NCBI GenBank assembly: GCA_016186635.1
Contig: JACPLI010000016.1
Coordinates: 1 to 55,516 of the forward strand
From: Candidatus Liptonbacteria bacterium
GTDB lineage: Bacteria; Patescibacteriota; Minisyncoccia; UBA6257; 2-01-FULL-56-20
Length of the DNA: 55,516 bases
Direction of reading: 5' to 3'
Both the position numbers and the translations under genes were made by a program. The notes under the pieces are model-generated. The model had not been told where the DNA came from. It made no database searches and saw only the letters and a list, made by a program, of their open reading frames with translations. This document shows, piece by piece, positions 1-55,516 of this stretch. Numbering within the stretch: position 1 is the stretch's first letter; every line of letters begins with the position of its first letter.

Positions 1-697
1 GCTTGGGGCCCTCGTCTTACCGCGGCTGCTGGCACGAGGTTTGCAGCCCCTTATTCACACACTGATCAATAACTTTCTAATGTGTAAAAGAAGTTTACAG
101 GCCGAAGCCCTTCTTCCTTCACGCGGCGTCGCTCGATCAGGCTTTCGCCCATTGTCGAATATTCTCGACTGCTGCCTCCCGTAGGAGTATGGGCCGTGTC
201 TCAGTCCCATCGTTGGGGGTCAGGCTCTCACCTCCCCTACCGGTCGTCGCCTTGGTAGGCCGTTACCCTGCCAACAAGCTGATCGGACCTAAGCCGATCC
301 CAAAGCGGCTTGCGCCTTTAATCGCGCTCTGCGCGGTGTAAACGTTCGAATTGTGCGATTGCTTCGCGTGATCGAATTGTTCGAACGCTCGAACAACTTG
401 AACTTCGAACGCTTTGCACTGTGCAAAGCACGACGCCATCGGGTATTACCTCACCTTTCGATGAGCTATGCCCGGCTTCGGGGTACGTACTAGGGTGTTA
501 CTAACTCGTTCGCCACTATGCGCGCACAGCGCGCTCATCAGCGAATCTCGAATCCGTTACGAATTTACGAATCATTCGTACATTCGGTTTCCATTCGTTA
601 TTCGTTGATAGCGTGCTATGCACGCACCGTTCGACTTGCATGCCTTATCCACGCCGCCAGCGTTCATCCTGGACCAGGATCAAATCCTCGAAAAAAA
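1..697 (-). rRNA. rrs: 16S ribosomal RNA, 5' part (runs off the window start)
   Basis: Reverse complement contains GTGCCAGCAGCCGCGGTAA (18-36), ACTCCTACGGGAGGCAGC (171-188) and TTTGATCCTGG..CAGGATGAACGCTGGCGGC near 650-685; 5' end approximate. Confidence 0.97.
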
Positions 698-973
698 GAT
701 TAATAAAAGCTCATAAAGAGCTTCTACAAATCTCGCACTGCAATTTTTACGAAATTGCTAAAACGTAATTGGAACAACTAAAAAACTCTTTTATTGGTTT
801 GATTCCGATATGTCCCTTGCGGCTCCGCGTCGCGAAGCAGCAAGGTACTTTTCAAAAGTCGGTCGTATATCATAGTTCGAAAAGCTCACCACGCCATAAT
901 TAGCTAAACCTACCGTGAGCACCCACTCGAACCTGTCGCACAGGAAAGTATAAGGATAAACCTATAACTGTCA

Positions 974-2041
974 ATGGCGAAAGAATTGTGTATAATTCCT
1001 GCGAATATCGCTATGAACGACTTAGATGATAAGGGTGTGCGCGAAGCCCTCGCCCGGTATTCTATAGGGCCCGTGAGGGACATATCCCCAATCCTCTCCG
1101 GCCACATCAACGCCACCTACCGCATCGCCACCGCGCAAGGAACATATATCCTCCAACTTCTGGGCGCGGTGTTTAACGAACGCACCGTCTACGACATGGA
1201 GCGCGTGACCGCCCACTTGTCAAAAAAAGGAGTGCTCGCTCCCCGCGTGCTGCATACTGCGGAGGGCGCCTCATTTCTCAAAAGCCCCGGGGGGCGCGTG
1301 TGGCGCCTCACCACATTCATCGAAGGCGATATCTATGAAAATCTGACTCAAGATTCGTACGCCGCCGAGGCAGGCAAAGTGCTCGCGACGTTCCATGTTG
1401 CCATGAGCGATTTTGACGCGAAATTTTTGAAGAGCAAACCCTTCCTCCATAACATACAGGAAATCTACGAATCGTTCTGCGCGGCGTATGAGAATCTTCT
1501 GCGCGAAGAACCGGACAAAGTGCAGCGCGAGTACTATCGGTACATCCAAGAAAAAATGGCTTCTCTCATGTTGCCCGCCGACCTCCCCACCACCATTATT
1601 CACGCCGACCCGAAAATCTCAAACGTCGTGTTTAGTGGAGGCAAAGGTATCTGCATGATAGACCTCGACACCTGCATGCGGCACACACCGCTTGTGGACC
1701 TGGGCGATGCGCTCCGCTGGTGCGCCATTTCGGAGGAAGCATTCCCCAATGCGATGTCCCTCCCACAATTCAAATACAGTATTGAGGGTTATCGCAACGT
1801 GGAACCCCTCTCGCCGGAAATGAAAGAATACCTCATGCAAGCCTTTGCAATGGTGACGCTCGGGCTCGCTTCACGGTTCGCGAAAGATGTTTACCACGAC
1901 AATTATTTCGGCTGGAATCCGAAGAAGTACCCTTCCCGCAAGGAACACAATAAAGCCCGCGCGCGAAGTCTCGTCTCCCTCACGCAAGACATTCTCCGCA
2001 AGGAAAAGGAAATGCGGGACATACTTAAGAGCTGCCACTGA
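974..2041 (+). CDS. APH-family phosphotransferase, N-acetylhexosamine 1-kinase (NahK)-like
   Basis: LSGHINATYRI...YILQLL; IIHADPKISNVVF; MIDLDT...LVDLGDALRW. Start may be 1013. Confidence 0.75.
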   Translation: MAKELCIIPANIAMNDLDDKGVREALARYSIGPVRDISPILSGHINATYRIATAQGTYILQLLGAVFNERTVYDMERVTAHLSKKGVLAPRVLHTAEGASFLKSPGGRVWRLTTFIEGDIYENLTQDSYAAEAGKVLATFHVAMSDFDAKFLKSKPFLHNIQEIYESFCAAYENLLREEPDKVQREYYRYIQEKMASLMLPADLPTTIIHADPKISNVVFSGGKGICMIDLDTCMRHTPLVDLGDALRWCAISEEAFPNAMSLPQFKYSIEGYRNVEPLSPEMKEYLMQAFAMVTLGLASRFAKDVYHDNYFGWNPKKYPSRKEHNKARARSLVSLTQDILRKEKEMRDILKSCH

Positions 2042-2060
2042 CCATTTGGCGATTCCGGCG

Positions 2061-2858
2061 CTATCGTAGAATTTTCCCCAGCTCCTTGGTTATTCTCCTG
2101 TTAGTAACCATAGCTCTAAGTGCGTCGCCGCTTGGCGGGCTAAGGTGAACAATCTCTGCGCCGGCTTCTTTGGCAATTAAAAGAGACCCCGCCTGGTCCC
2201 ATTTGCGGGTGGAACCGGACAAATCAACATAGGCATCAAACGCGCCCGCCGCCAGCAAGCACTGGCCGAACGCGCCGACACGATAGGTTTCCACTTGTGC
2301 GCACGTGGCCACGAGCCGTTCCACAATTTTCATCCGTGCAACAAAATCTTTTTTAATGCTGGGCTGCCTGGCGAACTTCTGCTCCGGCAACTCGACAAAT
2401 ACAAAGGCATCGGACAACTTTCCCGTCTTAGATACGTGAATGGGCGAACCGTTGAGCATAGCGCCCCCATCGGCTTCCGCAAAGAATAACTGCTCTGTGG
2501 TCGGGTGATTGATGGCTGCCGCTATAGTTTTGCCTTGGTACTGCAACGCGATGTTAATAGTATATACAGGAATATTGCGGACAAAATGCGCGCTACCGTC
2601 GATCGGATCCACTATCCAAAGATACTCAGTATCCGGGCGGATAAGTCCTGCTTCCTCCGAATAAATACCGTGGCCAGGAAACTCCTTTTGAATGCGGTTC
2701 AAAATAAGCTTCTCCACTTCAATATCAACATTGGTGGCCAAATCATGGAAATCTTTGCGGTAAACCCTGCGAGAACGATGAGAATGACTCTGCAAAAAAG
2801 CTCCCGCATCAGCCGACAATTTGAGAATGAAACGCTTTATTGTATCGCGAGCAACCAT
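2061..2858 (-). CDS. Inositol monophosphatase family protein
   Basis: WIVDPIDGSAHFVRNIP and GSTRKWDQAGSLLIAKEAGAEI motifs. Confidence 0.9.
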   Translation of the reverse strand: MVARDTIKRFILKLSADAGAFLQSHSHRSRRVYRKDFHDLATNVDIEVEKLILNRIQKEFPGHGIYSEEAGLIRPDTEYLWIVDPIDGSAHFVRNIPVYTINIALQYQGKTIAAAINHPTTEQLFFAEADGGAMLNGSPIHVSKTGKLSDAFVFVELPEQKFARQPSIKKDFVARMKIVERLVATCAQVETYRVGAFGQCLLAAGAFDAYVDLSGSTRKWDQAGSLLIAKEAGAEIVHLSPPSGDALRAMVTNRRITKELGKILR

Positions 2859-2878
2859 ATCTCTTTCTTGCCGTTTCT

Positions 2879-3418
2879 TTATTCCTTATCTCCAATAGAA
2901 AAACGTTTCAGCATAATAACTTCATCATTGCCGAAGAGAAAATCTTTGAGCGTCGCTTCCACCTCGGTGCCGAGCACCCTGCGATACATCGCTTGAGCCG
3001 TGTTATCGGTGGCAGTATCCACTTTGATTGCATGCAACTCGCGCCCGGTCTTCTCCCGCAGGAACGCCCGCACCGCAGTCAACCCTTCTTTCATCATGAC
3101 TGTAGCAACGCCCTGGTTGCGGTGGTCGGGATGTACCCCCAACTGCTCCAGCTCTATAACGCCACTATGAAACCCGCCGATGAAAGACCACGAACAGTAG
3201 CCAATAATGCAACCTTCGCGCACCGCCACGAAGTACTGAGTTTTGGGATAAGCGGCCATACCGCTGCGGTGCCATAGCTCCGTCAACTCAGCGGTGCCAT
3301 TATCCTGCGGAAAGCACACCTGCGCCAAGGCGGCAACACCCGGGAGATCGTCAGGCGTGGCCAGTCGAATCTCACATGGGGATTTTGCAATGGAAGAAGC
3401 CATGCGTGATTTAGCCAT
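2879..3418 (-). CDS. GNAT family N-acetyltransferase
   Basis: LEQLGVHPDHRNQGVATVMMKEGL; start placed at internal Met (MAKSRMASS), since the listed ORF overlaps the upstream gene. Confidence 0.8.
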   Translation of the reverse strand: MAKSRMASSIAKSPCEIRLATPDDLPGVAALAQVCFPQDNGTAELTELWHRSGMAAYPKTQYFVAVREGCIIGYCSWSFIGGFHSGVIELEQLGVHPDHRNQGVATVMMKEGLTAVRAFLREKTGRELHAIKVDTATDNTAQAMYRRVLGTEVEATLKDFLFGNDEVIMLKRFSIGDKE

Positions 3419-3431
3419 TATAAACCATGCG

Positions 3432-6236
3432 TTAAGAAGTTGTATCTGTGCTGCTCTTATTACTTTTTTTTGGCCTCTTTCCCGCTTTCTCATAGGCCTC
3501 CATAATGCAAAAATTAGTGACCATAGACAATCCGTAATCTTCAGCGAACTCTTCGGCCTCGGGCGTGTTGACTCCTTCGGCAAGCCAAACCGTTTTTATG
3601 TCACCCCGCTCCACCACTTCCTTCATGTGCGCCACAACTTCACTCGGCTTTCTGAAAATATCCACTATGTCAATTGAGATATCCCTCGGGATATCCAAGA
3701 GAGTCTTATACGACTTCTCGCCCAAAACTTCCCGGACATTGGGGTTCACGGGGATAATCCGATAACCTTTGCTCTGGAAATACTTTGCCACCCGGTGGCT
3801 ATGGCGCGCGGGCTTGTCGGAGAGACCGACAAAAGCAATAGTCCGGGCATTCTGCAAAATCCTTTCATGTTCGATATGCTTCACTTCAATCGTGGGGCGT
3901 ATGCTCCCCGCCCACTGCCAATTCTCAATTTCCAGGGGGTCCGAACCGAACTTTTTTATATATGCCTGGTGCCGCTTCAGCGCCAAATGATACTTTTTCT
4001 CCGCCCGCTCTTTCTGCTTCTCCGTAATCACTCCTCGCTCAAGTGCGGTTTGCAGTATTTCCAAAGCCAAATGGTAACGGTCCGTGCCGTTGCGCACCTG
4101 CATGTCAAACGGCGTGGTGGTGCCGCCCTCTTCCGAGTAACCATGCACCAAAAACCGTTGCGGATTCTTCAATTTGCACAAGATTGATTCCATGGCCTCG
4201 GGGTAGCCATGAAAATTTACAATGACCGGCTTGTCCATGGTGAGATATTTTTCGGCATTCGGGATTTGCTCATGGAACTCGCCCTCGCACGCGCACGCCG
4301 CTTGCAAACGGACTATGTTCACAAAGCGGATGCGGACTGCCGGAGCGTCTTTTTTTACGAACTCCAACGCCGCCAGCGCTTCCTTAGTCATGTAATCGCC
4401 GACCCCGACCAACACCACATGCGGATTATCATCGCTCGCGAACTCCCAGGTGGAAAGCCCGTCGTTGAGCGCCGCCTTTGCCTGAGCAAGACTGCACCAG
4501 CGGGGCTCCGCCGTCTTTCCCGCCGTGATGATATTTATCTGATTTTTGGAAGAGAGCGCCTCCTCCATGACCGCGAGCATACTATTGTCGTCCACGGGGA
4601 AATATGCTTTCACAAAATCATTGTGCTTCTCGAGCATACCGGAAAGGAATCCGGGGTTTTGGTGCGAGTAGCCGTTATGCTCCTGGCGCCATACCGTGGA
4701 CGTAAGAAGATAGTTCATCGACGGGATATCCAGACGCCAGGGCATTTTGCGGACGTACTTCAAAAATTTCTGGTACATGTGCGCCATGCTGGAAAAAATT
4801 TGCGCGAATGCCTCATAGGTTGTAAGCACCGCGTGCCGGCCGGTGAGCACATAGCCCTGCGCAAGCCCGTGTATATTGTGCTCGGAAAGCATTTCCATTA
4901 CCCGCCCATCACGGGTCATATCTTTGTCCGTCGGATAATGCGGCCAGACAAAGCCGCGGGCGGTTTCCTTGAAAACCTCATCAAGGCGGTTTGAGTAGGT
5001 TTCGTCCGGCGACATCAGGCGGAAATTTTGGGCTTTTTTATTGCGCGCAAAGATTTCCTTAAGATATCCTCCGGCCATGCGCATGGAATTCGATTGCACT
5101 TTCCCCGGGGCACCAACCACCTTCTCCAAATCCTTCGCATCGGGAAGAAGCAAGAGCTTATAGTGCCCACCGAACATATGAGGATTATCTCCAAGCAGGA
5201 ACTTCCCGTCCGGAACAATGTCCAATACCTCTTTGGAAAATCCGGTTTTTGGATTGAATAACTCTCCGAACTTGTATGACCGAAGCCACTCCTCCAGGGC
5301 AAAGAGCTCCTGTTCGTCGCCTTTCACGGTCGGCATAACCACCTGATGGGAAAGGATGGTCCCTTCAATTTTCTGCCCGCGCAGTTCTTTCACCGTCGTC
5401 CAGCCTTTGGGAGTCTTAAGAATAATCATCGGGAAACAAGGCTTGAAATGTCGCGCATTCTTCCTTGCCCGCGCCTGGATTTTTTTAATTTTTTGATACG
5501 CGCGCTCAAGCGTCGCGAACATTTTTTCTCCGCTCTCGTCGTTTTCCACGAATAGCGGCTCATAGCCGTAGCCCTCAAAGAGTTTCTTGAGCTCTTCATC
5601 ACTCATTCTGCCAAAAATGGTAGGGCCAGAAATTTTGTAGCCGTTCAGATGCAAAATAGGCAGCACCGCGCCGTTCACTGCCGGGTCAATAAGCTTGTTG
5701 ATATGCCACGCCGCGGCCATTGCCCCGGTTTCCGCCTCCCCGTCGCCGATGAGCACCGCAGCCAACAAATCAGGGTTGTCTAAAACGGCCCCGTACGCGG
5801 AAGAAAGCGAATAACCCAACTCCCCGCCTTCCAAAATCAAGCCCGGCATCTCCGGACTGCAGTGGCTCGAGAAACCGCGCGGCCAAGCGAACATCTTGGA
5901 AACATAACCGATACCGTCTTCATTGCGACAAGCTTTCCTATAATACTTCCCCAGCGTGCCTTCCAAAAAGAGATTCGCTTGAAGTCCCGGCATGCCGTGC
6001 CCCGGGCCTAACACGAAGATAGCCGACTGGCGGTGTTTCTTCACAAGGTAATTCAAATGGCCGTACACAAAATTAATCCCCGGGCAGGTACCCCAGTGGC
6101 CAAAAAGTTTCGGCTTTATGTCTCCGGCGCGCAAGGGCCTCCGCAACAAAAAATTATCCTGCAGATAAATTTGCGCAACGGTCAGATAATTGGCCGCGCG
6201 GATATATTTGTTGATATTTCCCAGAATCTTTTTCAT
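3432..6236 (-). CDS. xfp: Xylulose-5-P/fructose-6-P phosphoketolase fused to C-terminal CoA-binding (Rossmann) domain
   Basis: GHWGTCPGINFVYGHLN, GPGHGMPG, GDGEAETG, WRQEHNGYSHQNPGF; C-terminal ~140 aa FVGLSDKPARHSHRVAKYFQSKGYRIIPVNP typical of CoA_binding domains. Confidence 0.95.
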   Translation of the reverse strand: MKKILGNINKYIRAANYLTVAQIYLQDNFLLRRPLRAGDIKPKLFGHWGTCPGINFVYGHLNYLVKKHRQSAIFVLGPGHGMPGLQANLFLEGTLGKYYRKACRNEDGIGYVSKMFAWPRGFSSHCSPEMPGLILEGGELGYSLSSAYGAVLDNPDLLAAVLIGDGEAETGAMAAAWHINKLIDPAVNGAVLPILHLNGYKISGPTIFGRMSDEELKKLFEGYGYEPLFVENDESGEKMFATLERAYQKIKKIQARARKNARHFKPCFPMIILKTPKGWTTVKELRGQKIEGTILSHQVVMPTVKGDEQELFALEEWLRSYKFGELFNPKTGFSKEVLDIVPDGKFLLGDNPHMFGGHYKLLLLPDAKDLEKVVGAPGKVQSNSMRMAGGYLKEIFARNKKAQNFRLMSPDETYSNRLDEVFKETARGFVWPHYPTDKDMTRDGRVMEMLSEHNIHGLAQGYVLTGRHAVLTTYEAFAQIFSSMAHMYQKFLKYVRKMPWRLDIPSMNYLLTSTVWRQEHNGYSHQNPGFLSGMLEKHNDFVKAYFPVDDNSMLAVMEEALSSKNQINIITAGKTAEPRWCSLAQAKAALNDGLSTWEFASDDNPHVVLVGVGDYMTKEALAALEFVKKDAPAVRIRFVNIVRLQAACACEGEFHEQIPNAEKYLTMDKPVIVNFHGYPEAMESILCKLKNPQRFLVHGYSEEGGTTTPFDMQVRNGTDRYHLALEILQTALERGVITEKQKERAEKKYHLALKRHQAYIKKFGSDPLEIENWQWAGSIRPTIEVKHIEHERILQNARTIAFVGLSDKPARHSHRVAKYFQSKGYRIIPVNPNVREVLGEKSYKTLLDIPRDISIDIVDIFRKPSEVVAHMKEVVERGDIKTVWLAEGVNTPEAEEFAEDYGLSMVTNFCIMEAYEKAGKRPKKSNKSSTDTTS

Positions 6237-8066
6237 TTATTTGTCGAGCACGGACAAGTCGCCCACGTCCTGCCTCAGCTCCTTTGCTTTCAAAAGCCGC
6301 CGCATGATTTTCCCGCTTCTCGTTTTCGGCAAGCTGGCGACGCACTCTATTTCCTCGGGCACCGCCATACTCGCAATTTCGCGCTTCACGTGATATTTCA
6401 CATCCGCAAGCAGATCTTCACTGGCGACATTCCCGGGCTTTAACACCAAAAACGCCTTAATTCTCTCGCCCTTGATTTCATCCGGCTTGCCGATAACCGC
6501 AGCTTCGGAAACCGCCGGGTGGGAAACCAAAGCGTTTTCTATTTCCGCGGAACCAATGCGGTGGCCGGAAACATTCATCACGTCGTCGCTGCGGCCCAAA
6601 ACCTGGATATCGCCGTCCTCGTCTTTAATAGCGAAGTCCCCGCTAAAATACACGCCTTTAATTTCGTTCCAATATTTTTCAAACCTCTCGTGATTGTTCA
6701 AACAATCCCGCAACGCCGAGGGCCAGGGTTTTCTGATAACGAGGAACCCCTTTCCGTTTACCGGCATGCGATTGCCGCTTGCATCAACCACATCGGCATC
6801 TATTCCAAAAAACGGCTTTCCGGCTTTGCCCGGCTTCTGCCGCAGTCCGGGGAGCGTCACTATCATGTGACCGGCGGTTTCCGTTTGCCACCACGTATCT
6901 TCTATCGGCAATTTGTCCGCGCCGATGTTTTTTTGGTACCACAACCACACCTCCGGGTTAATCGGTTCTCCCACCGTACCCAACACCCGCAAACTGGAGA
7001 AGTTGTGCTTTTTGCAATTCGCTTCGCCGTATTTGCGGAGCATGCGTAACGCCGTGGGCGACGTGTAAAAGACACTGATCTTTTCCTGCGCTATTATTTT
7101 GTACCAATGGTCGGGAGCGGGGTAATCCGGCGCACCTTCCACCATTACGGATGCTACGCCATTCGAGAGCGGCCCATAGAGCACGTAGCTGTGGCCGGTT
7201 ATCCAACCGAAGTCCGCAGTGCACCAGAAAATATCGTCCTCCCGAATGTCAAAAACTTTTTTCGTAGTGTAATGCGTGTACACGCTGTAACCGCCGACCG
7301 TATGCACGATGCCTTTCGGTTTGCCGGTAGAACCGGACGTGTAGAGCACAAACAAGACATCCTCGCTGTCCATTTCTTCCGGCTCACAGACACCGCTTTG
7401 CTTTTCCATCAAGCCTTTGAAATCAACTTCCTTTTCTTTGATCAACTCGAATTTCTCTCCGTCTCTCTGGAGTACTATTACATGGCGCACAAAACCCAGA
7501 TTCTCGATAGCTTCCTCCACCGTTGATTTGAGCTCCTTCTTCTCCCCCCGCCGCAACGTCCATGTGGAAGTAACGACCACTTTGGCGGCACAGTCTTCAA
7601 TCCTCTCCCGCAGCGCGTTTGCGCTGAAACCCGCAAAAACCACGCTGTGAACCGCGCCAATCCTCGCGCAGCCAAGCATCGCGACCGCCTGTTCAATCAC
7701 CAACGGCATGTAGAGAACCACCATATCTCCTTTCTTCACGCCCAAACTTTTCAAACCGTTGGCGAACTTATTGACCTGCCGCAGCAATTCCCGGTAACTG
7801 ATAGTCTTTTTTTTATACTTCTCATTTAAATATATGAGTGCGGTCGTATCGCCCTTGCCGGCGCTAATGTGGCGGTCCAGACAATTATGGGTAATGTTCA
7901 ACCTGCCGCCCACAAACCACTGGTAATTCGGGTAATCCCAGCTAAAAACTTTTTTCCATTTCTGAAACCACTGGATTTCCTCCCCGGCTATGTTCGCCCA
8001 AAACTTCTCCGGGTCCTTGATGGACTCAGCATAAACTTTTTGAAACTGTTCTAAACTCTGACTCAT
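6237..8066 (-). CDS. acsA: Acetate--CoA ligase (AMP-forming)
   Basis: YTSGSTGKPKGIVHTVGGY, WCTADFGWITGHSY, GRSDDVMNVSGHRIG, KTRSGKIMRRLLK; stop abuts the xfp start. Confidence 0.95.
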   Translation of the reverse strand: MSQSLEQFQKVYAESIKDPEKFWANIAGEEIQWFQKWKKVFSWDYPNYQWFVGGRLNITHNCLDRHISAGKGDTTALIYLNEKYKKKTISYRELLRQVNKFANGLKSLGVKKGDMVVLYMPLVIEQAVAMLGCARIGAVHSVVFAGFSANALRERIEDCAAKVVVTSTWTLRRGEKKELKSTVEEAIENLGFVRHVIVLQRDGEKFELIKEKEVDFKGLMEKQSGVCEPEEMDSEDVLFVLYTSGSTGKPKGIVHTVGGYSVYTHYTTKKVFDIREDDIFWCTADFGWITGHSYVLYGPLSNGVASVMVEGAPDYPAPDHWYKIIAQEKISVFYTSPTALRMLRKYGEANCKKHNFSSLRVLGTVGEPINPEVWLWYQKNIGADKLPIEDTWWQTETAGHMIVTLPGLRQKPGKAGKPFFGIDADVVDASGNRMPVNGKGFLVIRKPWPSALRDCLNNHERFEKYWNEIKGVYFSGDFAIKDEDGDIQVLGRSDDVMNVSGHRIGSAEIENALVSHPAVSEAAVIGKPDEIKGERIKAFLVLKPGNVASEDLLADVKYHVKREIASMAVPEEIECVASLPKTRSGKIMRRLLKAKELRQDVGDLSVLDK

Positions 8067-8078
8067 AGGTCGGCTATT

Positions 8079-9920
8079 TTATTCTACGGTTACGCTTTTC
8101 GCCAAATTTCGCGGTTTATCCACATCGTTACCCCGCTCAACCGCGAGGTAATAGGCGAGGAGTTGCATCGGGATAATGGCGAGGATGGGAGTCAGCATCT
8201 CAAGCGTTTTCGGGATATAGAGCACGGCGTCGGCTATTTTCTCAAGCTCCTTGTTCCCCTCGGTGGTGATGGCGATGACCGGGCCTTTTCTGGCCTTTAA
8301 CTCTTCAACGCTTGATTTGTTCTTTTCATACAGGGCGTCTCTGGGCACCACGACGATAGAAGGAAGATTCGGCACGATGAGCGAGATAGGCCCATGCTTT
8401 AACTCCGTAGTGCTGCATCCTTCAGCATGGGCATAGGCACACTCCTTGAGTTTCAGCGCCCCCTCCAAGGCTGCGCTTACATTATACTTTCTCCCCAGCA
8501 GAAAAAAATCTTCGCACTTCTTATATTTCTTGGCGAGTACTTTGATGCGTTCCTTGCTCTTCAATATCTTCTCAACGTGCTTTGGAAGCCTTTGCATTTC
8601 CGCGACTATCGCTTGTCCCTCTGATCTGGAAACCATTCCGCGAAGTCTTCCGAGATACAGGGCAAGCATAATCTGAAGGAGCGCCTGTGACGTGGTGGCT
8701 TTGGTAGATGCCACGGCTATCTCTGGTCCCACATGGTTGTAGATGCCTCCGTCCACTTCCCGTGCCATGGTGGAACCTACTACGTTCACGATTCCCAAAG
8801 TAAGAGCGCCTCTGCGCTTTGCCTCCCGTATGGCGTTCAGCGTATCCGCTGTTTCTCCGGATTGCGAAACCGCAAGCAAGGCGCTTTCGGCATTTACCGT
8901 TGAACTCCGGAAGGCGAATTCCGACCCGATCTCGCGCTTGGCCGGAATACCAGCAAGTTCTTCAATGGCGTATTCTCCGATAAGGCAGGTAAAGCTTGCC
9001 GTTCCCATGGCTGCAAGCGTGATATGCTGGAGTGCACGCATTCGTTTTTCGAACGGCTCGAGCCCCCCGAACTTGACCGTGCCCTCATGAGAAAGAAGAC
9101 GGCCACGCATGGTATCTCGCAACGACTGCGGCTGCCCCATGATCTCCTTTAACATGAAGTGAGGATAGCCGCCGAGTTCTGCAGCGCTGCTCGTCCACTC
9201 GATAGTCGTTTTCTTTCGTTTCTGTGTTCCTCCGCCATTCCTGAAATCGGATATTTCATACGCGCTGCCGGAGAGCGTTGCCATATCGCCGTCATTTAAA
9301 TAGATAACCCTGTTCGTGACAGGAAGGACCGCATTCGCGTCAGAGGCGACCACATACTCTTCTTTGCCGATACCGAGAATGAGCGGCGAACCGAAACGGG
9401 CGGCGACCAAAACTCCCGGATGCTTACGCGAGAGCACGACGATGCCAAATGCTCCGTGAAAATCTTTCAATGCGAGACGAACGGCCTTCGGAAAGTCCTT
9501 CTCCTTTTTGTCATACTCTTCAATAAGATGGCTGATGACCTCGGTGTCGGTTTCTGAAAGGAATTTGTGACCTTTTTTGATGAGATGGTCCTTGAGAGGT
9601 TGATGGTTTTCGATGATACCGTTATGCGCGATAAAGACGTCACCCATACAATCTCTCTGCGGGTGGGCATTCCGCTCGTTCGGCTCTCCGTGCGTTGCCC
9701 ACCTCGTGTGCCCGATGCCGACCGCGCCTTCAAGGGTCTCGGTCAGACATTTTTCTTTAAGCAAAGCGACCCTGCCTTTCGCACGGACGCACGTAACCGC
9801 GTTCTTTGAGATCACGGCCACCCCCGCGCTGTCGTAGCCGCGGTATTCCATGCAGCGCAATCCCTCAAGAAGAATGGGGAGCGCATCGCGCTTACCAATA
9901 TACCCAATAATGCCGCACAT
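8079..9920 (-). CDS. glmS: Glutamine--fructose-6-phosphate aminotransferase
   Basis: MCGIIGYIG start, GHTRWATHG, SIS domains, C-terminal DVDKPRNLAKSVTVE. Confidence 0.97.
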   Translation of the reverse strand: MCGIIGYIGKRDALPILLEGLRCMEYRGYDSAGVAVISKNAVTCVRAKGRVALLKEKCLTETLEGAVGIGHTRWATHGEPNERNAHPQRDCMGDVFIAHNGIIENHQPLKDHLIKKGHKFLSETDTEVISHLIEEYDKKEKDFPKAVRLALKDFHGAFGIVVLSRKHPGVLVAARFGSPLILGIGKEEYVVASDANAVLPVTNRVIYLNDGDMATLSGSAYEISDFRNGGGTQKRKKTTIEWTSSAAELGGYPHFMLKEIMGQPQSLRDTMRGRLLSHEGTVKFGGLEPFEKRMRALQHITLAAMGTASFTCLIGEYAIEELAGIPAKREIGSEFAFRSSTVNAESALLAVSQSGETADTLNAIREAKRRGALTLGIVNVVGSTMAREVDGGIYNHVGPEIAVASTKATTSQALLQIMLALYLGRLRGMVSRSEGQAIVAEMQRLPKHVEKILKSKERIKVLAKKYKKCEDFFLLGRKYNVSAALEGALKLKECAYAHAEGCSTTELKHGPISLIVPNLPSIVVVPRDALYEKNKSSVEELKARKGPVIAITTEGNKELEKIADAVLYIPKTLEMLTPILAIIPMQLLAYYLAVERGNDVDKPRNLAKSVTVE

Positions 9921-10068
9921 ACCCCAAGGATATGCTTGAGACAAATACTGTCAATGAAAATTTTGACAAGAAACATGACACAAAACATTATAATACTTCA
10001 TAAAAGCATTTATTGTCAGCAATAATTTGACAAAATGGGCAAATAAGCATATATTAAGTAAGAAACCA

Positions 10069-10839
10069 ATGGCAAAATCTGATATTACAGAAGCCATGCA
10101 ATCCGCCCTTGTAGGGTTGGGGTTAAACGCGAAGGAAGCGACGGTGTACCTCTCCCTTCTCTCGCTCGGACCCACCGCCATAAGGAAAATCGCGGAGCAC
10201 ACGGGCATCAACCGCGGCACCACGCACGATGCTTTGAAAGAACTCCAGCACAAGGGACTGGTTTCCTATTACCACAAAGAAAAACGCCAGCACTTCGTCG
10301 CCGAGGAGCCAAAGGCGCTCGCGAACCTTCTCCTCCGAAAAAAACAGGAGATTGAAGACACGGAGCGCGCCGTACACGAACTTATTCCCCGGCTCTCCTC
10401 GCTCTCGCGCGCCGCGGGCAGCCATCCCACGGTAAAGTACTACAGGGGAGGAAGCGGCATCCGCACCATCCTCGAGGACGTACTCGACTCTGCCGAGCGG
10501 CTCCCCAAAAAGGAGTACGCCGCGTACTCTTCTTCGTCCATTCGCCCCTATCTTTATCACAAGGATGCGTTCCCGAAATTTACCGACGAGCGCATCAAGC
10601 GGAAAATCGCAATGCGCGCCATCGGCATCGGCCCCGGCGGCGACATTCATGGTAAGGATGAGCGCAAGTGGCTCACGAAGGAAGAGAGCGCGCCCACCTA
10701 TACGATTCTCTATGCGGGGAAGGTGGCAATGATATCGGTAAGCGAGAGCGGCGTCCCTCACGGGCTCATCATTGAGGACGAGGGCATCTATACCACTCAA
10801 CTTCTCCTCTTTGATTCGCTGTGGAATTTACTTCGTTAA
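10069..10839 (+). CDS. TrmB-family transcriptional regulator
   Basis: N-terminal wHTH (LNAKEATVYLSLLSLGPTAIRKIAEHTGINRGTTHDALKELQHKGLV) plus ligand-domain-like C-terminus. Confidence 0.75.
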   Translation: MAKSDITEAMQSALVGLGLNAKEATVYLSLLSLGPTAIRKIAEHTGINRGTTHDALKELQHKGLVSYYHKEKRQHFVAEEPKALANLLLRKKQEIEDTERAVHELIPRLSSLSRAAGSHPTVKYYRGGSGIRTILEDVLDSAERLPKKEYAAYSSSSIRPYLYHKDAFPKFTDERIKRKIAMRAIGIGPGGDIHGKDERKWLTKEESAPTYTILYAGKVAMISVSESGVPHGLIIEDEGIYTTQLLLFDSLWNLLR

Positions 10840-10862
10840 AGCCGCGATTTGCCACTCCTCTC

Positions 10863-10906
10863 TTTTCACTATCCTGTCCGACGATCGTCGGACAGGATAG
10901 TGAAAA
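10863..10906. terminator. Bidirectional terminator-like perfect 44-nt palindrome
   Basis: TTTTCACTATCCTGTCCGACGATCGTCGGACAGGATAGTGAAAA between convergent genes. Confidence 0.75.
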
Positions 10907-10939
10907 ATCGTATCCGGAAACTCAATCCTGTGAGAATTG

Positions 10940-11683
10940 CTAACCCACCAAAAGCCCACGGACTATCTCAAGCTGCTCCTGCGTATTCACGCCAATAACT
11001 TCATGCGCGTCAACGGGAATCACCTCCACCTTGGCACCCTCTTCAATTGCGATTTGCACAAGGTCCGTAAGGTAATACTCCCCTTGCGCGTTGTGGGGTT
11101 TTATCTTTTTGAGATTCTCCAAGAGCCACGCCGCATCGAAACAGCAGAATGACGGGTTGAGTTCTTTAATTTCCAGTTCTTGCGGAGATGCATCTTTCTT
11201 CTCCACGCTCCGCAGAATTTTCCCATCCGCGCCGCGCACGAGCCGCCCGAAATCGTAGAACGGCTTCCGCCAGCCATCAAAATCCGGGACAGTGGTCGTG
11301 AGCATTGTGATTGCCGCGCCGCTCTTCGCGCGTGCTTCGGCGAGCCGCCGGATAGTGCCTGCCCCAATCATGCAATTATCCCCATAGAGCACAAGGATAG
11401 CATCTGCATTTCCCCGCAATGCTGTCTCCGCGCACTGCACCGCGTGCCCGGTCCCCTTCTGCTCCTCCTGCACCGCATAGTCGCACCGGCCCCCCAGTTC
11501 CGCGCGCACCCCATCCCCGTTTTTCCCCACCACCGCAAGCGGCTTCGCATCCACGCCCGAGGCAATTGCCGCGTCAAGCACACGCACCACCATCGGCTTC
11601 CCTCCGACCTCAAGAAACATCTTGGAGACGCCGTTCATGCGGGTACTCTTCCCTGCCGCGAGGATTACGATACGTGTGTGCAT
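10940..11683 (-). CDS. Sugar nucleotidyltransferase (GlmU N-terminal-domain-like)
   Basis: VILAAGKSTRM, EEQKGTGHAVQCAE, LYGDNCMI, NAQGEYYLTDLVQIA; no hexapeptide acetyltransferase domain. Confidence 0.75.
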   Translation of the reverse strand: MHTRIVILAAGKSTRMNGVSKMFLEVGGKPMVVRVLDAAIASGVDAKPLAVVGKNGDGVRAELGGRCDYAVQEEQKGTGHAVQCAETALRGNADAILVLYGDNCMIGAGTIRRLAEARAKSGAAITMLTTTVPDFDGWRKPFYDFGRLVRGADGKILRSVEKKDASPQELEIKELNPSFCCFDAAWLLENLKKIKPHNAQGEYYLTDLVQIAIEEGAKVEVIPVDAHEVIGVNTQEQLEIVRGLLVG

Positions 11684-11812
11684 TGCGATTAAGGATAAAA
11701 CGGCGGCGGCACATTTGCAAAAGCCGCTCTTCCGCGCTATACTCCCACATTATGAAAACCGACCCGCGCACCAAAACTTCGTTTGGTACAGGGCAGGCAT
11801 CCACCCTATAGC

Positions 11813-12031
11813 ATGAAGCAAGATATACATCCTCAATATTTCGATAAAGCGAAAGTAACCTGCGCGTGCGGGCACAGCTTTACTGTGGGCGCAACAAAAG
11901 AGGATATTCGCGTGGAAATCTGCGCGAAGTGCCACCCATTCTTCACCGGAGAAGAAAAACTCATCGACACTGCCGGCCGCGTGGATCGTGACTCCGACGC
12001 TCAAGAAACCTCGCCTCAAAAAGTCCGGTAA
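11813..12031 (+). CDS. rpmE: 50S ribosomal protein L31 (zinc-type)
   Basis: MKQDIHPQY...VTCACGHSF...[12 protein letters not shown]. Confidence 0.92.
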
Positions 12032-12054
12032 AGAGTAGGTCCGCATCAATATGG

Positions 12055-12088
12055 GGAAGTCTGACTTCCCTGAGGAAGTCAGACTTCC
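12055..12088. terminator. Perfect 15-bp stem-loop between rpmE and prfA
   Basis: GGAAGTCTGACTTCC-CTGA-GGAAGTCAGACTTCC. Confidence 0.55.
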
Positions 12089-12104
12089 TGACATTGAGAA
12101 TAGA

Positions 12105-12836
12105 ATGTTGCAGAAAGTCATTCTCGAAATCCGCGCGGGGGCCGGGGGCGACGAAGCCACCATCTTCGCCGGAGACCTCGGCCGTATGTATCAACGGTAC
12201 GCCGCCCTGAAAGGCTGGGGATTTGCCGTCCTCGATAAAAACGAGACTTCTTTAAGCGGATTTAAATCACTCGTCGCGGAGGTGAAGGGAGAAGGCACCT
12301 ATGATGCCTTGAAACATGAGTCCGGCGTCCACCGCGTCCAGCGCGTACCCAAAACCGAAAAAGCGGGCCGGATTCACACCTCGACCGCTTCCGTCGCAGT
12401 TCTCCCGATTGTGGAAGCCAAGGAAGTAATAATCAACCAAGGGGACTTGGAAGTGAGCTTCTCCCGCGCAGGGGGTCCCGGCGGGCAAAACGTGAACAAG
12501 GTGGAAACCGCCGTGCGCATTCTCCATAAACCCACCGGCATCGTCGTCTCCTGCCGTGAAGAGCGCTCCCAGCACGCAAACCGCGAGAAGGCGCTTGAAG
12601 TCCTCCGCGCGAAGCTCTACGAAATCCAGAACGAAGCGACAAGCGACAAGGTACAAGCGACAAGGAGAGAACAAGTGGGCTCCGCCGACCGCTCGGAGAA
12701 AATTCGCACGTACAACTTCCCCGATGACCGGATTACCGACCACCGCTTCGGCGCGAAAGTGCATAACATCGAAAAAGTGCTGGACGGCGATTTGGATGTA
12801 TTGCTTAAGAAAATAAGTAAACAAGTGAATGCTTAA
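12105..12836 (+). CDS. prfA: Peptide chain release factor 1, lacking N-terminal domain 1
   Basis: [51 protein letters not shown]; start chosen downstream of the hairpin. Confidence 0.88.
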
Positions 12837-12871
12837 AGGTTGAACCTTGAGAACCCCAAAGGTTCAACCTT
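12836..12871. terminator. Stem-loop AAGGTTGAACCTT...AAGGTTCAACCTT after prfA
   Basis: 13-nt complementary arms; same arms recur at 23571-23606. Confidence 0.55.
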
Positions 12872-12898
12872 GGCGAATAGAAACATAAATCCCCTTCA

Positions 12899-13330
12899 AT
12901 GAACTCAGGGCAAGCCGGCAAGGACTATATCGGCGTGGGATGCGGTGCGCTCATCGTGAATGCTCGCGGCGAGACGCTCCTCCTCAAGCGCAAGAGCCGG
13001 AATGAGATTGGCATGTGGTGCAAGCCCGGCGGCGCCGTGGAATACGGCGAAACGGTGGAGGACGCCGTGCGGCGCGAGGTGAGAGAGGAATTCGGAGTGG
13101 AAATCGAACTCCTCGAACCGCTAGGATTTACCAATCAGATTCTCTCCAAAGAAAAAGAACATTGGGTGGCGTTCCACTTTCTCGCTCGCATCACAAAGGG
13201 CGTTCCAAAGAACATGGAACCCGACAAAACCGAAACTTTCGGATGGTTCCCGATTAATAAGCTCCCCGAACCGCTCACGCAAACCACCCGCGAACCCGTG
13301 GAGGTGTATCTGAAACGGCACTGCTCCTAA
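12899..13330 (+). CDS. NUDIX hydrolase
   Basis: Nudix box GGAVEYGETVEDAVRREVREEFGV. Confidence 0.93.
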   Translation: MNSGQAGKDYIGVGCGALIVNARGETLLLKRKSRNEIGMWCKPGGAVEYGETVEDAVRREVREEFGVEIELLEPLGFTNQILSKEKEHWVAFHFLARITKGVPKNMEPDKTETFGWFPINKLPEPLTQTTREPVEVYLKRHCS

Positions 13331-13369
13331 AATGTCATAATTGGGACGATCGTTCCAATTATGACATTT
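13330..13369. terminator. Near-perfect palindrome between convergent Nudix and kinase genes
   Basis: AATGTCATAATTGGGACGATCGTTCCAATTATGACATT. Confidence 0.6.
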
Positions 13370-13395
13370 TGAATTTTGAAATTTGAAATTTGAGC

Positions 13396-14469
13396 TTAAA
13401 GTTTTAAAACCCCCGCGATCTGTTTGATAAGCGCCACTACAATCGCTGCGGGAAGAATGCTGTAGGAAGACACTCCGTCATCATCTTCCACCGTCCAGGG
13501 TTTCTCCGCAGTCGTTACTTTCTCTGTTTTCGGATTCCATTTGTACTCATATGCCGGCGTAAGTTCATACTCATCCGCATACCGTTGCGTCTCCTTCACG
13601 GGAATCGAATTGCGGAGAAAAATCTTCGGAATCCCCTGCAATTTTAGAAGCTCGCGGAAAATCTTGTCGTCGAGCTCGAGCCGCTTCCGGATGGGCCCGA
13701 TACCCAACTCATCGCCTTCCTTCGCCACCATCCGCGCCCCGTTGCACGAGGGATTGTCGCAGATGAGGTAAAACTTTTTCTTCTCCTTGTCGTAGCCCAC
13801 TTCTTTGGTAGTTAAAAGCTTCAATCCGCGCGGGGTTTTGCAAATGGGGCAGACCACGCGCGACTTCATTCGCTCATCAATCACCCGCTCCGGCACATCA
13901 ATGAAAATGAAAAAATCCGGGTCATTGCGATAACCAATGAGCTCCTTCAAAAAGAGCGAGTGCGTAATCTGGTCAATCGCCCGCGGAAATCCATCTATAA
14001 AAAGCGCCCGCTTTGGCCGCTTCGAAATTTCGTATTTGATGAGCGCAAGAATAAGCTCCGAAGGGACAAGTGTCGTCTGGCTTCTCCCCTCGATAAGATT
14101 AATCGTGTCTTCGATCGAATGAAACCCGCGGTAATTCCTCCCGAGGAATTCGATGAGGTCGTTCCTGTGCTCGTCGGACGAAAGACTCGCATGCACGTCC
14201 CGCACCACGTCTCCGATCGAGATGTGCTGGACATGTTCTTCCCCCACCGCTTCCATAAAAAGTTTGGAGTAGGTGCCCTTCCCGGAATTCTTCTTGCCAA
14301 GGAGATAGCCCACAAACGTTTTCTTCGCGAGATATTTCTTGAGCTTTTTTATTTCCGCTCCCGCCTTTGCCTGGAAATACTTTTTCCGGTCCTTCGGGTC
14401 GCTCAAATTGAACTTCCGCCGCACGCCGTCGGTTTTGGTCTTGAATAATGGGAAATGAATGCCCTTCAT
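13396..14469 (-). CDS. Adenylate/nucleoside monophosphate kinase family protein with N- and C-terminal extensions
   Basis: Walker A-like GKKNSGKGTYSKLF, FIDGFPRAIDQ, Cys cluster CPIC...CDNPSC in the LID position. Confidence 0.75.
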   Translation of the reverse strand: MKGIHFPLFKTKTDGVRRKFNLSDPKDRKKYFQAKAGAEIKKLKKYLAKKTFVGYLLGKKNSGKGTYSKLFMEAVGEEHVQHISIGDVVRDVHASLSSDEHRNDLIEFLGRNYRGFHSIEDTINLIEGRSQTTLVPSELILALIKYEISKRPKRALFIDGFPRAIDQITHSLFLKELIGYRNDPDFFIFIDVPERVIDERMKSRVVCPICKTPRGLKLLTTKEVGYDKEKKKFYLICDNPSCNGARMVAKEGDELGIGPIRKRLELDDKIFRELLKLQGIPKIFLRNSIPVKETQRYADEYELTPAYEYKWNPKTEKVTTAEKPWTVEDDDGVSSYSILPAAIVVALIKQIAGVLKL

Positions 14470-14750
14470 ATCACAAAAAGGAAAAGGAGCGAGAATACTA
14501 GTGTAATAACAGCTACAGAAGCAACAACCCTTAGAGCAGACTTCTGCTTATTTTTATCCTCTTTATGCAACCCAAAGACAAGAGCTAGCGGACCGGAAAT
14601 AAGCACGAACAGGGAAAACCAAAACAATAAAATTTGAGGCACTATGCAGGGGATACCCGAACCACAGGTAAATCCAATTGGAATCCACAGAACATAAGCA
14701 ACTACAGGCACACCTAGAGTGATAAACAAAATAAAGATTGGGTGGATCAT
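14466..14750 (-). CDS. Small membrane protein, unknown function
   Basis: Three hydrophobic segments; packed between neighbours with short overlaps. Confidence 0.55.
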   Translation of the reverse strand: MIHPIFILFITLGVPVVAYVLWIPIGFTCGSGIPCIVPQILLFWFSLFVLISGPLALVFGLHKEDKNKQKSALRVVASVAVITLVFSLLFLFVI

Positions 14751-16165
14751 TTTTTATTCTTTTGTTTCTTAATTTCAATACCAAGTTCATCTAACTGCGA
14801 CCTTTCCACCTCGGACGGCGCCGTCATCACGGACGTGTACCCGCCCGCGCTCGCGGGAAACGGTATCACTTCGCGGACACTTTTCTCACCCAACGCGGCA
14901 TAGATAAACCGGTCGAACCCGGGCGCGATGCCGCCGTGCGGCGGCGCGCCGTATGCAAAGGCATTCAAGAAATATGAGAATTGCTCTTTTTGTTCCTTAC
15001 TGAAGCCGATGAGGTCAAATATCTTCTCCTGAATCTTCGCCTCGTGAATACGCACGCTCCCGCCGCCCACCTCGAAGCCGTTCAAGACCATGTCGTGCTG
15101 GAGCCCCCGCACCTTCATGGGGTCGGTGTCCAAAAACGGCACGTCATCGGGGTGCGGCGCCGTGAACATGTGATGCGACGGCGCAAACTTTGCCGCGCCG
15201 GAGCCGTGGAAAAAGTCCTCTTTAGTCTGCTCGGTGAAGAGCGGGAAGTCGAGCACCCAGCAAAAGGCAAGCTCGTTGGGGTTGCTTTTGTCCTTGCGCA
15301 AATCCGGTTTGTCGTTGCCGTATTTCGCTTTCGCTTCCTTGTGCGTGAGCCGCGGCCACGGCGTCTGCATGATTTTCTTCTCCGGGAATACGGCGGCGCA
15401 GAGCTTCGTAAATAAGTCCTCGGTGAGGACTAAAATATCCTCCTGCATCACGAAGGACATTTCCATGTCGAGCTGGGTAAACTCGCCATATGCCCGGTCC
15501 GCACGCGGGTCTTCGTCGCGGAAGCACCGCGCAATCTGGAAGTACTTTTCGACGCCCGCAATCATAAGGAGTTGCTTATATTGCTGGGGAGACTGCGGCA
15601 AGGCATAAAACTTTCCATGCTGAAGCCGCGACGGCACAAGGAAGTCGCGCGCGCCTTCCGGCGTGGACTTCGTCAAAATCGGCGTGTCAACTTCCCAAAA
15701 ACCCTTCTCTATTAAGTAGTTCCTGATAAACCGCGCCACCTCGTGCCGCACGCGGAGATTGCGCTGCATCCGCTCCCGCCGCAGGTCAAGATAGCGATAT
15801 TTCATCCGAACCTCCTCGTCCACGTCGTACCCGTCAGAGTCAATAGGAATCGGAGTCGCCTCCGAGGCGCTCATAATTTCGAGCGTTTTTGCACTTACTT
15901 CGTAGTGTCCCGTCGGAGTCTTCTCGTTCGCCATCGCGGGCGGCCGTTTCTTCACTTCACCGGTGACTTTCACGACATACTCAAGCCGCAAGTCATTCGC
16001 ATTTTTTATGCTCGAACCCAGCACCACCTGCGCAATACCGCTCCGGTCCCGGAGGTCAATAAAGACGAGCTTCCCGTGGTCGCGCCGCGCATGCACCCAA
16101 CCCAAGAGAGTTATCTCTTGTCCTTCCTTCTTTACTATGTCTATCGCATAAACTCGATTCTGCAT
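14747..16165 (-). CDS. aspS: Aspartate--tRNA(Asp/Asn) ligase lacking GAD insertion
   Basis: GWVHARRDHGKLVFIDLRDR, SPQQYKQLLMIAGVEKYFQIARCFRDEDPRADR, GGGSVRIH; start at MQNRVYAID. Confidence 0.95.
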   Translation of the reverse strand: MQNRVYAIDIVKKEGQEITLLGWVHARRDHGKLVFIDLRDRSGIAQVVLGSSIKNANDLRLEYVVKVTGEVKKRPPAMANEKTPTGHYEVSAKTLEIMSASEATPIPIDSDGYDVDEEVRMKYRYLDLRRERMQRNLRVRHEVARFIRNYLIEKGFWEVDTPILTKSTPEGARDFLVPSRLQHGKFYALPQSPQQYKQLLMIAGVEKYFQIARCFRDEDPRADRAYGEFTQLDMEMSFVMQEDILVLTEDLFTKLCAAVFPEKKIMQTPWPRLTHKEAKAKYGNDKPDLRKDKSNPNELAFCWVLDFPLFTEQTKEDFFHGSGAAKFAPSHHMFTAPHPDDVPFLDTDPMKVRGLQHDMVLNGFEVGGGSVRIHEAKIQEKIFDLIGFSKEQKEQFSYFLNAFAYGAPPHGGIAPGFDRFIYAALGEKSVREVIPFPASAGGYTSVMTAPSEVERSQLDELGIEIKKQKNKK

Positions 16166-16308
16166 GATTGTAGAACTCGAAATTATCAATTTCCAATGTT
16201 CAATTTTCAATGAGTGTCCAATGACAAAATTGGATAGTTGAATATTAATTGAAAATTGTGAATTGATACTTGAAAATTATTGAGTCCAATCTGCTATACT
16301 ATACCTAA

Positions 16309-16797
16309 ATGCTTGATTTTTCTCAAATGCTTGCACGGTTCGCGGTTGCGCTCGTATTGGGCGCAATTATGGGGCTTGAGCGGGAATCGGCGGGCAAGGA
16401 AGCGGGGGTGCGGACAGGAATGCTCGTCTCGGGAGGCGCGGCGCTCTTCACCATCGCGGGTCTTGCACTCCCCTACCTCCTCGCCGCCAATCCCGAGGCC
16501 GCCCAGGCAATTATCATTAACAATGCTGGGGTCTTCGGCGTCATTGCGAATATCGTCGTGGGCATCGGCTTCATCGGCGGCGGCATCATCATCAAGACCA
16601 CGGAGCATGTGCACGGGCTCACCACCGCGGCGGTGGTCTGGGTTATGGCGGCAATCGGCATGCTTGCCGCGCTCGGACTCACGGAGTTCGCCGCAGTAGC
16701 AACGGTGGTAAGCGCAGGAATGCTTTTTATCCTCCGGAAACTGGGCATCTACGAACTGGTGAAACCGAAAAACGCTCCTACATCGAAGGATGTTTAA
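16309..16797 (+). CDS. MgtC/SapB family protein
   Basis: MLDFSQMLARFAVALVLGAIMGLERE...GIGFIGGGIIIK...VWVMAAIGMLAALG. Confidence 0.88.
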   Translation: MLDFSQMLARFAVALVLGAIMGLERESAGKEAGVRTGMLVSGGAALFTIAGLALPYLLAANPEAAQAIIINNAGVFGVIANIVVGIGFIGGGIIIKTTEHVHGLTTAAVVWVMAAIGMLAALGLTEFAAVATVVSAGMLFILRKLGIYELVKPKNAPTSKDV

Positions 16798-16805
16798 ATA
16801 AAAAG

Positions 16806-16836
16806 CATCCCGCCCTTCCAATGGAAGAGCGGGATG
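16806..16836 (-). terminator. Rho-independent terminator of rnpB
   Basis: Minus strand CATCCCGC-CTTCC..GGAAG-GCGGGATG followed by CTTTTTATTT. Confidence 0.8.
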
Positions 16837-17283
16837 GCAATTCGGTAAGCCGGATTCTGTGCCTTCGACTTGCGTCGAAGCGGCAATCATTTGTCTGGGG
16901 CCCCGCGTACAATAGATTTTCATCTATCACGCGGCCACGTGATCGCGGAGCGATTCTACGTGGCTTGATTGCTCGCGGGCTCTGGCGACTCAAACCAATG
17001 CTTTCGCATTGGAGTACGGTCTTGCACCCGGTAAGGATTTTGCCGTTTCACTTCCGCTTTCTTATCCCTATAGCGGAATTAAACCAATCTAGCTTGGGAT
17101 AGGGTCTTCCCTCGGGTTTCCCCTCGGGACGTCACTGCTCGCACCTCTAAGCTTGCGCTCGGCGGCTGTTAGCCGCTACGTATACTGGTGAACTAGCATC
17201 TAGAAACTAGCTACTAGCAACCAGCGTGGTGTCCGGACTTTCCTCTCTTCAACTTGCGTCAAAGAGCGACTGCCTGAATTGCT
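16837..17283 (-). ncRNA. rnpB: RNase P RNA
   Basis: Minus strand GAGGAAAGTCCGGACACC near 5' end, AGAATCCGGCTTACCG near 3' end, terminal GCAATTC/GAATTGC pairing (P1). Confidence 0.93.
17192..17226. repeat. 7-nt-phased repeat array inside rnpB
   Basis: ACTAGCA|TCTAGAA|ACTAGCT|ACTAGCA|ACCAGCG. Confidence 0.85.
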
Positions 17284-17315
17284 CTTTTTTTATATCAAAT
17301 TAACCATAAAAGTCA

Positions 17316-17357
17316 AATCCACACTTACCCATTCGTACGAATGGGTAAGTGTGGATT
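17316..17357. terminator. Perfect 42-nt palindrome abutting the RNase HI stop codon
   Basis: AATCCACACTTACCCATTCGTACGAATGGGTAAGTGTGGATT. Confidence 0.6.
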
Positions 17358-17993
17358 CTAGTGAAACCCCAAGTCCGCCGGATTATGCGCCCCGGAAATC
17401 CGGAGTACTTCCCCGCCTTGTTTCTCGAATTCTTTTCGGAGCGCAGCCACCTCGCGCGCGAGCCGGAAGGTTTCTTCGGGCACGTCTTTCTTTATCCGCC
17501 ACTTGCTCCAAAACTCAATCACAAGCTTGCTGTCACCGAACACTTTCTCCACTCCCTCCTGCATCGCAATCTCGAGCGCGTGCTTGCACGCAAGGAGTTC
17601 GCCGTAATTGTTTGTAACTTCCTTTCCCAACGCGTGTTTCTTAAAGCGGTTCAACTCCTCGCGCGGCAATGCCCTGTGCAAAAGATTCTTGCCCTTCTCA
17701 TCTGTCACGCTTACCTCCACCCCTTCCCCGCGCCCCGTGCCTGCGTCGAAGTAAATCCCCGGCGCAAGCTCCTGCACGTGCTTCACCGCATAATCCGCCC
17801 CCAGCGCGAGCCACTTCTCCGCTTCTTCCCTCGCCTTGAATCCCTTGAACCGCGCGCTCTGTTTCCCCAACACCAGTTTTTCCGCCTCGCCCCACCCCTC
17901 GGCAACGCCCTCTCCACCGCCGGGGATGCGCCACGCGTAGTACTTTTTTGACACTTTCTTCTTATCCCCGAAAAGGTTTTGCTCTTTCTTCAT
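17358..17993 (-). CDS. Ribonuclease HI-like protein with N-terminal hybrid-binding (caulimovirus VI-type) domain
   Basis: KKYYAWRIPGG...KFKAREEAEKWL-like N-terminus; YFDAGTG, NNYGELLACKHALE, DSKLVIEF, AHNPAD. Confidence 0.8.
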   Translation of the reverse strand: MKKEQNLFGDKKKVSKKYYAWRIPGGGEGVAEGWGEAEKLVLGKQSARFKGFKAREEAEKWLALGADYAVKHVQELAPGIYFDAGTGRGEGVEVSVTDEKGKNLLHRALPREELNRFKKHALGKEVTNNYGELLACKHALEIAMQEGVEKVFGDSKLVIEFWSKWRIKKDVPEETFRLAREVAALRKEFEKQGGEVLRISGAHNPADLGFH

Positions 17994-18030
17994 AGTGAAT
18001 GGCTTGGGATTCGGGATTCCTCAGTCTGCC

Positions 18031-18062
18031 GAAGTCGAACTTCCTTAGGGAAGTTCGACTTC
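18031..18062. terminator. 14-bp perfect stem-loop downstream of zinc-ribbon gene A
   Basis: GAAGTCGAACTTCC-TTAG-GGAAGTTCGACTTC. Confidence 0.55.
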
Positions 18063-18075
18063 CAAACATTGATTC

Positions 18076-19815
18076 CTATGCGATTTCCGCATTATAGCAA
18101 GCTTCACAATATACAACCTCCTTCCGCTCCGGCGCGTAGGGCGTCTCGAAAAAAACCTCACAATGACCATTACCATGACTATGACGAACAGAATTCTTCC
18201 AACTCCCGTTTTCTGAAGCTGCACCGCCACACATACATTTTCGCGTCCACAGCTTCCGCGGCAAGCGCAACTCAAGCCGCCGGCGATAGCGGCATTCGGG
18301 GCACAATCGGGGAACTGGAATCATACTGCGGCGGTAAAAATCCAGTTCGGCTTGCACAATATTGTAGTTTCGCTTGCATTGCACGCACGCGAGCGCTTCT
18401 TTCACGATTGAGTCGGGGATGTCTTTGATATTGTCGGGGATGTTTTCGGGTTTTAATGTTTCTTTCCCGAACGTGCCCGGCACAAGGTCTTCCCATTTGT
18501 ACCCCTTCGTCAATGCCTCCTCCTTCGTGAGCGGCATATAGATATTCCCCTGCGTTTCGTTATACCCGAAGGGTGAGAGCTGGGGCGGGAAAAACTCGCC
18601 GTATTCCCCCGTCTCTTTCATGTGCGCGATAATGCGATTCTTGAGCGCCGCGTATTCACTCTCCTCGTATCGTTTGTTGAAAATTGCATACTTCCCTTGC
18701 TTTATGCCCACGCAGCCGAAAAGGTTCTCGGAGTTGTGGCACGAATCGCAGTATTCGAGATGTGAATTGTCGTAGCTCAAGTGCGTGAACTTCACATCGT
18801 ACGCATGGATGAGCGCATGGCACTCGTAGTTCAACTCGCATGCGAACCCGTAATGGTACGAGTCCATTGTGCTTTTCACGTCCGGCGCGATAATACCATA
18901 CCTCGTATCTTCTGCCTTGTCTGCATCAAAAATATGATGCGCGTTTTTAGAATTGAAAATCGAATTACCCGACACATTCACCGATTTTTCAATGACTGCG
19001 AATTTATGGAGAGCTTGTTTTTCCAGTACTTCCCTGAAACGTGCGTGAAGTTTTTCACGCGCTCCGAAAGAACCGAATCGGAGTTCTTCAACCTTCCTTG
19101 CATATTCCTCCTTCGGATATTGCTCGTTCAAAATGCAGTACTGCTTGTTACGCAAATTCCAGCACAACACGCAATTCGAGCACCCGCGCAAATCGTAGGA
19201 GTAAAAGCAATCCGTGCAATCTTTGAGCAATACGCCGAACTGGCAATTAAAAATCCTTGCGGAGTTCACGCATTCATAGCACAATTCCGCGCCTCCCTCC
19301 ACACTCGCGAGATAGCAATCCATACAATCCTTCGACTGCTTCCACACGTTCGCCGAGTGCATGATGTTTTCCGAATCGAACGTACTGAAACTCAAATAGC
19401 AATTCCGGTTGTTGCTCGAGTGGTTTGTGTACTCCGAATTCACGCTGTTTTTGGTAAGGAGCGCAATGCGGGGCACTTGAAGCTGAAGTTTCTGCCATTG
19501 CTCGAAAAAGGGCTTTGAAAAATCAAAGTCGCGTCCGTAATCAAACCCTGTCCACTTGTCGGACCAAAAACAAGGCGGGCAATACACCTTGAAGGGCTTG
19601 TTCGGAGAATAAATCGTTACCGTGCTTTTCTTGCAGAGGTCACAATTCCGGCGGTAGAGCACGCGTTCGTTCCGCCACGCATACCTCCTACGCTGGCGGC
19701 ACTCCGGGCACCGCACGGGCGCAGGCACATCGAACTTCTCATAAAAGCCAATGTCGTCTTGCTCGATCGGGAATTGGGCGGCGCATTCTTTGCAAATTCT
19801 AGTTTCTGGAATCAT
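18076..19815 (-). CDS. Cys-rich zinc-ribbon/putative solenoid protein, paralog A (unknown function)
   Basis: CKEC...CPECRQRRR...CDLC; repeated CxxC; NLRNKQYCILNEQYPKEEY; C-terminal APERKEVVYCEACYNAEIA. Confidence 0.85.
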   Translation of the reverse strand: MIPETRICKECAAQFPIEQDDIGFYEKFDVPAPVRCPECRQRRRYAWRNERVLYRRNCDLCKKSTVTIYSPNKPFKVYCPPCFWSDKWTGFDYGRDFDFSKPFFEQWQKLQLQVPRIALLTKNSVNSEYTNHSSNNRNCYLSFSTFDSENIMHSANVWKQSKDCMDCYLASVEGGAELCYECVNSARIFNCQFGVLLKDCTDCFYSYDLRGCSNCVLCWNLRNKQYCILNEQYPKEEYARKVEELRFGSFGAREKLHARFREVLEKQALHKFAVIEKSVNVSGNSIFNSKNAHHIFDADKAEDTRYGIIAPDVKSTMDSYHYGFACELNYECHALIHAYDVKFTHLSYDNSHLEYCDSCHNSENLFGCVGIKQGKYAIFNKRYEESEYAALKNRIIAHMKETGEYGEFFPPQLSPFGYNETQGNIYMPLTKEEALTKGYKWEDLVPGTFGKETLKPENIPDNIKDIPDSIVKEALACVQCKRNYNIVQAELDFYRRSMIPVPRLCPECRYRRRLELRLPRKLWTRKCMCGGAASENGSWKNSVRHSHGNGHCEVFFETPYAPERKEVVYCEACYNAEIA

Positions 19816-19901
19816 AAGCGATGCTAATATACAAATTCATACTAATAATACCAATTGAATTTCATTCGCATAATTAGTATCCATTAGCATATTGGCATCG
19901 G

Positions 19902-21740
19902 TTATAGTATCTCCGCATTATAGCAACTTTCGCAGTACACAGTTTCCTTCCGCTCCGGCGCGTAGGGCGTCTCGAGTTCGTTCGGGCACGACGCGTCGCC
20001 ATGAAAATGTGCGGCAGTATTTTTATAGCCACTTGTTCCTTGTTCCTTGTTACTTGTTCCTTTATTGCAACTGCAACGCCGATGCCACAATTTCAGAGGA
20101 TTCCTTTGGGCAAGCCGCTCATAATGGCGGCAGTTGGGACAGAGGCGTGGGAGTGGAACATTCCTACTCTTATAATATTGAAGCTCCTCGCGCAAAACCC
20201 TGAATGCAGTGGTGCATTGATGTTTACATAAACCGTTATGCGCGCACCCAATCACCTCATCGCACACTGAATCATCAGCATCCTTGATGTGGTCAGCTAA
20301 ATCCTCGGGATTCTTCGTAACAGAATAATGCTTCGCGTCCGGTTTTCTCCACCGATATCCGCGCGAATCTACCTCTTTCTCCGTAAGCGAAAAGTATTCT
20401 TGCGCAAGCGTTTCGTTATACGCGAACGGCGAAAATTCGATGGGAAAAAACTCCCCGTACTTGTATTCGATTACCTTGTCGCTTGATCCTTGTCGCGTGT
20501 TGCTGATATACGGCACCTCGTCCATATGCGCGATAATCTTCGGCGCAAGCGCCTCATATTCTTCCTTTGAGTATTGCCGATTCAAGATGCAATACTGCTT
20601 ATTGCGGATTCCCACGCATCCGAAAAGATGAGAGGAAGACCCGCAGTTGGCGCTATACTGCACATCGTGATTATGCCCATCAAACCCGTGAATGTTGAAT
20701 CGCACAAAAGAACTATGCGCGCTTCCAGTCCCCTGACATTCGTATAAAAGTTCGGAGTTGATACCGAGGTAGGTAAGGTCCATCGCATCTCTCGTGGTAA
20801 GAATCCGAAACGCGAACTTCACATTCTCGATGTCGTGACTGCTGAAACACACGCGTGCATTTTTCGAATTAATGAGGTCGTTCCCCGTGCAATTTGAGCA
20901 ATTAAGAATTATCGCGTACTTATGGAGGGCGTTTCGTATCGCCGCTAAGAACTCTTCGTAGAGACTCACCGATATTTTGTAGCTCCCAAAGTCAATTTTG
21001 TTGATCTCTCTTTTATATTCCTCTTTCGTGCAGGGGGCATTCTTGATATAAAACTCTTTATTGCGAAGATTGGTGCACATGAAACAGTTGCGGCAATTTA
21101 CGCAGTCATAGAGATACCGAGAGTCCAGACAACTGCGGGAGAAATAAATGAAATCGCAATTATAGTTCTTATATCCAAGCATACCTTGAAACACATTCTC
21201 TGATTCCACCACGTCAAAGCTGTCGAAGACCGAGCGCGATGTATCAATATCTTTCGAGTAAAACACGTCTTCCGAGCTCAAGAGAGAATAGGAAAGATAT
21301 ATGCGGGTAGAATCGCGCAGCATATTCCCGCCGTAGGGAGAATGGGTAGAGTTGGTAACATATAAATTCCGCTGGGGGACATCGGTAAAAAGAGCGCGCC
21401 ACTGCTCAAAAAAACTCTTATTCCAGTCGTACGGACGACCATGCTGCATTGCGTCCCATTTGTCCGATGCATAACACTCCACGCAATACACCGCATAAGG
21501 GGCTTGGGGTGCGAATGCGGAAAAAACGGCGACGCTACATAGGTCGCAATTCCGTTTGTAGAGACAACGCTCATTTCTCCACACTAACCGCCGCACGAGC
21601 CGGCACTCCGGGCACCATGTGGGAGGCGGGACCTTGATTTTTTTATAGAAATCGAAGTCCTCCGGTTCTATGACAAAATCTTTTTTGCAGTTTTGGCACT
21701 TCCGTTGTTCGGAGTTATTCATTCTCATCATCATACTCAT
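19902..21740 (-). CDS. Cys-rich zinc-ribbon/putative solenoid protein, paralog B (unknown function)
   Basis: Same architecture as A, including APERKETVYCESCYNAEIL. Confidence 0.85.
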   Translation of the reverse strand: MSMMMRMNNSEQRKCQNCKKDFVIEPEDFDFYKKIKVPPPTWCPECRLVRRLVWRNERCLYKRNCDLCSVAVFSAFAPQAPYAVYCVECYASDKWDAMQHGRPYDWNKSFFEQWRALFTDVPQRNLYVTNSTHSPYGGNMLRDSTRIYLSYSLLSSEDVFYSKDIDTSRSVFDSFDVVESENVFQGMLGYKNYNCDFIYFSRSCLDSRYLYDCVNCRNCFMCTNLRNKEFYIKNAPCTKEEYKREINKIDFGSYKISVSLYEEFLAAIRNALHKYAIILNCSNCTGNDLINSKNARVCFSSHDIENVKFAFRILTTRDAMDLTYLGINSELLYECQGTGSAHSSFVRFNIHGFDGHNHDVQYSANCGSSSHLFGCVGIRNKQYCILNRQYSKEEYEALAPKIIAHMDEVPYISNTRQGSSDKVIEYKYGEFFPIEFSPFAYNETLAQEYFSLTEKEVDSRGYRWRKPDAKHYSVTKNPEDLADHIKDADDSVCDEVIGCAHNGLCKHQCTTAFRVLREELQYYKSRNVPLPRLCPNCRHYERLAQRNPLKLWHRRCSCNKGTSNKEQGTSGYKNTAAHFHGDASCPNELETPYAPERKETVYCESCYNAEIL

Positions 21741-21758
21741 TCCCCTAAAAAAATTCCC

Positions 21759-21788
21759 TATTCTCTAATTCGCGCGAATTAGAGAATA
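21759..21788. terminator. Perfect 30-nt palindrome between paralogs B and C
   Basis: TATTCTCTAATTCGCGCGAATTAGAGAATA. Confidence 0.5.
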
Positions 21789-21869
21789 AGAGAACATAAT
21801 CACATAATTAGGCAAGCTCTCTTTAATAACAACTCTCGTCCCTCGACGTACTCAGGGTGAAAACTTTTC

Positions 21870-23561
21870 TCATGCGACTTCTTGTTGGTAACAGTTTTCA
21901 CAATACACAATTTCCGGCCTTTCCGGCGCATATGAAGTCTGGATTACAACATTACACTTCATACAGGTACGGTCATACGTTGCCATCGGGTTTAGCTGTT
22001 TCACTCGCGCACGGTCGCGGCACAACGGGCAACGGCGCGGAATCGGGAAACTGAACCGGCGCAAAAACTGGAGTTCCATCGGGATAATCTGATAATTTTT
22101 GCCGCACTGCTCGCATTTCAGGATTTCTTTCGTGATAGTGTTGGGTATGTCTTTAATATGGTCCGGCAATGTGATAGTTGCATCCCGATACTCCCGCGGG
22201 TCGGGGTCCCGCCACATGAAACCCCTTGCGAGTGCTTCTTCCTTCGTGATGGGGGAAAATTCATATGCGGTGGTTTCGTTATACGTCCACGGGCAAAGGT
22301 CCACCGGCATTTGCCCGCCGTAGCGGTGCTCGCGCCCGAGCCGGTCCATGAACGGCGTGATATCCATCTGTTTCTTGATTTTCTCCACCAACGGAAAATA
22401 TTCTTCTTTCGAATACTGCTTATTAAAGACGCAGTATTCGGCGCTCTTCAGCCCCACGCACCCGAACACGTTCCCGCATCCGTGGCAGCCAAACGTGTAT
22501 TCGGTGTCATGGTTCCGGTAATTCCATATGCTGAAGCGGACATTATTCGTGTTTAACCCCGTCCACGTCGCCTCATACACCCACTCGGAACTTGAACCGA
22601 ATGCGGTGAAGTCGTAGCTATTCTTGGTCCCTCCTTTCAAAAATAGCTGGCAATATCGAATGTTTTCCGAATCCGCCACAAAGTACACGTCGTGAGCATT
22701 TTTTGAGTTATAGATATATTCCCCCGATACATTACTGTTATTTCTCCCGTGGAGCGCCCGACGCGGGAATTTCAGGAAAAACTCCCGGGCGCGTTTATTC
22801 AATTCCTCCACGTTCTTTGCGGAACCGAAATCAAACTCCCTGAATTTTTTCCGATATTCCTCTTTCGCAAACTGTTCATTGAATATGCAATACTGCTTTT
22901 TCCGCAAGTTGCTGCATCCCACGCAATCGTTGCAGCCAATCAAGTCCCGCGAGAAATACACGGAGTGGCAATCCTCGCAATCCTCGGAGAAAAACGTCTC
23001 ATAACACCGCCGGATGTTCACAATCTCGTAACAAAGCTCGGGGTCCGAAGAATACGCGAGGTCAAGCGAGTTTTTCGTACGCAAGGCGACGTTCGTGTAC
23101 GCGGAATCCTCTCCGGTGATGTGCTTAAAACAAAGATAACCGTTCTTTTGGAAACTCGCCGCGTTGCAATACTCGCTGTTCACCATCGTGGTGTACTCGG
23201 TGTGAAGCGCCGCCTTCGGCACCGCATCCATGAGTTCCTTGTATTGCTCGAAGAAGGGGCGGGAAAAGTCGTACTCGCGCCCATAGCTCTTCGGGTCCCA
23301 TTGGTCGCTCCACCACACGTCTTGCTTATATACCTTATACGGCAAGTCGGGATGGTAAATCGTGATAATTCCCTCTCCGGTGAAATCACACTTTCTTTTA
23401 TAAAGAATCCGGTATCCGTACCACGCCATCCGGCGCATTAACCGGCACTGCGGACACCACACGGGCGGCGGCACATGGATAGTGGCATAGAACGAGAAGT
23501 CGTCCGGCTCGATAGAAAATTCCGCCTTACAGCTTTGGCACGACTTAGTTTCTGAAGTCAT
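21870..23561 (-). CDS. Cys-rich zinc-ribbon/putative solenoid protein, paralog C (unknown function)
   Basis: Same architecture; lacks the Cys/His-rich C-terminal segment seen in A, B and D; APERPEIVYCENCYQQEVA. Confidence 0.85.
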   Translation of the reverse strand: MTSETKSCQSCKAEFSIEPDDFSFYATIHVPPPVWCPQCRLMRRMAWYGYRILYKRKCDFTGEGIITIYHPDLPYKVYKQDVWWSDQWDPKSYGREYDFSRPFFEQYKELMDAVPKAALHTEYTTMVNSEYCNAASFQKNGYLCFKHITGEDSAYTNVALRTKNSLDLAYSSDPELCYEIVNIRRCYETFFSEDCEDCHSVYFSRDLIGCNDCVGCSNLRKKQYCIFNEQFAKEEYRKKFREFDFGSAKNVEELNKRAREFFLKFPRRALHGRNNSNVSGEYIYNSKNAHDVYFVADSENIRYCQLFLKGGTKNSYDFTAFGSSSEWVYEATWTGLNTNNVRFSIWNYRNHDTEYTFGCHGCGNVFGCVGLKSAEYCVFNKQYSKEEYFPLVEKIKKQMDITPFMDRLGREHRYGGQMPVDLCPWTYNETTAYEFSPITKEEALARGFMWRDPDPREYRDATITLPDHIKDIPNTITKEILKCEQCGKNYQIIPMELQFLRRFSFPIPRRCPLCRDRARVKQLNPMATYDRTCMKCNVVIQTSYAPERPEIVYCENCYQQEVA

Positions 23562-23570
23562 GGGTTCTCC

Positions 23571-23606
23571 AAGGTTGAACCTTTGGAATTCTTAAGGTTC
23601 AACCTT
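23571..23606. terminator. Stem-loop AAGGTTGAACCTT...AAGGTTCAACCTT
   Basis: Arms identical to those at 12836-12871. Confidence 0.5.
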
Positions 23607-23878
23607 TATAAAATTTGAAAAAGTTCCGCAACTTGTTTTTTTTCCCCGCAATAAAGTTTTGCTATCTCTTCTCGAAGAATAATGAGCTGGAGTTTACTCT
23701 TGTTCCATTTCTCCTCACCAAGCGAAAAATCAATCAACTCGAGCGCACGTTCCAATGCAGAAAGATACGCCGGGGCATTTCCCTGCTCTTGCCACACCCG
23801 CGCCCGTTCAAGCTCTGCAATGATATTGAGGAGTTGCATGTGCTTATCAAACTTCGCCCAGCGTTCTCGTGTGGCCAT
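23606..23878 (-). CDS. Small helical protein coupled to DUF5674-like gene
   Basis: LLNIIAELERARVWQEQGNAPAYLSALERALELIDFSL; start overlaps upstream stop by 1 nt (TAATG). Confidence 0.7.
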   Translation of the reverse strand: MATRERWAKFDKHMQLLNIIAELERARVWQEQGNAPAYLSALERALELIDFSLGEEKWNKSKLQLIILREEIAKLYCGEKKQVAELFQIL

Positions 23879-24189
23879 TAGAATAAAAGCTCTCGAATCA
23901 CTTGCTCGACTTTCCCGCGAATTTCGGGAAGTTTGATTTCCATACTTCTATTTCCCAATGCAGGTCTGATGTTAATGAGGGACACAAACACAATACTCTT
24001 ATCGGTGAAATTCACGTTCGCACCCCAAAGGTTCTCCCCTTTCGAACCGTCCTCCGCAAGCTCTTCCATGCAGTCTACGTGGTATTCGCACGCCGCGGAA
24101 AGTATCTCCCGCTCGATATCCACCACCACCTTCACAAAGGAATCCTGAAGCGGCACCGTAAGTTTTTCGCGCACAATCATACTACTCAT
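23878..24189 (-). CDS. DUF5674 family protein
   Basis: FVKVVVDIEREILSAACEYHVDCMEELAEDGSKGENLWGANV...INIRPALGNRSMEI matches the family pattern as recalled. Confidence 0.75.
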   Translation of the reverse strand: MSSMIVREKLTVPLQDSFVKVVVDIEREILSAACEYHVDCMEELAEDGSKGENLWGANVNFTDKSIVFVSLINIRPALGNRSMEIKLPEIRGKVEQVIRELLF

Positions 24190-24234
24190 TATTCCTCATT
24201 ACACAGTTTCAGGCAATTTGGTTAGAATAAAACC

Positions 24235-25773
24235 ATGTCCCGCAACGCCAAGATTCTTCTGGTCCTCATTATTCTTCTCGCCGGATTTTTCCGCTTCTAC
24301 GACTTCGTAAGCACTCCGCCCGGCCTCTACCCCGACGAGGCGATGAACGGGAATAATGCGCTTGAGGCGCTCCGCACGGGAGATTTTAAGGTGTACTACC
24401 CGGAAAACAATGGGCGTGAGGGACTTTTCATCAATATCCAAGCCGCATTCCTCGATTTCTTCGGTGTCAATGAACCATGGGTGCTGCGGTTGCCAAGCGC
24501 CATATTTGGATTGCTTACCGTGCTGGGGATATTCTTCTTAACCAGGGAATTATTCCGGGAAAATCCTAAGCTCCAAGATTCAAATTCCAAACAAATTACC
24601 AATGTCCAAAAATTAAAAGGGAGTGAAATTTGGAAATTGGGATTTGGAAATTCCGAAGTCGCTCTATTTGCCTCTTTTCTTATGGCGACTTCGGTGTGGC
24701 ACATCATATTCTCCCGCATCGGCTTCCGCGCCATCATGGCGCCGTTCTTTATTGTGTGGACAATATACTTTCTCCTTCGCGCATTTCACAACAATTCCAA
24801 ATTCCATATTCCAAATTCCATATTCGGCGGAGTCCTGTTTGGATTGGGAATGTATACCTATATTGCTTACCGCGTTTCCCCCGTTCTCATTTTCATCATC
24901 ATACTCTGGTATTGGCGGTCTGCTCCCGAAAGCCGCAAGCGAATTTTTCATGCTTCCTGCTTCTTTATTCTTGCTTCTTTTATTGTCGCCCTACCTCTCG
25001 GGCTCTATTATCTGAACAACCCTGCGGACTTCCTCGGCCGCACCGCCCAAGTTTCCGTGTTTTCTTCGCCGACTCCTCTCCGTGACCTCGGCTCCAATAT
25101 TTTGAAAACCACGGGAATGTTCAACTTTGAAGGAGACGGGAATTGGCGGCACAATTTCGCCGGGCGCCCGGAATTGTTTTGGCCCGTGGGAATTTTCCTC
25201 CTCGCGGGACTCACACTCGGCATTCGCGCTGTTTTCAAAAAACCCTCGTCCTCATTCTCATTTCTCATTCTTTTCTCCTGGGCTTTTCTCGCCGCCCTCC
25301 CTGTCTTCATCTCCAACGAAGGCCTCCCCCATGCCTTGCGCGCGATCCTCATGATTCCGCCGGTCATCATCCTCGCCGCCGCAGGCGGCATCGCGCTCTA
25401 CAACTCGATTAAGAAGCGCACGCCCTCGTTCTTCCTTGACGCCGCCGCAGTCATCGTCATAGTCATTGTTATGGTCGAACCGTACACCACCTACTTTACA
25501 AAATGGGCGCGAAACCCGAACGTCCAAGGCGCCTTCGCCGCCGACTACGTCGCGCTCGGACGCGAAATCAATGCGCTCCCCGCAGACGTCCCTAAGTACG
25601 TCGTTGTCGAAGCGGGCGGCGTGGACGTGCGCGGAGTGCCCATGCCCGCCCAGACAGTTATGTTCATTACGGATTCCTTCACGCCGGAGAAACGAAAGGA
25701 AAAAAATATCCACTATGTACTTCCCGGTGCAGAAAACCCTCCTCTTGAAGCTAAGGTGTTCCATATAAAATAG
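24235..25773 (+). CDS. GT-C type membrane glycosyltransferase (GT39/ArnT-like)
   Basis: AGFFRFYDFVSTPPGLYPDEAMNGNNALEAL and many TM segments. Confidence 0.75.
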   Translation: MSRNAKILLVLIILLAGFFRFYDFVSTPPGLYPDEAMNGNNALEALRTGDFKVYYPENNGREGLFINIQAAFLDFFGVNEPWVLRLPSAIFGLLTVLGIFFLTRELFRENPKLQDSNSKQITNVQKLKGSEIWKLGFGNSEVALFASFLMATSVWHIIFSRIGFRAIMAPFFIVWTIYFLLRAFHNNSKFHIPNSIFGGVLFGLGMYTYIAYRVSPVLIFIIILWYWRSAPESRKRIFHASCFFILASFIVALPLGLYYLNNPADFLGRTAQVSVFSSPTPLRDLGSNILKTTGMFNFEGDGNWRHNFAGRPELFWPVGIFLLAGLTLGIRAVFKKPSSSFSFLILFSWAFLAALPVFISNEGLPHALRAILMIPPVIILAAAGGIALYNSIKKRTPSFFLDAAAVIVIVIVMVEPYTTYFTKWARNPNVQGAFAADYVALGREINALPADVPKYVVVEAGGVDVRGVPMPAQTVMFITDSFTPEKRKEKNIHYVLPGAENPPLEAKVFHIK

Positions 25774-25904
25774 GGAATTTATAGGGAATACTTTAGAAAT
25801 ACAGCGAAATTTCTTATCAAAAATTTCGCATATTTTCTGTTTATGATATAGAATTACGACCATAAGCTCGATACAGCCCTAGAAAAACATAGAAAAACTA
25901 GCTT

Positions 25905-28286
25905 ATGAATATCAGCAAAATAAAGATCGCAATCCTCTGCGGAGGCCCTTCCCTTGAACGCGGCATATCCCTGAATTCCGCGCGCTCCGTGCTGGACCAT
26001 CTCTCCTCCGAAAACATCGAAATAGTCCCTGTATACTTCGACTCGAAAAAAAACGCGTATCGCGTGTCGAGAGCCCAACTCTACAGCAACACTCCGTCGG
26101 ACTTCGACTTCAAACTTCAAGAAACAGCCACTCCGCTCAGCACGCAATCCTTCCTCGCACTTCTCCGGAGCGTGCACCTCGTGTTTCCCATCATGCACGG
26201 GCACTTCGGGGAAGACGGCGGGATTCAAAGTTTTCTGGAAGAACACGACATACCCTTCATTGGCTCGACTGCCGAAACCTGCAAGATTTCTTTCGACAAA
26301 TTCTATGCGAACGAGTTTCTATGCGAGAAAGGTTTCTACACACTGCCCTCAGCGGCAGTCTCCATTCACGGCCGGAATCACCGAAAAATAGTCGAGGAAT
26401 TCTTTAAAGAACACGGGATTAAGCGGGCAATAGTAAAGCCCGCTCGCGGAGGCTCGAGCATCGGAGTGTTTTCCGTCTCCACCCCCGCTGAAGCTCTGGG
26501 GAAAATCCGCTTCCTCTTTTCTAAAAGAATGGACACTCGCCTCGTGCTCGAACCCTTCGCGGAGGGAGTGGAATTCACCACGATACTACTCGAAAACAGA
26601 TTCGGCAGCCCGGTGGCCCTGCCTCCCACAGAGATCGAAACCGACTACACCAAACATCAGATCTTCGATTTCCGAAGGAAATACCTCCCCACGCGGCAAG
26701 TTATTTATCACTGCCCCCCCCGATTTGACGACGAGGTAATCGAGAAAATTCAGGCGAGCGCGGAACAACTGTTCGCACTTTTCAAAATGCGGGATTTCGG
26801 CCGGTTTGACGGCTGGGTGCTCCCCGACGGGAACATCTGGTTCTGCGATTTCAACACAATAAGCGGCATGGAACAAAATAGTTTCCTTTTCCAGCAATCC
26901 TCCCGCGTAGGAATGACTCACAAAGATGTCCTCCGCTACATCGTAAAAAATGCCTGCGCCCGCTATGAAATAAAAATTCCTGAGGAAATTCCCGATACAA
27001 ACTCGAAAAAGAAAAAAGTGAATGTGCTTTTCGGCGGAGGAACTTCCGAACGGCAGGTATCCCTCATGAGCGGCACGAACGTATGGCTGAAACTCCGCAG
27101 CTCTCTGAAATACGCTCCGCAGCCCCATCTTCTCGACCAGGAAGAAAACGTATGGCGGCTTCCCTATCAGCTCACCCTGAATCACACCGTTGAAGAAATA
27201 GCGGAGAATTGCAGGAACTATGAAAAAGCGAAAAAACGGCTCGAGAGTTTCGAGAAACGGGCGCGCCTGCGGCTGGGGCTCCCGGAAAACAAGAATCCCG
27301 AGGAGTTTTTCCCTCCGCGGAAAATGCCGATGGCACAATTTATAAAAGAATCGCGGTTTATCTTTAACGCCCTGCATGGAGGCAAGGGGGAAGGCGGCGC
27401 GTTCCAAAAACTTTTCTCCAAAAAAGGGATTCGCTTCAACGGCCCAAATGCGAAAGTATCCCGCCTTTGCATGGACAAATGGGCCACAAGCCAGGCAATT
27501 CATAAGCTGCAGATAGAAGGAGTGGATTCAATTCCAGAAAGAATTCTCGAAATAGCAGAGCTCCGGAAACTCTCCCAAAGCGAGCTTAAAAGGTTCTGGA
27601 AAGCGCTCCGGAAAGACCTTGGAGCGGAAACAGTAATCGTGAAACCCCGGGCGGACGGCTGCTCCACGGGAATAGTGCATCTTTTCTCCTCGACTGACCT
27701 CCAAAAATATCTCAATCTGCTTGCTTCAAAAACTTCCCACGCTCCTCGGAACACTTTCAAGCATCAGCCAGAGATCATCGAGATGCCCACGGAAACTCTG
27801 AAAGAACTTCTCTTCGAGCGGTTCATCGAAAGCGACATCCTCCGCGTAAAACACAATTCGCTTAAATATCGGCGGAAATCCGGCTGGGTAGAAATCACAG
27901 TCGGAGTAGTGGAAAAAAATGGAAAACTCCACGCTTTTAACCCAAGCATTACGATTGCAGAAGGAGAAGTATTGAGCGTAGAAGAAAAATTTCAGGGAGG
28001 CACCGGCGTGAACATCACTCCCCCGCCTCCGGAAATTATGAAACCCAGAACACTCCAAAAAATTCGCGAGCGCATCGAGCAAGTAGCCGCCAAAATCGGC
28101 ATCGAGGGCTGCGCCCGCATAGATGCTTTCGCCAACGTGAAAACCGGGCGCCTTTTGGTAATCGAGATAAATACGCTTCCAGGGCTTACCCCCTCGACCG
28201 TGTTTTACCACCAAGCGCTCGCCGGGCGCCCTCCTGTTTTCCCTCGGGAAATTCTGGAGCTCCTCATACAAAATAAAGGATACTAA
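25905..28286 (+). CDS. Tandem D-alanine--D-alanine ligase-like (double ATP-grasp) protein
   Basis: Half 1: CGGPSLERGISLNSA, KPARGGSSIGVF, DFNTISGM. Half 2: FGGGTSERQVSLMSG, KPRADGCSTGIV, EINTLPGLTPSTVFYHQ. Confidence 0.88.
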   Translation: MNISKIKIAILCGGPSLERGISLNSARSVLDHLSSENIEIVPVYFDSKKNAYRVSRAQLYSNTPSDFDFKLQETATPLSTQSFLALLRSVHLVFPIMHGHFGEDGGIQSFLEEHDIPFIGSTAETCKISFDKFYANEFLCEKGFYTLPSAAVSIHGRNHRKIVEEFFKEHGIKRAIVKPARGGSSIGVFSVSTPAEALGKIRFLFSKRMDTRLVLEPFAEGVEFTTILLENRFGSPVALPPTEIETDYTKHQIFDFRRKYLPTRQVIYHCPPRFDDEVIEKIQASAEQLFALFKMRDFGRFDGWVLPDGNIWFCDFNTISGMEQNSFLFQQSSRVGMTHKDVLRYIVKNACARYEIKIPEEIPDTNSKKKKVNVLFGGGTSERQVSLMSGTNVWLKLRSSLKYAPQPHLLDQEENVWRLPYQLTLNHTVEEIAENCRNYEKAKKRLESFEKRARLRLGLPENKNPEEFFPPRKMPMAQFIKESRFIFNALHGGKGEGGAFQKLFSKKGIRFNGPNAKVSRLCMDKWATSQAIHKLQIEGVDSIPERILEIAELRKLSQSELKRFWKALRKDLGAETVIVKPRADGCSTGIVHLFSSTDLQKYLNLLASKTSHAPRNTFKHQPEIIEMPTETLKELLFERFIESDILRVKHNSLKYRRKSGWVEITVGVVEKNGKLHAFNPSITIAEGEVLSVEEKFQGGTGVNITPPPPEIMKPRTLQKIRERIEQVAAKIGIEGCARIDAFANVKTGRLLVIEINTLPGLTPSTVFYHQALAGRPPVFPREILELLIQNKGY

Positions 28287-28296
28287 AGAACCGAAT

Positions 28297-28332
28297 CCTT
28301 ACTCCAATGTTCTCAAGAACATTGGAGTAAGG
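28297..28332. terminator. Palindrome 1 of 3 (17-bp perfect stem)
   Basis: CCTTACTCCAATGTTCT-CA-AGAACATTGGAGTAAGG. Confidence 0.6.
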
Positions 28333-28347
28333 GAATCTAAAAAAGAT

Positions 28348-28373
28348 TAAATACTTGCTATAGCAAGTATTTA
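28348..28373. terminator. Palindrome 2 of 3 (26 nt perfect)
   Basis: TAAATACTTGCTATAGCAAGTATTTA. Confidence 0.5.
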
Positions 28374-28384
28374 CGCAAAACTAC

Positions 28385-28430
28385 ATTTTCCCCGCATATA
28401 TCTGCCATGGCAGATATATGCGGGGAAAAT
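28385..28430. terminator. Palindrome 3 of 3 (46 nt perfect)
   Basis: ATTTTCCCCGCATATATCTGCCATGGCAGATATATGCGGGGAAAAT. Confidence 0.65.
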
Positions 28431-28481
28431 TTATACGCGTACAATCTCCAATTCCGTGAACGGCTGGCGGTGCCCTTTGCC
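28431..28481 (-). pseudogene. Remnant 3' end of a second ribosomal protein L21 gene
   Basis: Minus strand encodes GKGHRQPFTELEIVRV-stop, matching the intact L21 C-terminus KKGHRQPFTEVLIEKV-stop. Confidence 0.7.
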
Positions 28482-28510
28482 AATTTTTCCCAAGAGCGAA
28501 GCGATTGTCT

Positions 28511-28542
28511 GAAAAATTGAGCACCCCGCCACAGGGCGGGGC
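28511..28542 (-). terminator. Rho-independent terminator after rplU
   Basis: Minus strand GCCCCGCC-CTGT-GGCGGGGTGC then TCAATTTTTC. Confidence 0.75.
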
Positions 28543-28546
28543 TGTC

Positions 28547-28858
28547 TCACACTTTCTCTATTAAAACCTCGGTGAAAGGTTGTCGATGTCCTTTTTTCTT
28601 ATGCTGCCGGGTCTTTGAGTGGTATTTGAACACAATCTTCTTTTTGTCCCGCGCTTGCCTCACCACTCGCCCCTCAACACTCGCTCCTTCTACATACGGC
28701 TCGCCAATCGTCACGTTCTCACCTTCCGCCGTGAGGAGCACCTTATCGAATGAAAACACGCTCCCCGCTTCCACATCGAGCTTTTCCACCATTACTTTGT
28801 CCCCGGCGGAAACCTTATACTGTTTTCCCCCAGTTTCTATAATTGCGAATTTAGACAT
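28547..28858 (-). CDS. rplU: 50S ribosomal protein L21
   Basis: MSKFAIIETGGKQYKVSAGDKVMVEKL...KKGHRQPFTEVLIEKV. Confidence 0.95.
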   Translation of the reverse strand: MSKFAIIETGGKQYKVSAGDKVMVEKLDVEAGSVFSFDKVLLTAEGENVTIGEPYVEGASVEGRVVRQARDKKKIVFKYHSKTRQHKKKGHRQPFTEVLIEKV

Positions 28859-28860
28859 AG

Positions 28861-28918
28861 TGAGTGAGTGGTGAGTGGTAAGTGGTAAGTGGCTTTTCAC
28901 TTATCACTTCTCACTTAA
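28861..28918. repeat. Inverted pair of 7-nt-phased repeats upstream of rplU
   Basis: GTGGTGA|GTGGTAA|GTGGTAA|GTGGCTT then CACTTAT|CACTTCT|CACTTAA. Confidence 0.8.
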
Positions 28919-28923
28919 CACTA

Positions 28924-29268
28924 TCAATTCACGGATATGATAGCCGCAAACCATATAAAAATCAAGACGCTTACGAGAAAGGTGGCGCCCGCGAGAAGAT
29001 GCCCCAAGAACCGAATCCGGGTGAGGAGCGGTACCGCAATGGCAGTATTCACGATGCATACCACAAGTCCAAAGACGCCGTAGAGGAGTACGGAAGAAAG
29101 CGCACCCACTTCCGTGATGCCGCTCCGCTCCGTGAAGTGAATGATGAGCGGCTGGGCAATGCCGCGGAGCGCGAAATACCCCCACGCCATGCCTCCTGCG
29201 ACAAGGAGCAATGACGCCGCGAACAGCGCGGCGGGCACTTTATGCTTGATGAGCCAGCTTGCCATCAC
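28924..29268 (-). CDS. Small membrane protein, unknown function
   Basis: Four hydrophobic segments; stop only a few nt from the next gene. Confidence 0.6.
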   Translation of the reverse strand: MMASWLIKHKVPAALFAASLLLVAGGMAWGYFALRGIAQPLIIHFTERSGITEVGALSSVLLYGVFGLVVCIVNTAIAVPLLTRIRFLGHLLAGATFLVSVLIFIWFAAIISVN

Positions 29269-29271
29269 GCC

Positions 29272-30282
29272 TTATACGTTCCTTATCCGTGCCCCTTTCC
29301 GCTCGCCCCTCAAAATCGCGGCGGCTTCCTCCGGCATGACTGCATTGATATCCACGCCCGTGCTCAATTCAAAACCCGCGGGAATGGATACTTTTGGGAA
29401 CACCTCTATATGCCAGTGGTAATGGCGATATCGCGCGCCGTTCTCAAGCGGCGCCGTGTGGATAAAAAAGTTATAGTCGGGGTCATAGAGAAACCGCTTC
29501 ATGCGGCGGAGCACCGACTGGAGCGCACGCGCCACCTCGCGGAGCACGCGGCGCGGCGTTGCCTCGAAGGAGGGAGGATGCGAAGCGGGATACACCCGCA
29601 CCTCAAAGGGCTGCCGCGAAACGAAGGGCGTAACCGCGAGCGCAAGGGCATTTTCCTCAATAATGCGCGTCCCGGCTTCATGCTCAAACCGAAGCATATC
29701 GCAATGGACGCACGCATGGTGCTTCGTAAAATAACTCTTCGAGCCCTCGAGCGAATGCGCGACATCCGGAGGCACGATAGGCAACGCGAGAAGCTGGTAG
29801 TGAGGATGATAAACGGATGCTCCCGCCATAGAACCCCAGTTTGCAAAAGCGGACACATACCGCGAACAGCCGTCATTCGCGAACCGCCGATACATCCGCT
29901 GGATGAGCTCAAGGAGCGAAACGGCTTCCGAGAGGGAAAGCGACGCGAAATTCTTCGTGTGGCTCCGCGTAATGACCAAATCATGGTGCCCGATGCCCTC
30001 GATGTAAGAATAGGGGCCTTGGCGCATTCCCATCGCGCAACGGTCTTCCGCACGCACCGCCGGATACCGGTTCCGAATCACTGCAATCTGCCACTTCCCT
30101 TTCGCCGGGTACCGGGCGCGCAAAGGCACGTTCCCCGATTTTTCCAGGTCCTCAAACGGGCACGTGCGCTTCGGAGAGGGCGCACGCTTCGCCTTCCGCA
30201 AAAGGTCATGCGGGCGCTTCGCCCGCTCGGACGCCATGATAATCCAGTCTCCGGAAACGAGGTCTTGTCTCAACTCGCTCAT
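29272..30282 (-). CDS. galT: Galactose-1-phosphate uridylyltransferase family (GalT-like)
   Basis: LRQDLVSGDWIIMASERAKRP, NRYPAV, HPHYQLLALPIVP, HYHWHIEVFPK. Confidence 0.88.
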   Translation of the reverse strand: MSELRQDLVSGDWIIMASERAKRPHDLLRKAKRAPSPKRTCPFEDLEKSGNVPLRARYPAKGKWQIAVIRNRYPAVRAEDRCAMGMRQGPYSYIEGIGHHDLVITRSHTKNFASLSLSEAVSLLELIQRMYRRFANDGCSRYVSAFANWGSMAGASVYHPHYQLLALPIVPPDVAHSLEGSKSYFTKHHACVHCDMLRFEHEAGTRIIEENALALAVTPFVSRQPFEVRVYPASHPPSFEATPRRVLREVARALQSVLRRMKRFLYDPDYNFFIHTAPLENGARYRHYHWHIEVFPKVSIPAGFELSTGVDINAVMPEEAAAILRGERKGARIRNV

Positions 30283-30384
30283 GGGAGTAATCGCGAATAA
30301 TGCAAATTTGAATTAAATAATGCGAATTGATTGTACCATGTTATTCGCGTTATTTTCCCTTATTCGCGATATTTGCGATCACTC

Positions 30385-32166
30385 CTACGCCACTTCGGCC
30401 TGGTAGCATTGTTCGCAATATACGATTTCAGGCCGCTCCGGCGCATACGAGGTCTCGAATTTATTCGGGCAGGGAGACACGCCGTGCGCGTGCGCGGCGG
30501 TGTTACGATATGTTATCTGTCCCCTACTCTCCGCACCATTACACGCGCACACGCGGTGCCACAACTTCAAAGGATTTCTCTTATTCAACCGGGCGCGATG
30601 GCGGCAATTGGGACAAAGCCGCGGCAGAGGCACTTCGTGGGCGCGGTAAAACTGCAACTCGTCGCGCGTCAACCGGAATGCCGTCGTACACTGCTCATTG
30701 CATGTTCCCTTGTGCGCACAACCGATGGTTTGGCTCACCATATCGTCGCTCACATCCTTGATATGATCAGGCAATTGCTCGGGAAAAACGGTAACCTGAT
30801 AATTCCGTTCCTCCGGCTCTTTCCACGAATACCCCCGCCGCACGGCCTCTTCCCGGGCAAGGGGGAAATACTCGTGAGCGGTTGCTTCGTTATATGCGAA
30901 GAGGTGATAATCAACCGGGAAGAATTCTCCATACTTATATATCCTTCCCTGCGAGTCCGTATACGGCACCGTTTTCATCTGCTCAATGATTTTCGCGGAT
31001 TGCCGTTCAAATTCCTCTTGAGAATACTGCTTGTTCAGAATGGCATACTCGGCGTTACGCAAACCAATACACCCGAACAGGTCATGCGAGTTGTGACAAT
31101 TCATCGAATATGTAGCGTTTCTCACCTGGTCCCAAATCTCGGTGCTGCAACGGATGTTCGACGACTGATACCCTACATTGATTGACTCATATACAAGCTC
31201 GGTGGTCCTGCCCCAAAAACAGTAGTCTATTGCGTCTTTCGACTCCACAAGCCCGTATACATATCGCGCATCCTCGACTTTTCTGCAGGTGAATCCTCGG
31301 AAAATGTTTTTCGATTCCTCTATCCAGTTTCCCGATATATTTTGGCTGTGATGCGCAACAAGAGAAGGAACGATGTGCGTTACTTTCGCCTCCTTGAATT
31401 TCGCTTCCAGCGCATCGCGCATCATATAACTCCCCACATTGAATTGCGCAACCAGTTTTTTATATTCTTCTTTGCTGTACTGCACGTTAAAAATACAATT
31501 GCTCTTATTGCGAAGGTTCACGCAGCCAAAACAGCTCTCGCAATTCCGGCAATTGAATAAGAAGAATGAATTACTGCACGCGGTGCATTCCTGCGAATAG
31601 AGAAGATGTTGGCACTGGAAACAATCAATGCATTCGTAACACTGTTCGGATTTCTGGACGGAAAGACCATCAAAGGAATCCTTGGCGTCGTTGAACCACG
31701 TCCCATAGAAACAATGCTCATTAAAGTTGCTCCCGTAGATAAGGTAACAATCTTTCAGGTTGCTCACTCGATTTGTATACTGGCTGTTTACAATGGTCCC
31801 TTGATGCACAATCCCTGGTCGCGGCACACGCTTTAAAAGCTCGCGAAATTGCTCAAAAAACGGCTTTGAGAAATCATAATCCGCGCCGTATTGCCGAGAG
31901 TCCCATTTATCCGACCACCAACACTCCTTGCAGTACACCGTAAATGGAACGGCAGGACTGAATGACATGATCTTCTCCTCCCCGCACAAATCACACTTTC
32001 GTTTATAGAGCGCCCGTTCATTGCGCATCGCGAGTCGCCGCACGAGCCGGCACTCCGGACACCAGGTGGGCGGGGGGACCTGCATCTTTTTATAGAAATC
32101 GAAATCCTCCGATGCAACGGTGAATTGCTGCTTGCAATTTTGGCAGATTCTCTGTTCTTGCGTCAT
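30385..32166 (-). CDS. Cys-rich zinc-ribbon/putative solenoid protein, paralog D (unknown function)
   Basis: Same architecture as A-C; C-terminal APERPEIVYCEQCYQAEVA. Confidence 0.85.
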   Translation of the reverse strand: MTQEQRICQNCKQQFTVASEDFDFYKKMQVPPPTWCPECRLVRRLAMRNERALYKRKCDLCGEEKIMSFSPAVPFTVYCKECWWSDKWDSRQYGADYDFSKPFFEQFRELLKRVPRPGIVHQGTIVNSQYTNRVSNLKDCYLIYGSNFNEHCFYGTWFNDAKDSFDGLSVQKSEQCYECIDCFQCQHLLYSQECTACSNSFFLFNCRNCESCFGCVNLRNKSNCIFNVQYSKEEYKKLVAQFNVGSYMMRDALEAKFKEAKVTHIVPSLVAHHSQNISGNWIEESKNIFRGFTCRKVEDARYVYGLVESKDAIDYCFWGRTTELVYESINVGYQSSNIRCSTEIWDQVRNATYSMNCHNSHDLFGCIGLRNAEYAILNKQYSQEEFERQSAKIIEQMKTVPYTDSQGRIYKYGEFFPVDYHLFAYNEATAHEYFPLAREEAVRRGYSWKEPEERNYQVTVFPEQLPDHIKDVSDDMVSQTIGCAHKGTCNEQCTTAFRLTRDELQFYRAHEVPLPRLCPNCRHRARLNKRNPLKLWHRVCACNGAESRGQITYRNTAAHAHGVSPCPNKFETSYAPERPEIVYCEQCYQAEVA

Positions 32167-32199
32167 ATGCGCTAATTATCAATTAGTAAGAAGCAATTT

Positions 32200-34140
32200 T
32201 CAAACGTCCCCATCCCCTTTGTTACTTGTTCCTTGTTCCTTGTCGCCTGTTCCTTGCACGCGACGTTCATAGTACCACTTCAGCACATCCCCACCCACGG
32301 GAATCGCGTTTAAACTCCCTTCTTTCGCATCCTCGACAAGCACGAGGACAATCAGTTTCGGGTCCTCAACGGGCGCGTAGCCCACAAAGAAGGCGTTCAC
32401 CTTGCGGTTATTGTACACCTGCGCGCTGCCCGTTTTTGCCGCAACCGTGAACGGCAGGTCGTGGAGCGCATAAATCGTCGCGTTCGGCGCAGTGACTGCC
32501 TGGCGCATCCCTTTCTCGACCTCTTCGAACTCCCGCGCAAGCCCCGAAAGGTCGCCGACTACTTTCGGAGGAGCGCCGTCCGCCACGACTACCGGCTGCA
32601 GCAGTTTTCCGTCGGTAGCGATGGCATTCATATACACGAGGAGCTGGAGGGGGGTAAGAAGCAAATCTCCCTGCCCGATGGAAACGTTATAGGTATCTCC
32701 CACGAGCCACGGGCGCTTATCCCGCTTTTCCTTCCACTCGATTGAGGGAAGAAACCCGTCAACCTCCCCGGGCAAATCTATTCCCGTGAGAGAGCCCAGA
32801 TTGAATTTCTGCCACCATTCCCGCAGACGGTTTATCCCGAGTCCCTTAATACCCCCGGACGCGCCTGCCTGACCGGCAGGCAGACCGCCGCCCACCTCGT
32901 AGAAATACACGTCGCTCGAAACGGCGATTGCTGACGCCAAATTCACGCTTCCATGCGCACGCCAATCCTTATAGCGCGTAGGTTTTGAAGGATCGAAGGG
33001 GTTCGGGATATCAAGATACCCCGGGGAGAAAATCTCGCGCTTCGGGTCAATCACGCCTTCCTTGAGAGCAGCCACGCCCACTAAGGGCTTTATCGTCGAA
33101 CCCGGGCTGTACGCCCCCGCGATCGCCCTATTAAACAAGGGTTTTTCCGGCGAAGTGAGTATCTCCTTCTTCTCCTTCGTGTGCCCCTGACCAGAAAGAA
33201 GCATGTTGTCGTACGACGGCTCCTGCACGAGTGCGACGACTTCTCCCGTCTGGGGAATAAGCGCAATCCCCACGCCGACTTTTTTGCCAAGCGCACGGAG
33301 CCCCTTCACGAGACGCTCGTAGAAATATGACTGCAACTCAGCGTCAATCGTGAGGCGGAGCGTCGCTCCCCGCGACGGCGCCTGGCGCTCGGAAGCATCA
33401 AGCACGTTCCCCCGCGCGTCGCGCCGCACCACCGTAATTCCCGCGTCCCCCCTCAAAAAATCGTTATAGGACCGCTCCACGCCGTCTTTCCCAATCATCT
33501 CGTCAGCACTGACCGCCGGATTCGCCCGCAAATCCTCCCGGCTCGGGAACCCCACATACCCCAGCACATGTGAGAACGCCTTTCCTTTTTTGTATACCCG
33601 CTCGACGCCATCCTCCACGGTAATGGTCGGGAGGTCGAGCCCCTTCAACACCACCAGCACACGGTCGTTCAGTTCAACGGGAACAGGAATGCGCTCGCCG
33701 AGGCGATCGGGGTCGGCACCCCGAATCCATCCCCACACCTCCTCGGGCGCGATGCCGGCACTCACACGCAATGCCTCAAGCGTCCGGTCTTGAAGTTCCT
33801 CGCGCTTCAAAAATACTGCTGTTTCCAAAAACACGTAGGGTGCAACCTCGTTCTCTGCGAGTACCGTGCCAAACCGGTCCGTGACGATTCCCCGAAGCGG
33901 CGCCGTCTTTTTCACCTGCTCAAGATTCGCGTGTGCGCGCGCCGTATATACCGTTCCCTTTCCCAAACTCAAAAACACAACCCGCCCGGAAAAAGCGACT
34001 GCGAGCGCGAGGACGAGAAACCAGACGTAAATGAGCGGGCGGCTCCCGAGCGGAACCTCCACCACCTCCGCTCCTTCAGCCCAATCTTCCGCCACCGCCT
34101 CTTCAAACGCGGGAATCTCCTCGTGGTTCTTCCTTCTCAT
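32200..34140 (-). CDS. mrdA: Penicillin-binding protein 2
   Basis: APLRGIVTDRFGTVLAENE, YSPGSTIKPLVGVAAL, SIGQGDLLLTPLQL, AAKTGSAQV. Confidence 0.92.
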   Translation of the reverse strand: MRRKNHEEIPAFEEAVAEDWAEGAEVVEVPLGSRPLIYVWFLVLALAVAFSGRVVFLSLGKGTVYTARAHANLEQVKKTAPLRGIVTDRFGTVLAENEVAPYVFLETAVFLKREELQDRTLEALRVSAGIAPEEVWGWIRGADPDRLGERIPVPVELNDRVLVVLKGLDLPTITVEDGVERVYKKGKAFSHVLGYVGFPSREDLRANPAVSADEMIGKDGVERSYNDFLRGDAGITVVRRDARGNVLDASERQAPSRGATLRLTIDAELQSYFYERLVKGLRALGKKVGVGIALIPQTGEVVALVQEPSYDNMLLSGQGHTKEKKEILTSPEKPLFNRAIAGAYSPGSTIKPLVGVAALKEGVIDPKREIFSPGYLDIPNPFDPSKPTRYKDWRAHGSVNLASAIAVSSDVYFYEVGGGLPAGQAGASGGIKGLGINRLREWWQKFNLGSLTGIDLPGEVDGFLPSIEWKEKRDKRPWLVGDTYNVSIGQGDLLLTPLQLLVYMNAIATDGKLLQPVVVADGAPPKVVGDLSGLAREFEEVEKGMRQAVTAPNATIYALHDLPFTVAAKTGSAQVYNNRKVNAFFVGYAPVEDPKLIVLVLVEDAKEGSLNAIPVGGDVLKWYYERRVQGTGDKEQGTSNKGDGDV

Positions 34141-34180
34141 GCACGTAGTATGCCCCGGAGAAATGCTTCGCGCAAAGCCC

Positions 34181-34645
34181 CTACCTATAGCTTCCCCATT
34201 TCACAAGACTCAACCTTATACACGCGAGAATTGCGAGGGCCCATGCGCCGCTCAACGCGGCTTCGCGGAGTATGCGGGGAGCAGCTTCCCCAACGAAGCG
34301 GATATCTGCCGCCGCGTACCAAAGCCCCGCTCCCAGCACCACGGCAACCATAAAACCCGCGGCACACGAGCCCGGGAAAAGGTCCCGCGTGATGCTCACT
34401 GCGACCGGAATCGCCGCGAGGAGCACCACTTCAGCGCTCCACGCCGGCTGCCAATTCAGGAGCCATGCGGCGGAACTTGCGAACAACACAATCTGCGGCG
34501 GCGTAAGAAAAAACGCGAGTCCGAGGAGCGCGATGAAAACCGCGTTCTCAAGCCCGATCCCCATGCCGCCAAATCGTGCCTGCAGCAAAAATGCGATTAC
34601 CATAAAGAACGCGCCATAGATGATATTCCGGTTCATTGCGGTCAA
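34181..34645 (-). CDS. Membrane protein, MreD-like by position
   Basis: Hydrophobic; lies between mrdA and mreC. Confidence 0.5.
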   Translation of the reverse strand: MTAMNRNIIYGAFFMVIAFLLQARFGGMGIGLENAVFIALLGLAFFLTPPQIVLFASSAAWLLNWQPAWSAEVVLLAAIPVAVSITRDLFPGSCAAGFMVAVVLGAGLWYAAADIRFVGEAAPRILREAALSGAWALAILACIRLSLVKWGSYR

Positions 34646-34648
34646 AAT

Positions 34649-35326
34649 TCAAAAGGAGATTGGAACATAATCCGTCATAATCTCAAGCACACGCAACTCT
34701 CCCAGCGAATATGGTATGGCAACGCTTGCCTCTTGAAACAATCCATTTTGCCCGGAGTGCGCTTCTCTCACCGTGCCTATCGCAAGCCCGTAGGGTACCC
34801 CCGGCGCCGCGCTCACGATCGCGGCGCCGGGCGAGACCGCCGCGTCATTCGCGATAAGCGTAAGGCGGGGTTCGCTTCCGCCGGCAAGCAGGGCATCCAC
34901 TCCCTTGCTGCCGATGCGCACGGCGTACTTTGCACGCACGTCGAACAGCGTTTCCACCACTGCCGCGCGCGCAAACACCTTCGTGACGCTGCCCACAAAT
35001 ACGCCCCGGAAAAGTGCGGGTTGCCCCACCTGCACCCCCTCCCGTTCTCCCGCGTTTACGAGGAGTTCGTGCTTCACGCCGAACGGATACCGCGAGTATA
35101 CCTCGGCGAGCACCGTGCGTTCAGAACGGAGAGGGAGCTTATACTGGGCAATCTCCCGGCGGGCAAGCTCCGCTTTAAGCGCCACCACCTCCGCCGACAG
35201 GTCGCTCACGGGCGCCTCCGACACTCCCTGCAGCTTCTCTCGAATCCAGAACCCCACTTCGGGGCGGAGCACTGCGAGGCCTACCACAATAACGGTAAGG
35301 AGGATGAGAATGCGTTTTTCGGGCAT
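34649..35326 (-). CDS. mreC: Rod shape-determining protein MreC
   Basis: N-terminal TM, coiled coil, VNAGEREGVQVGQPALFRG-V-VGSV; start at MPEKRILIL; adjacent to mreB. Confidence 0.85.
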   Translation of the reverse strand: MPEKRILILLTVIVVGLAVLRPEVGFWIREKLQGVSEAPVSDLSAEVVALKAELARREIAQYKLPLRSERTVLAEVYSRYPFGVKHELLVNAGEREGVQVGQPALFRGVFVGSVTKVFARAAVVETLFDVRAKYAVRIGSKGVDALLAGGSEPRLTLIANDAAVSPGAAIVSAAPGVPYGLAIGTVREAHSGQNGLFQEASVAIPYSLGELRVLEIMTDYVPISF

Positions 35327-35428
35327 AGTTTTGGACTGGTTGAGAGGTAAGGGTAAGGATATCGGTATTCTTTTCACTCTTAACATTACCCCCCTCACCA
35401 TACTAGCTTCCTTACCTTAACCCCCTCA

Positions 35429-36472
35429 CTAAAGTTTTATCTCCAGCGGCTTCAGGGGATTATCAAGCAATGCCCGGTACCCGTCGAAGTCATCCACAAT
35501 CTGCCCTAATCCCCGCACGACGCACGTCAAGGGCTCTTCCGCGACGGAGGTCTTCACTGCCGTCTCCCGCTCGACGAGCTCGTTCAGGCCCCGAAGGAGC
35601 GCGCCGCCGCCGCAGAGGTAAATCCCCTGCGCAAGCATGTCGCCCACAAGCTCCGGCGGCGTGAGTTCAATCACCTCCCGCACCGCGTCCACGATGGTAC
35701 GGAGCGATTTCTGGGTCGCCTGCCGGACATTCGCGTTCTTGACCATTACCTCGCGCGGAAGCCCCGTAGTGTAGTCGCGGCCCCGGATGGAAACCTCAAT
35801 GCGGCCCTCAACGGGAACCGCAGAACCCGCCGCAATCTTCAGGTATTCGGCAGTCGGCTCCCCGATGGCGAGCCGGAACTCGTCCCGCACAAACCGGATA
35901 ATGTCCTCATTCAATTTGTCTCCCGCTACCCGCAGCGTCTTCGCCACCACGATGCCTCCCATCGAAATCACGGCGATATCAGTAGTCCCCCCGCCGACAT
36001 CCACAATCAAACTCGCCGTAGGCGAGAGAATCGGCAGCCGCGCGCCCAACGCCGCCGCCACGGGCGCCTCCACGAGGTAGACCTTGCTGCATCCGGCATT
36101 CGTTGCCGCATCCTCCACCGATTTCCGCTCCACTTCGGTCACGCCGTTCGGAATGGCTATCACGCCGCGCCGGAACCCGAGGAGCGGCGCGCGGCTCGCC
36201 CTCCGCAAGAACTGCCGCAACATCTCCTGCGTCATCTCGAAGTCCGACACGACGCCTCCCACGAGCGGACGGATGACGCTGATGTGCGCGGGTGTCCGCC
36301 CCATCATCTTTTTTGCCTCTTCCCCCACTGCGAGAATCTGGCTCGTTTTCTCGTTCACCGCAGCAACGGAGGGCTCGTTCACCATAAGCCCCTTGCGCCC
36401 CAAATACACAAGACAATTCGCAGTTCCAAGGTCAATGCCGACGTCGCTAAAGATGTAATCAAAGGCAGACAT
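35429..36472 (-). CDS. mreB: Rod shape-determining protein MreB
   Basis: DVGIDLGTANCLVYLGRKGLMVNEPSVAAVN, IVDVGGGTTDIAVIS, LCGGGALLRGLNELV. Confidence 0.97.
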   Translation of the reverse strand: MSAFDYIFSDVGIDLGTANCLVYLGRKGLMVNEPSVAAVNEKTSQILAVGEEAKKMMGRTPAHISVIRPLVGGVVSDFEMTQEMLRQFLRRASRAPLLGFRRGVIAIPNGVTEVERKSVEDAATNAGCSKVYLVEAPVAAALGARLPILSPTASLIVDVGGGTTDIAVISMGGIVVAKTLRVAGDKLNEDIIRFVRDEFRLAIGEPTAEYLKIAAGSAVPVEGRIEVSIRGRDYTTGLPREVMVKNANVRQATQKSLRTIVDAVREVIELTPPELVGDMLAQGIYLCGGGALLRGLNELVERETAVKTSVAEEPLTCVVRGLGQIVDDFDGYRALLDNPLKPLEIKL

Positions 36473-36510
36473 AGTAGATCGTTTATTTCTAATACGACGG
36501 CATTATACCC

Positions 36511-37344
36511 CTAAAGAGACATTTGCAACACGAGAAAATGCCCGTTCAAAGGATGCTTGAGCTTAAACAAGCGGCATTTAGATAACTCATCATTTGGAAA
36601 AACAAGCGCCAATTTCCTCCTTTGCTCCTGTTCCTCTGTATCATCGTGGCACGAAAGGACAAGATTCAAAGTGTCGTCTCGTATCTCGGGATACGTATTC
36701 GGATTCAAGATGTTCCCCTCCGCTTTCACTTCGGTCATTATTCGGAATCGCAGTTTTACCGACGCTTTCTTCACATCACGCACGCGACTAAACGTTTCCT
36801 GTTCTGAAAGCAGCGAGGTAACCATTTCCTGCATCTCGCGCGAAATAGTTTTACCGCTCTCATGCAACCGCTCGCGCAGCGCTTGAGAAAACGACTGGCT
36901 GATAAGTTCCTCGGCGGATACGGTCTCAAAGAAGCTCCCATATACCAGACACATTTTTGTATGTCCACCTTTCCTGCCGCGCACCAGATAATACACCGCG
37001 CGCTCGGGCAATGAAAAGATGTCGTCGCCGGCGCGCTCCATTTGCACCCGCATACTACTCGCCTCTCCAGCAATAATGTCGGCGATTACCTTGCTCCGCG
37101 AGGGTATCGTGGAATTAAATGATGCGACGGTATACGACGCGCTGTCCTTCAACTCAATAAGTTCTCCTCCTGTGAAAATACTTCTCTCACCATTCAGCCG
37201 AATCGCCAAATCCGGGAAAATGCCCTTGTTCCTGCATGAGAGCAACCGGCGGACAAAAGGAAAACTGTCTAACCTTCTTACGGTCCTGAACTTCCCTCGA
37301 TTATCGGCAAGAGAGCGAAAAAAATGGAAGATGGAATACGGCAT
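36511..37344 (-). CDS. Putative type II restriction endonuclease (PD-(D/E)xK-like)
   Basis: IFPDLAIRLNGERSIFTGGELIELKDS resembles PD...ExK; starts 1 nt after a methyltransferase stop. Confidence 0.6.
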   Translation of the reverse strand: MPYSIFHFFRSLADNRGKFRTVRRLDSFPFVRRLLSCRNKGIFPDLAIRLNGERSIFTGGELIELKDSASYTVASFNSTIPSRSKVIADIIAGEASSMRVQMERAGDDIFSLPERAVYYLVRGRKGGHTKMCLVYGSFFETVSAEELISQSFSQALRERLHESGKTISREMQEMVTSLLSEQETFSRVRDVKKASVKLRFRIMTEVKAEGNILNPNTYPEIRDDTLNLVLSCHDDTEEQEQRRKLALVFPNDELSKCRLFKLKHPLNGHFLVLQMSL

Positions 37345-37345
37345 A

Positions 37346-38239
37346 TCAGAACAATTTCACGGGTTCATACTTCTTTAGAATCGGCGAATGGGAAAACATC
37401 GCCTTCTCGCGAGGCCAGAGCTGCGCCAACTTCTCGGTATAACGGTAATCCTCATAGAACCGCACAATGCTGTCCGCTTTGTTCATCGCTTTCATGCGTT
37501 CCTTGATGCAGCGGACATTTTCCGGGTCAAGTTCCACGCCGACTGAATGGCGTTGCAGTTGCTGCGCCACCACAAGAGCAGTGCCAGTCCCCGCGAAGGG
37601 ATCGAAGATTGTATCGCCGACATTCGTAGAAGAGAGGATAATTCGCAGAAGGAGCGCAATCGGCGACTGTTGCTTATGAAGGCGTTCTCCGCTGTTCTTT
37701 CGCAGGGCTTCATCGCCGGCGAAATAACCCGCAGTCAGTTCACGAATGTCGTCCCACACGTCCGTCACATATACGCCTCTGTGCCGCTCATATTTGTAAT
37801 TCGCAGGAAGCGGCGGCGCAATGCGAAGGCGGTTGAATACGCGCGCCGATGGTCCTTTTGTCACAAACGCGATGACCTGATAATGTTTCCCGAACTTGCG
37901 GATACACGGCACCGCAGATGTTTTTTTCTTCCAAATGATAAGATTTTGAAGAGTCCACCCGGCATCGCGCAGGCACTGCAGAACAAAATCCGTATTTTTT
38001 TCCCGCTGCATAAAATAGAGCGCCCCACCGAGAGAAGTCAGCGAGAAAATTGCTTTGCACACCTGCTGCATCAACCCCCAATATTCCCCCGGGGGGAGGT
38101 TATCATCCCACGAGGCATACTCCTTACTCTGATTGAATGGCGGGTCGAGAAACGTTAAATCTACCGCATGCGGAATCTTTTTCTCTGAAAGCAGCGAGAT
38201 GCAGTCACCCTGCAAAATGGTGTTTGTGGGTCTATCCAT
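37346..38239 (-). CDS. Site-specific DNA methyltransferase (N4/N6-type)
   Basis: DLTFLDPPFNQS (motif IV) preceding TIFDPFAGTGTALVVAQQLQRHSVGVELDP (motif I). Confidence 0.92.
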   Translation of the reverse strand: MDRPTNTILQGDCISLLSEKKIPHAVDLTFLDPPFNQSKEYASWDDNLPPGEYWGLMQQVCKAIFSLTSLGGALYFMQREKNTDFVLQCLRDAGWTLQNLIIWKKKTSAVPCIRKFGKHYQVIAFVTKGPSARVFNRLRIAPPLPANYKYERHRGVYVTDVWDDIRELTAGYFAGDEALRKNSGERLHKQQSPIALLLRIILSSTNVGDTIFDPFAGTGTALVVAQQLQRHSVGVELDPENVRCIKERMKAMNKADSIVRFYEDYRYTEKLAQLWPREKAMFSHSPILKKYEPVKLF

Positions 38240-38303
38240 GAAGGTATGTTACCACAGCGCAAATCCTACGAGAACTCTCGTCCCCTCATCGGCGCGCTTG
38301 CCT

Positions 38304-39527
38304 TCAATGATTCAAAAGCTTCAAAAGTTCCTCTTCGCTCACGAGTTCCGCTTTCTCCGAATCCCGCCGCTTCAACTCTATTTTCCCTTTCGTCTTGGGG
38401 CTCACGACCGCCCGCAGAGGGACGCCCAAAAGGTCCGCGTCAGTGAGCTTCTCCCCCGCAGAGCGCTCGGTCTCGTCATAGAGTACGTCTACCCCCCGCT
38501 TCTGTAAAGCAGAATAAAGCCCCGTTGCAGATGCGCCATTCAACTCGAGGAGATGCACGGAGAACGGCGCGATGGACGCGGGCCAAAGAATCCCCTTTTC
38601 GTCGTGGAACCGCTCCACCACGACGCCCATGAGCCGGGAAATGCCGATGCCGTAACAGCCCATAAGCACGTCGTGCATCGCGCCCTTCTCATCTTTGTAC
38701 TGGAGCCCGAAGGGCGCGGAATACTTCGTCTTGAGCTTAAAAATGTTTCCTACCTCGGCGCCCGTTTTCTCCTCGAGCTTCGCCCCGCCGCACGAGGGGC
38801 ACGTCGGCTGCTCCTTGATAATTTCTTTATTCACCGCCACGCGGCATTTCTCGCAAAGATACATCGTGTCCTCGCCCGAGGGAATGAGCGTCTGGAACTC
38901 ATGCGAATACTTCGAAAAACTGCCGCCCGAGGCGAACGTAAGCACGGTGTCGTCCCCAAGCCCCACGCGCGCGAATACGCGCGCATACGCCGCCTGCACT
39001 TTTTCATAGTACGCATCAAGGTCTGCATCGTCCCGATGGAACGAATACAAGTCCTTCATCAGAAACTCCCGCCCCCGAAGGAGTCCGGACTTCGCGCGTT
39101 TCTCATCGCGAAACTTCGTCTGAATCTGAAACACATAACGCGGCAAATCCTGGTAGGAGAAAATAAATTGCTGCGCCAAGGGCGCGATTACCTCCTCATG
39201 CGTGGGACCAAGCACGTAGTCGTTCTTCGAATAATGGCTCGTGAAGCGGAAGAGCGTGTCGTACGTTTCCCACCGTCCCGTCGTGCTCCAATTCGCTTTC
39301 GGATGAAGGACAGGAAGGGACAATTCCTCGCCGCCGATGCCCACCATTTCCTCCCGCACAATCGTTTCAATTTTCCGGAGCACGCGAAGCCCGAGCGGAA
39401 GGAATGAATATACCCCCGCCATAAGCTTCTGCACAAACCCGCCGCGCGCGAGAAGCTGGGCGTTCAGCGCCTCCTCGTCCTTCGGGGCGTTCCTGCGGGT
39501 TTTGGTGAAGAGTTGTGACTGTAACAT
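38304..39527 (-). CDS. proS: Proline--tRNA ligase (short form without INS editing domain)
   Basis: PLGLRVLRKIETIVREEMVGIGGEELSLPVLHPKANWSTTGRW, GPTHEEV, GCYGIGISRLMGVVVE. Confidence 0.93.
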   Translation of the reverse strand: MLQSQLFTKTRRNAPKDEEALNAQLLARGGFVQKLMAGVYSFLPLGLRVLRKIETIVREEMVGIGGEELSLPVLHPKANWSTTGRWETYDTLFRFTSHYSKNDYVLGPTHEEVIAPLAQQFIFSYQDLPRYVFQIQTKFRDEKRAKSGLLRGREFLMKDLYSFHRDDADLDAYYEKVQAAYARVFARVGLGDDTVLTFASGGSFSKYSHEFQTLIPSGEDTMYLCEKCRVAVNKEIIKEQPTCPSCGGAKLEEKTGAEVGNIFKLKTKYSAPFGLQYKDEKGAMHDVLMGCYGIGISRLMGVVVERFHDEKGILWPASIAPFSVHLLELNGASATGLYSALQKRGVDVLYDETERSAGEKLTDADLLGVPLRAVVSPKTKGKIELKRRDSEKAELVSEEELLKLLNH

Positions 39528-39564
39528 ACGAGCGCGTATATGGCAGAAGCATACCGCGAACGCG

Positions 39565-39605
39565 AAAAAGGCTCAACCTTGCCAGCGCCAAAGTTGAGCC
39601 TTTTT
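39565..39605 (-). terminator. Rho-independent terminator after surface-protein gene
   Basis: AAAAAGGCTCAAC...GTTGAGCCTTTTT inverted repeat. Confidence 0.8.
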
Positions 39606-39621
39606 GCTTTCTGTTCCAACG

Positions 39622-42372
39622 CTAATTTCCGAACGCTACCATCGGGCCGCACTGGGTGGGGAGGTCACCCGAGGAAGCCCGCGCGCAGACCGCATAGTTT
39701 CCGGGCTCAAGCCCATTCGGCACTATCCACGCATACCCCCCGCCGTTCGGCACACTGTACACGTTTTTCGCAATCGGCGCGATGTCATCAAACGAGTACA
39801 CGCTGCGCTTAAGCACAAGGTCCACTGAAGTTACATTCGTTGTCCGCCAGAAAATCACCATCACCTCGCCAAACGCATACTTCGCGTCATAGGTCACGGA
39901 GTCCACCGACTTCGGGCCGGACGTGATTCTCTCTGCCGGCATGTTCGCCAAGGGGGAAATTCTTCCCAATACCGGCGGCGATTCCGGACCCACGTCCACC
40001 GCAACCGATGCGGACACCGGAGCCCCGCCTCCCACAGGCGAGCAAGTAATGGTGAACGTTTTTGCCGCGCTCACCGCGCCGGTCGAGACAGTTCCGTTCA
40101 CCGGAGAACCATTCGGCGGAAACGCAATCCCTTGGTTCAACGTGCACGTGCCGGGAATCATATTCATCGAACTCCACTCAAGCGGAGCGCTTGTGCCCTT
40201 TGGAATCGTCGCCGAGCCGAGCGCATTATTCGCCTTGAGCAAAATGCTCGGCGCCGCGAGCGCCGCCGCAACCGTGCTGCTGCAGTCCCCGTAGTTATTC
40301 GGGTTGCACAGCTTGAGCCGCATGCCCTCCGCGGCGTACCCAAAGGCGAGCCGCGCCTCCTTATTCGTGCCGTTTTCCCACAGCACGCCGAGCACCGCGT
40401 TCGTCGCGTCCGAAACCACATGCGCGGACGTATTCGCCGGCGTGGACTTCGAGTAGACCACCCGCACCACCCCGTTTTCAATCACCGCCGAGGAGAGCGA
40501 GAGCGGGCCGGTTGGCACGGCAGCCGGCGGCTGCACGGGCGGCACTGCCGCAGGAGACGTTCGCGCCGGAGAAACCACAACACCTTTTGTTGTCCGTGCC
40601 GTCGCGCCCTTGTCGTCAGTTGCGGTGAAGGTGATTGTGTAATTGCCCGCCGCCCCATACGCGTGCTCGAAGGTAAAGAAACTCGAGGCGCCTGCACCCG
40701 TCGCGCGGTGGCTTCCTCTGCGTATGGGAGTGCCGTCGCCCCAATCCGCCGCGTAAGAAAGCGCCACGCCGTCCGGGTCCTTTGCGAACGCAAGCCACGT
40801 CATTGTTGAGCCCGCGGGAAACGGAATGGCGTCATTCGTTGTCACGCGGTCAAAGCTCGGCGCTTCATTGCTTTGAGAAACCGCGACGCGCACCGTGGCG
40901 GAATCAGAATTGCTCCGGTTCTGCGCGTCGTAGCACGTGACGGAATACGCGCCGCTCTCCGCAACTGCGGCTTCGTACTGCCCCGACGTACCCGCGCCGA
41001 TATTCTTCCCCGAGAGAAGTCCGCTTCCCTCGCATCGCGCCGCATTCCCAGAGGAACTCCAATTGAACTTCACTTTTTCACCGGAAGGAACCGCAACCTC
41101 TTTCGCCCCGTTCACATACAACGCAACGAGGATTTCTGCACTCGGGACCGGCGCAGGCGCCGGAGCGGGTACGGGTGCCGGAACCGATACAGGAGGGGGT
41201 GGAGAAACGGGCACCTGCGGCGCCGCGTAGGTTTGATTTGAAAAACTCGCGTCCGGCGCCGGCGCCCTCACGGTAATCGCAACTGACTTGCTCGCGCTTC
41301 TGTTCATCGCATCGTAACAGCTCGCCGCATAGTTCCCGCTTTGGCTTATCACCACATTATGCCGTCCGGAAGTGCCCGTGCCGGCAAGCGCGAAGTTTGT
41401 AAAGCACCCGGTGGCATTCGTCGCACTCCACGAGAATGCAACCGAGGCGCCCGTCGCCACAGTAAGCTTGTCCGCCGCCGTGCCATTCACAGTGAATGTA
41501 ACCGTGGGGCCTGCTGCAGGCGGCGTAACCGTGCCTCCCGTCACGTTTACCGCCACCGACGCTCTGCTGGGTTGGCCCGCGAGGTCAAAGCACGTGATGT
41601 AATACGGACCGCTCTCGGTCGCCGGTGTGGTATAAGAACCCCTTGTGCCCGCATCATTCGTGGCGCCTCGCCCGAGCGGCTCGGTCAAAAGGCAGTTCTT
41701 GATGTCAGACGCGGTGCTCCAAACAAACGAGAGCGGCATCCCTCGCGCAACGGTGGCCGAACTCGCCGAGCCGTTCACGCGAAGCTCTACCTTGCCGCCG
41801 GAGCCGGAAGGCGCGCCGGGCACCACGGTGAATGCGGCATCGCTCCAATCCTGCACCGATTCCATCCCCACCGCCTCCACGCGGAGCGCGTACTGCCCTG
41901 AGAACGATGCAGGTACGTTCCACTCGTAGGATGTGCCGGTGATGCCGGTTGCAATCAATCCCTCCGCGCTGGTCCCGCTGTACCAGAGCGCGAACGTCTT
42001 TCCCGCAAGATTCATGGCCGTCCACCATACGGTGTACGCCTGCCCCGCGGTAAGCGTCTCACCCGAAGCGGGTGCCCGAAGCGCGAGAGAAGGCAAAGAG
42101 TGGAGTGTGATGCTCCGCGCGCGCACAATCTCCTCCGCAAGCTTCCGTGCGGTACCCGTGAACTCGTTACATTGCGCGATAAGCCCCTCAATCCGCGCGC
42201 TTCCCCGCACACCCGCTTGTTCCGCGCGCGCCGCAAGCTCGGTACATCCAAACACCCGCGCAGGCGCCGACTGCGCCAATGAAACCGAGGGGTTCTCACT
42301 AAGGAAAACGGCAACCGCAACAATGCCGACCGCGGTGCGTGCGGCAACCCTCCCCATAGCAGATATGTTCAT
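39622..42372 (-). CDS. Secreted multidomain surface protein with PKD/Ig-like repeats
   Basis: Signal-like N-terminus MNISAMGRVAARTAVGIVAVAVFL; PKD block YAADWGDGTP...FFTFEHAYGAAGNYTITFTATDDKGATA; repeated Ig-like segments. Confidence 0.78.
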   Translation of the reverse strand: MNISAMGRVAARTAVGIVAVAVFLSENPSVSLAQSAPARVFGCTELAARAEQAGVRGSARIEGLIAQCNEFTGTARKLAEEIVRARSITLHSLPSLALRAPASGETLTAGQAYTVWWTAMNLAGKTFALWYSGTSAEGLIATGITGTSYEWNVPASFSGQYALRVEAVGMESVQDWSDAAFTVVPGAPSGSGGKVELRVNGSASSATVARGMPLSFVWSTASDIKNCLLTEPLGRGATNDAGTRGSYTTPATESGPYYITCFDLAGQPSRASVAVNVTGGTVTPPAAGPTVTFTVNGTAADKLTVATGASVAFSWSATNATGCFTNFALAGTGTSGRHNVVISQSGNYAASCYDAMNRSASKSVAITVRAPAPDASFSNQTYAAPQVPVSPPPPVSVPAPVPAPAPAPVPSAEILVALYVNGAKEVAVPSGEKVKFNWSSSGNAARCEGSGLLSGKNIGAGTSGQYEAAVAESGAYSVTCYDAQNRSNSDSATVRVAVSQSNEAPSFDRVTTNDAIPFPAGSTMTWLAFAKDPDGVALSYAADWGDGTPIRRGSHRATGAGASSFFTFEHAYGAAGNYTITFTATDDKGATARTTKGVVVSPARTSPAAVPPVQPPAAVPTGPLSLSSAVIENGVVRVVYSKSTPANTSAHVVSDATNAVLGVLWENGTNKEARLAFGYAAEGMRLKLCNPNNYGDCSSTVAAALAAPSILLKANNALGSATIPKGTSAPLEWSSMNMIPGTCTLNQGIAFPPNGSPVNGTVSTGAVSAAKTFTITCSPVGGGAPVSASVAVDVGPESPPVLGRISPLANMPAERITSGPKSVDSVTYDAKYAFGEVMVIFWRTTNVTSVDLVLKRSVYSFDDIAPIAKNVYSVPNGGGYAWIVPNGLEPGNYAVCARASSGDLPTQCGPMVAFGN

Positions 42373-42408
42373 AATATATGGAGTATATACTCTTCCTCCA
42401 ACCGCGCA

Positions 42409-43185
42409 ATGAATGATATGCACATGAACTCTGGTATACTGACACCGATGTATGAAAAAAGTGCGGTGGTGATACCCACATATAATGAGAAGGACTGCAT
42501 CGAAACCCTCCTCGCGACAGTAAGAACAAAGTATCCCGCGCTCCGGATTGTGGTGGTAGACGACAACTCTCCCGACGGCACGGGAAACATGGTGGACTCG
42601 CTCGCGCGCCGCTTCGGAGGAATTACCCTCATCTCCCGTCCAAAAAAGCGAGGCATCGCGTCGGCGTACACCGCCGCATTCACGGAGATTCTCAAGAGCC
42701 GAAGCATCGAATACCTCCTCACGATGGACGCGGATTTTTCCCATAACCCGGATGACATCCCGCGGCTCCTCGCCGCGCTCGAGAAGGGAAACGACCTCGC
42801 GATAGGGTCGCGCTACGTGAAAAATGGGCGAACCGAGAACTGGGGACTGTGGAGACGGGTGTTGAGTATATGCGGCAACCTCTATGCAAGAATCATCGCC
42901 GGCGTGCCGATGAAAGACCTCACTACGGGGTTCGTCGCATATCGGCGGCGCATCATCGAACACATCCTTGCGAAAGGCATACGGCACCAAGGGTATGTGT
43001 GCCAAGTAGAGATGAAATTTCTTGCGCACAAAATCGGCGCCAAACTCGCAGAGGTGCCCATCATATTTCGAGAACGGGAAAGGGGGACTTCAAAGATGAG
43101 CGGCGCCATCATCGCAGAAGGCATCGCCGCGCCGTGGCGATTGCGGTTTCGCAGGCAATTCGGCGGTGCGCGAGTGGTACAATAA
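42409..43185 (+). CDS. Polyprenol-phosphate mannosyltransferase-like GT2
   Basis: VVIPTYNEKDCIETLL, VVVDDNSPDGTG, TMDADFSHNPDDIP, DLTTGFVAYRR; start may be 42448. Confidence 0.87.
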   Translation: MNDMHMNSGILTPMYEKSAVVIPTYNEKDCIETLLATVRTKYPALRIVVVDDNSPDGTGNMVDSLARRFGGITLISRPKKRGIASAYTAAFTEILKSRSIEYLLTMDADFSHNPDDIPRLLAALEKGNDLAIGSRYVKNGRTENWGLWRRVLSICGNLYARIIAGVPMKDLTTGFVAYRRRIIEHILAKGIRHQGYVCQVEMKFLAHKIGAKLAEVPIIFRERERGTSKMSGAIIAEGIAAPWRLRFRRQFGGARVVQ

Positions 43186-44569
43186 TGCGATGCACCACGC
43201 GAAGGGATGGCTTGTGCTTATAGGAACGGGCGTTGCCTTCGGAGCCATCCTGCTCGCGCAGCAAACCCTGCTCAACCCCTTCGATTTCCAAATCGCGCGC
43301 CAGCCGCTCTCGGAGGAGAGTCTTGCGTGGGCGAGCTACCTGGCGCACACGTTCTTCCCCGCGGTGTTCGCAAGTCTGCTCCTGTGGTACTGGCTCGTGT
43401 GTGCGCGCATCGGCGCGCTCCCGCAAAAAACGGTGCGGGTATGGATTGTCGTCTTTTTCCTCATATTCTCCGCCATTGCGGTTGCCACAAGCCCCACAAA
43501 ATCCCAAGACGTGTACTGGAACCTGCTCCTTGCGAAGGGATGGGTGGTGGAACACTTGAACCCCTACCTCACCGCCCCCGATATGCTCCGCGGCGACCCG
43601 TGGTTCGCGCCCTATATCAATTGGACGCATCTCCCCATGATGTACGGACCCCTGTGGACATACCTCATCGCGGGCGCCGTCTACGTGGGGCAATCCCTTG
43701 CCGCCTCGCTTTTCCTCATGAAGCTCGCCGCCTTCGCTTCCCTTCTTCTCTCCGGCTATGCGCTCTGGCGCATCATGGCGCTCCACCGCATGGCTGACGG
43801 GGCGAAAAACGCCGTGCTCCTTCTTCTCGCATGGAATCCGGCGGTGCTCCAACTGCTCGTCATGGATGCGCATAATGATTTTCTCATCGTCCCTTCCATC
43901 CTCTTCAGCTACCTTTTTTTCAAGCAGGAAAAGTACGCGGCGAGCGCGCTGCTCCTCCTCCTCGGAGGATTCGTGAAGTATGTGCCCTTCTTCCTTCTTC
44001 CTATCCCTCTTTTTTACCTTCTCTTCCGCAATAATGCGCCGTGGCTCAAAAAATGCGCGCAGTTTGGAGGAGTGTTGCTTGGCGCAGCCGGGCTTGCCGC
44101 GCTTCTTTACGCCCCGTTCGGCGGCATCAGTGCGAGCATCGCCGCCGCGGGCAATGCCGTCGTGCCCGGCACCACGGACGCCTCCCTCTTCCCCACCATG
44201 GCACTCGCCACCACGCTGGGACTCGAACTGCCCGCCATCAGAGCCATGGGGATTTTAGCAGGAGTCTTCGTACTGTTATGGTTCGTCTTCCGCAACAAGC
44301 CGCTCCTCGCCTACACATTCCCGTTCCTTGCAATTTTTATCTTCGGCACGCCGTGGTTCCTGCCGTGGTATGCGCTCTGGATATTCCCGCTTCTCGCGCT
44401 CATTTTTCCCGTTTCTCTCATGCTTCTCCTCTCCGTATTTCTCATTCTCATTCCGAGTCCATTCTCCCCCCTCACTGCCTCGTATCTCTTCGCATCCCTC
44501 TATATCGCATGGAAACTGCTGTTTCCCCTAGAACGAGCCGCGGAGAAGCTGGAGCAGGGACTGCATTGA
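43166..44569 (+). CDS. Polytopic GT-C-like membrane glycosyltransferase
   Basis: Many TM segments; AKGWVVEHLNPYLTAPDML...YGPLWTYL; overlaps the GT2 gene. Start may be 43190. Confidence 0.65.
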   Translation: MREWYNNAMHHAKGWLVLIGTGVAFGAILLAQQTLLNPFDFQIARQPLSEESLAWASYLAHTFFPAVFASLLLWYWLVCARIGALPQKTVRVWIVVFFLIFSAIAVATSPTKSQDVYWNLLLAKGWVVEHLNPYLTAPDMLRGDPWFAPYINWTHLPMMYGPLWTYLIAGAVYVGQSLAASLFLMKLAAFASLLLSGYALWRIMALHRMADGAKNAVLLLLAWNPAVLQLLVMDAHNDFLIVPSILFSYLFFKQEKYAASALLLLLGGFVKYVPFFLLPIPLFYLLFRNNAPWLKKCAQFGGVLLGAAGLAALLYAPFGGISASIAAAGNAVVPGTTDASLFPTMALATTLGLELPAIRAMGILAGVFVLLWFVFRNKPLLAYTFPFLAIFIFGTPWFLPWYALWIFPLLALIFPVSLMLLLSVFLILIPSPFSPLTASYLFASLYIAWKLLFPLERAAEKLEQGLH

Positions 44570-47500
44570 TTCGAGAATAGAACCAAGCTGCGGCGCGCGG
44601 CCCGCGTTATACGTCTGGCTCGAAGCGCTGCCGCCCGTGCACGTATACGTCGGATTTGAAGCGCCGCCAAACGTACATGTTTGACCCGCAGGACAGGTGC
44701 CGAAGAACTTCCCGCCCTGGTCGCCGCAAAGACCAGTGAACGTCTGCGTCGGCGCATAGGTGGTGCCGGTGTATGAGGTCTGGCCGGTTGAGGGCGCGTA
44801 GGTGGTGCCGGTGTAGGTAGTCCCGCCAGTTGTGGGTGCATAGGTCGTGCCGGTGTAGGTGGTGCCACCCGTGGTTGGCGCATAGGTGGTGCCGGTGTAG
44901 ACGGTCTGACCGGTTGAGGGCGCGTAGGTGGTGCCGGTGTAGGTAGTCCCGCCAGTTGTGGGTGCATAGGTCGTGCCGGTGTAGGTGGTGCCACCCGTGG
45001 TTGGCGCATAGGTGGTGCCGGTGTAGGTGGTGCCACCCGTGGTGGGCGCATAGGTGGTGCCGGTGTAGACGGTCTGACCGGTTGAGGGCGCATAGGTGGT
45101 GCCGGTGTAGGTAGTCCGCGAATCCTGCCCGACTTGCACCGTGACTGACTCGCTCGCAGAATTCCCCGACGCATCCACACACTTCACCGTGTAGGTCTTG
45201 GTTGCGATGAGCGCCCCCGTGGTGTAGCTCCCCGACGACTGGATGAACGAGTTCCACGGCGCACTGCACGAGTACGCAGCCGCAGGGAATGTCAACGAAA
45301 TCTCCGAGGACTCATTCGCCGGAACCACTGGAGGATTCGCGCGGAGCACGGGAGAAAGCGCGCCTGCTCCACCGCTGCCGCCAGTCGCTTGCCCCGGCTG
45401 CGCAGTGCCTGCGCCGCCTCCCGTCGCGGGCGCGGTTCCCGCCCCAGTCCCACCAGTGCTGTCTCCACCGGGAAACGCAGGAGCAGGTTGCGCCCAAGGA
45501 GGCGGCAACGCGGTCGTTCCCTGCGTCTGACCGGTCGCCGGTGCCGGCCGGCTTGCCGTGTTAATGATGGTGAAGTAGGAATCACTAATATCTGAAACCG
45601 CATCATCACCTAAAATACTGGGGGTTACGTCCATATTTACCTTTACCCTATAGTCACTGTCTGCAGTGAGAGTGCCAAAAACTGAACTAGGAGCGATAGT
45701 CCACGCTATTCCATTCTCGGTGAACGGACCATCCCATCGGTACACCACATCATTTCCCTTAAAGAGTTGGACTGTATACACCGCCGAACTGGGGTAGTTA
45801 GAGTTCCAGCTAATTTTTTGCGTTGATCCAATCTGCCATACCTCCCCTCCATTCGGCGAAAGGACGGTGATGGAGGGTTGGGCGGAAGATTTGACAGTCA
45901 TCACCGACAGAGAGGGAAGAACAGTCGAGAGAGAATGAGTGGTGCCACCACCAACCACCCCTGTGACCGAAAGCTGGATGGTAGTCCCGTCTTGGATACG
46001 CGGCGATACCGTCCCGTAGATGTAGAGTATGTTCTTGCCCTCGCGTAACGGAATGTTCGCATTCCAAAATCGTATCGGGTATCGTCCAGAAACATATGAA
46101 GTGTCCGCTCGGGCAATATTTCGATCAGGTAGTGAACCGTTCTGCAATAGCACGTTGCTCAACACATCACTGTTCGACTGGCTTAGCCCAGCACTCGCAT
46201 CACCATTCAAACTGAACTTGAGATCAATGCTCGAAAGCGAGGTAGCGCCGCCAGTTACCGTAACCTCAATTGTCCCCAAAGGACGCTCCGGCACCCCTGC
46301 TTGTATGTTCTGCGACGGGAACATTAAAGAATTAGCAAAGGTGATGGAGGGCTGGGTGGTTTGCGATGAAACCACGTTCACCGTAACTGTATTGGAACGA
46401 TATTGCTGGCCACCTTTATAGATGACGACATAAAATTGGCTTGAACCGACAACTCTGGCGGTGCATGTCATCACCCATTCCGATGTTGGCAACCCTTCAT
46501 TATTGCCGCAATTGTTGTTGTTCCCGAAGGTCCGGTCAAAGAAATACGCCCGAGAATAGCCGATTGAATCTACTGTATTTGCGCCAAAGTTATACGGCAG
46601 TCCCTGGAGATTCTGTGGCGTACCAGAAATCTGAAAAGTGCTGCCAATAGGCACATTAAGAACTGAATCACTGCTCTTTTCTCCGGATGAAACAGATAGA
46701 CGAATGGACGGCGGCGTCGAGGTGGAAACGCCACCACTCAACGTCCGCACGACGGTAACGGAGTTGCTCCGCGACGAACCGAGCGAAACCGTTGCACGAT
46801 TGTTGGACGTTGCGCCCACCGCCCAGAATGAATCATCTTTCACGACATCGAAGTAGTGAACGCTGTTGTCTTTTACTGCGTTCGCGGCATACGACGCCAC
46901 GTCACCCTTCAACACAAGCGTGATAGAACCACCCTTCGGAATCTTTGGTGACGACGAGAAGTGGAAATCGTAGTAATAAATTCCACCAGTGCCTAATGCG
47001 GCTCCCGCCGTCGCAAGCGCGACGTTCGGATTGTCTGCCGAATAAAGCGTGAGGCGCGAGAATCCCGACGTCAAACCGACACCATCCACAAGCTGCTGCA
47101 CTCTGAAGTCGCTCATAATCGCGTCCTCCACGTTCGTTGTTTCGGTGAACCGCCACGCCGCGAGCGTCACATTCGTCGAACCCATCGCCACTTGCCGCGC
47201 GGGCGGCGAGAGCGCGCTGTCCAAACTCACTTGTACCGTCGCCTGACTTGAAACTTCCCCCGGCTTGATAATCTGGGCTACACCGAGTGTCACGCTCTGC
47301 CGCCAGGTCGCAACCAAAACTCCTCGCTGATAGAGCTCGATAACAATCGTGTTCTCCCCAGAAACCGCCCAAAATGGGGATGACCATCTCGCCGTCACCA
47401 CTTGTCCCCTGCCAGGGGCGAGCGAAGAATAGGAACTACCTCCCATATCCCAGTTATTCGTGGCATTTTTTGTCTTGATTTCCCATGGTCCCGCATCTGC

Positions 47501-48259
47501 GGTGCCGGTGTTTCGAACCGTAACTTCCATGTCAATCGGGGTATTAGGTCCAATTTCAATCACACTACCCGCCTTTGTCCATCCACCTTGTTTGAAAATA
47601 ACATTCTCTACGCCAAGTATGACAAGAGATAATGACCCCGTCCCCTGCGGACACCCGTAGAGCTGATTCAACTTCGCCCGCGTCGCCGCGCCCACATATC
47701 CCGTGGGCCTCGTGATGCCATAGGGCGTGAGCACTTCGTTTGCATATCTTTGCTGGAACTGTTTTACTGCCGCCTCGGTTTTCGGGCCGAATATGGCGGT
47801 AGCGACGTCGCCCGCGGTGAGTCCTCCGTACCCGCCCGCAACGAGCATCGAAATGAGCTTTGCAACTTCAGTACCCGTGTCGCCGCGCTTCAAATCCCGC
47901 GTGAGCGTGACGCACGCTCCCTCTCCCTCGCCTCCCCCACCTGACGGCGCCGGTTGCGGAACACCTGGAGTCGGGAAACCCCCACCGCCACCCCCTCCAC
48001 CTCCGCTCGCAGACCCTGAGCCGGTCGAAGGGCTCCCCGCCTGCGCCTGCGCGAGCTCGGACTGCAAACCATTAATCTCGCCCAAAAGCGACTGAATCTG
48101 CGACTCCAAGTCCTTCACAATTTGCTCCTCGGACTGCGCCGCGGTGGGCGCGGGTGCCGTCGCCTGCGCGAATGAATAAGAAGGAGCGGCGAGAACGACA
48201 ATTGCGCCGACCGCGACCACGGCGGCGAACATTGTCATCCTCGAGAGGATGTTTTTCAT
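44528..48259 (-). CDS. Giant secreted surface protein: coiled coil, peptidoglycan-binding-like, Ser/Thr-rich and tandem-repeat domains
   Basis: Signal-like N-terminus; GPKTEAAVKQFQQRYA...GYVGAATRAKLNQLYGC; ITVLSPNGGEVWQIGSTQKISW; YTGTTYAPTTGGTT repeats. Confidence 0.82.
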   Translation of the reverse strand: MKNILSRMTMFAAVVAVGAIVVLAAPSYSFAQATAPAPTAAQSEEQIVKDLESQIQSLLGEINGLQSELAQAQAGSPSTGSGSASGGGGGGGGGFPTPGVPQPAPSGGGGEGEGACVTLTRDLKRGDTGTEVAKLISMLVAGGYGGLTAGDVATAIFGPKTEAAVKQFQQRYANEVLTPYGITRPTGYVGAATRAKLNQLYGCPQGTGSLSLVILGVENVIFKQGGWTKAGSVIEIGPNTPIDMEVTVRNTGTADAGPWEIKTKNATNNWDMGGSSYSSLAPGRGQVVTARWSSPFWAVSGENTIVIELYQRGVLVATWRQSVTLGVAQIIKPGEVSSQATVQVSLDSALSPPARQVAMGSTNVTLAAWRFTETTNVEDAIMSDFRVQQLVDGVGLTSGFSRLTLYSADNPNVALATAGAALGTGGIYYYDFHFSSSPKIPKGGSITLVLKGDVASYAANAVKDNSVHYFDVVKDDSFWAVGATSNNRATVSLGSSRSNSVTVVRTLSGGVSTSTPPSIRLSVSSGEKSSDSVLNVPIGSTFQISGTPQNLQGLPYNFGANTVDSIGYSRAYFFDRTFGNNNNCGNNEGLPTSEWVMTCTARVVGSSQFYVVIYKGGQQYRSNTVTVNVVSSQTTQPSITFANSLMFPSQNIQAGVPERPLGTIEVTVTGGATSLSSIDLKFSLNGDASAGLSQSNSDVLSNVLLQNGSLPDRNIARADTSYVSGRYPIRFWNANIPLREGKNILYIYGTVSPRIQDGTTIQLSVTGVVGGGTTHSLSTVLPSLSVMTVKSSAQPSITVLSPNGGEVWQIGSTQKISWNSNYPSSAVYTVQLFKGNDVVYRWDGPFTENGIAWTIAPSSVFGTLTADSDYRVKVNMDVTPSILGDDAVSDISDSYFTIINTASRPAPATGQTQGTTALPPPWAQPAPAFPGGDSTGGTGAGTAPATGGGAGTAQPGQATGGSGGAGALSPVLRANPPVVPANESSEISLTFPAAAYSCSAPWNSFIQSSGSYTTGALIATKTYTVKCVDASGNSASESVTVQVGQDSRTTYTGTTYAPSTGQTVYTGTTYAPTTGGTTYTGTTYAPTTGGTTYTGTTYAPTTGGTTYTGTTYAPSTGQTVYTGTTYAPTTGGTTYTGTTYAPTTGGTTYTGTTYAPSTGQTSYTGTTYAPTQTFTGLCGDQGGKFFGTCPAGQTCTFGGASNPTYTCTGGSASSQTYNAGRAPQLGSILESMQSLLQLLRGSF
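44751..45117. repeat. 42-bp (14-aa) tandem repeat, about 9 units
   Basis: Encodes YTGTTYAPTTGGTT / YTGTTYAPSTGQTV units. Confidence 0.92.
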
Positions 48260-48342
48260 CCCATTAGCATATACCCAACCCCCCCTCGCAACAAGGGTGT
48301 GGATAACTACATAAGTATCCCGTCATTACCTACACACCGTTT

Positions 48343-48433
48343 GTCATTCCCACCCCCGATCATAGTCGAGGGCAGGCTCCAGCGGGAATCTAGGGCATGG
48401 ATCCCCGCGTGCGCCTGCCTGCGACAGTCGGGG
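48343..48433. repeat. Composite palindromic element
   Basis: CATTCCC...GGGAATCTAGGGCATGGATCCCCG...CGGGG with further palindromic sequence inside both loops. Confidence 0.6.
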
Positions 48434-48454
48434 CTAATCGCTCATGGCCGCACC

Positions 48455-50719
48455 TTACTGCCACGGCCGCGGCGAGGCGTTCATCACGGTGGAGCCAAAG
48501 TACGTGACGCTCGAGGGCAACGTAAGCACGCTCCCCGCGTACAAGCTGTTTTTCCTCACTACAAAATAGGACGAGGTTTGCGTGCTCGCATCAATCACCG
48601 TTACGCCACCCCCCACTTTGTACCAATTCCCGTCCTGCAAGCGGTAATACGTATCGCTTGCGGAGTCCGTCGCGGCGGGAGGATTGTTCGCAAAGAAAAA
48701 TAATTCGTCCGGGCGATTCGCCGGCGTAGAAGAGAGCATAAACCCTCCGTCGCTCAACTGCTGGAGCGCCACCGGACCCCTAAAGTAATAATCATTGCCG
48801 GGCGAAAGGCCGATGGTCGCCGCACCGCCGCCACCGCTTCCGCCGCCCGAAGAAGCCGGCGCAGTGATGGTGAAAGTTTTATTGATCTCAAAGCCGTGCT
48901 GGTATTTCCCCACAATCTTTTGCACCGAATCGTTATTGAATACGTCCACTCCCATCACTTTCCATGTTCCGGGCGTCACCGTGCTTGGCACCGCGAAGTC
49001 CGCGAACCACTGATTAGCGACGCTGGATTTAGTTGCCCACTTGTTTGGAATATACTGTTGGTCATCCAAACTATAGAGTTGCACCAACACCGCGCCTATC
49101 TCGCCCGTAATCCCCGCTCTCGTTGTATCCACCGTAACCCGAACCGTCCCTCCAATGGGCACAGAATTTGGACTCACCTCAATCACAATCGGTTCTCCGC
49201 CGGAAATTGAAAATTCATTGTTGCTGTAATCTTGGGCTCCTTTCCCCTCTTCTCCGCCATTGGGTCCTTGAATGGAGACAGCGTAGTGCGTACTCACTGG
49301 TATTGTGGTGGGGATAAGCCACTCAAACCTCCCGGTGTTCGGAGTATCGAGCGCAATTGGAGCTTGCCCGTAATACCCGTTGGGTATCTTTTGCGCGAGT
49401 TGAATCGCAACCCTTGCGTTTGCCGGAAAATTTCCTGTATTCCAGGTTATCACCATCCGGTCGCCGACTCCAAAACTCTCCCCGCCGTTCGGCGAGAGCA
49501 CGGTGATGGAGGGACGAGCCGCACTTGAACCCTGCGCTTTGACCTGCACCGGGTTACTCACTCCTCTTTCGTTCGCCACGTACAATGCGTAGGTGTTCCC
49601 CGGCACCAGGTCCGGGGGGGCGATGGCCCAAATGAGCGTATCGCCGCGCTGCGTTACCTGCGCGAGGTCCTTTCCGTTGTGGGCAAAGTAGACCGCGAGG
49701 GAACTGCCCTCAAGATTTGTCCCCTCGATAGAAAACCTCTCCCCGGGATACACCTCGAAGTCCGCGCCGGCGGGAGCGACTACCCGCGTGATGTAGGGTT
49801 GCTGCGAAACCACTGCAGGCCGCACGGCAATTTCCGTAGAAACCTGAAGTTGGGGATTGCCCGGCAAAGAAGTCGAGAAATAGACGAAAATTTTCTTCTC
49901 TCCACGGTCGGTGTTTATAGGAATAATTTCATGTGCTGTGTACCACGCAGGCACTGCACGCTCCGTGTTGCACATTTCACCGTATGCTCCCTGCACGCTT
50001 ATTTTCGAGGTAGGGCAATAAATATGGAGACTTGCGGACGCGGCGCCCTGCAGAGCAGAAACACGCAAAGTAACTTTTTCTCCAGAATCAATCACTGTCC
50101 GAGAGGGAACGATGAATAGATTTGATTGAGCCGGAGGAATCGATAAATTTGTTGACCTCATCTTACAAGGATAAAGCGCATTGAGTTTCGCCCGCGTCGA
50201 GGGACCCACGTAGCCGCTCCCGCGCCGGAGCCCGTTCGGCGCAAGAATCTCCGAATCATACTTCTCCTGGAATTCCGAAATAGCGGAGGCGGTCTCCTCG
50301 CCAAAGAGGTAGGTGAGCCCTATTTCGCTCCCCGAGGTTTCAATGTCGGACTTACCGAAAAAAATCCCTTCCTTCTGCAACGCCTGGCGGAGCGCCCACA
50401 TATCGCTCCCTTCGCCCCCCCTGTCGCCAATCCGCAAATTCCTTGTCCACGTATAACAAAACCCCTTCTCACTCCCACCCCCTCCACCTCCCCCGCCCGA
50501 TTGCGCCGCGAGCTGGGCTTGAAGCGCCTGCACTTGTGCCACAAGCGCCTGCACCTGCGCCATGAGCTGTTCCACCGTGGGAGTATTCCCGCCTGCCTGC
50601 AGTGAGCTTGCCGAACCCGACTGCGCCCGGGCAGGAACCGGCGCAACCGCAACAACCGCGGCGGCGGCAATCCCAATCGCGAGCAACGCGCGCACCCGCC
50701 CCCGCGAAAGGTTTTTCAT
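48455..50719 (-). CDS. Secreted surface protein: coiled coil, peptidoglycan-binding-like, IPT/TIG-like and Ser/Thr-rich domains
   Basis: FGEETASAISEFQEKYDSEILAPNG...GYVGPSTRAKLNALYPC; ITVLSPNGGESFGVGDRMVITWN. Confidence 0.8.
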   Translation of the reverse strand: MKNLSRGRVRALLAIGIAAAAVVAVAPVPARAQSGSASSLQAGGNTPTVEQLMAQVQALVAQVQALQAQLAAQSGGGGGGGGSEKGFCYTWTRNLRIGDRGGEGSDMWALRQALQKEGIFFGKSDIETSGSEIGLTYLFGEETASAISEFQEKYDSEILAPNGLRRGSGYVGPSTRAKLNALYPCKMRSTNLSIPPAQSNLFIVPSRTVIDSGEKVTLRVSALQGAASASLHIYCPTSKISVQGAYGEMCNTERAVPAWYTAHEIIPINTDRGEKKIFVYFSTSLPGNPQLQVSTEIAVRPAVVSQQPYITRVVAPAGADFEVYPGERFSIEGTNLEGSSLAVYFAHNGKDLAQVTQRGDTLIWAIAPPDLVPGNTYALYVANERGVSNPVQVKAQGSSAARPSITVLSPNGGESFGVGDRMVITWNTGNFPANARVAIQLAQKIPNGYYGQAPIALDTPNTGRFEWLIPTTIPVSTHYAVSIQGPNGGEEGKGAQDYSNNEFSISGGEPIVIEVSPNSVPIGGTVRVTVDTTRAGITGEIGAVLVQLYSLDDQQYIPNKWATKSSVANQWFADFAVPSTVTPGTWKVMGVDVFNNDSVQKIVGKYQHGFEINKTFTITAPASSGGGSGGGGAATIGLSPGNDYYFRGPVALQQLSDGGFMLSSTPANRPDELFFFANNPPAATDSASDTYYRLQDGNWYKVGGGVTVIDASTQTSSYFVVRKNSLYAGSVLTLPSSVTYFGSTVMNASPRPWQ

Positions 50720-50752
50720 GCCGTGTACCTTACCACACTTTATTTCTTTTGT

Positions 50753-51808
50753 CTACGATGCCAGTATCACCCGCGAGAGGAAAAAAAGCGCAAGTCCGAG
50801 CGCGACGAAGACAATCGAAACGATCCAAAAGCGCATCGTAATCTGCGACTCGGGCCAGCCGAGCGCTTCGAAGTGGTGGTGAATCGGCGTCGAGCGGAAT
50901 ACTTTCTTGCCGCGAAACTTTTTTGAGGCGAGCTGGATAATCACCGAAAGCGACTCGACGACGAGAATGACGGCAAAGAAGGGCAAGAGGAGCGTCGTGT
51001 TCGTGAGCATGGAGGTCACCCCGATCACAATGCCTAAAGACATTGAACCCGTGTCGCCCATAAAAAATCTCGCCGGGTAGATGTTGTGCCACAGGAACGC
51101 GAGGAGCGCCCCCATCATCGCGCCGCCGAATGCCGCGAGGTCAAACCGCCCGAGCGTGAACGCGACGGCGGTCAAGGCGACGAAGGCAAGGAGTGAAACG
51201 CCGCCGAGGAGACCGTCCAAGCCGTCCGTCTCGTTCGCAGAAAACGCCGAGGCGATGATGATAAACATAAAAATGGGTATGTACCACCACCCAATCGTGA
51301 AGTCCCCGAAAAAGGGAATGCGGAGCACGTCCCACTCGAGCCGGAAATAAAACCACCATGCCCCGACTGCGGCGATGACCGCGTACACGATGAGCTTATG
51401 GCGCACTTTGAGCCCTCCGCCGGGCGCGCCGCCTATGCCCAGAACCCCGTACCAATCATCCAAAAGCCCCAACACCGCCGCAATCGCGAGCGCCGCGAGC
51501 GGGAGATACGTCTCCGCGCGGTTCAGGAAATTCAAGTACTCCCACGCGCCGTCGAAGAGCGCGGCGAGCATGCCGAAAAGCGCCGCGAGCCCGAGCACCG
51601 TGGACCAGATAATCACCCCTCCCGCAGTCGGGGTACCTGCCTTTCGCATGTGGAGCTCGTTGAACACTGGCGTATCTTTCCCCATACGGATTTGCTTCGC
51701 GAATCCCGCCCGCTTCAACGCGCGCGCCCAAAACGGCGTGCACACGAGCGCCGCGCCGAACGCGATGGTAGTGATGATGATGACACGGACTGCTTCGCTT
51801 AAAATCAT
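50753..51808 (-). CDS. mraY: Phospho-N-acetylmuramoyl-pentapeptide-transferase
   Basis: KAGTPTAGGVIIW, NETDGLDGLLGG, HNIYPARFFMGDTGSMSLG, HHHFEALGWPE. Confidence 0.95.
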   Translation of the reverse strand: MILSEAVRVIIITTIAFGAALVCTPFWARALKRAGFAKQIRMGKDTPVFNELHMRKAGTPTAGGVIIWSTVLGLAALFGMLAALFDGAWEYLNFLNRAETYLPLAALAIAAVLGLLDDWYGVLGIGGAPGGGLKVRHKLIVYAVIAAVGAWWFYFRLEWDVLRIPFFGDFTIGWWYIPIFMFIIIASAFSANETDGLDGLLGGVSLLAFVALTAVAFTLGRFDLAAFGGAMMGALLAFLWHNIYPARFFMGDTGSMSLGIVIGVTSMLTNTTLLLPFFAVILVVESLSVIIQLASKKFRGKKVFRSTPIHHHFEALGWPESQITMRFWIVSIVFVALGLALFFLSRVILAS

Positions 51809-51827
51809 GTATATCGATATATCGAAG

Positions 51828-52391
51828 TTAAACTTCGATATTTTCCTTAAATCCTTGCGTTGCCGCTGAATCAATATAGGTATGGAACTCGGCGTAGCGC
51901 GGGAGTTCCTCGCGCCTCCCTACGCCAAGGTGCCGGAGGGAATCGGCAGTAAGGTCATATACTGTCGAATGAGGCGCCGCAGGGTCGGCGCTCTTTTCCA
52001 CAAGCCCGCGAAGCCGGAGCGTGCGGAGCGTAAACGAAGAATTCACTCCGCGCAGGAAATCCAATCGTGCGCGGGAAATAGGCCCGCCGTAGGCGACGAG
52101 CGAAAGCGCCTCAAGAGTCGCCGGCGTAAGTTCCTCGGTAAGCTCCTCTTTCATAAAGGCGAGAAGAAGGCCGCCAAATTGCGGCTTTGTCACAAGCTGA
52201 ATTTCTTCCGGAGTGGAAAGCAGGGTAAGCCCGCGCGCCTCTGATGCAAATTCCGCCTGCAACGCCTTGATAAGCGCCTCGCATTCCTCCCTTTTCACCT
52301 CCAATATCTTCTCAACTTTCAACCTCTTCATTGGCTCCCCGTGCGTGAAGAGCAATGCTTCCAGCCGCGCAATTTTTTCTTGCATTTCCAT
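51828..52391 (-). CDS. scpB: Segregation and condensation protein B
   Basis: LEALLFTHGEPM...LSLVAYGGPISRARLDFLRGVNSSFTLRTLRLRGLVE. Confidence 0.88.
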   Translation of the reverse strand: MEMQEKIARLEALLFTHGEPMKRLKVEKILEVKREECEALIKALQAEFASEARGLTLLSTPEEIQLVTKPQFGGLLLAFMKEELTEELTPATLEALSLVAYGGPISRARLDFLRGVNSSFTLRTLRLRGLVEKSADPAAPHSTVYDLTADSLRHLGVGRREELPRYAEFHTYIDSAATQGFKENIEV

Positions 52392-52424
52392 GTCGCTTGT
52401 TACTTGTCGCTTGTTACTTGTCGC
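52391..52424. repeat. 7-nt-phased repeat spanning scpA end and scpB start
   Basis: CTTGTTA|CTTGTCG|CTTGTTA|CTTGTCG on plus strand. Confidence 0.85.
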
Positions 52425-53125
52425 GCATCTCTCTGCGCGACAATTATATCAGAGAAATTCCCCTTCTGCGCGAGGTGCACCCGCCCTTCGCGGGCGAGGT
52501 GAAGCACTGCAAGAAAGAGCGCCACCACCTCCGCAATATGCCGCTCCCCCGCAACCGCGCGGAAACTCATCGCGCCTTCCTGCGTGAGCCGCGCAAGCAC
52601 TTCCGCAATCTTTTCCTCAATCGCAATAATCCGTTCCTTGAGTGTTTCCGTCTCGCGCGTGAAGAGCGATAAGCTCTTCACCACTCCTTCAAGCGCCGCC
52701 GCGAGTCCCTCGCGCGTGAGATTCGACGACGGATAAAATGCGGCACCGGTCGAAAGAAAGTAGGGTCTGCTCCGCAACTTCGCGCTTCCCCGGAACGCGG
52801 CGGCAATGCACTTCTCTGCGGGGCGCCATAATTTATAGAACGCGAGGCGCTGTTCAAGGTCATGGATTTCCGCCTCTTCCTCCTCGGTGAGCGCAAGGTC
52901 AGGAAGCAGCATCTTCGACTTAATAAGGAGGAGGCGGCTCGCGACGGCGACGAACTCCGCGAGGACTGCGGGCGCCACCTGCTCCTGCGCCTGAAGATAA
53001 CGCAGGAAATCATCGGTTACTTTCGCAAGACTCACCTCGGTAATGTCGAGCTGCTTCTCCTCGATAAGCTGGAGAAGTTTCGCAATGGGTCCCTGAAATT
53101 GTTCGAGCGCGAGCTGGTAGGACAT
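52400..53125 (-). CDS. scpA: Segregation and condensation protein A
   Basis: FQGPIAKLLQLIEEKQLDITEVSLAKVTDDFLRYL...LLIKSKMLLP. Confidence 0.9.
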   Translation of the reverse strand: MSYQLALEQFQGPIAKLLQLIEEKQLDITEVSLAKVTDDFLRYLQAQEQVAPAVLAEFVAVASRLLLIKSKMLLPDLALTEEEEAEIHDLEQRLAFYKLWRPAEKCIAAAFRGSAKLRSRPYFLSTGAAFYPSSNLTREGLAAALEGVVKSLSLFTRETETLKERIIAIEEKIAEVLARLTQEGAMSFRAVAGERHIAEVVALFLAVLHLAREGRVHLAQKGNFSDIIVAQRDARQVTSDK

Positions 53126-53132
53126 ACAAGCG

Positions 53133-53199
53133 GCGTATAGCGTATAGCGTATAGCGAATGCCGCATCTCGCCAAGTGATTTACGATTTACGATTTACGA
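53133..53199. repeat. Two 7-nt tandem repeats in the scpA/dnaX divergent spacer
   Basis: GCGTATA x3 + GCGAATG; TTTACGA x3. Confidence 0.92.
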
Positions 53200-53202
53200 A
53201 CT

Positions 53203-54333
53203 ATGATTCACCGCATGGGACTCGCCTTCTACCGCAAATACCGCCCGAAACAGCTCGCGGACGTGCTCGGGCAGGAAACGAATGTCGCGCTTTTGAAGAA
53301 CGCCGCGCGCGACGGGCGGCTCGGGCATGCGTACCTCTTTTACGGCCCCCGCGGCACCGGCAAGACCACGACCGCCCGCCTCATCGCGAAACTCTTGAAC
53401 TGCGAGCGGCGGCGGAATGAGACGGCGTTCGCCAAAACCGGCGAGCCGTGCAACGTGTGTCTTGCCTGCACCTCGGTGGACGCGCAGGGCTCCTTCGACG
53501 TGATTGAAATTGACGCCGCATCAAACCGCGGGATAGACGAAATCCGGAACCTCAAAGAGAGCATTGTGACCGCGCCGTCGCACGGCACCCACAAGATTTA
53601 CATCATTGATGAAGCGCACATGCTCACGCCCGCGGCGTGGAACGCGCTTTTAAAAACGCTCGAAGAGCCGCCGCGCCACGCCGTCATCATTCTCGCCACC
53701 ACCGAGTATGAAAAACTCCCGCCCACCATCACGTCGCGCACCCAGCGCTTCCTTTTCAAGAAACTCTCGAAGACGCATATCATGGAAAAACTCCGGCGGA
53801 TTGCGAAGGCGGAAAAAATAACGATTGACGACGCCGCGCTCGAAATCATCGCCGCCGCCGGAGAAGGCTCCGCGCGTGATGCGGAGTCCCTCCTTGACCA
53901 GGCGGCAAGCTGGGGCGGGAACATTGATGCCCGCACGGTGGAGGAGCTCACCGGAAGAGCCGGGCTCCGCAAGGTGCACGCGCTCGCGGAGCTTGTCCTG
54001 AAGAAGGAACTGGGCAAGGCGCTTGAGGCGCTTCGCGCCAGGCACGACGAAGGGCACAACATGACAGACTTCACAAAGGACCTCATCCACTACCTCCGCA
54101 AAGCGCTCACGCTTGCGCTCCACCCCGCACTCCTAAAAGCGTACCGGCTCGACTTTACCGACGAAGAATTGAAATCGCTCCAGTCGCTCACCCCGCTCAT
54201 GAAGAGCGAGACGGCAATTCCTCTCATCCGCGCGCTCATCAGGAGCTACGCCGAAATGCGCTACAGCCAGTTCGCGGCGATTCCAATAGAGATTGCCTTA
54301 ATCGAACAGCTACAAGTAACAAGGGACAAGTAA
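53203..54333 (+). CDS. dnaX: DNA polymerase III subunit gamma/tau (short form)
   Basis: LAFYRKYRPKQLADVLGQE, LFYGPRGTGKTTTARLIAK, VIEIDAASNRGIDEIRNLKE; start possibly 53215. Confidence 0.95.
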   Translation: MIHRMGLAFYRKYRPKQLADVLGQETNVALLKNAARDGRLGHAYLFYGPRGTGKTTTARLIAKLLNCERRRNETAFAKTGEPCNVCLACTSVDAQGSFDVIEIDAASNRGIDEIRNLKESIVTAPSHGTHKIYIIDEAHMLTPAAWNALLKTLEEPPRHAVIILATTEYEKLPPTITSRTQRFLFKKLSKTHIMEKLRRIAKAEKITIDDAALEIIAAAGEGSARDAESLLDQAASWGGNIDARTVEELTGRAGLRKVHALAELVLKKELGKALEALRARHDEGHNMTDFTKDLIHYLRKALTLALHPALLKAYRLDFTDEELKSLQSLTPLMKSETAIPLIRALIRSYAEMRYSQFAAIPIEIALIEQLQVTRDK

Positions 54334-54420
54334 CAGGGGGCAGGGAAAACCTGAAGAGTATAAAAACGCCCTGCATGTGGGCGTCTTCCTTGTCACTTGT
54401 TCCCTGTCGCTTGTTACTTA
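54311..54420. repeat. Inverted 7-nt-phased repeats flanking a hairpin, downstream of dnaX
   Basis: ACAAGTA|ACAAGGG|ACAAGTA|ACAGGGG ... CTTGTCA|CTTGTTC|CCTGTCG|CTTGTTA. Confidence 0.85.
54363..54387. terminator. Hairpin terminator between dnaX and pilin-like gene
   Basis: AAACGCCC-TGCATG-TGGGCGTC; T-run on minus strand. Confidence 0.6.
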
Positions 54421-54431
54421 CTGTCCGTTGC

Positions 54432-54899
54432 CTATCGCGTCACCGAAATATCCTCCTGTAGCTCCGCCGTGGGCGCCTGAATAGTCACCCGATTCGTCTT
54501 CGTGTCCCGCACCACCGTGTAGCCGGTGTTATAGTTGGCAACCGACGCCCAATGCGCGCCCGGCATGGAGGGGTCGAAGGGTAACGCAGGAAGCTGGCTC
54601 GGCACAAGGCACGGAGCAATATTATAATCGCCCTTTCCCGACGCCATCGCGGTGGGAACGAGAGGCACCGCGCCCTGCGCACACTTAAACACCCCGCCGT
54701 TCGCCGCCGCATTCCTGCTGATTGCTTTCAAAATCACGTCCGCGTCGGAGACGCGCTGGAGGTCGCGCACCGGAGGAAGCGATTTGCGGGAACCCCACAG
54801 CGCCGCAACGGACCCCGTAAGTGCGGCAATAACCCCGACTGCAAGGACCACCTCCATTACCACGAACCCGCCCCGCGTACGCGCCCGTTTGGTAAACAT
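54432..54899 (-). CDS. Type IV pilin-like/pseudopilin protein
   Basis: RGGFVVMEVVLAVGVIAALTGSVAAL prepilin-like N-terminus. Confidence 0.65.
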   Translation of the reverse strand: MFTKRARTRGGFVVMEVVLAVGVIAALTGSVAALWGSRKSLPPVRDLQRVSDADVILKAISRNAAANGGVFKCAQGAVPLVPTAMASGKGDYNIAPCLVPSQLPALPFDPSMPGAHWASVANYNTGYTVVRDTKTNRVTIQAPTAELQEDISVTR

Positions 54900-55414
54900 A
54901 TATATTTGCGGTTGCCTAATTATTATAACAAATCCCCGCTTCATACGGGGTTCATTATTTTGATAGTGTAGCATACCGCCCGAAAAAAAGCAAGATTAAG
55001 AGCGGAAAGCATTGGTTTTAAAAGGCAAAACCCATACTAGATCAAACCAAGCGCCCTTTTCCATTCATAGATAATCGCACCTCTCAAAAATGGTTCGCTT
55101 GCCAAGTCTTTTATTGCAAAGAGGAATTTTTTGAGAATTTTGTAAGAGCCTTCCAAATCTGTTTTAGTAAGTTGTGCCCGCGGCTGTAACCCGCCTCCCA
55201 GACCATTCATTGAGACCAAATCCTTCCTATCAAAACAGGAATAACAATCGCAGTTGAAACAAGAGTAGGATGTCTTTCGAAGTACAAAACTCCACGTGCG
55301 ACGCCGAGGAACTTGCGAAGTAATTACGCAACACAGCAAGCTCCCTTGGTACTTCGTAGCCGTTTCCGGCAAGAGGAGGGTTAAGGGAACTTTCGTGTTG
55401 GTTTTTTGAGTGTC

Positions 55415-55492
55415 GGCAGACGAAAAAGCTCGATATAGTCAAACTTTTTCGTCTGCCTTGACCGGAAGATAGACATCCGATTGTCTATCTTC
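55415..55492. other. Two consecutive stem-loops at window end
   Basis: GGCAGACGAAAAAG...CTTTTTCGTCTGCC and GAAGATAGACA-TCCGAT-TGTCTATCTTC. Confidence 0.6.
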
Positions 55493-55516
55493 ATGCAAAA
55501 ACACAAAATGTGCGGG

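Follow-up and report, generated by a model that had tools for sequence, protein, structure and literature searches.

The short arrays of 7-nt units (heptads) dispersed through a Candidatus Liptonbacteria genome probably represent the inverted termini of small mobile elements that carry a four-helix-bundle (PF05635) gene, together with remnants of such elements without the gene. Comparable repeats of unexplained origin in cyanobacteria and in many other bacteria seem to trace to the same element. Below, the window is the whole 55,516-nt stretch of DNA that was analysed, G000 is the genome under study (921 kb in 31 contigs, 97.85% complete), and G380 and G381 are its congeners.

Period-7 arrays in the window and the genome

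Exact lag-7 runs of at least 12 occur six times in the window, compared with 0.0 in third-order Markov sequence, while periods 6 and 8 have no exact run of at least 12 there. Genome-wide, there are 86 lag-7 runs of at least 10 (1.0 expected), 35 of at least 14 (0 expected) and 23 of at least 21 (0 expected); the corresponding counts are 17, 1 and 0 for period 6 and 7, 0 and 0 for period 8. At a gapless score of 11, with masked contigs excluded, we found 171 period-7 arrays versus 38, 12 and 28 arrays of periods 6, 8 and 9, respectively. An earlier note on this DNA had described a dispersed network of repeats with 7-nt phasing; these counts show it to be genome-wide and specific to period 7 (35, 1 and 0 runs of at least 14 for periods 7, 6 and 8), and every array that it named was found in the window. 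The modal array length is 31 nt (about 170 arrays genome-wide). Arrays are located at gene junctions, in protein surface loops, in rnpB and in 16S rRNA. Intergenic sequence accounts for 95 of the 171, even though our own gene calls assign about 81% of bases to coding sequence. The features of the window are as follows.

541–606, minus strand: extension of 16S rRNA helix h6 (V1), hairpin-like, with CGAAT/ATTCG words at 7–9 nt spacing
12634–12665, plus strand: ACAAGCG/ACAAGGT array in prfA (RF-1), at a basic stretch within the RF-1 domain
13357–13393, plus strand: ATTTTGA array between convergent genes
16181–16265, no strand: inverted pair CAATTNN (16181–16212) / AATTGNN (16247–16265), upstream of lysS
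17191–17225, minus strand: CTAGNNA array within rnpB, a helix insertion in RNase P RNA
20032–20062, minus strand: ACAAGGA array in coding sequence, in-frame peptide KGTSNKEQGTS
24793–24825, plus strand: AATTCCA array in a membrane-protein-like ORF (24235–25773)
24947–24980, plus strand: weaker TTCTTGC/TTCCTGC array, also in ORF 24235–25773
28864–28922, no strand: inverted pair AGTGGTA (28864–28892) / CACTTNN (28893–28922), filling the gap upstream of rplU
30283–30384, plus strand: member of a non-heptad hairpin family (GGAGTGATCGC...GCGATTACTCC) across a stop-to-start junction
32219–32256, minus strand: ACAAGGA array at the C-terminus of a PBP transpeptidase gene
52391–52424, minus strand: ACAAGCG/ACAAGTA array at the junction of ORF 51828–52391 and scpA (52400–53125)
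53133–53199, no strand: inverted pair GCGTATA (53133–53159) / ATTTACG (53177–53199), between scpA and dnaX
54312–54415, no strand: inverted pair ACAAGTA (54312–54339) / CTTGTCA (54386–54415), overlapping the 3′ end of dnaX

Many of the arrays are arms of inverted pairs, which the earlier note had overlooked. The words that it described as divergent are not arbitrary: whole 30–31-mers recur at unlinked loci and in a congeneric species. The extension in 16S V1, where it had placed 7–8-nt words, has variable word spacing, and its period is not strictly 7; the 16S rRNA match itself spans positions 1–695 (minus strand) and covers 539 model positions in 695 bases. The CGAAT word is also found in intergenic hairpins elsewhere in the genome. 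The rnpB array is indeed an insertion in a class A RNase P RNA (16830–17285, minus strand; E = 5e−25, with a score below the Rfam gathering cut-off). The peptide KGTSNKEQGTS sits in a variable loop that the G381 homologue lacks, and the word of the pair upstream of rplU is the word that flanks a PF05635 gene elsewhere in the genome (G000:C9:47002). The GGAGTGATCGC...GCGATTACTCC hairpins, whose 20-mers have up to 24 genomic occurrences, are possibly a class related to the heptad elements.

Arrays are not limited to Patescibacteria: a single array word matches genomes of many phyla among the matches listed. Congener G380 showed no arrays in an initial 40 kb and was at first taken as an array-free control, but was dropped in that role, as 279 kb of it hold 14 period-7 arrays at score 11, a lower density. 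Decayed repeat-like peptides are still present in G380 protein loops.

Numerous arrays directly adjoin start codons that have no Shine-Dalgarno motif, and words like TAACTGA, for which translational control has been proposed (PMC4679880), are present here too, as would be expected if heptads upstream of starts were sites through which S1, cold-shock or CsrA-like proteins control translation. We regard such a regulatory role as highly improbable: arrays are just as frequent behind stop codons and are found on either strand, in in-frame loops of conserved proteins, in rnpB and in 16S rRNA, and orthologous genes of congeners carry different words.

PF05635 genes between inverted arrays

The mobile-element reading draws foremost on the surroundings of PF05635 (IVP) genes. 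Inverted heptad arrays were found on both sides of the gene at 50 of 102 loci, compared with 1 of 397 control positions displaced within the same loci (P = 8.5e−39); about half of the 102 loci are without a clear inverted pair. Flanked loci comprise 27 of 60 from Patescibacteria, 15 of 30 from other phyla and 8 of 12 from cyanobacterial plasmids. The arms have a median length of 31 nt, as genome-wide, and a preferred polarity, with the 5′ arm G-rich in 39 cases and C-rich in 5 (P = 1.4e−7). G000 has eight PF05635 genes, none of them inside the window, with TIGR02436 above cut-off. Four of the eight have inverted-array flanks, versus 6 of 846 other genes and 1 of 359 small non-PF05635 genes; at two others (C27:8007 and C22:44046) heptad flanks were looked for and none found.

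Gene number and array presence are also associated across genomes. Across the phylum (380 genomes), arrays of the ACAAG word are present in 3, 9, 21 and 40% of genomes with 0, 1–2, 3–5 and 6 or more PF05635 genes, respectively (OR 9.1, P = 2e−8). PF05635 was found in 43 of 50 array-bearing genomes from other phyla and in 0 of 14 control genomes; the seven array genomes in which it was not found include isolates of Luteimonas, Paraglaciecola and Pseudomonas cichorii. The reverse approach speaks against the element: starting from ACAAG arrays, only 2 PF05635 genes were encountered in 116 loci (826 kb), and most arrays are solo.

Given that arrays and IVP genes both occupy tolerant places, that most arrays have no IVP gene nearby and that some array genomes are without PF05635, the arrays might be made by something else, with the IVP gene either hitch-hiking or being dispensable and persisting only at the junctions that tolerate insertions of both. 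We consider this unlikely, because other small G000 genes are not so flanked, the flanks are inverted, word-matched and fixed in polarity, the gene is predictive of arrays across the phylum, and the three parts occur together when occupied and empty sites are compared (see below).

The four array-flanked PF05635 genes of G000 have four different words (ACAAG, GGAAT, AGTG and CAATT), which match 83 of 163 dispersed arrays in G000 versus 16 of 55 in G381, whereas the IVP words of G381 match 21 of its own 55 arrays versus 21 of the 163 in G000 (P = 1e−4). When sets of IVP words were drawn at random from other genomes (300 draws), they matched a mean of 38 and a maximum of 91 of the 163 G000 arrays, and the match is therefore strong but not unique; half of the dispersed G000 arrays match none of the IVP words found. 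Across IVP proteins, sequence identity correlates with word similarity (Mantel rho = 0.22, P = 0.0015), a weak word specificity.

Occupied and empty sites and the structure of arrays

Five occupied/empty sites were found in finished, closely related cyanobacterial plasmids, where array, gene and array are present or absent as a unit; at one of them the element lies between GGTGAGGTAATG and ATGGGATTTG, with identical flanks. Two more are in congeners of G000. For these, G380 shows a 4-nt overlap of livH/livM-like genes, and in G381 genes are separated by TAAC. Locus L393 has the appearance of an occupied site with a remnant that lacks the gene. The target duplications, short and imprecise, read ATG in one case and TTCTA-like in a second, with no clear sequence in the others. 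Presence and absence could reflect loss as well as gain.

We recognised no transposase or recombinase in the element, which carries only the PF05635 gene. The dispersed intergenic inverted pairs resemble REPINs, but movement as REP/REPIN elements by RAYT (Y1 tyrosine) transposases is scarcely credible and was rejected: PF01797 is absent from the array-rich G000 (97.85% complete) and G381 and present in the array-poorer G380. A retroelement related to diversity-generating retroelements (DGRs), in which a reverse transcriptase would act in trans with the IVP gene as its Avd-like partner, is also very unlikely. PF05635 proteins do score against bAvd/Avd models, and G381 and about half of the relatives have RVT_1, but the scores fall under the curated cut-offs (NF033474, 42 bits versus 80; PF22296, 38 versus 40), and the search of G000 gave no RVT_1 match, by which this origin was rejected for G000.

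The internal structure of the arrays bears on whether an element is needed at all, since replication slippage or a polymerase advancing in 7-nt steps might create or expand heptamers locally. A slippage-type origin for bacterial heptamers is cited in PMC4692102, and Cyanothece strains are reported to differ by indels of 7 nt (PMC4679880). Also in line with slippage, period 7 is prominent in many unrelated bacteria, some arrays, especially in groups other than Patescibacteria, are long and pure, and lag-7 identity in variable columns slightly exceeds lag-21 identity (0.54 versus 0.46). Against it, the number of units per array peaks at 4–5 without decay, the variable dinucleotides (NN) of neighboring units are nearly independent (0.37 versus 0.29; 0.27 versus 0.17), complete 30-mers are identical at unlinked loci of two species, pairs are inverted with fixed polarity, and arrays flank PF05635 genes and have empty counterparts. 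We conclude that slippage, already strained, accounts poorly for the arrays and is quite improbable as their source, although it may lengthen them after insertion. The same features, together with the presence or absence of array-gene-array at otherwise identical sites, do not support the earlier note's view that the arrays stem from a periodic generating process rather than from descent of one element; the data fit several mobile-element lineages, each with its own word.

Two structural explanations were rejected. If the arms formed RNA hairpins that changed in a compensatory way, arms of one pair should be closest to each other, but their similarity (0.798, n = 33) did not exceed that of arms sharing the word at separate loci (0.811, n = 148), and therefore no coupling between arms was seen. 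For G-quadruplexes, most words here are not G-rich, and the unit number nonetheless peaks at 4–5; the four-unit preference in Xanthomonas and Nostoc thus need not mean a G-quadruplex.

A candidate element and its relation to known systems

We propose an element of about 0.4–0.6 kb with a single gene of the 23S rRNA-IVP/S23/four-helix-bundle family (PF05635, TIGR02436), the complete unit being array, IVP gene and inverted array. It would insert mainly where genes meet, between stop and start codon, while protein surface loops and RNA helices would tolerate gene-less hairpins or single arms. Every lineage would have its own word, hence several words in one genome and different words in related species. 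To our knowledge, PF05635 has no catalytic motif, and this widely annotated family has no established function; some of its relatives we take to be pentamers. The closest solved structures, 2gsc (XCC0516, Xanthomonas campestris, E = 2.7e−19) and 2rld, have five chains each. The IVP protein itself may recognise the array, perhaps as a homopentameric ring in which each subunit reads one heptad; 31 nt would correspond to five 3-nt cores at 7-nt spacing. TRAP, a ring of identical subunits that reads evenly spaced short cores (triplets) with loose spacers, would work alike, an analogy of function with a protein unrelated to IVP. Gene-less pairs may be moved in trans or be decayed copies.

The broader proposal we regard as evenly balanced: a class of mobile elements, spread over many phyla and without a known recombinase, in which each subunit of a putative four-helix-bundle pentamer reads one heptanucleotide at either end, each lineage with its own word, and which is the common source of STRRs, TAACTGA, GGGAATC and rRNA intervening sequences (IVSs). 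Heptanucleotide repeats of cyanobacteria, Xanthomonas and Beggiatoaceae, which have no agreed origin, and the IVP family, with no known function, would become one testable question. The element would also account for odd in-frame repeat peptides in conserved proteins (TRNKEQG, NSKFQIP, QLPITNY and SSLITHH), for length variation of 16S rRNA and rnpB in Patescibacteria, and, in part, for the fast turnover of intergenic DNA in compact genomes. The findings suggest a very small element.

Like REPIN/RAYT systems, these are dispersed small inverted-pair elements with few gene-bearing copies; unlike them, they have tandem-heptad arms and an unrelated protein, and G000 has no Y1 transposase. By profile, DGR Avd belongs to the same fold superfamily as PF05635, but neither a reverse transcriptase in G000 nor a template or variable repeat was seen. 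The IVSs of 23S rRNA, such as that of Coxiella, regarded as selfish and presumably transferred horizontally, likewise encode the S23/IVP family and have terminal inverted repeats (a 28-bp stem in Coxiella; PMC4990558). IVSs are known from rRNA helices, from which RNase III excises them, whereas the present elements lie at protein-gene junctions throughout genomes, where the gene-bearing copies examined were found (none in a 23S rRNA helix). The ends of the present elements are heptad-phased.

The closest precedent, as the earlier note held, is the STRR heptamers of heterocystous cyanobacteria, which occur in rnpB; PF05635-family genes on Nostoc, Calothrix and Anabaena plasmids are likewise flanked by heptamer arrays. 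The arrays described here are also dispersed, multi-copy and tandem, with an intergenic bias and an occurrence in rnpB. STRR heptamers and IVSs are each known, and we found no paper linking them. Related heptamers are GGGAATC in Xanthomonas and GGGGAYT in Nostoc (PMC4692102) and TAACTGA in Beggiatoaceae (PMC4679880). These two papers do not mention PF05635, the family that the arrays flank here, and describe one word per genome, explained by G-quadruplexes or translational control, whereas many words, most of them not G-rich, coexist here. Shared by all are the 7-nt unit, the preference for about four units, the intergenic bias, the convergent inverted pairs (70–75 in Xanthomonas) and insertion near stop and start codons as well as in coding sequence.

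Period-7 arrays and their words

The earlier note had described a dispersed network of 7-nt-phased repeats in the window, and all arrays that it named were recovered there using Tandem Repeats Finder. Exact lag-7 runs of at least 12 occur 6 times in the window, against 0.0 expected, and no such runs were found at periods 6 and 8. Across the 921-kb genome (31 contigs, two of these masked), there are 35 lag-7 runs of at least 14 (0 expected), compared with 1 at period 6 and 0 at period 8. At a gapless score of 11, this genome (G000) has 171 arrays with a modal length of 31 nt. When these are pooled with the arrays of the congener G381, the median length is 31 nt, and 55% of the arrays are 29-33 nt long. 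The Patescibacteria data are metagenome assemblies, and the earlier note had allowed for an assembly artefact; because arrays are also present in cyanobacterial plasmids that are finished records, we consider this objection answered.

The words (unit sequences) form families, each defined by a core plus roughly two variable bases: ACAAG-NN, CAATT-NN, AGTG-NNN, GGAAT-NT, GCAAA-NN, TAG-NNNN, and others. In arrays detected without an assumed core, mismatches cluster in two columns (share of 0.82 vs 0.71 random in G000; 0.91 vs 0.75 in G381). An array stretched by slippage would show decaying lengths and copied variable bases. However, unit counts peak at four (for ACAAG, two arrays with 3 units, 26 with 4, nine with 5, two with 6, and two with 7), and the variable dinucleotides of adjacent units are barely above random likeness (0.37 vs 0.29; 0.27 vs 0.17). 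Array neighbors at most 150 nt apart in G000 are inverted in 34 cases, direct in 9, and unclear in 15, and the polarity of inverted neighbors is the same in unrelated phyla. The two arms of a pair are not complementary copies of each other; each is an independent member of its word family (likeness of 0.798 within pairs vs 0.811 between other loci of the same word).

IVP genes between inverted arrays

The array pairs C1:164486/164900 of G381 and C9:46919/47395 of G000 each surround exactly one gene, which encodes a protein of the 23S rRNA-IVP/four-helix-bundle family (PF05635, E=2.4e-29; TIGR02436). The PF05635 search covered 61 relatives, 380 genomes from the phylum, 50 genomes from other phyla that carry arrays, and plasmid records, and flanks were analyzed at the 102 loci where they were readable. 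Inverted arrays with a matching word lie on both sides of 50 of the 102 loci vs 1 of 397 shifted positions at the same loci, which probe location and not gene type (Fisher test, P = 8.5e-39); one array or more lies beside 81 of the 102. Within G000, inverted flanks are found at 4 of 8 PF05635 genes vs 6 of 846 other genes, and at 1 of 359 other small genes. Solo arrays, which have no gene, are the majority; there is no PF05635 gene within the window, and none was found in 7 of the 50 array-bearing genomes of other phyla. A G000 PF05635 gene without heptads (C27:7940-8490) is bracketed on both sides by ATATCGAAATTTTGATAT hairpins. The PF05635 hits of the L143 genome (G463, Candidatus Uhrbacteria) are identical to those of G248, which belongs to the phylum of the window; this puts the window in the Uhrbacteria phylum and agrees with its placement in Patescibacteria.

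PF05635 matches 23 of 72,556 plasmid records, nearly all from cyanobacteria (Nostoc, Calothrix, Anabaena). We regard this search as telling because the matches fall in a group with early reports of heptanucleotide repeats, which were described in Calothrix (as cited in PMC4692102). On these plasmids, the IVP gene is located within operons, between ribonucleotide reductase subunits, cas6/cas4, and cmr genes. Three such elements (L382, L385, L388) are inside CRISPR-Cas operons, at cas6/cas4 and cas10/cmr3 junctions.

Finished plasmids of Nostoc, Calothrix, Tolypothrix, and Aulosira include five sites that have the element in one record and lack it in another. At one site with identical flanks (L398 vs L394/L395), the empty form has GGTGAGGTAATG directly joined to GGATTTGAATTACAACG; in the occupied form, an AAAAGGG array, the gene, and an inverted array come after GGTGAGGTAATG. 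On a related backbone, L387 has another element copy one gene away. L393 has arms without a gene at the site where L383 has the gene. In G000, a CAATT element separates two transporter genes whose counterparts in G380, an array-poorer congener, overlap by four bases, and an ACAAG element lies between genes whose G381 counterparts are separated by four bases; the arrays of these elements provide one gene's stop codon and the next gene's N-terminus. Target duplications at occupied sites are short or indistinct, and neither a Y1 transposase nor a reverse transcriptase was found in G000. Array, gene, and inverted array behave as one unit, and gene-less arrays share words with gene-bearing ones.

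The four flanked IVP genes of G000 have four words. These match 83 of 163 other arrays in G000 vs 16 of 55 in G381 (P = 0.005), while the IVP words of G381 match 21 of 55 arrays in G381 vs 21 of 163 in G000 (P = 1e-4); half of the G000 arrays match none of the IVP words found. IVP proteins that are more alike tend weakly to have more similar words (40 loci; rho = 0.22, P = 0.0015). Among the 380 genomes, with kinship ignored, the share with ACAAG arrays is 3% where PF05635 is absent and grows to 40% where six or more PF05635 genes are present.

Gene junctions, coding loops, and other repeats

By our own, home-made gene calls, intergenic arrays closely adjoin stop and start codons, and arrays within coding sequence are in-frame and in variable loops. 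Alignment of 44 proteins to their G381 orthologues shows the conserved core to be intact. In several of the 44, the orthologous G381 loop also carries a repeat peptide from a different word. Orthologous junctions of the congeners often have arrays in both species, with different words. By translation, a heptad array is predicted to yield one seven-residue peptide whichever of the three frames is read. Given the sequence and the genetic code, all three frames of ACAAGGA are free of stop codons, and this is the probable reason for its coding bias. One array is inserted into rnpB, and 16S helix 6 is extended by a related word. In the array-poor G380, the corresponding protein loops (L227, L228, L267-L277) contain repeat-like peptides (KFKIQNSKFRK, NSKSKIKNS, VPNSQFPI) that resemble the decayed remains of old arrays.

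A second hairpin family, which is not heptad-based (GGAGTAATCGCGAATAATGCGAAT...GCGATTACTCC), covers ~100 nt whose ends are precisely a stop codon and a start codon at window positions 30283-30384 and many other loci (e.g., G000:C30:48013-48104), and its 20-mers have as many as 24 genomic occurrences. A perfect, terminator-like hairpin, GGAAGTCNGACTTCC...GGAAGTCNGACTTCC, is found repeatedly between tandem genes and has no distinct T run:

Window 17993-18075, hairpin GGAAGTCNGACTTCC
G000:C30:37080, the same hairpin
G000:C22:10226, the same hairpin
G000:C16:31929, the same hairpin

A repeat of 10-19 copies (AACCAACACGAAAGTTCCCTTAACC, AACTTTTTCGTCTGCCTTGA) at window positions 55442-55516 and several contig ends is probably an insertion sequence at which the assembly was interrupted. 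The window also contains a 793-aa ORF with two D-Ala-D-Ala ligase matches (25905-28286), which is an unusual tandem fusion with the N and C domains each present twice; a phosphoketolase-CoA-binding domain fusion with an adjoining acetyl-CoA synthetase gene (3432-8066); and a 42-bp tandem repeat of 8.7 copies with a 126-bp superperiod (44751-45117) within a 1243-aa ORF.

Proposed recognition and published heptamers

Pentamers have been published for the IVP fold, and five chains are present in each of its solved relatives, 2gsc and 2rld. We infer that the IVP protein recognizes its array. Because the relatives have five chains and a 31-nt arm fits five three-base cores at seven-base spacing, we propose a pentameric ring in which each subunit accommodates one heptad. 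Such a ring would account for the period, the unit number, the loose spacers, and the tolerated word drift. The upper limit on arm length is not general, because arms outside Patescibacteria can exceed 31 nt. Conserved PF05635 residues are Q34, R37, S41, N45, E48, R52, S68, and E71 (alignment numbering), and no nameable motif was recognized among them in the alignment.

No heptamer-IVP link was found in the open-licence literature, and prior work elsewhere is possible. TAACTGA heptamers adjoin start codons, and a role for translation regulators was considered (PMC4679880); S23/IVP genes are mentioned neither there nor in the study of Xanthomonas GGGNATC heptamers (PMC4692102). The Coxiella IVS, described as a selfish element, encodes S23 and has inverted repeats at its ends (PMC4990558). 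The Xanthomonas heptamers, whose function was left open, form 70-75 convergent pairs per genome and, like the ACAAG arrays, prefer four units (PMC4692102).
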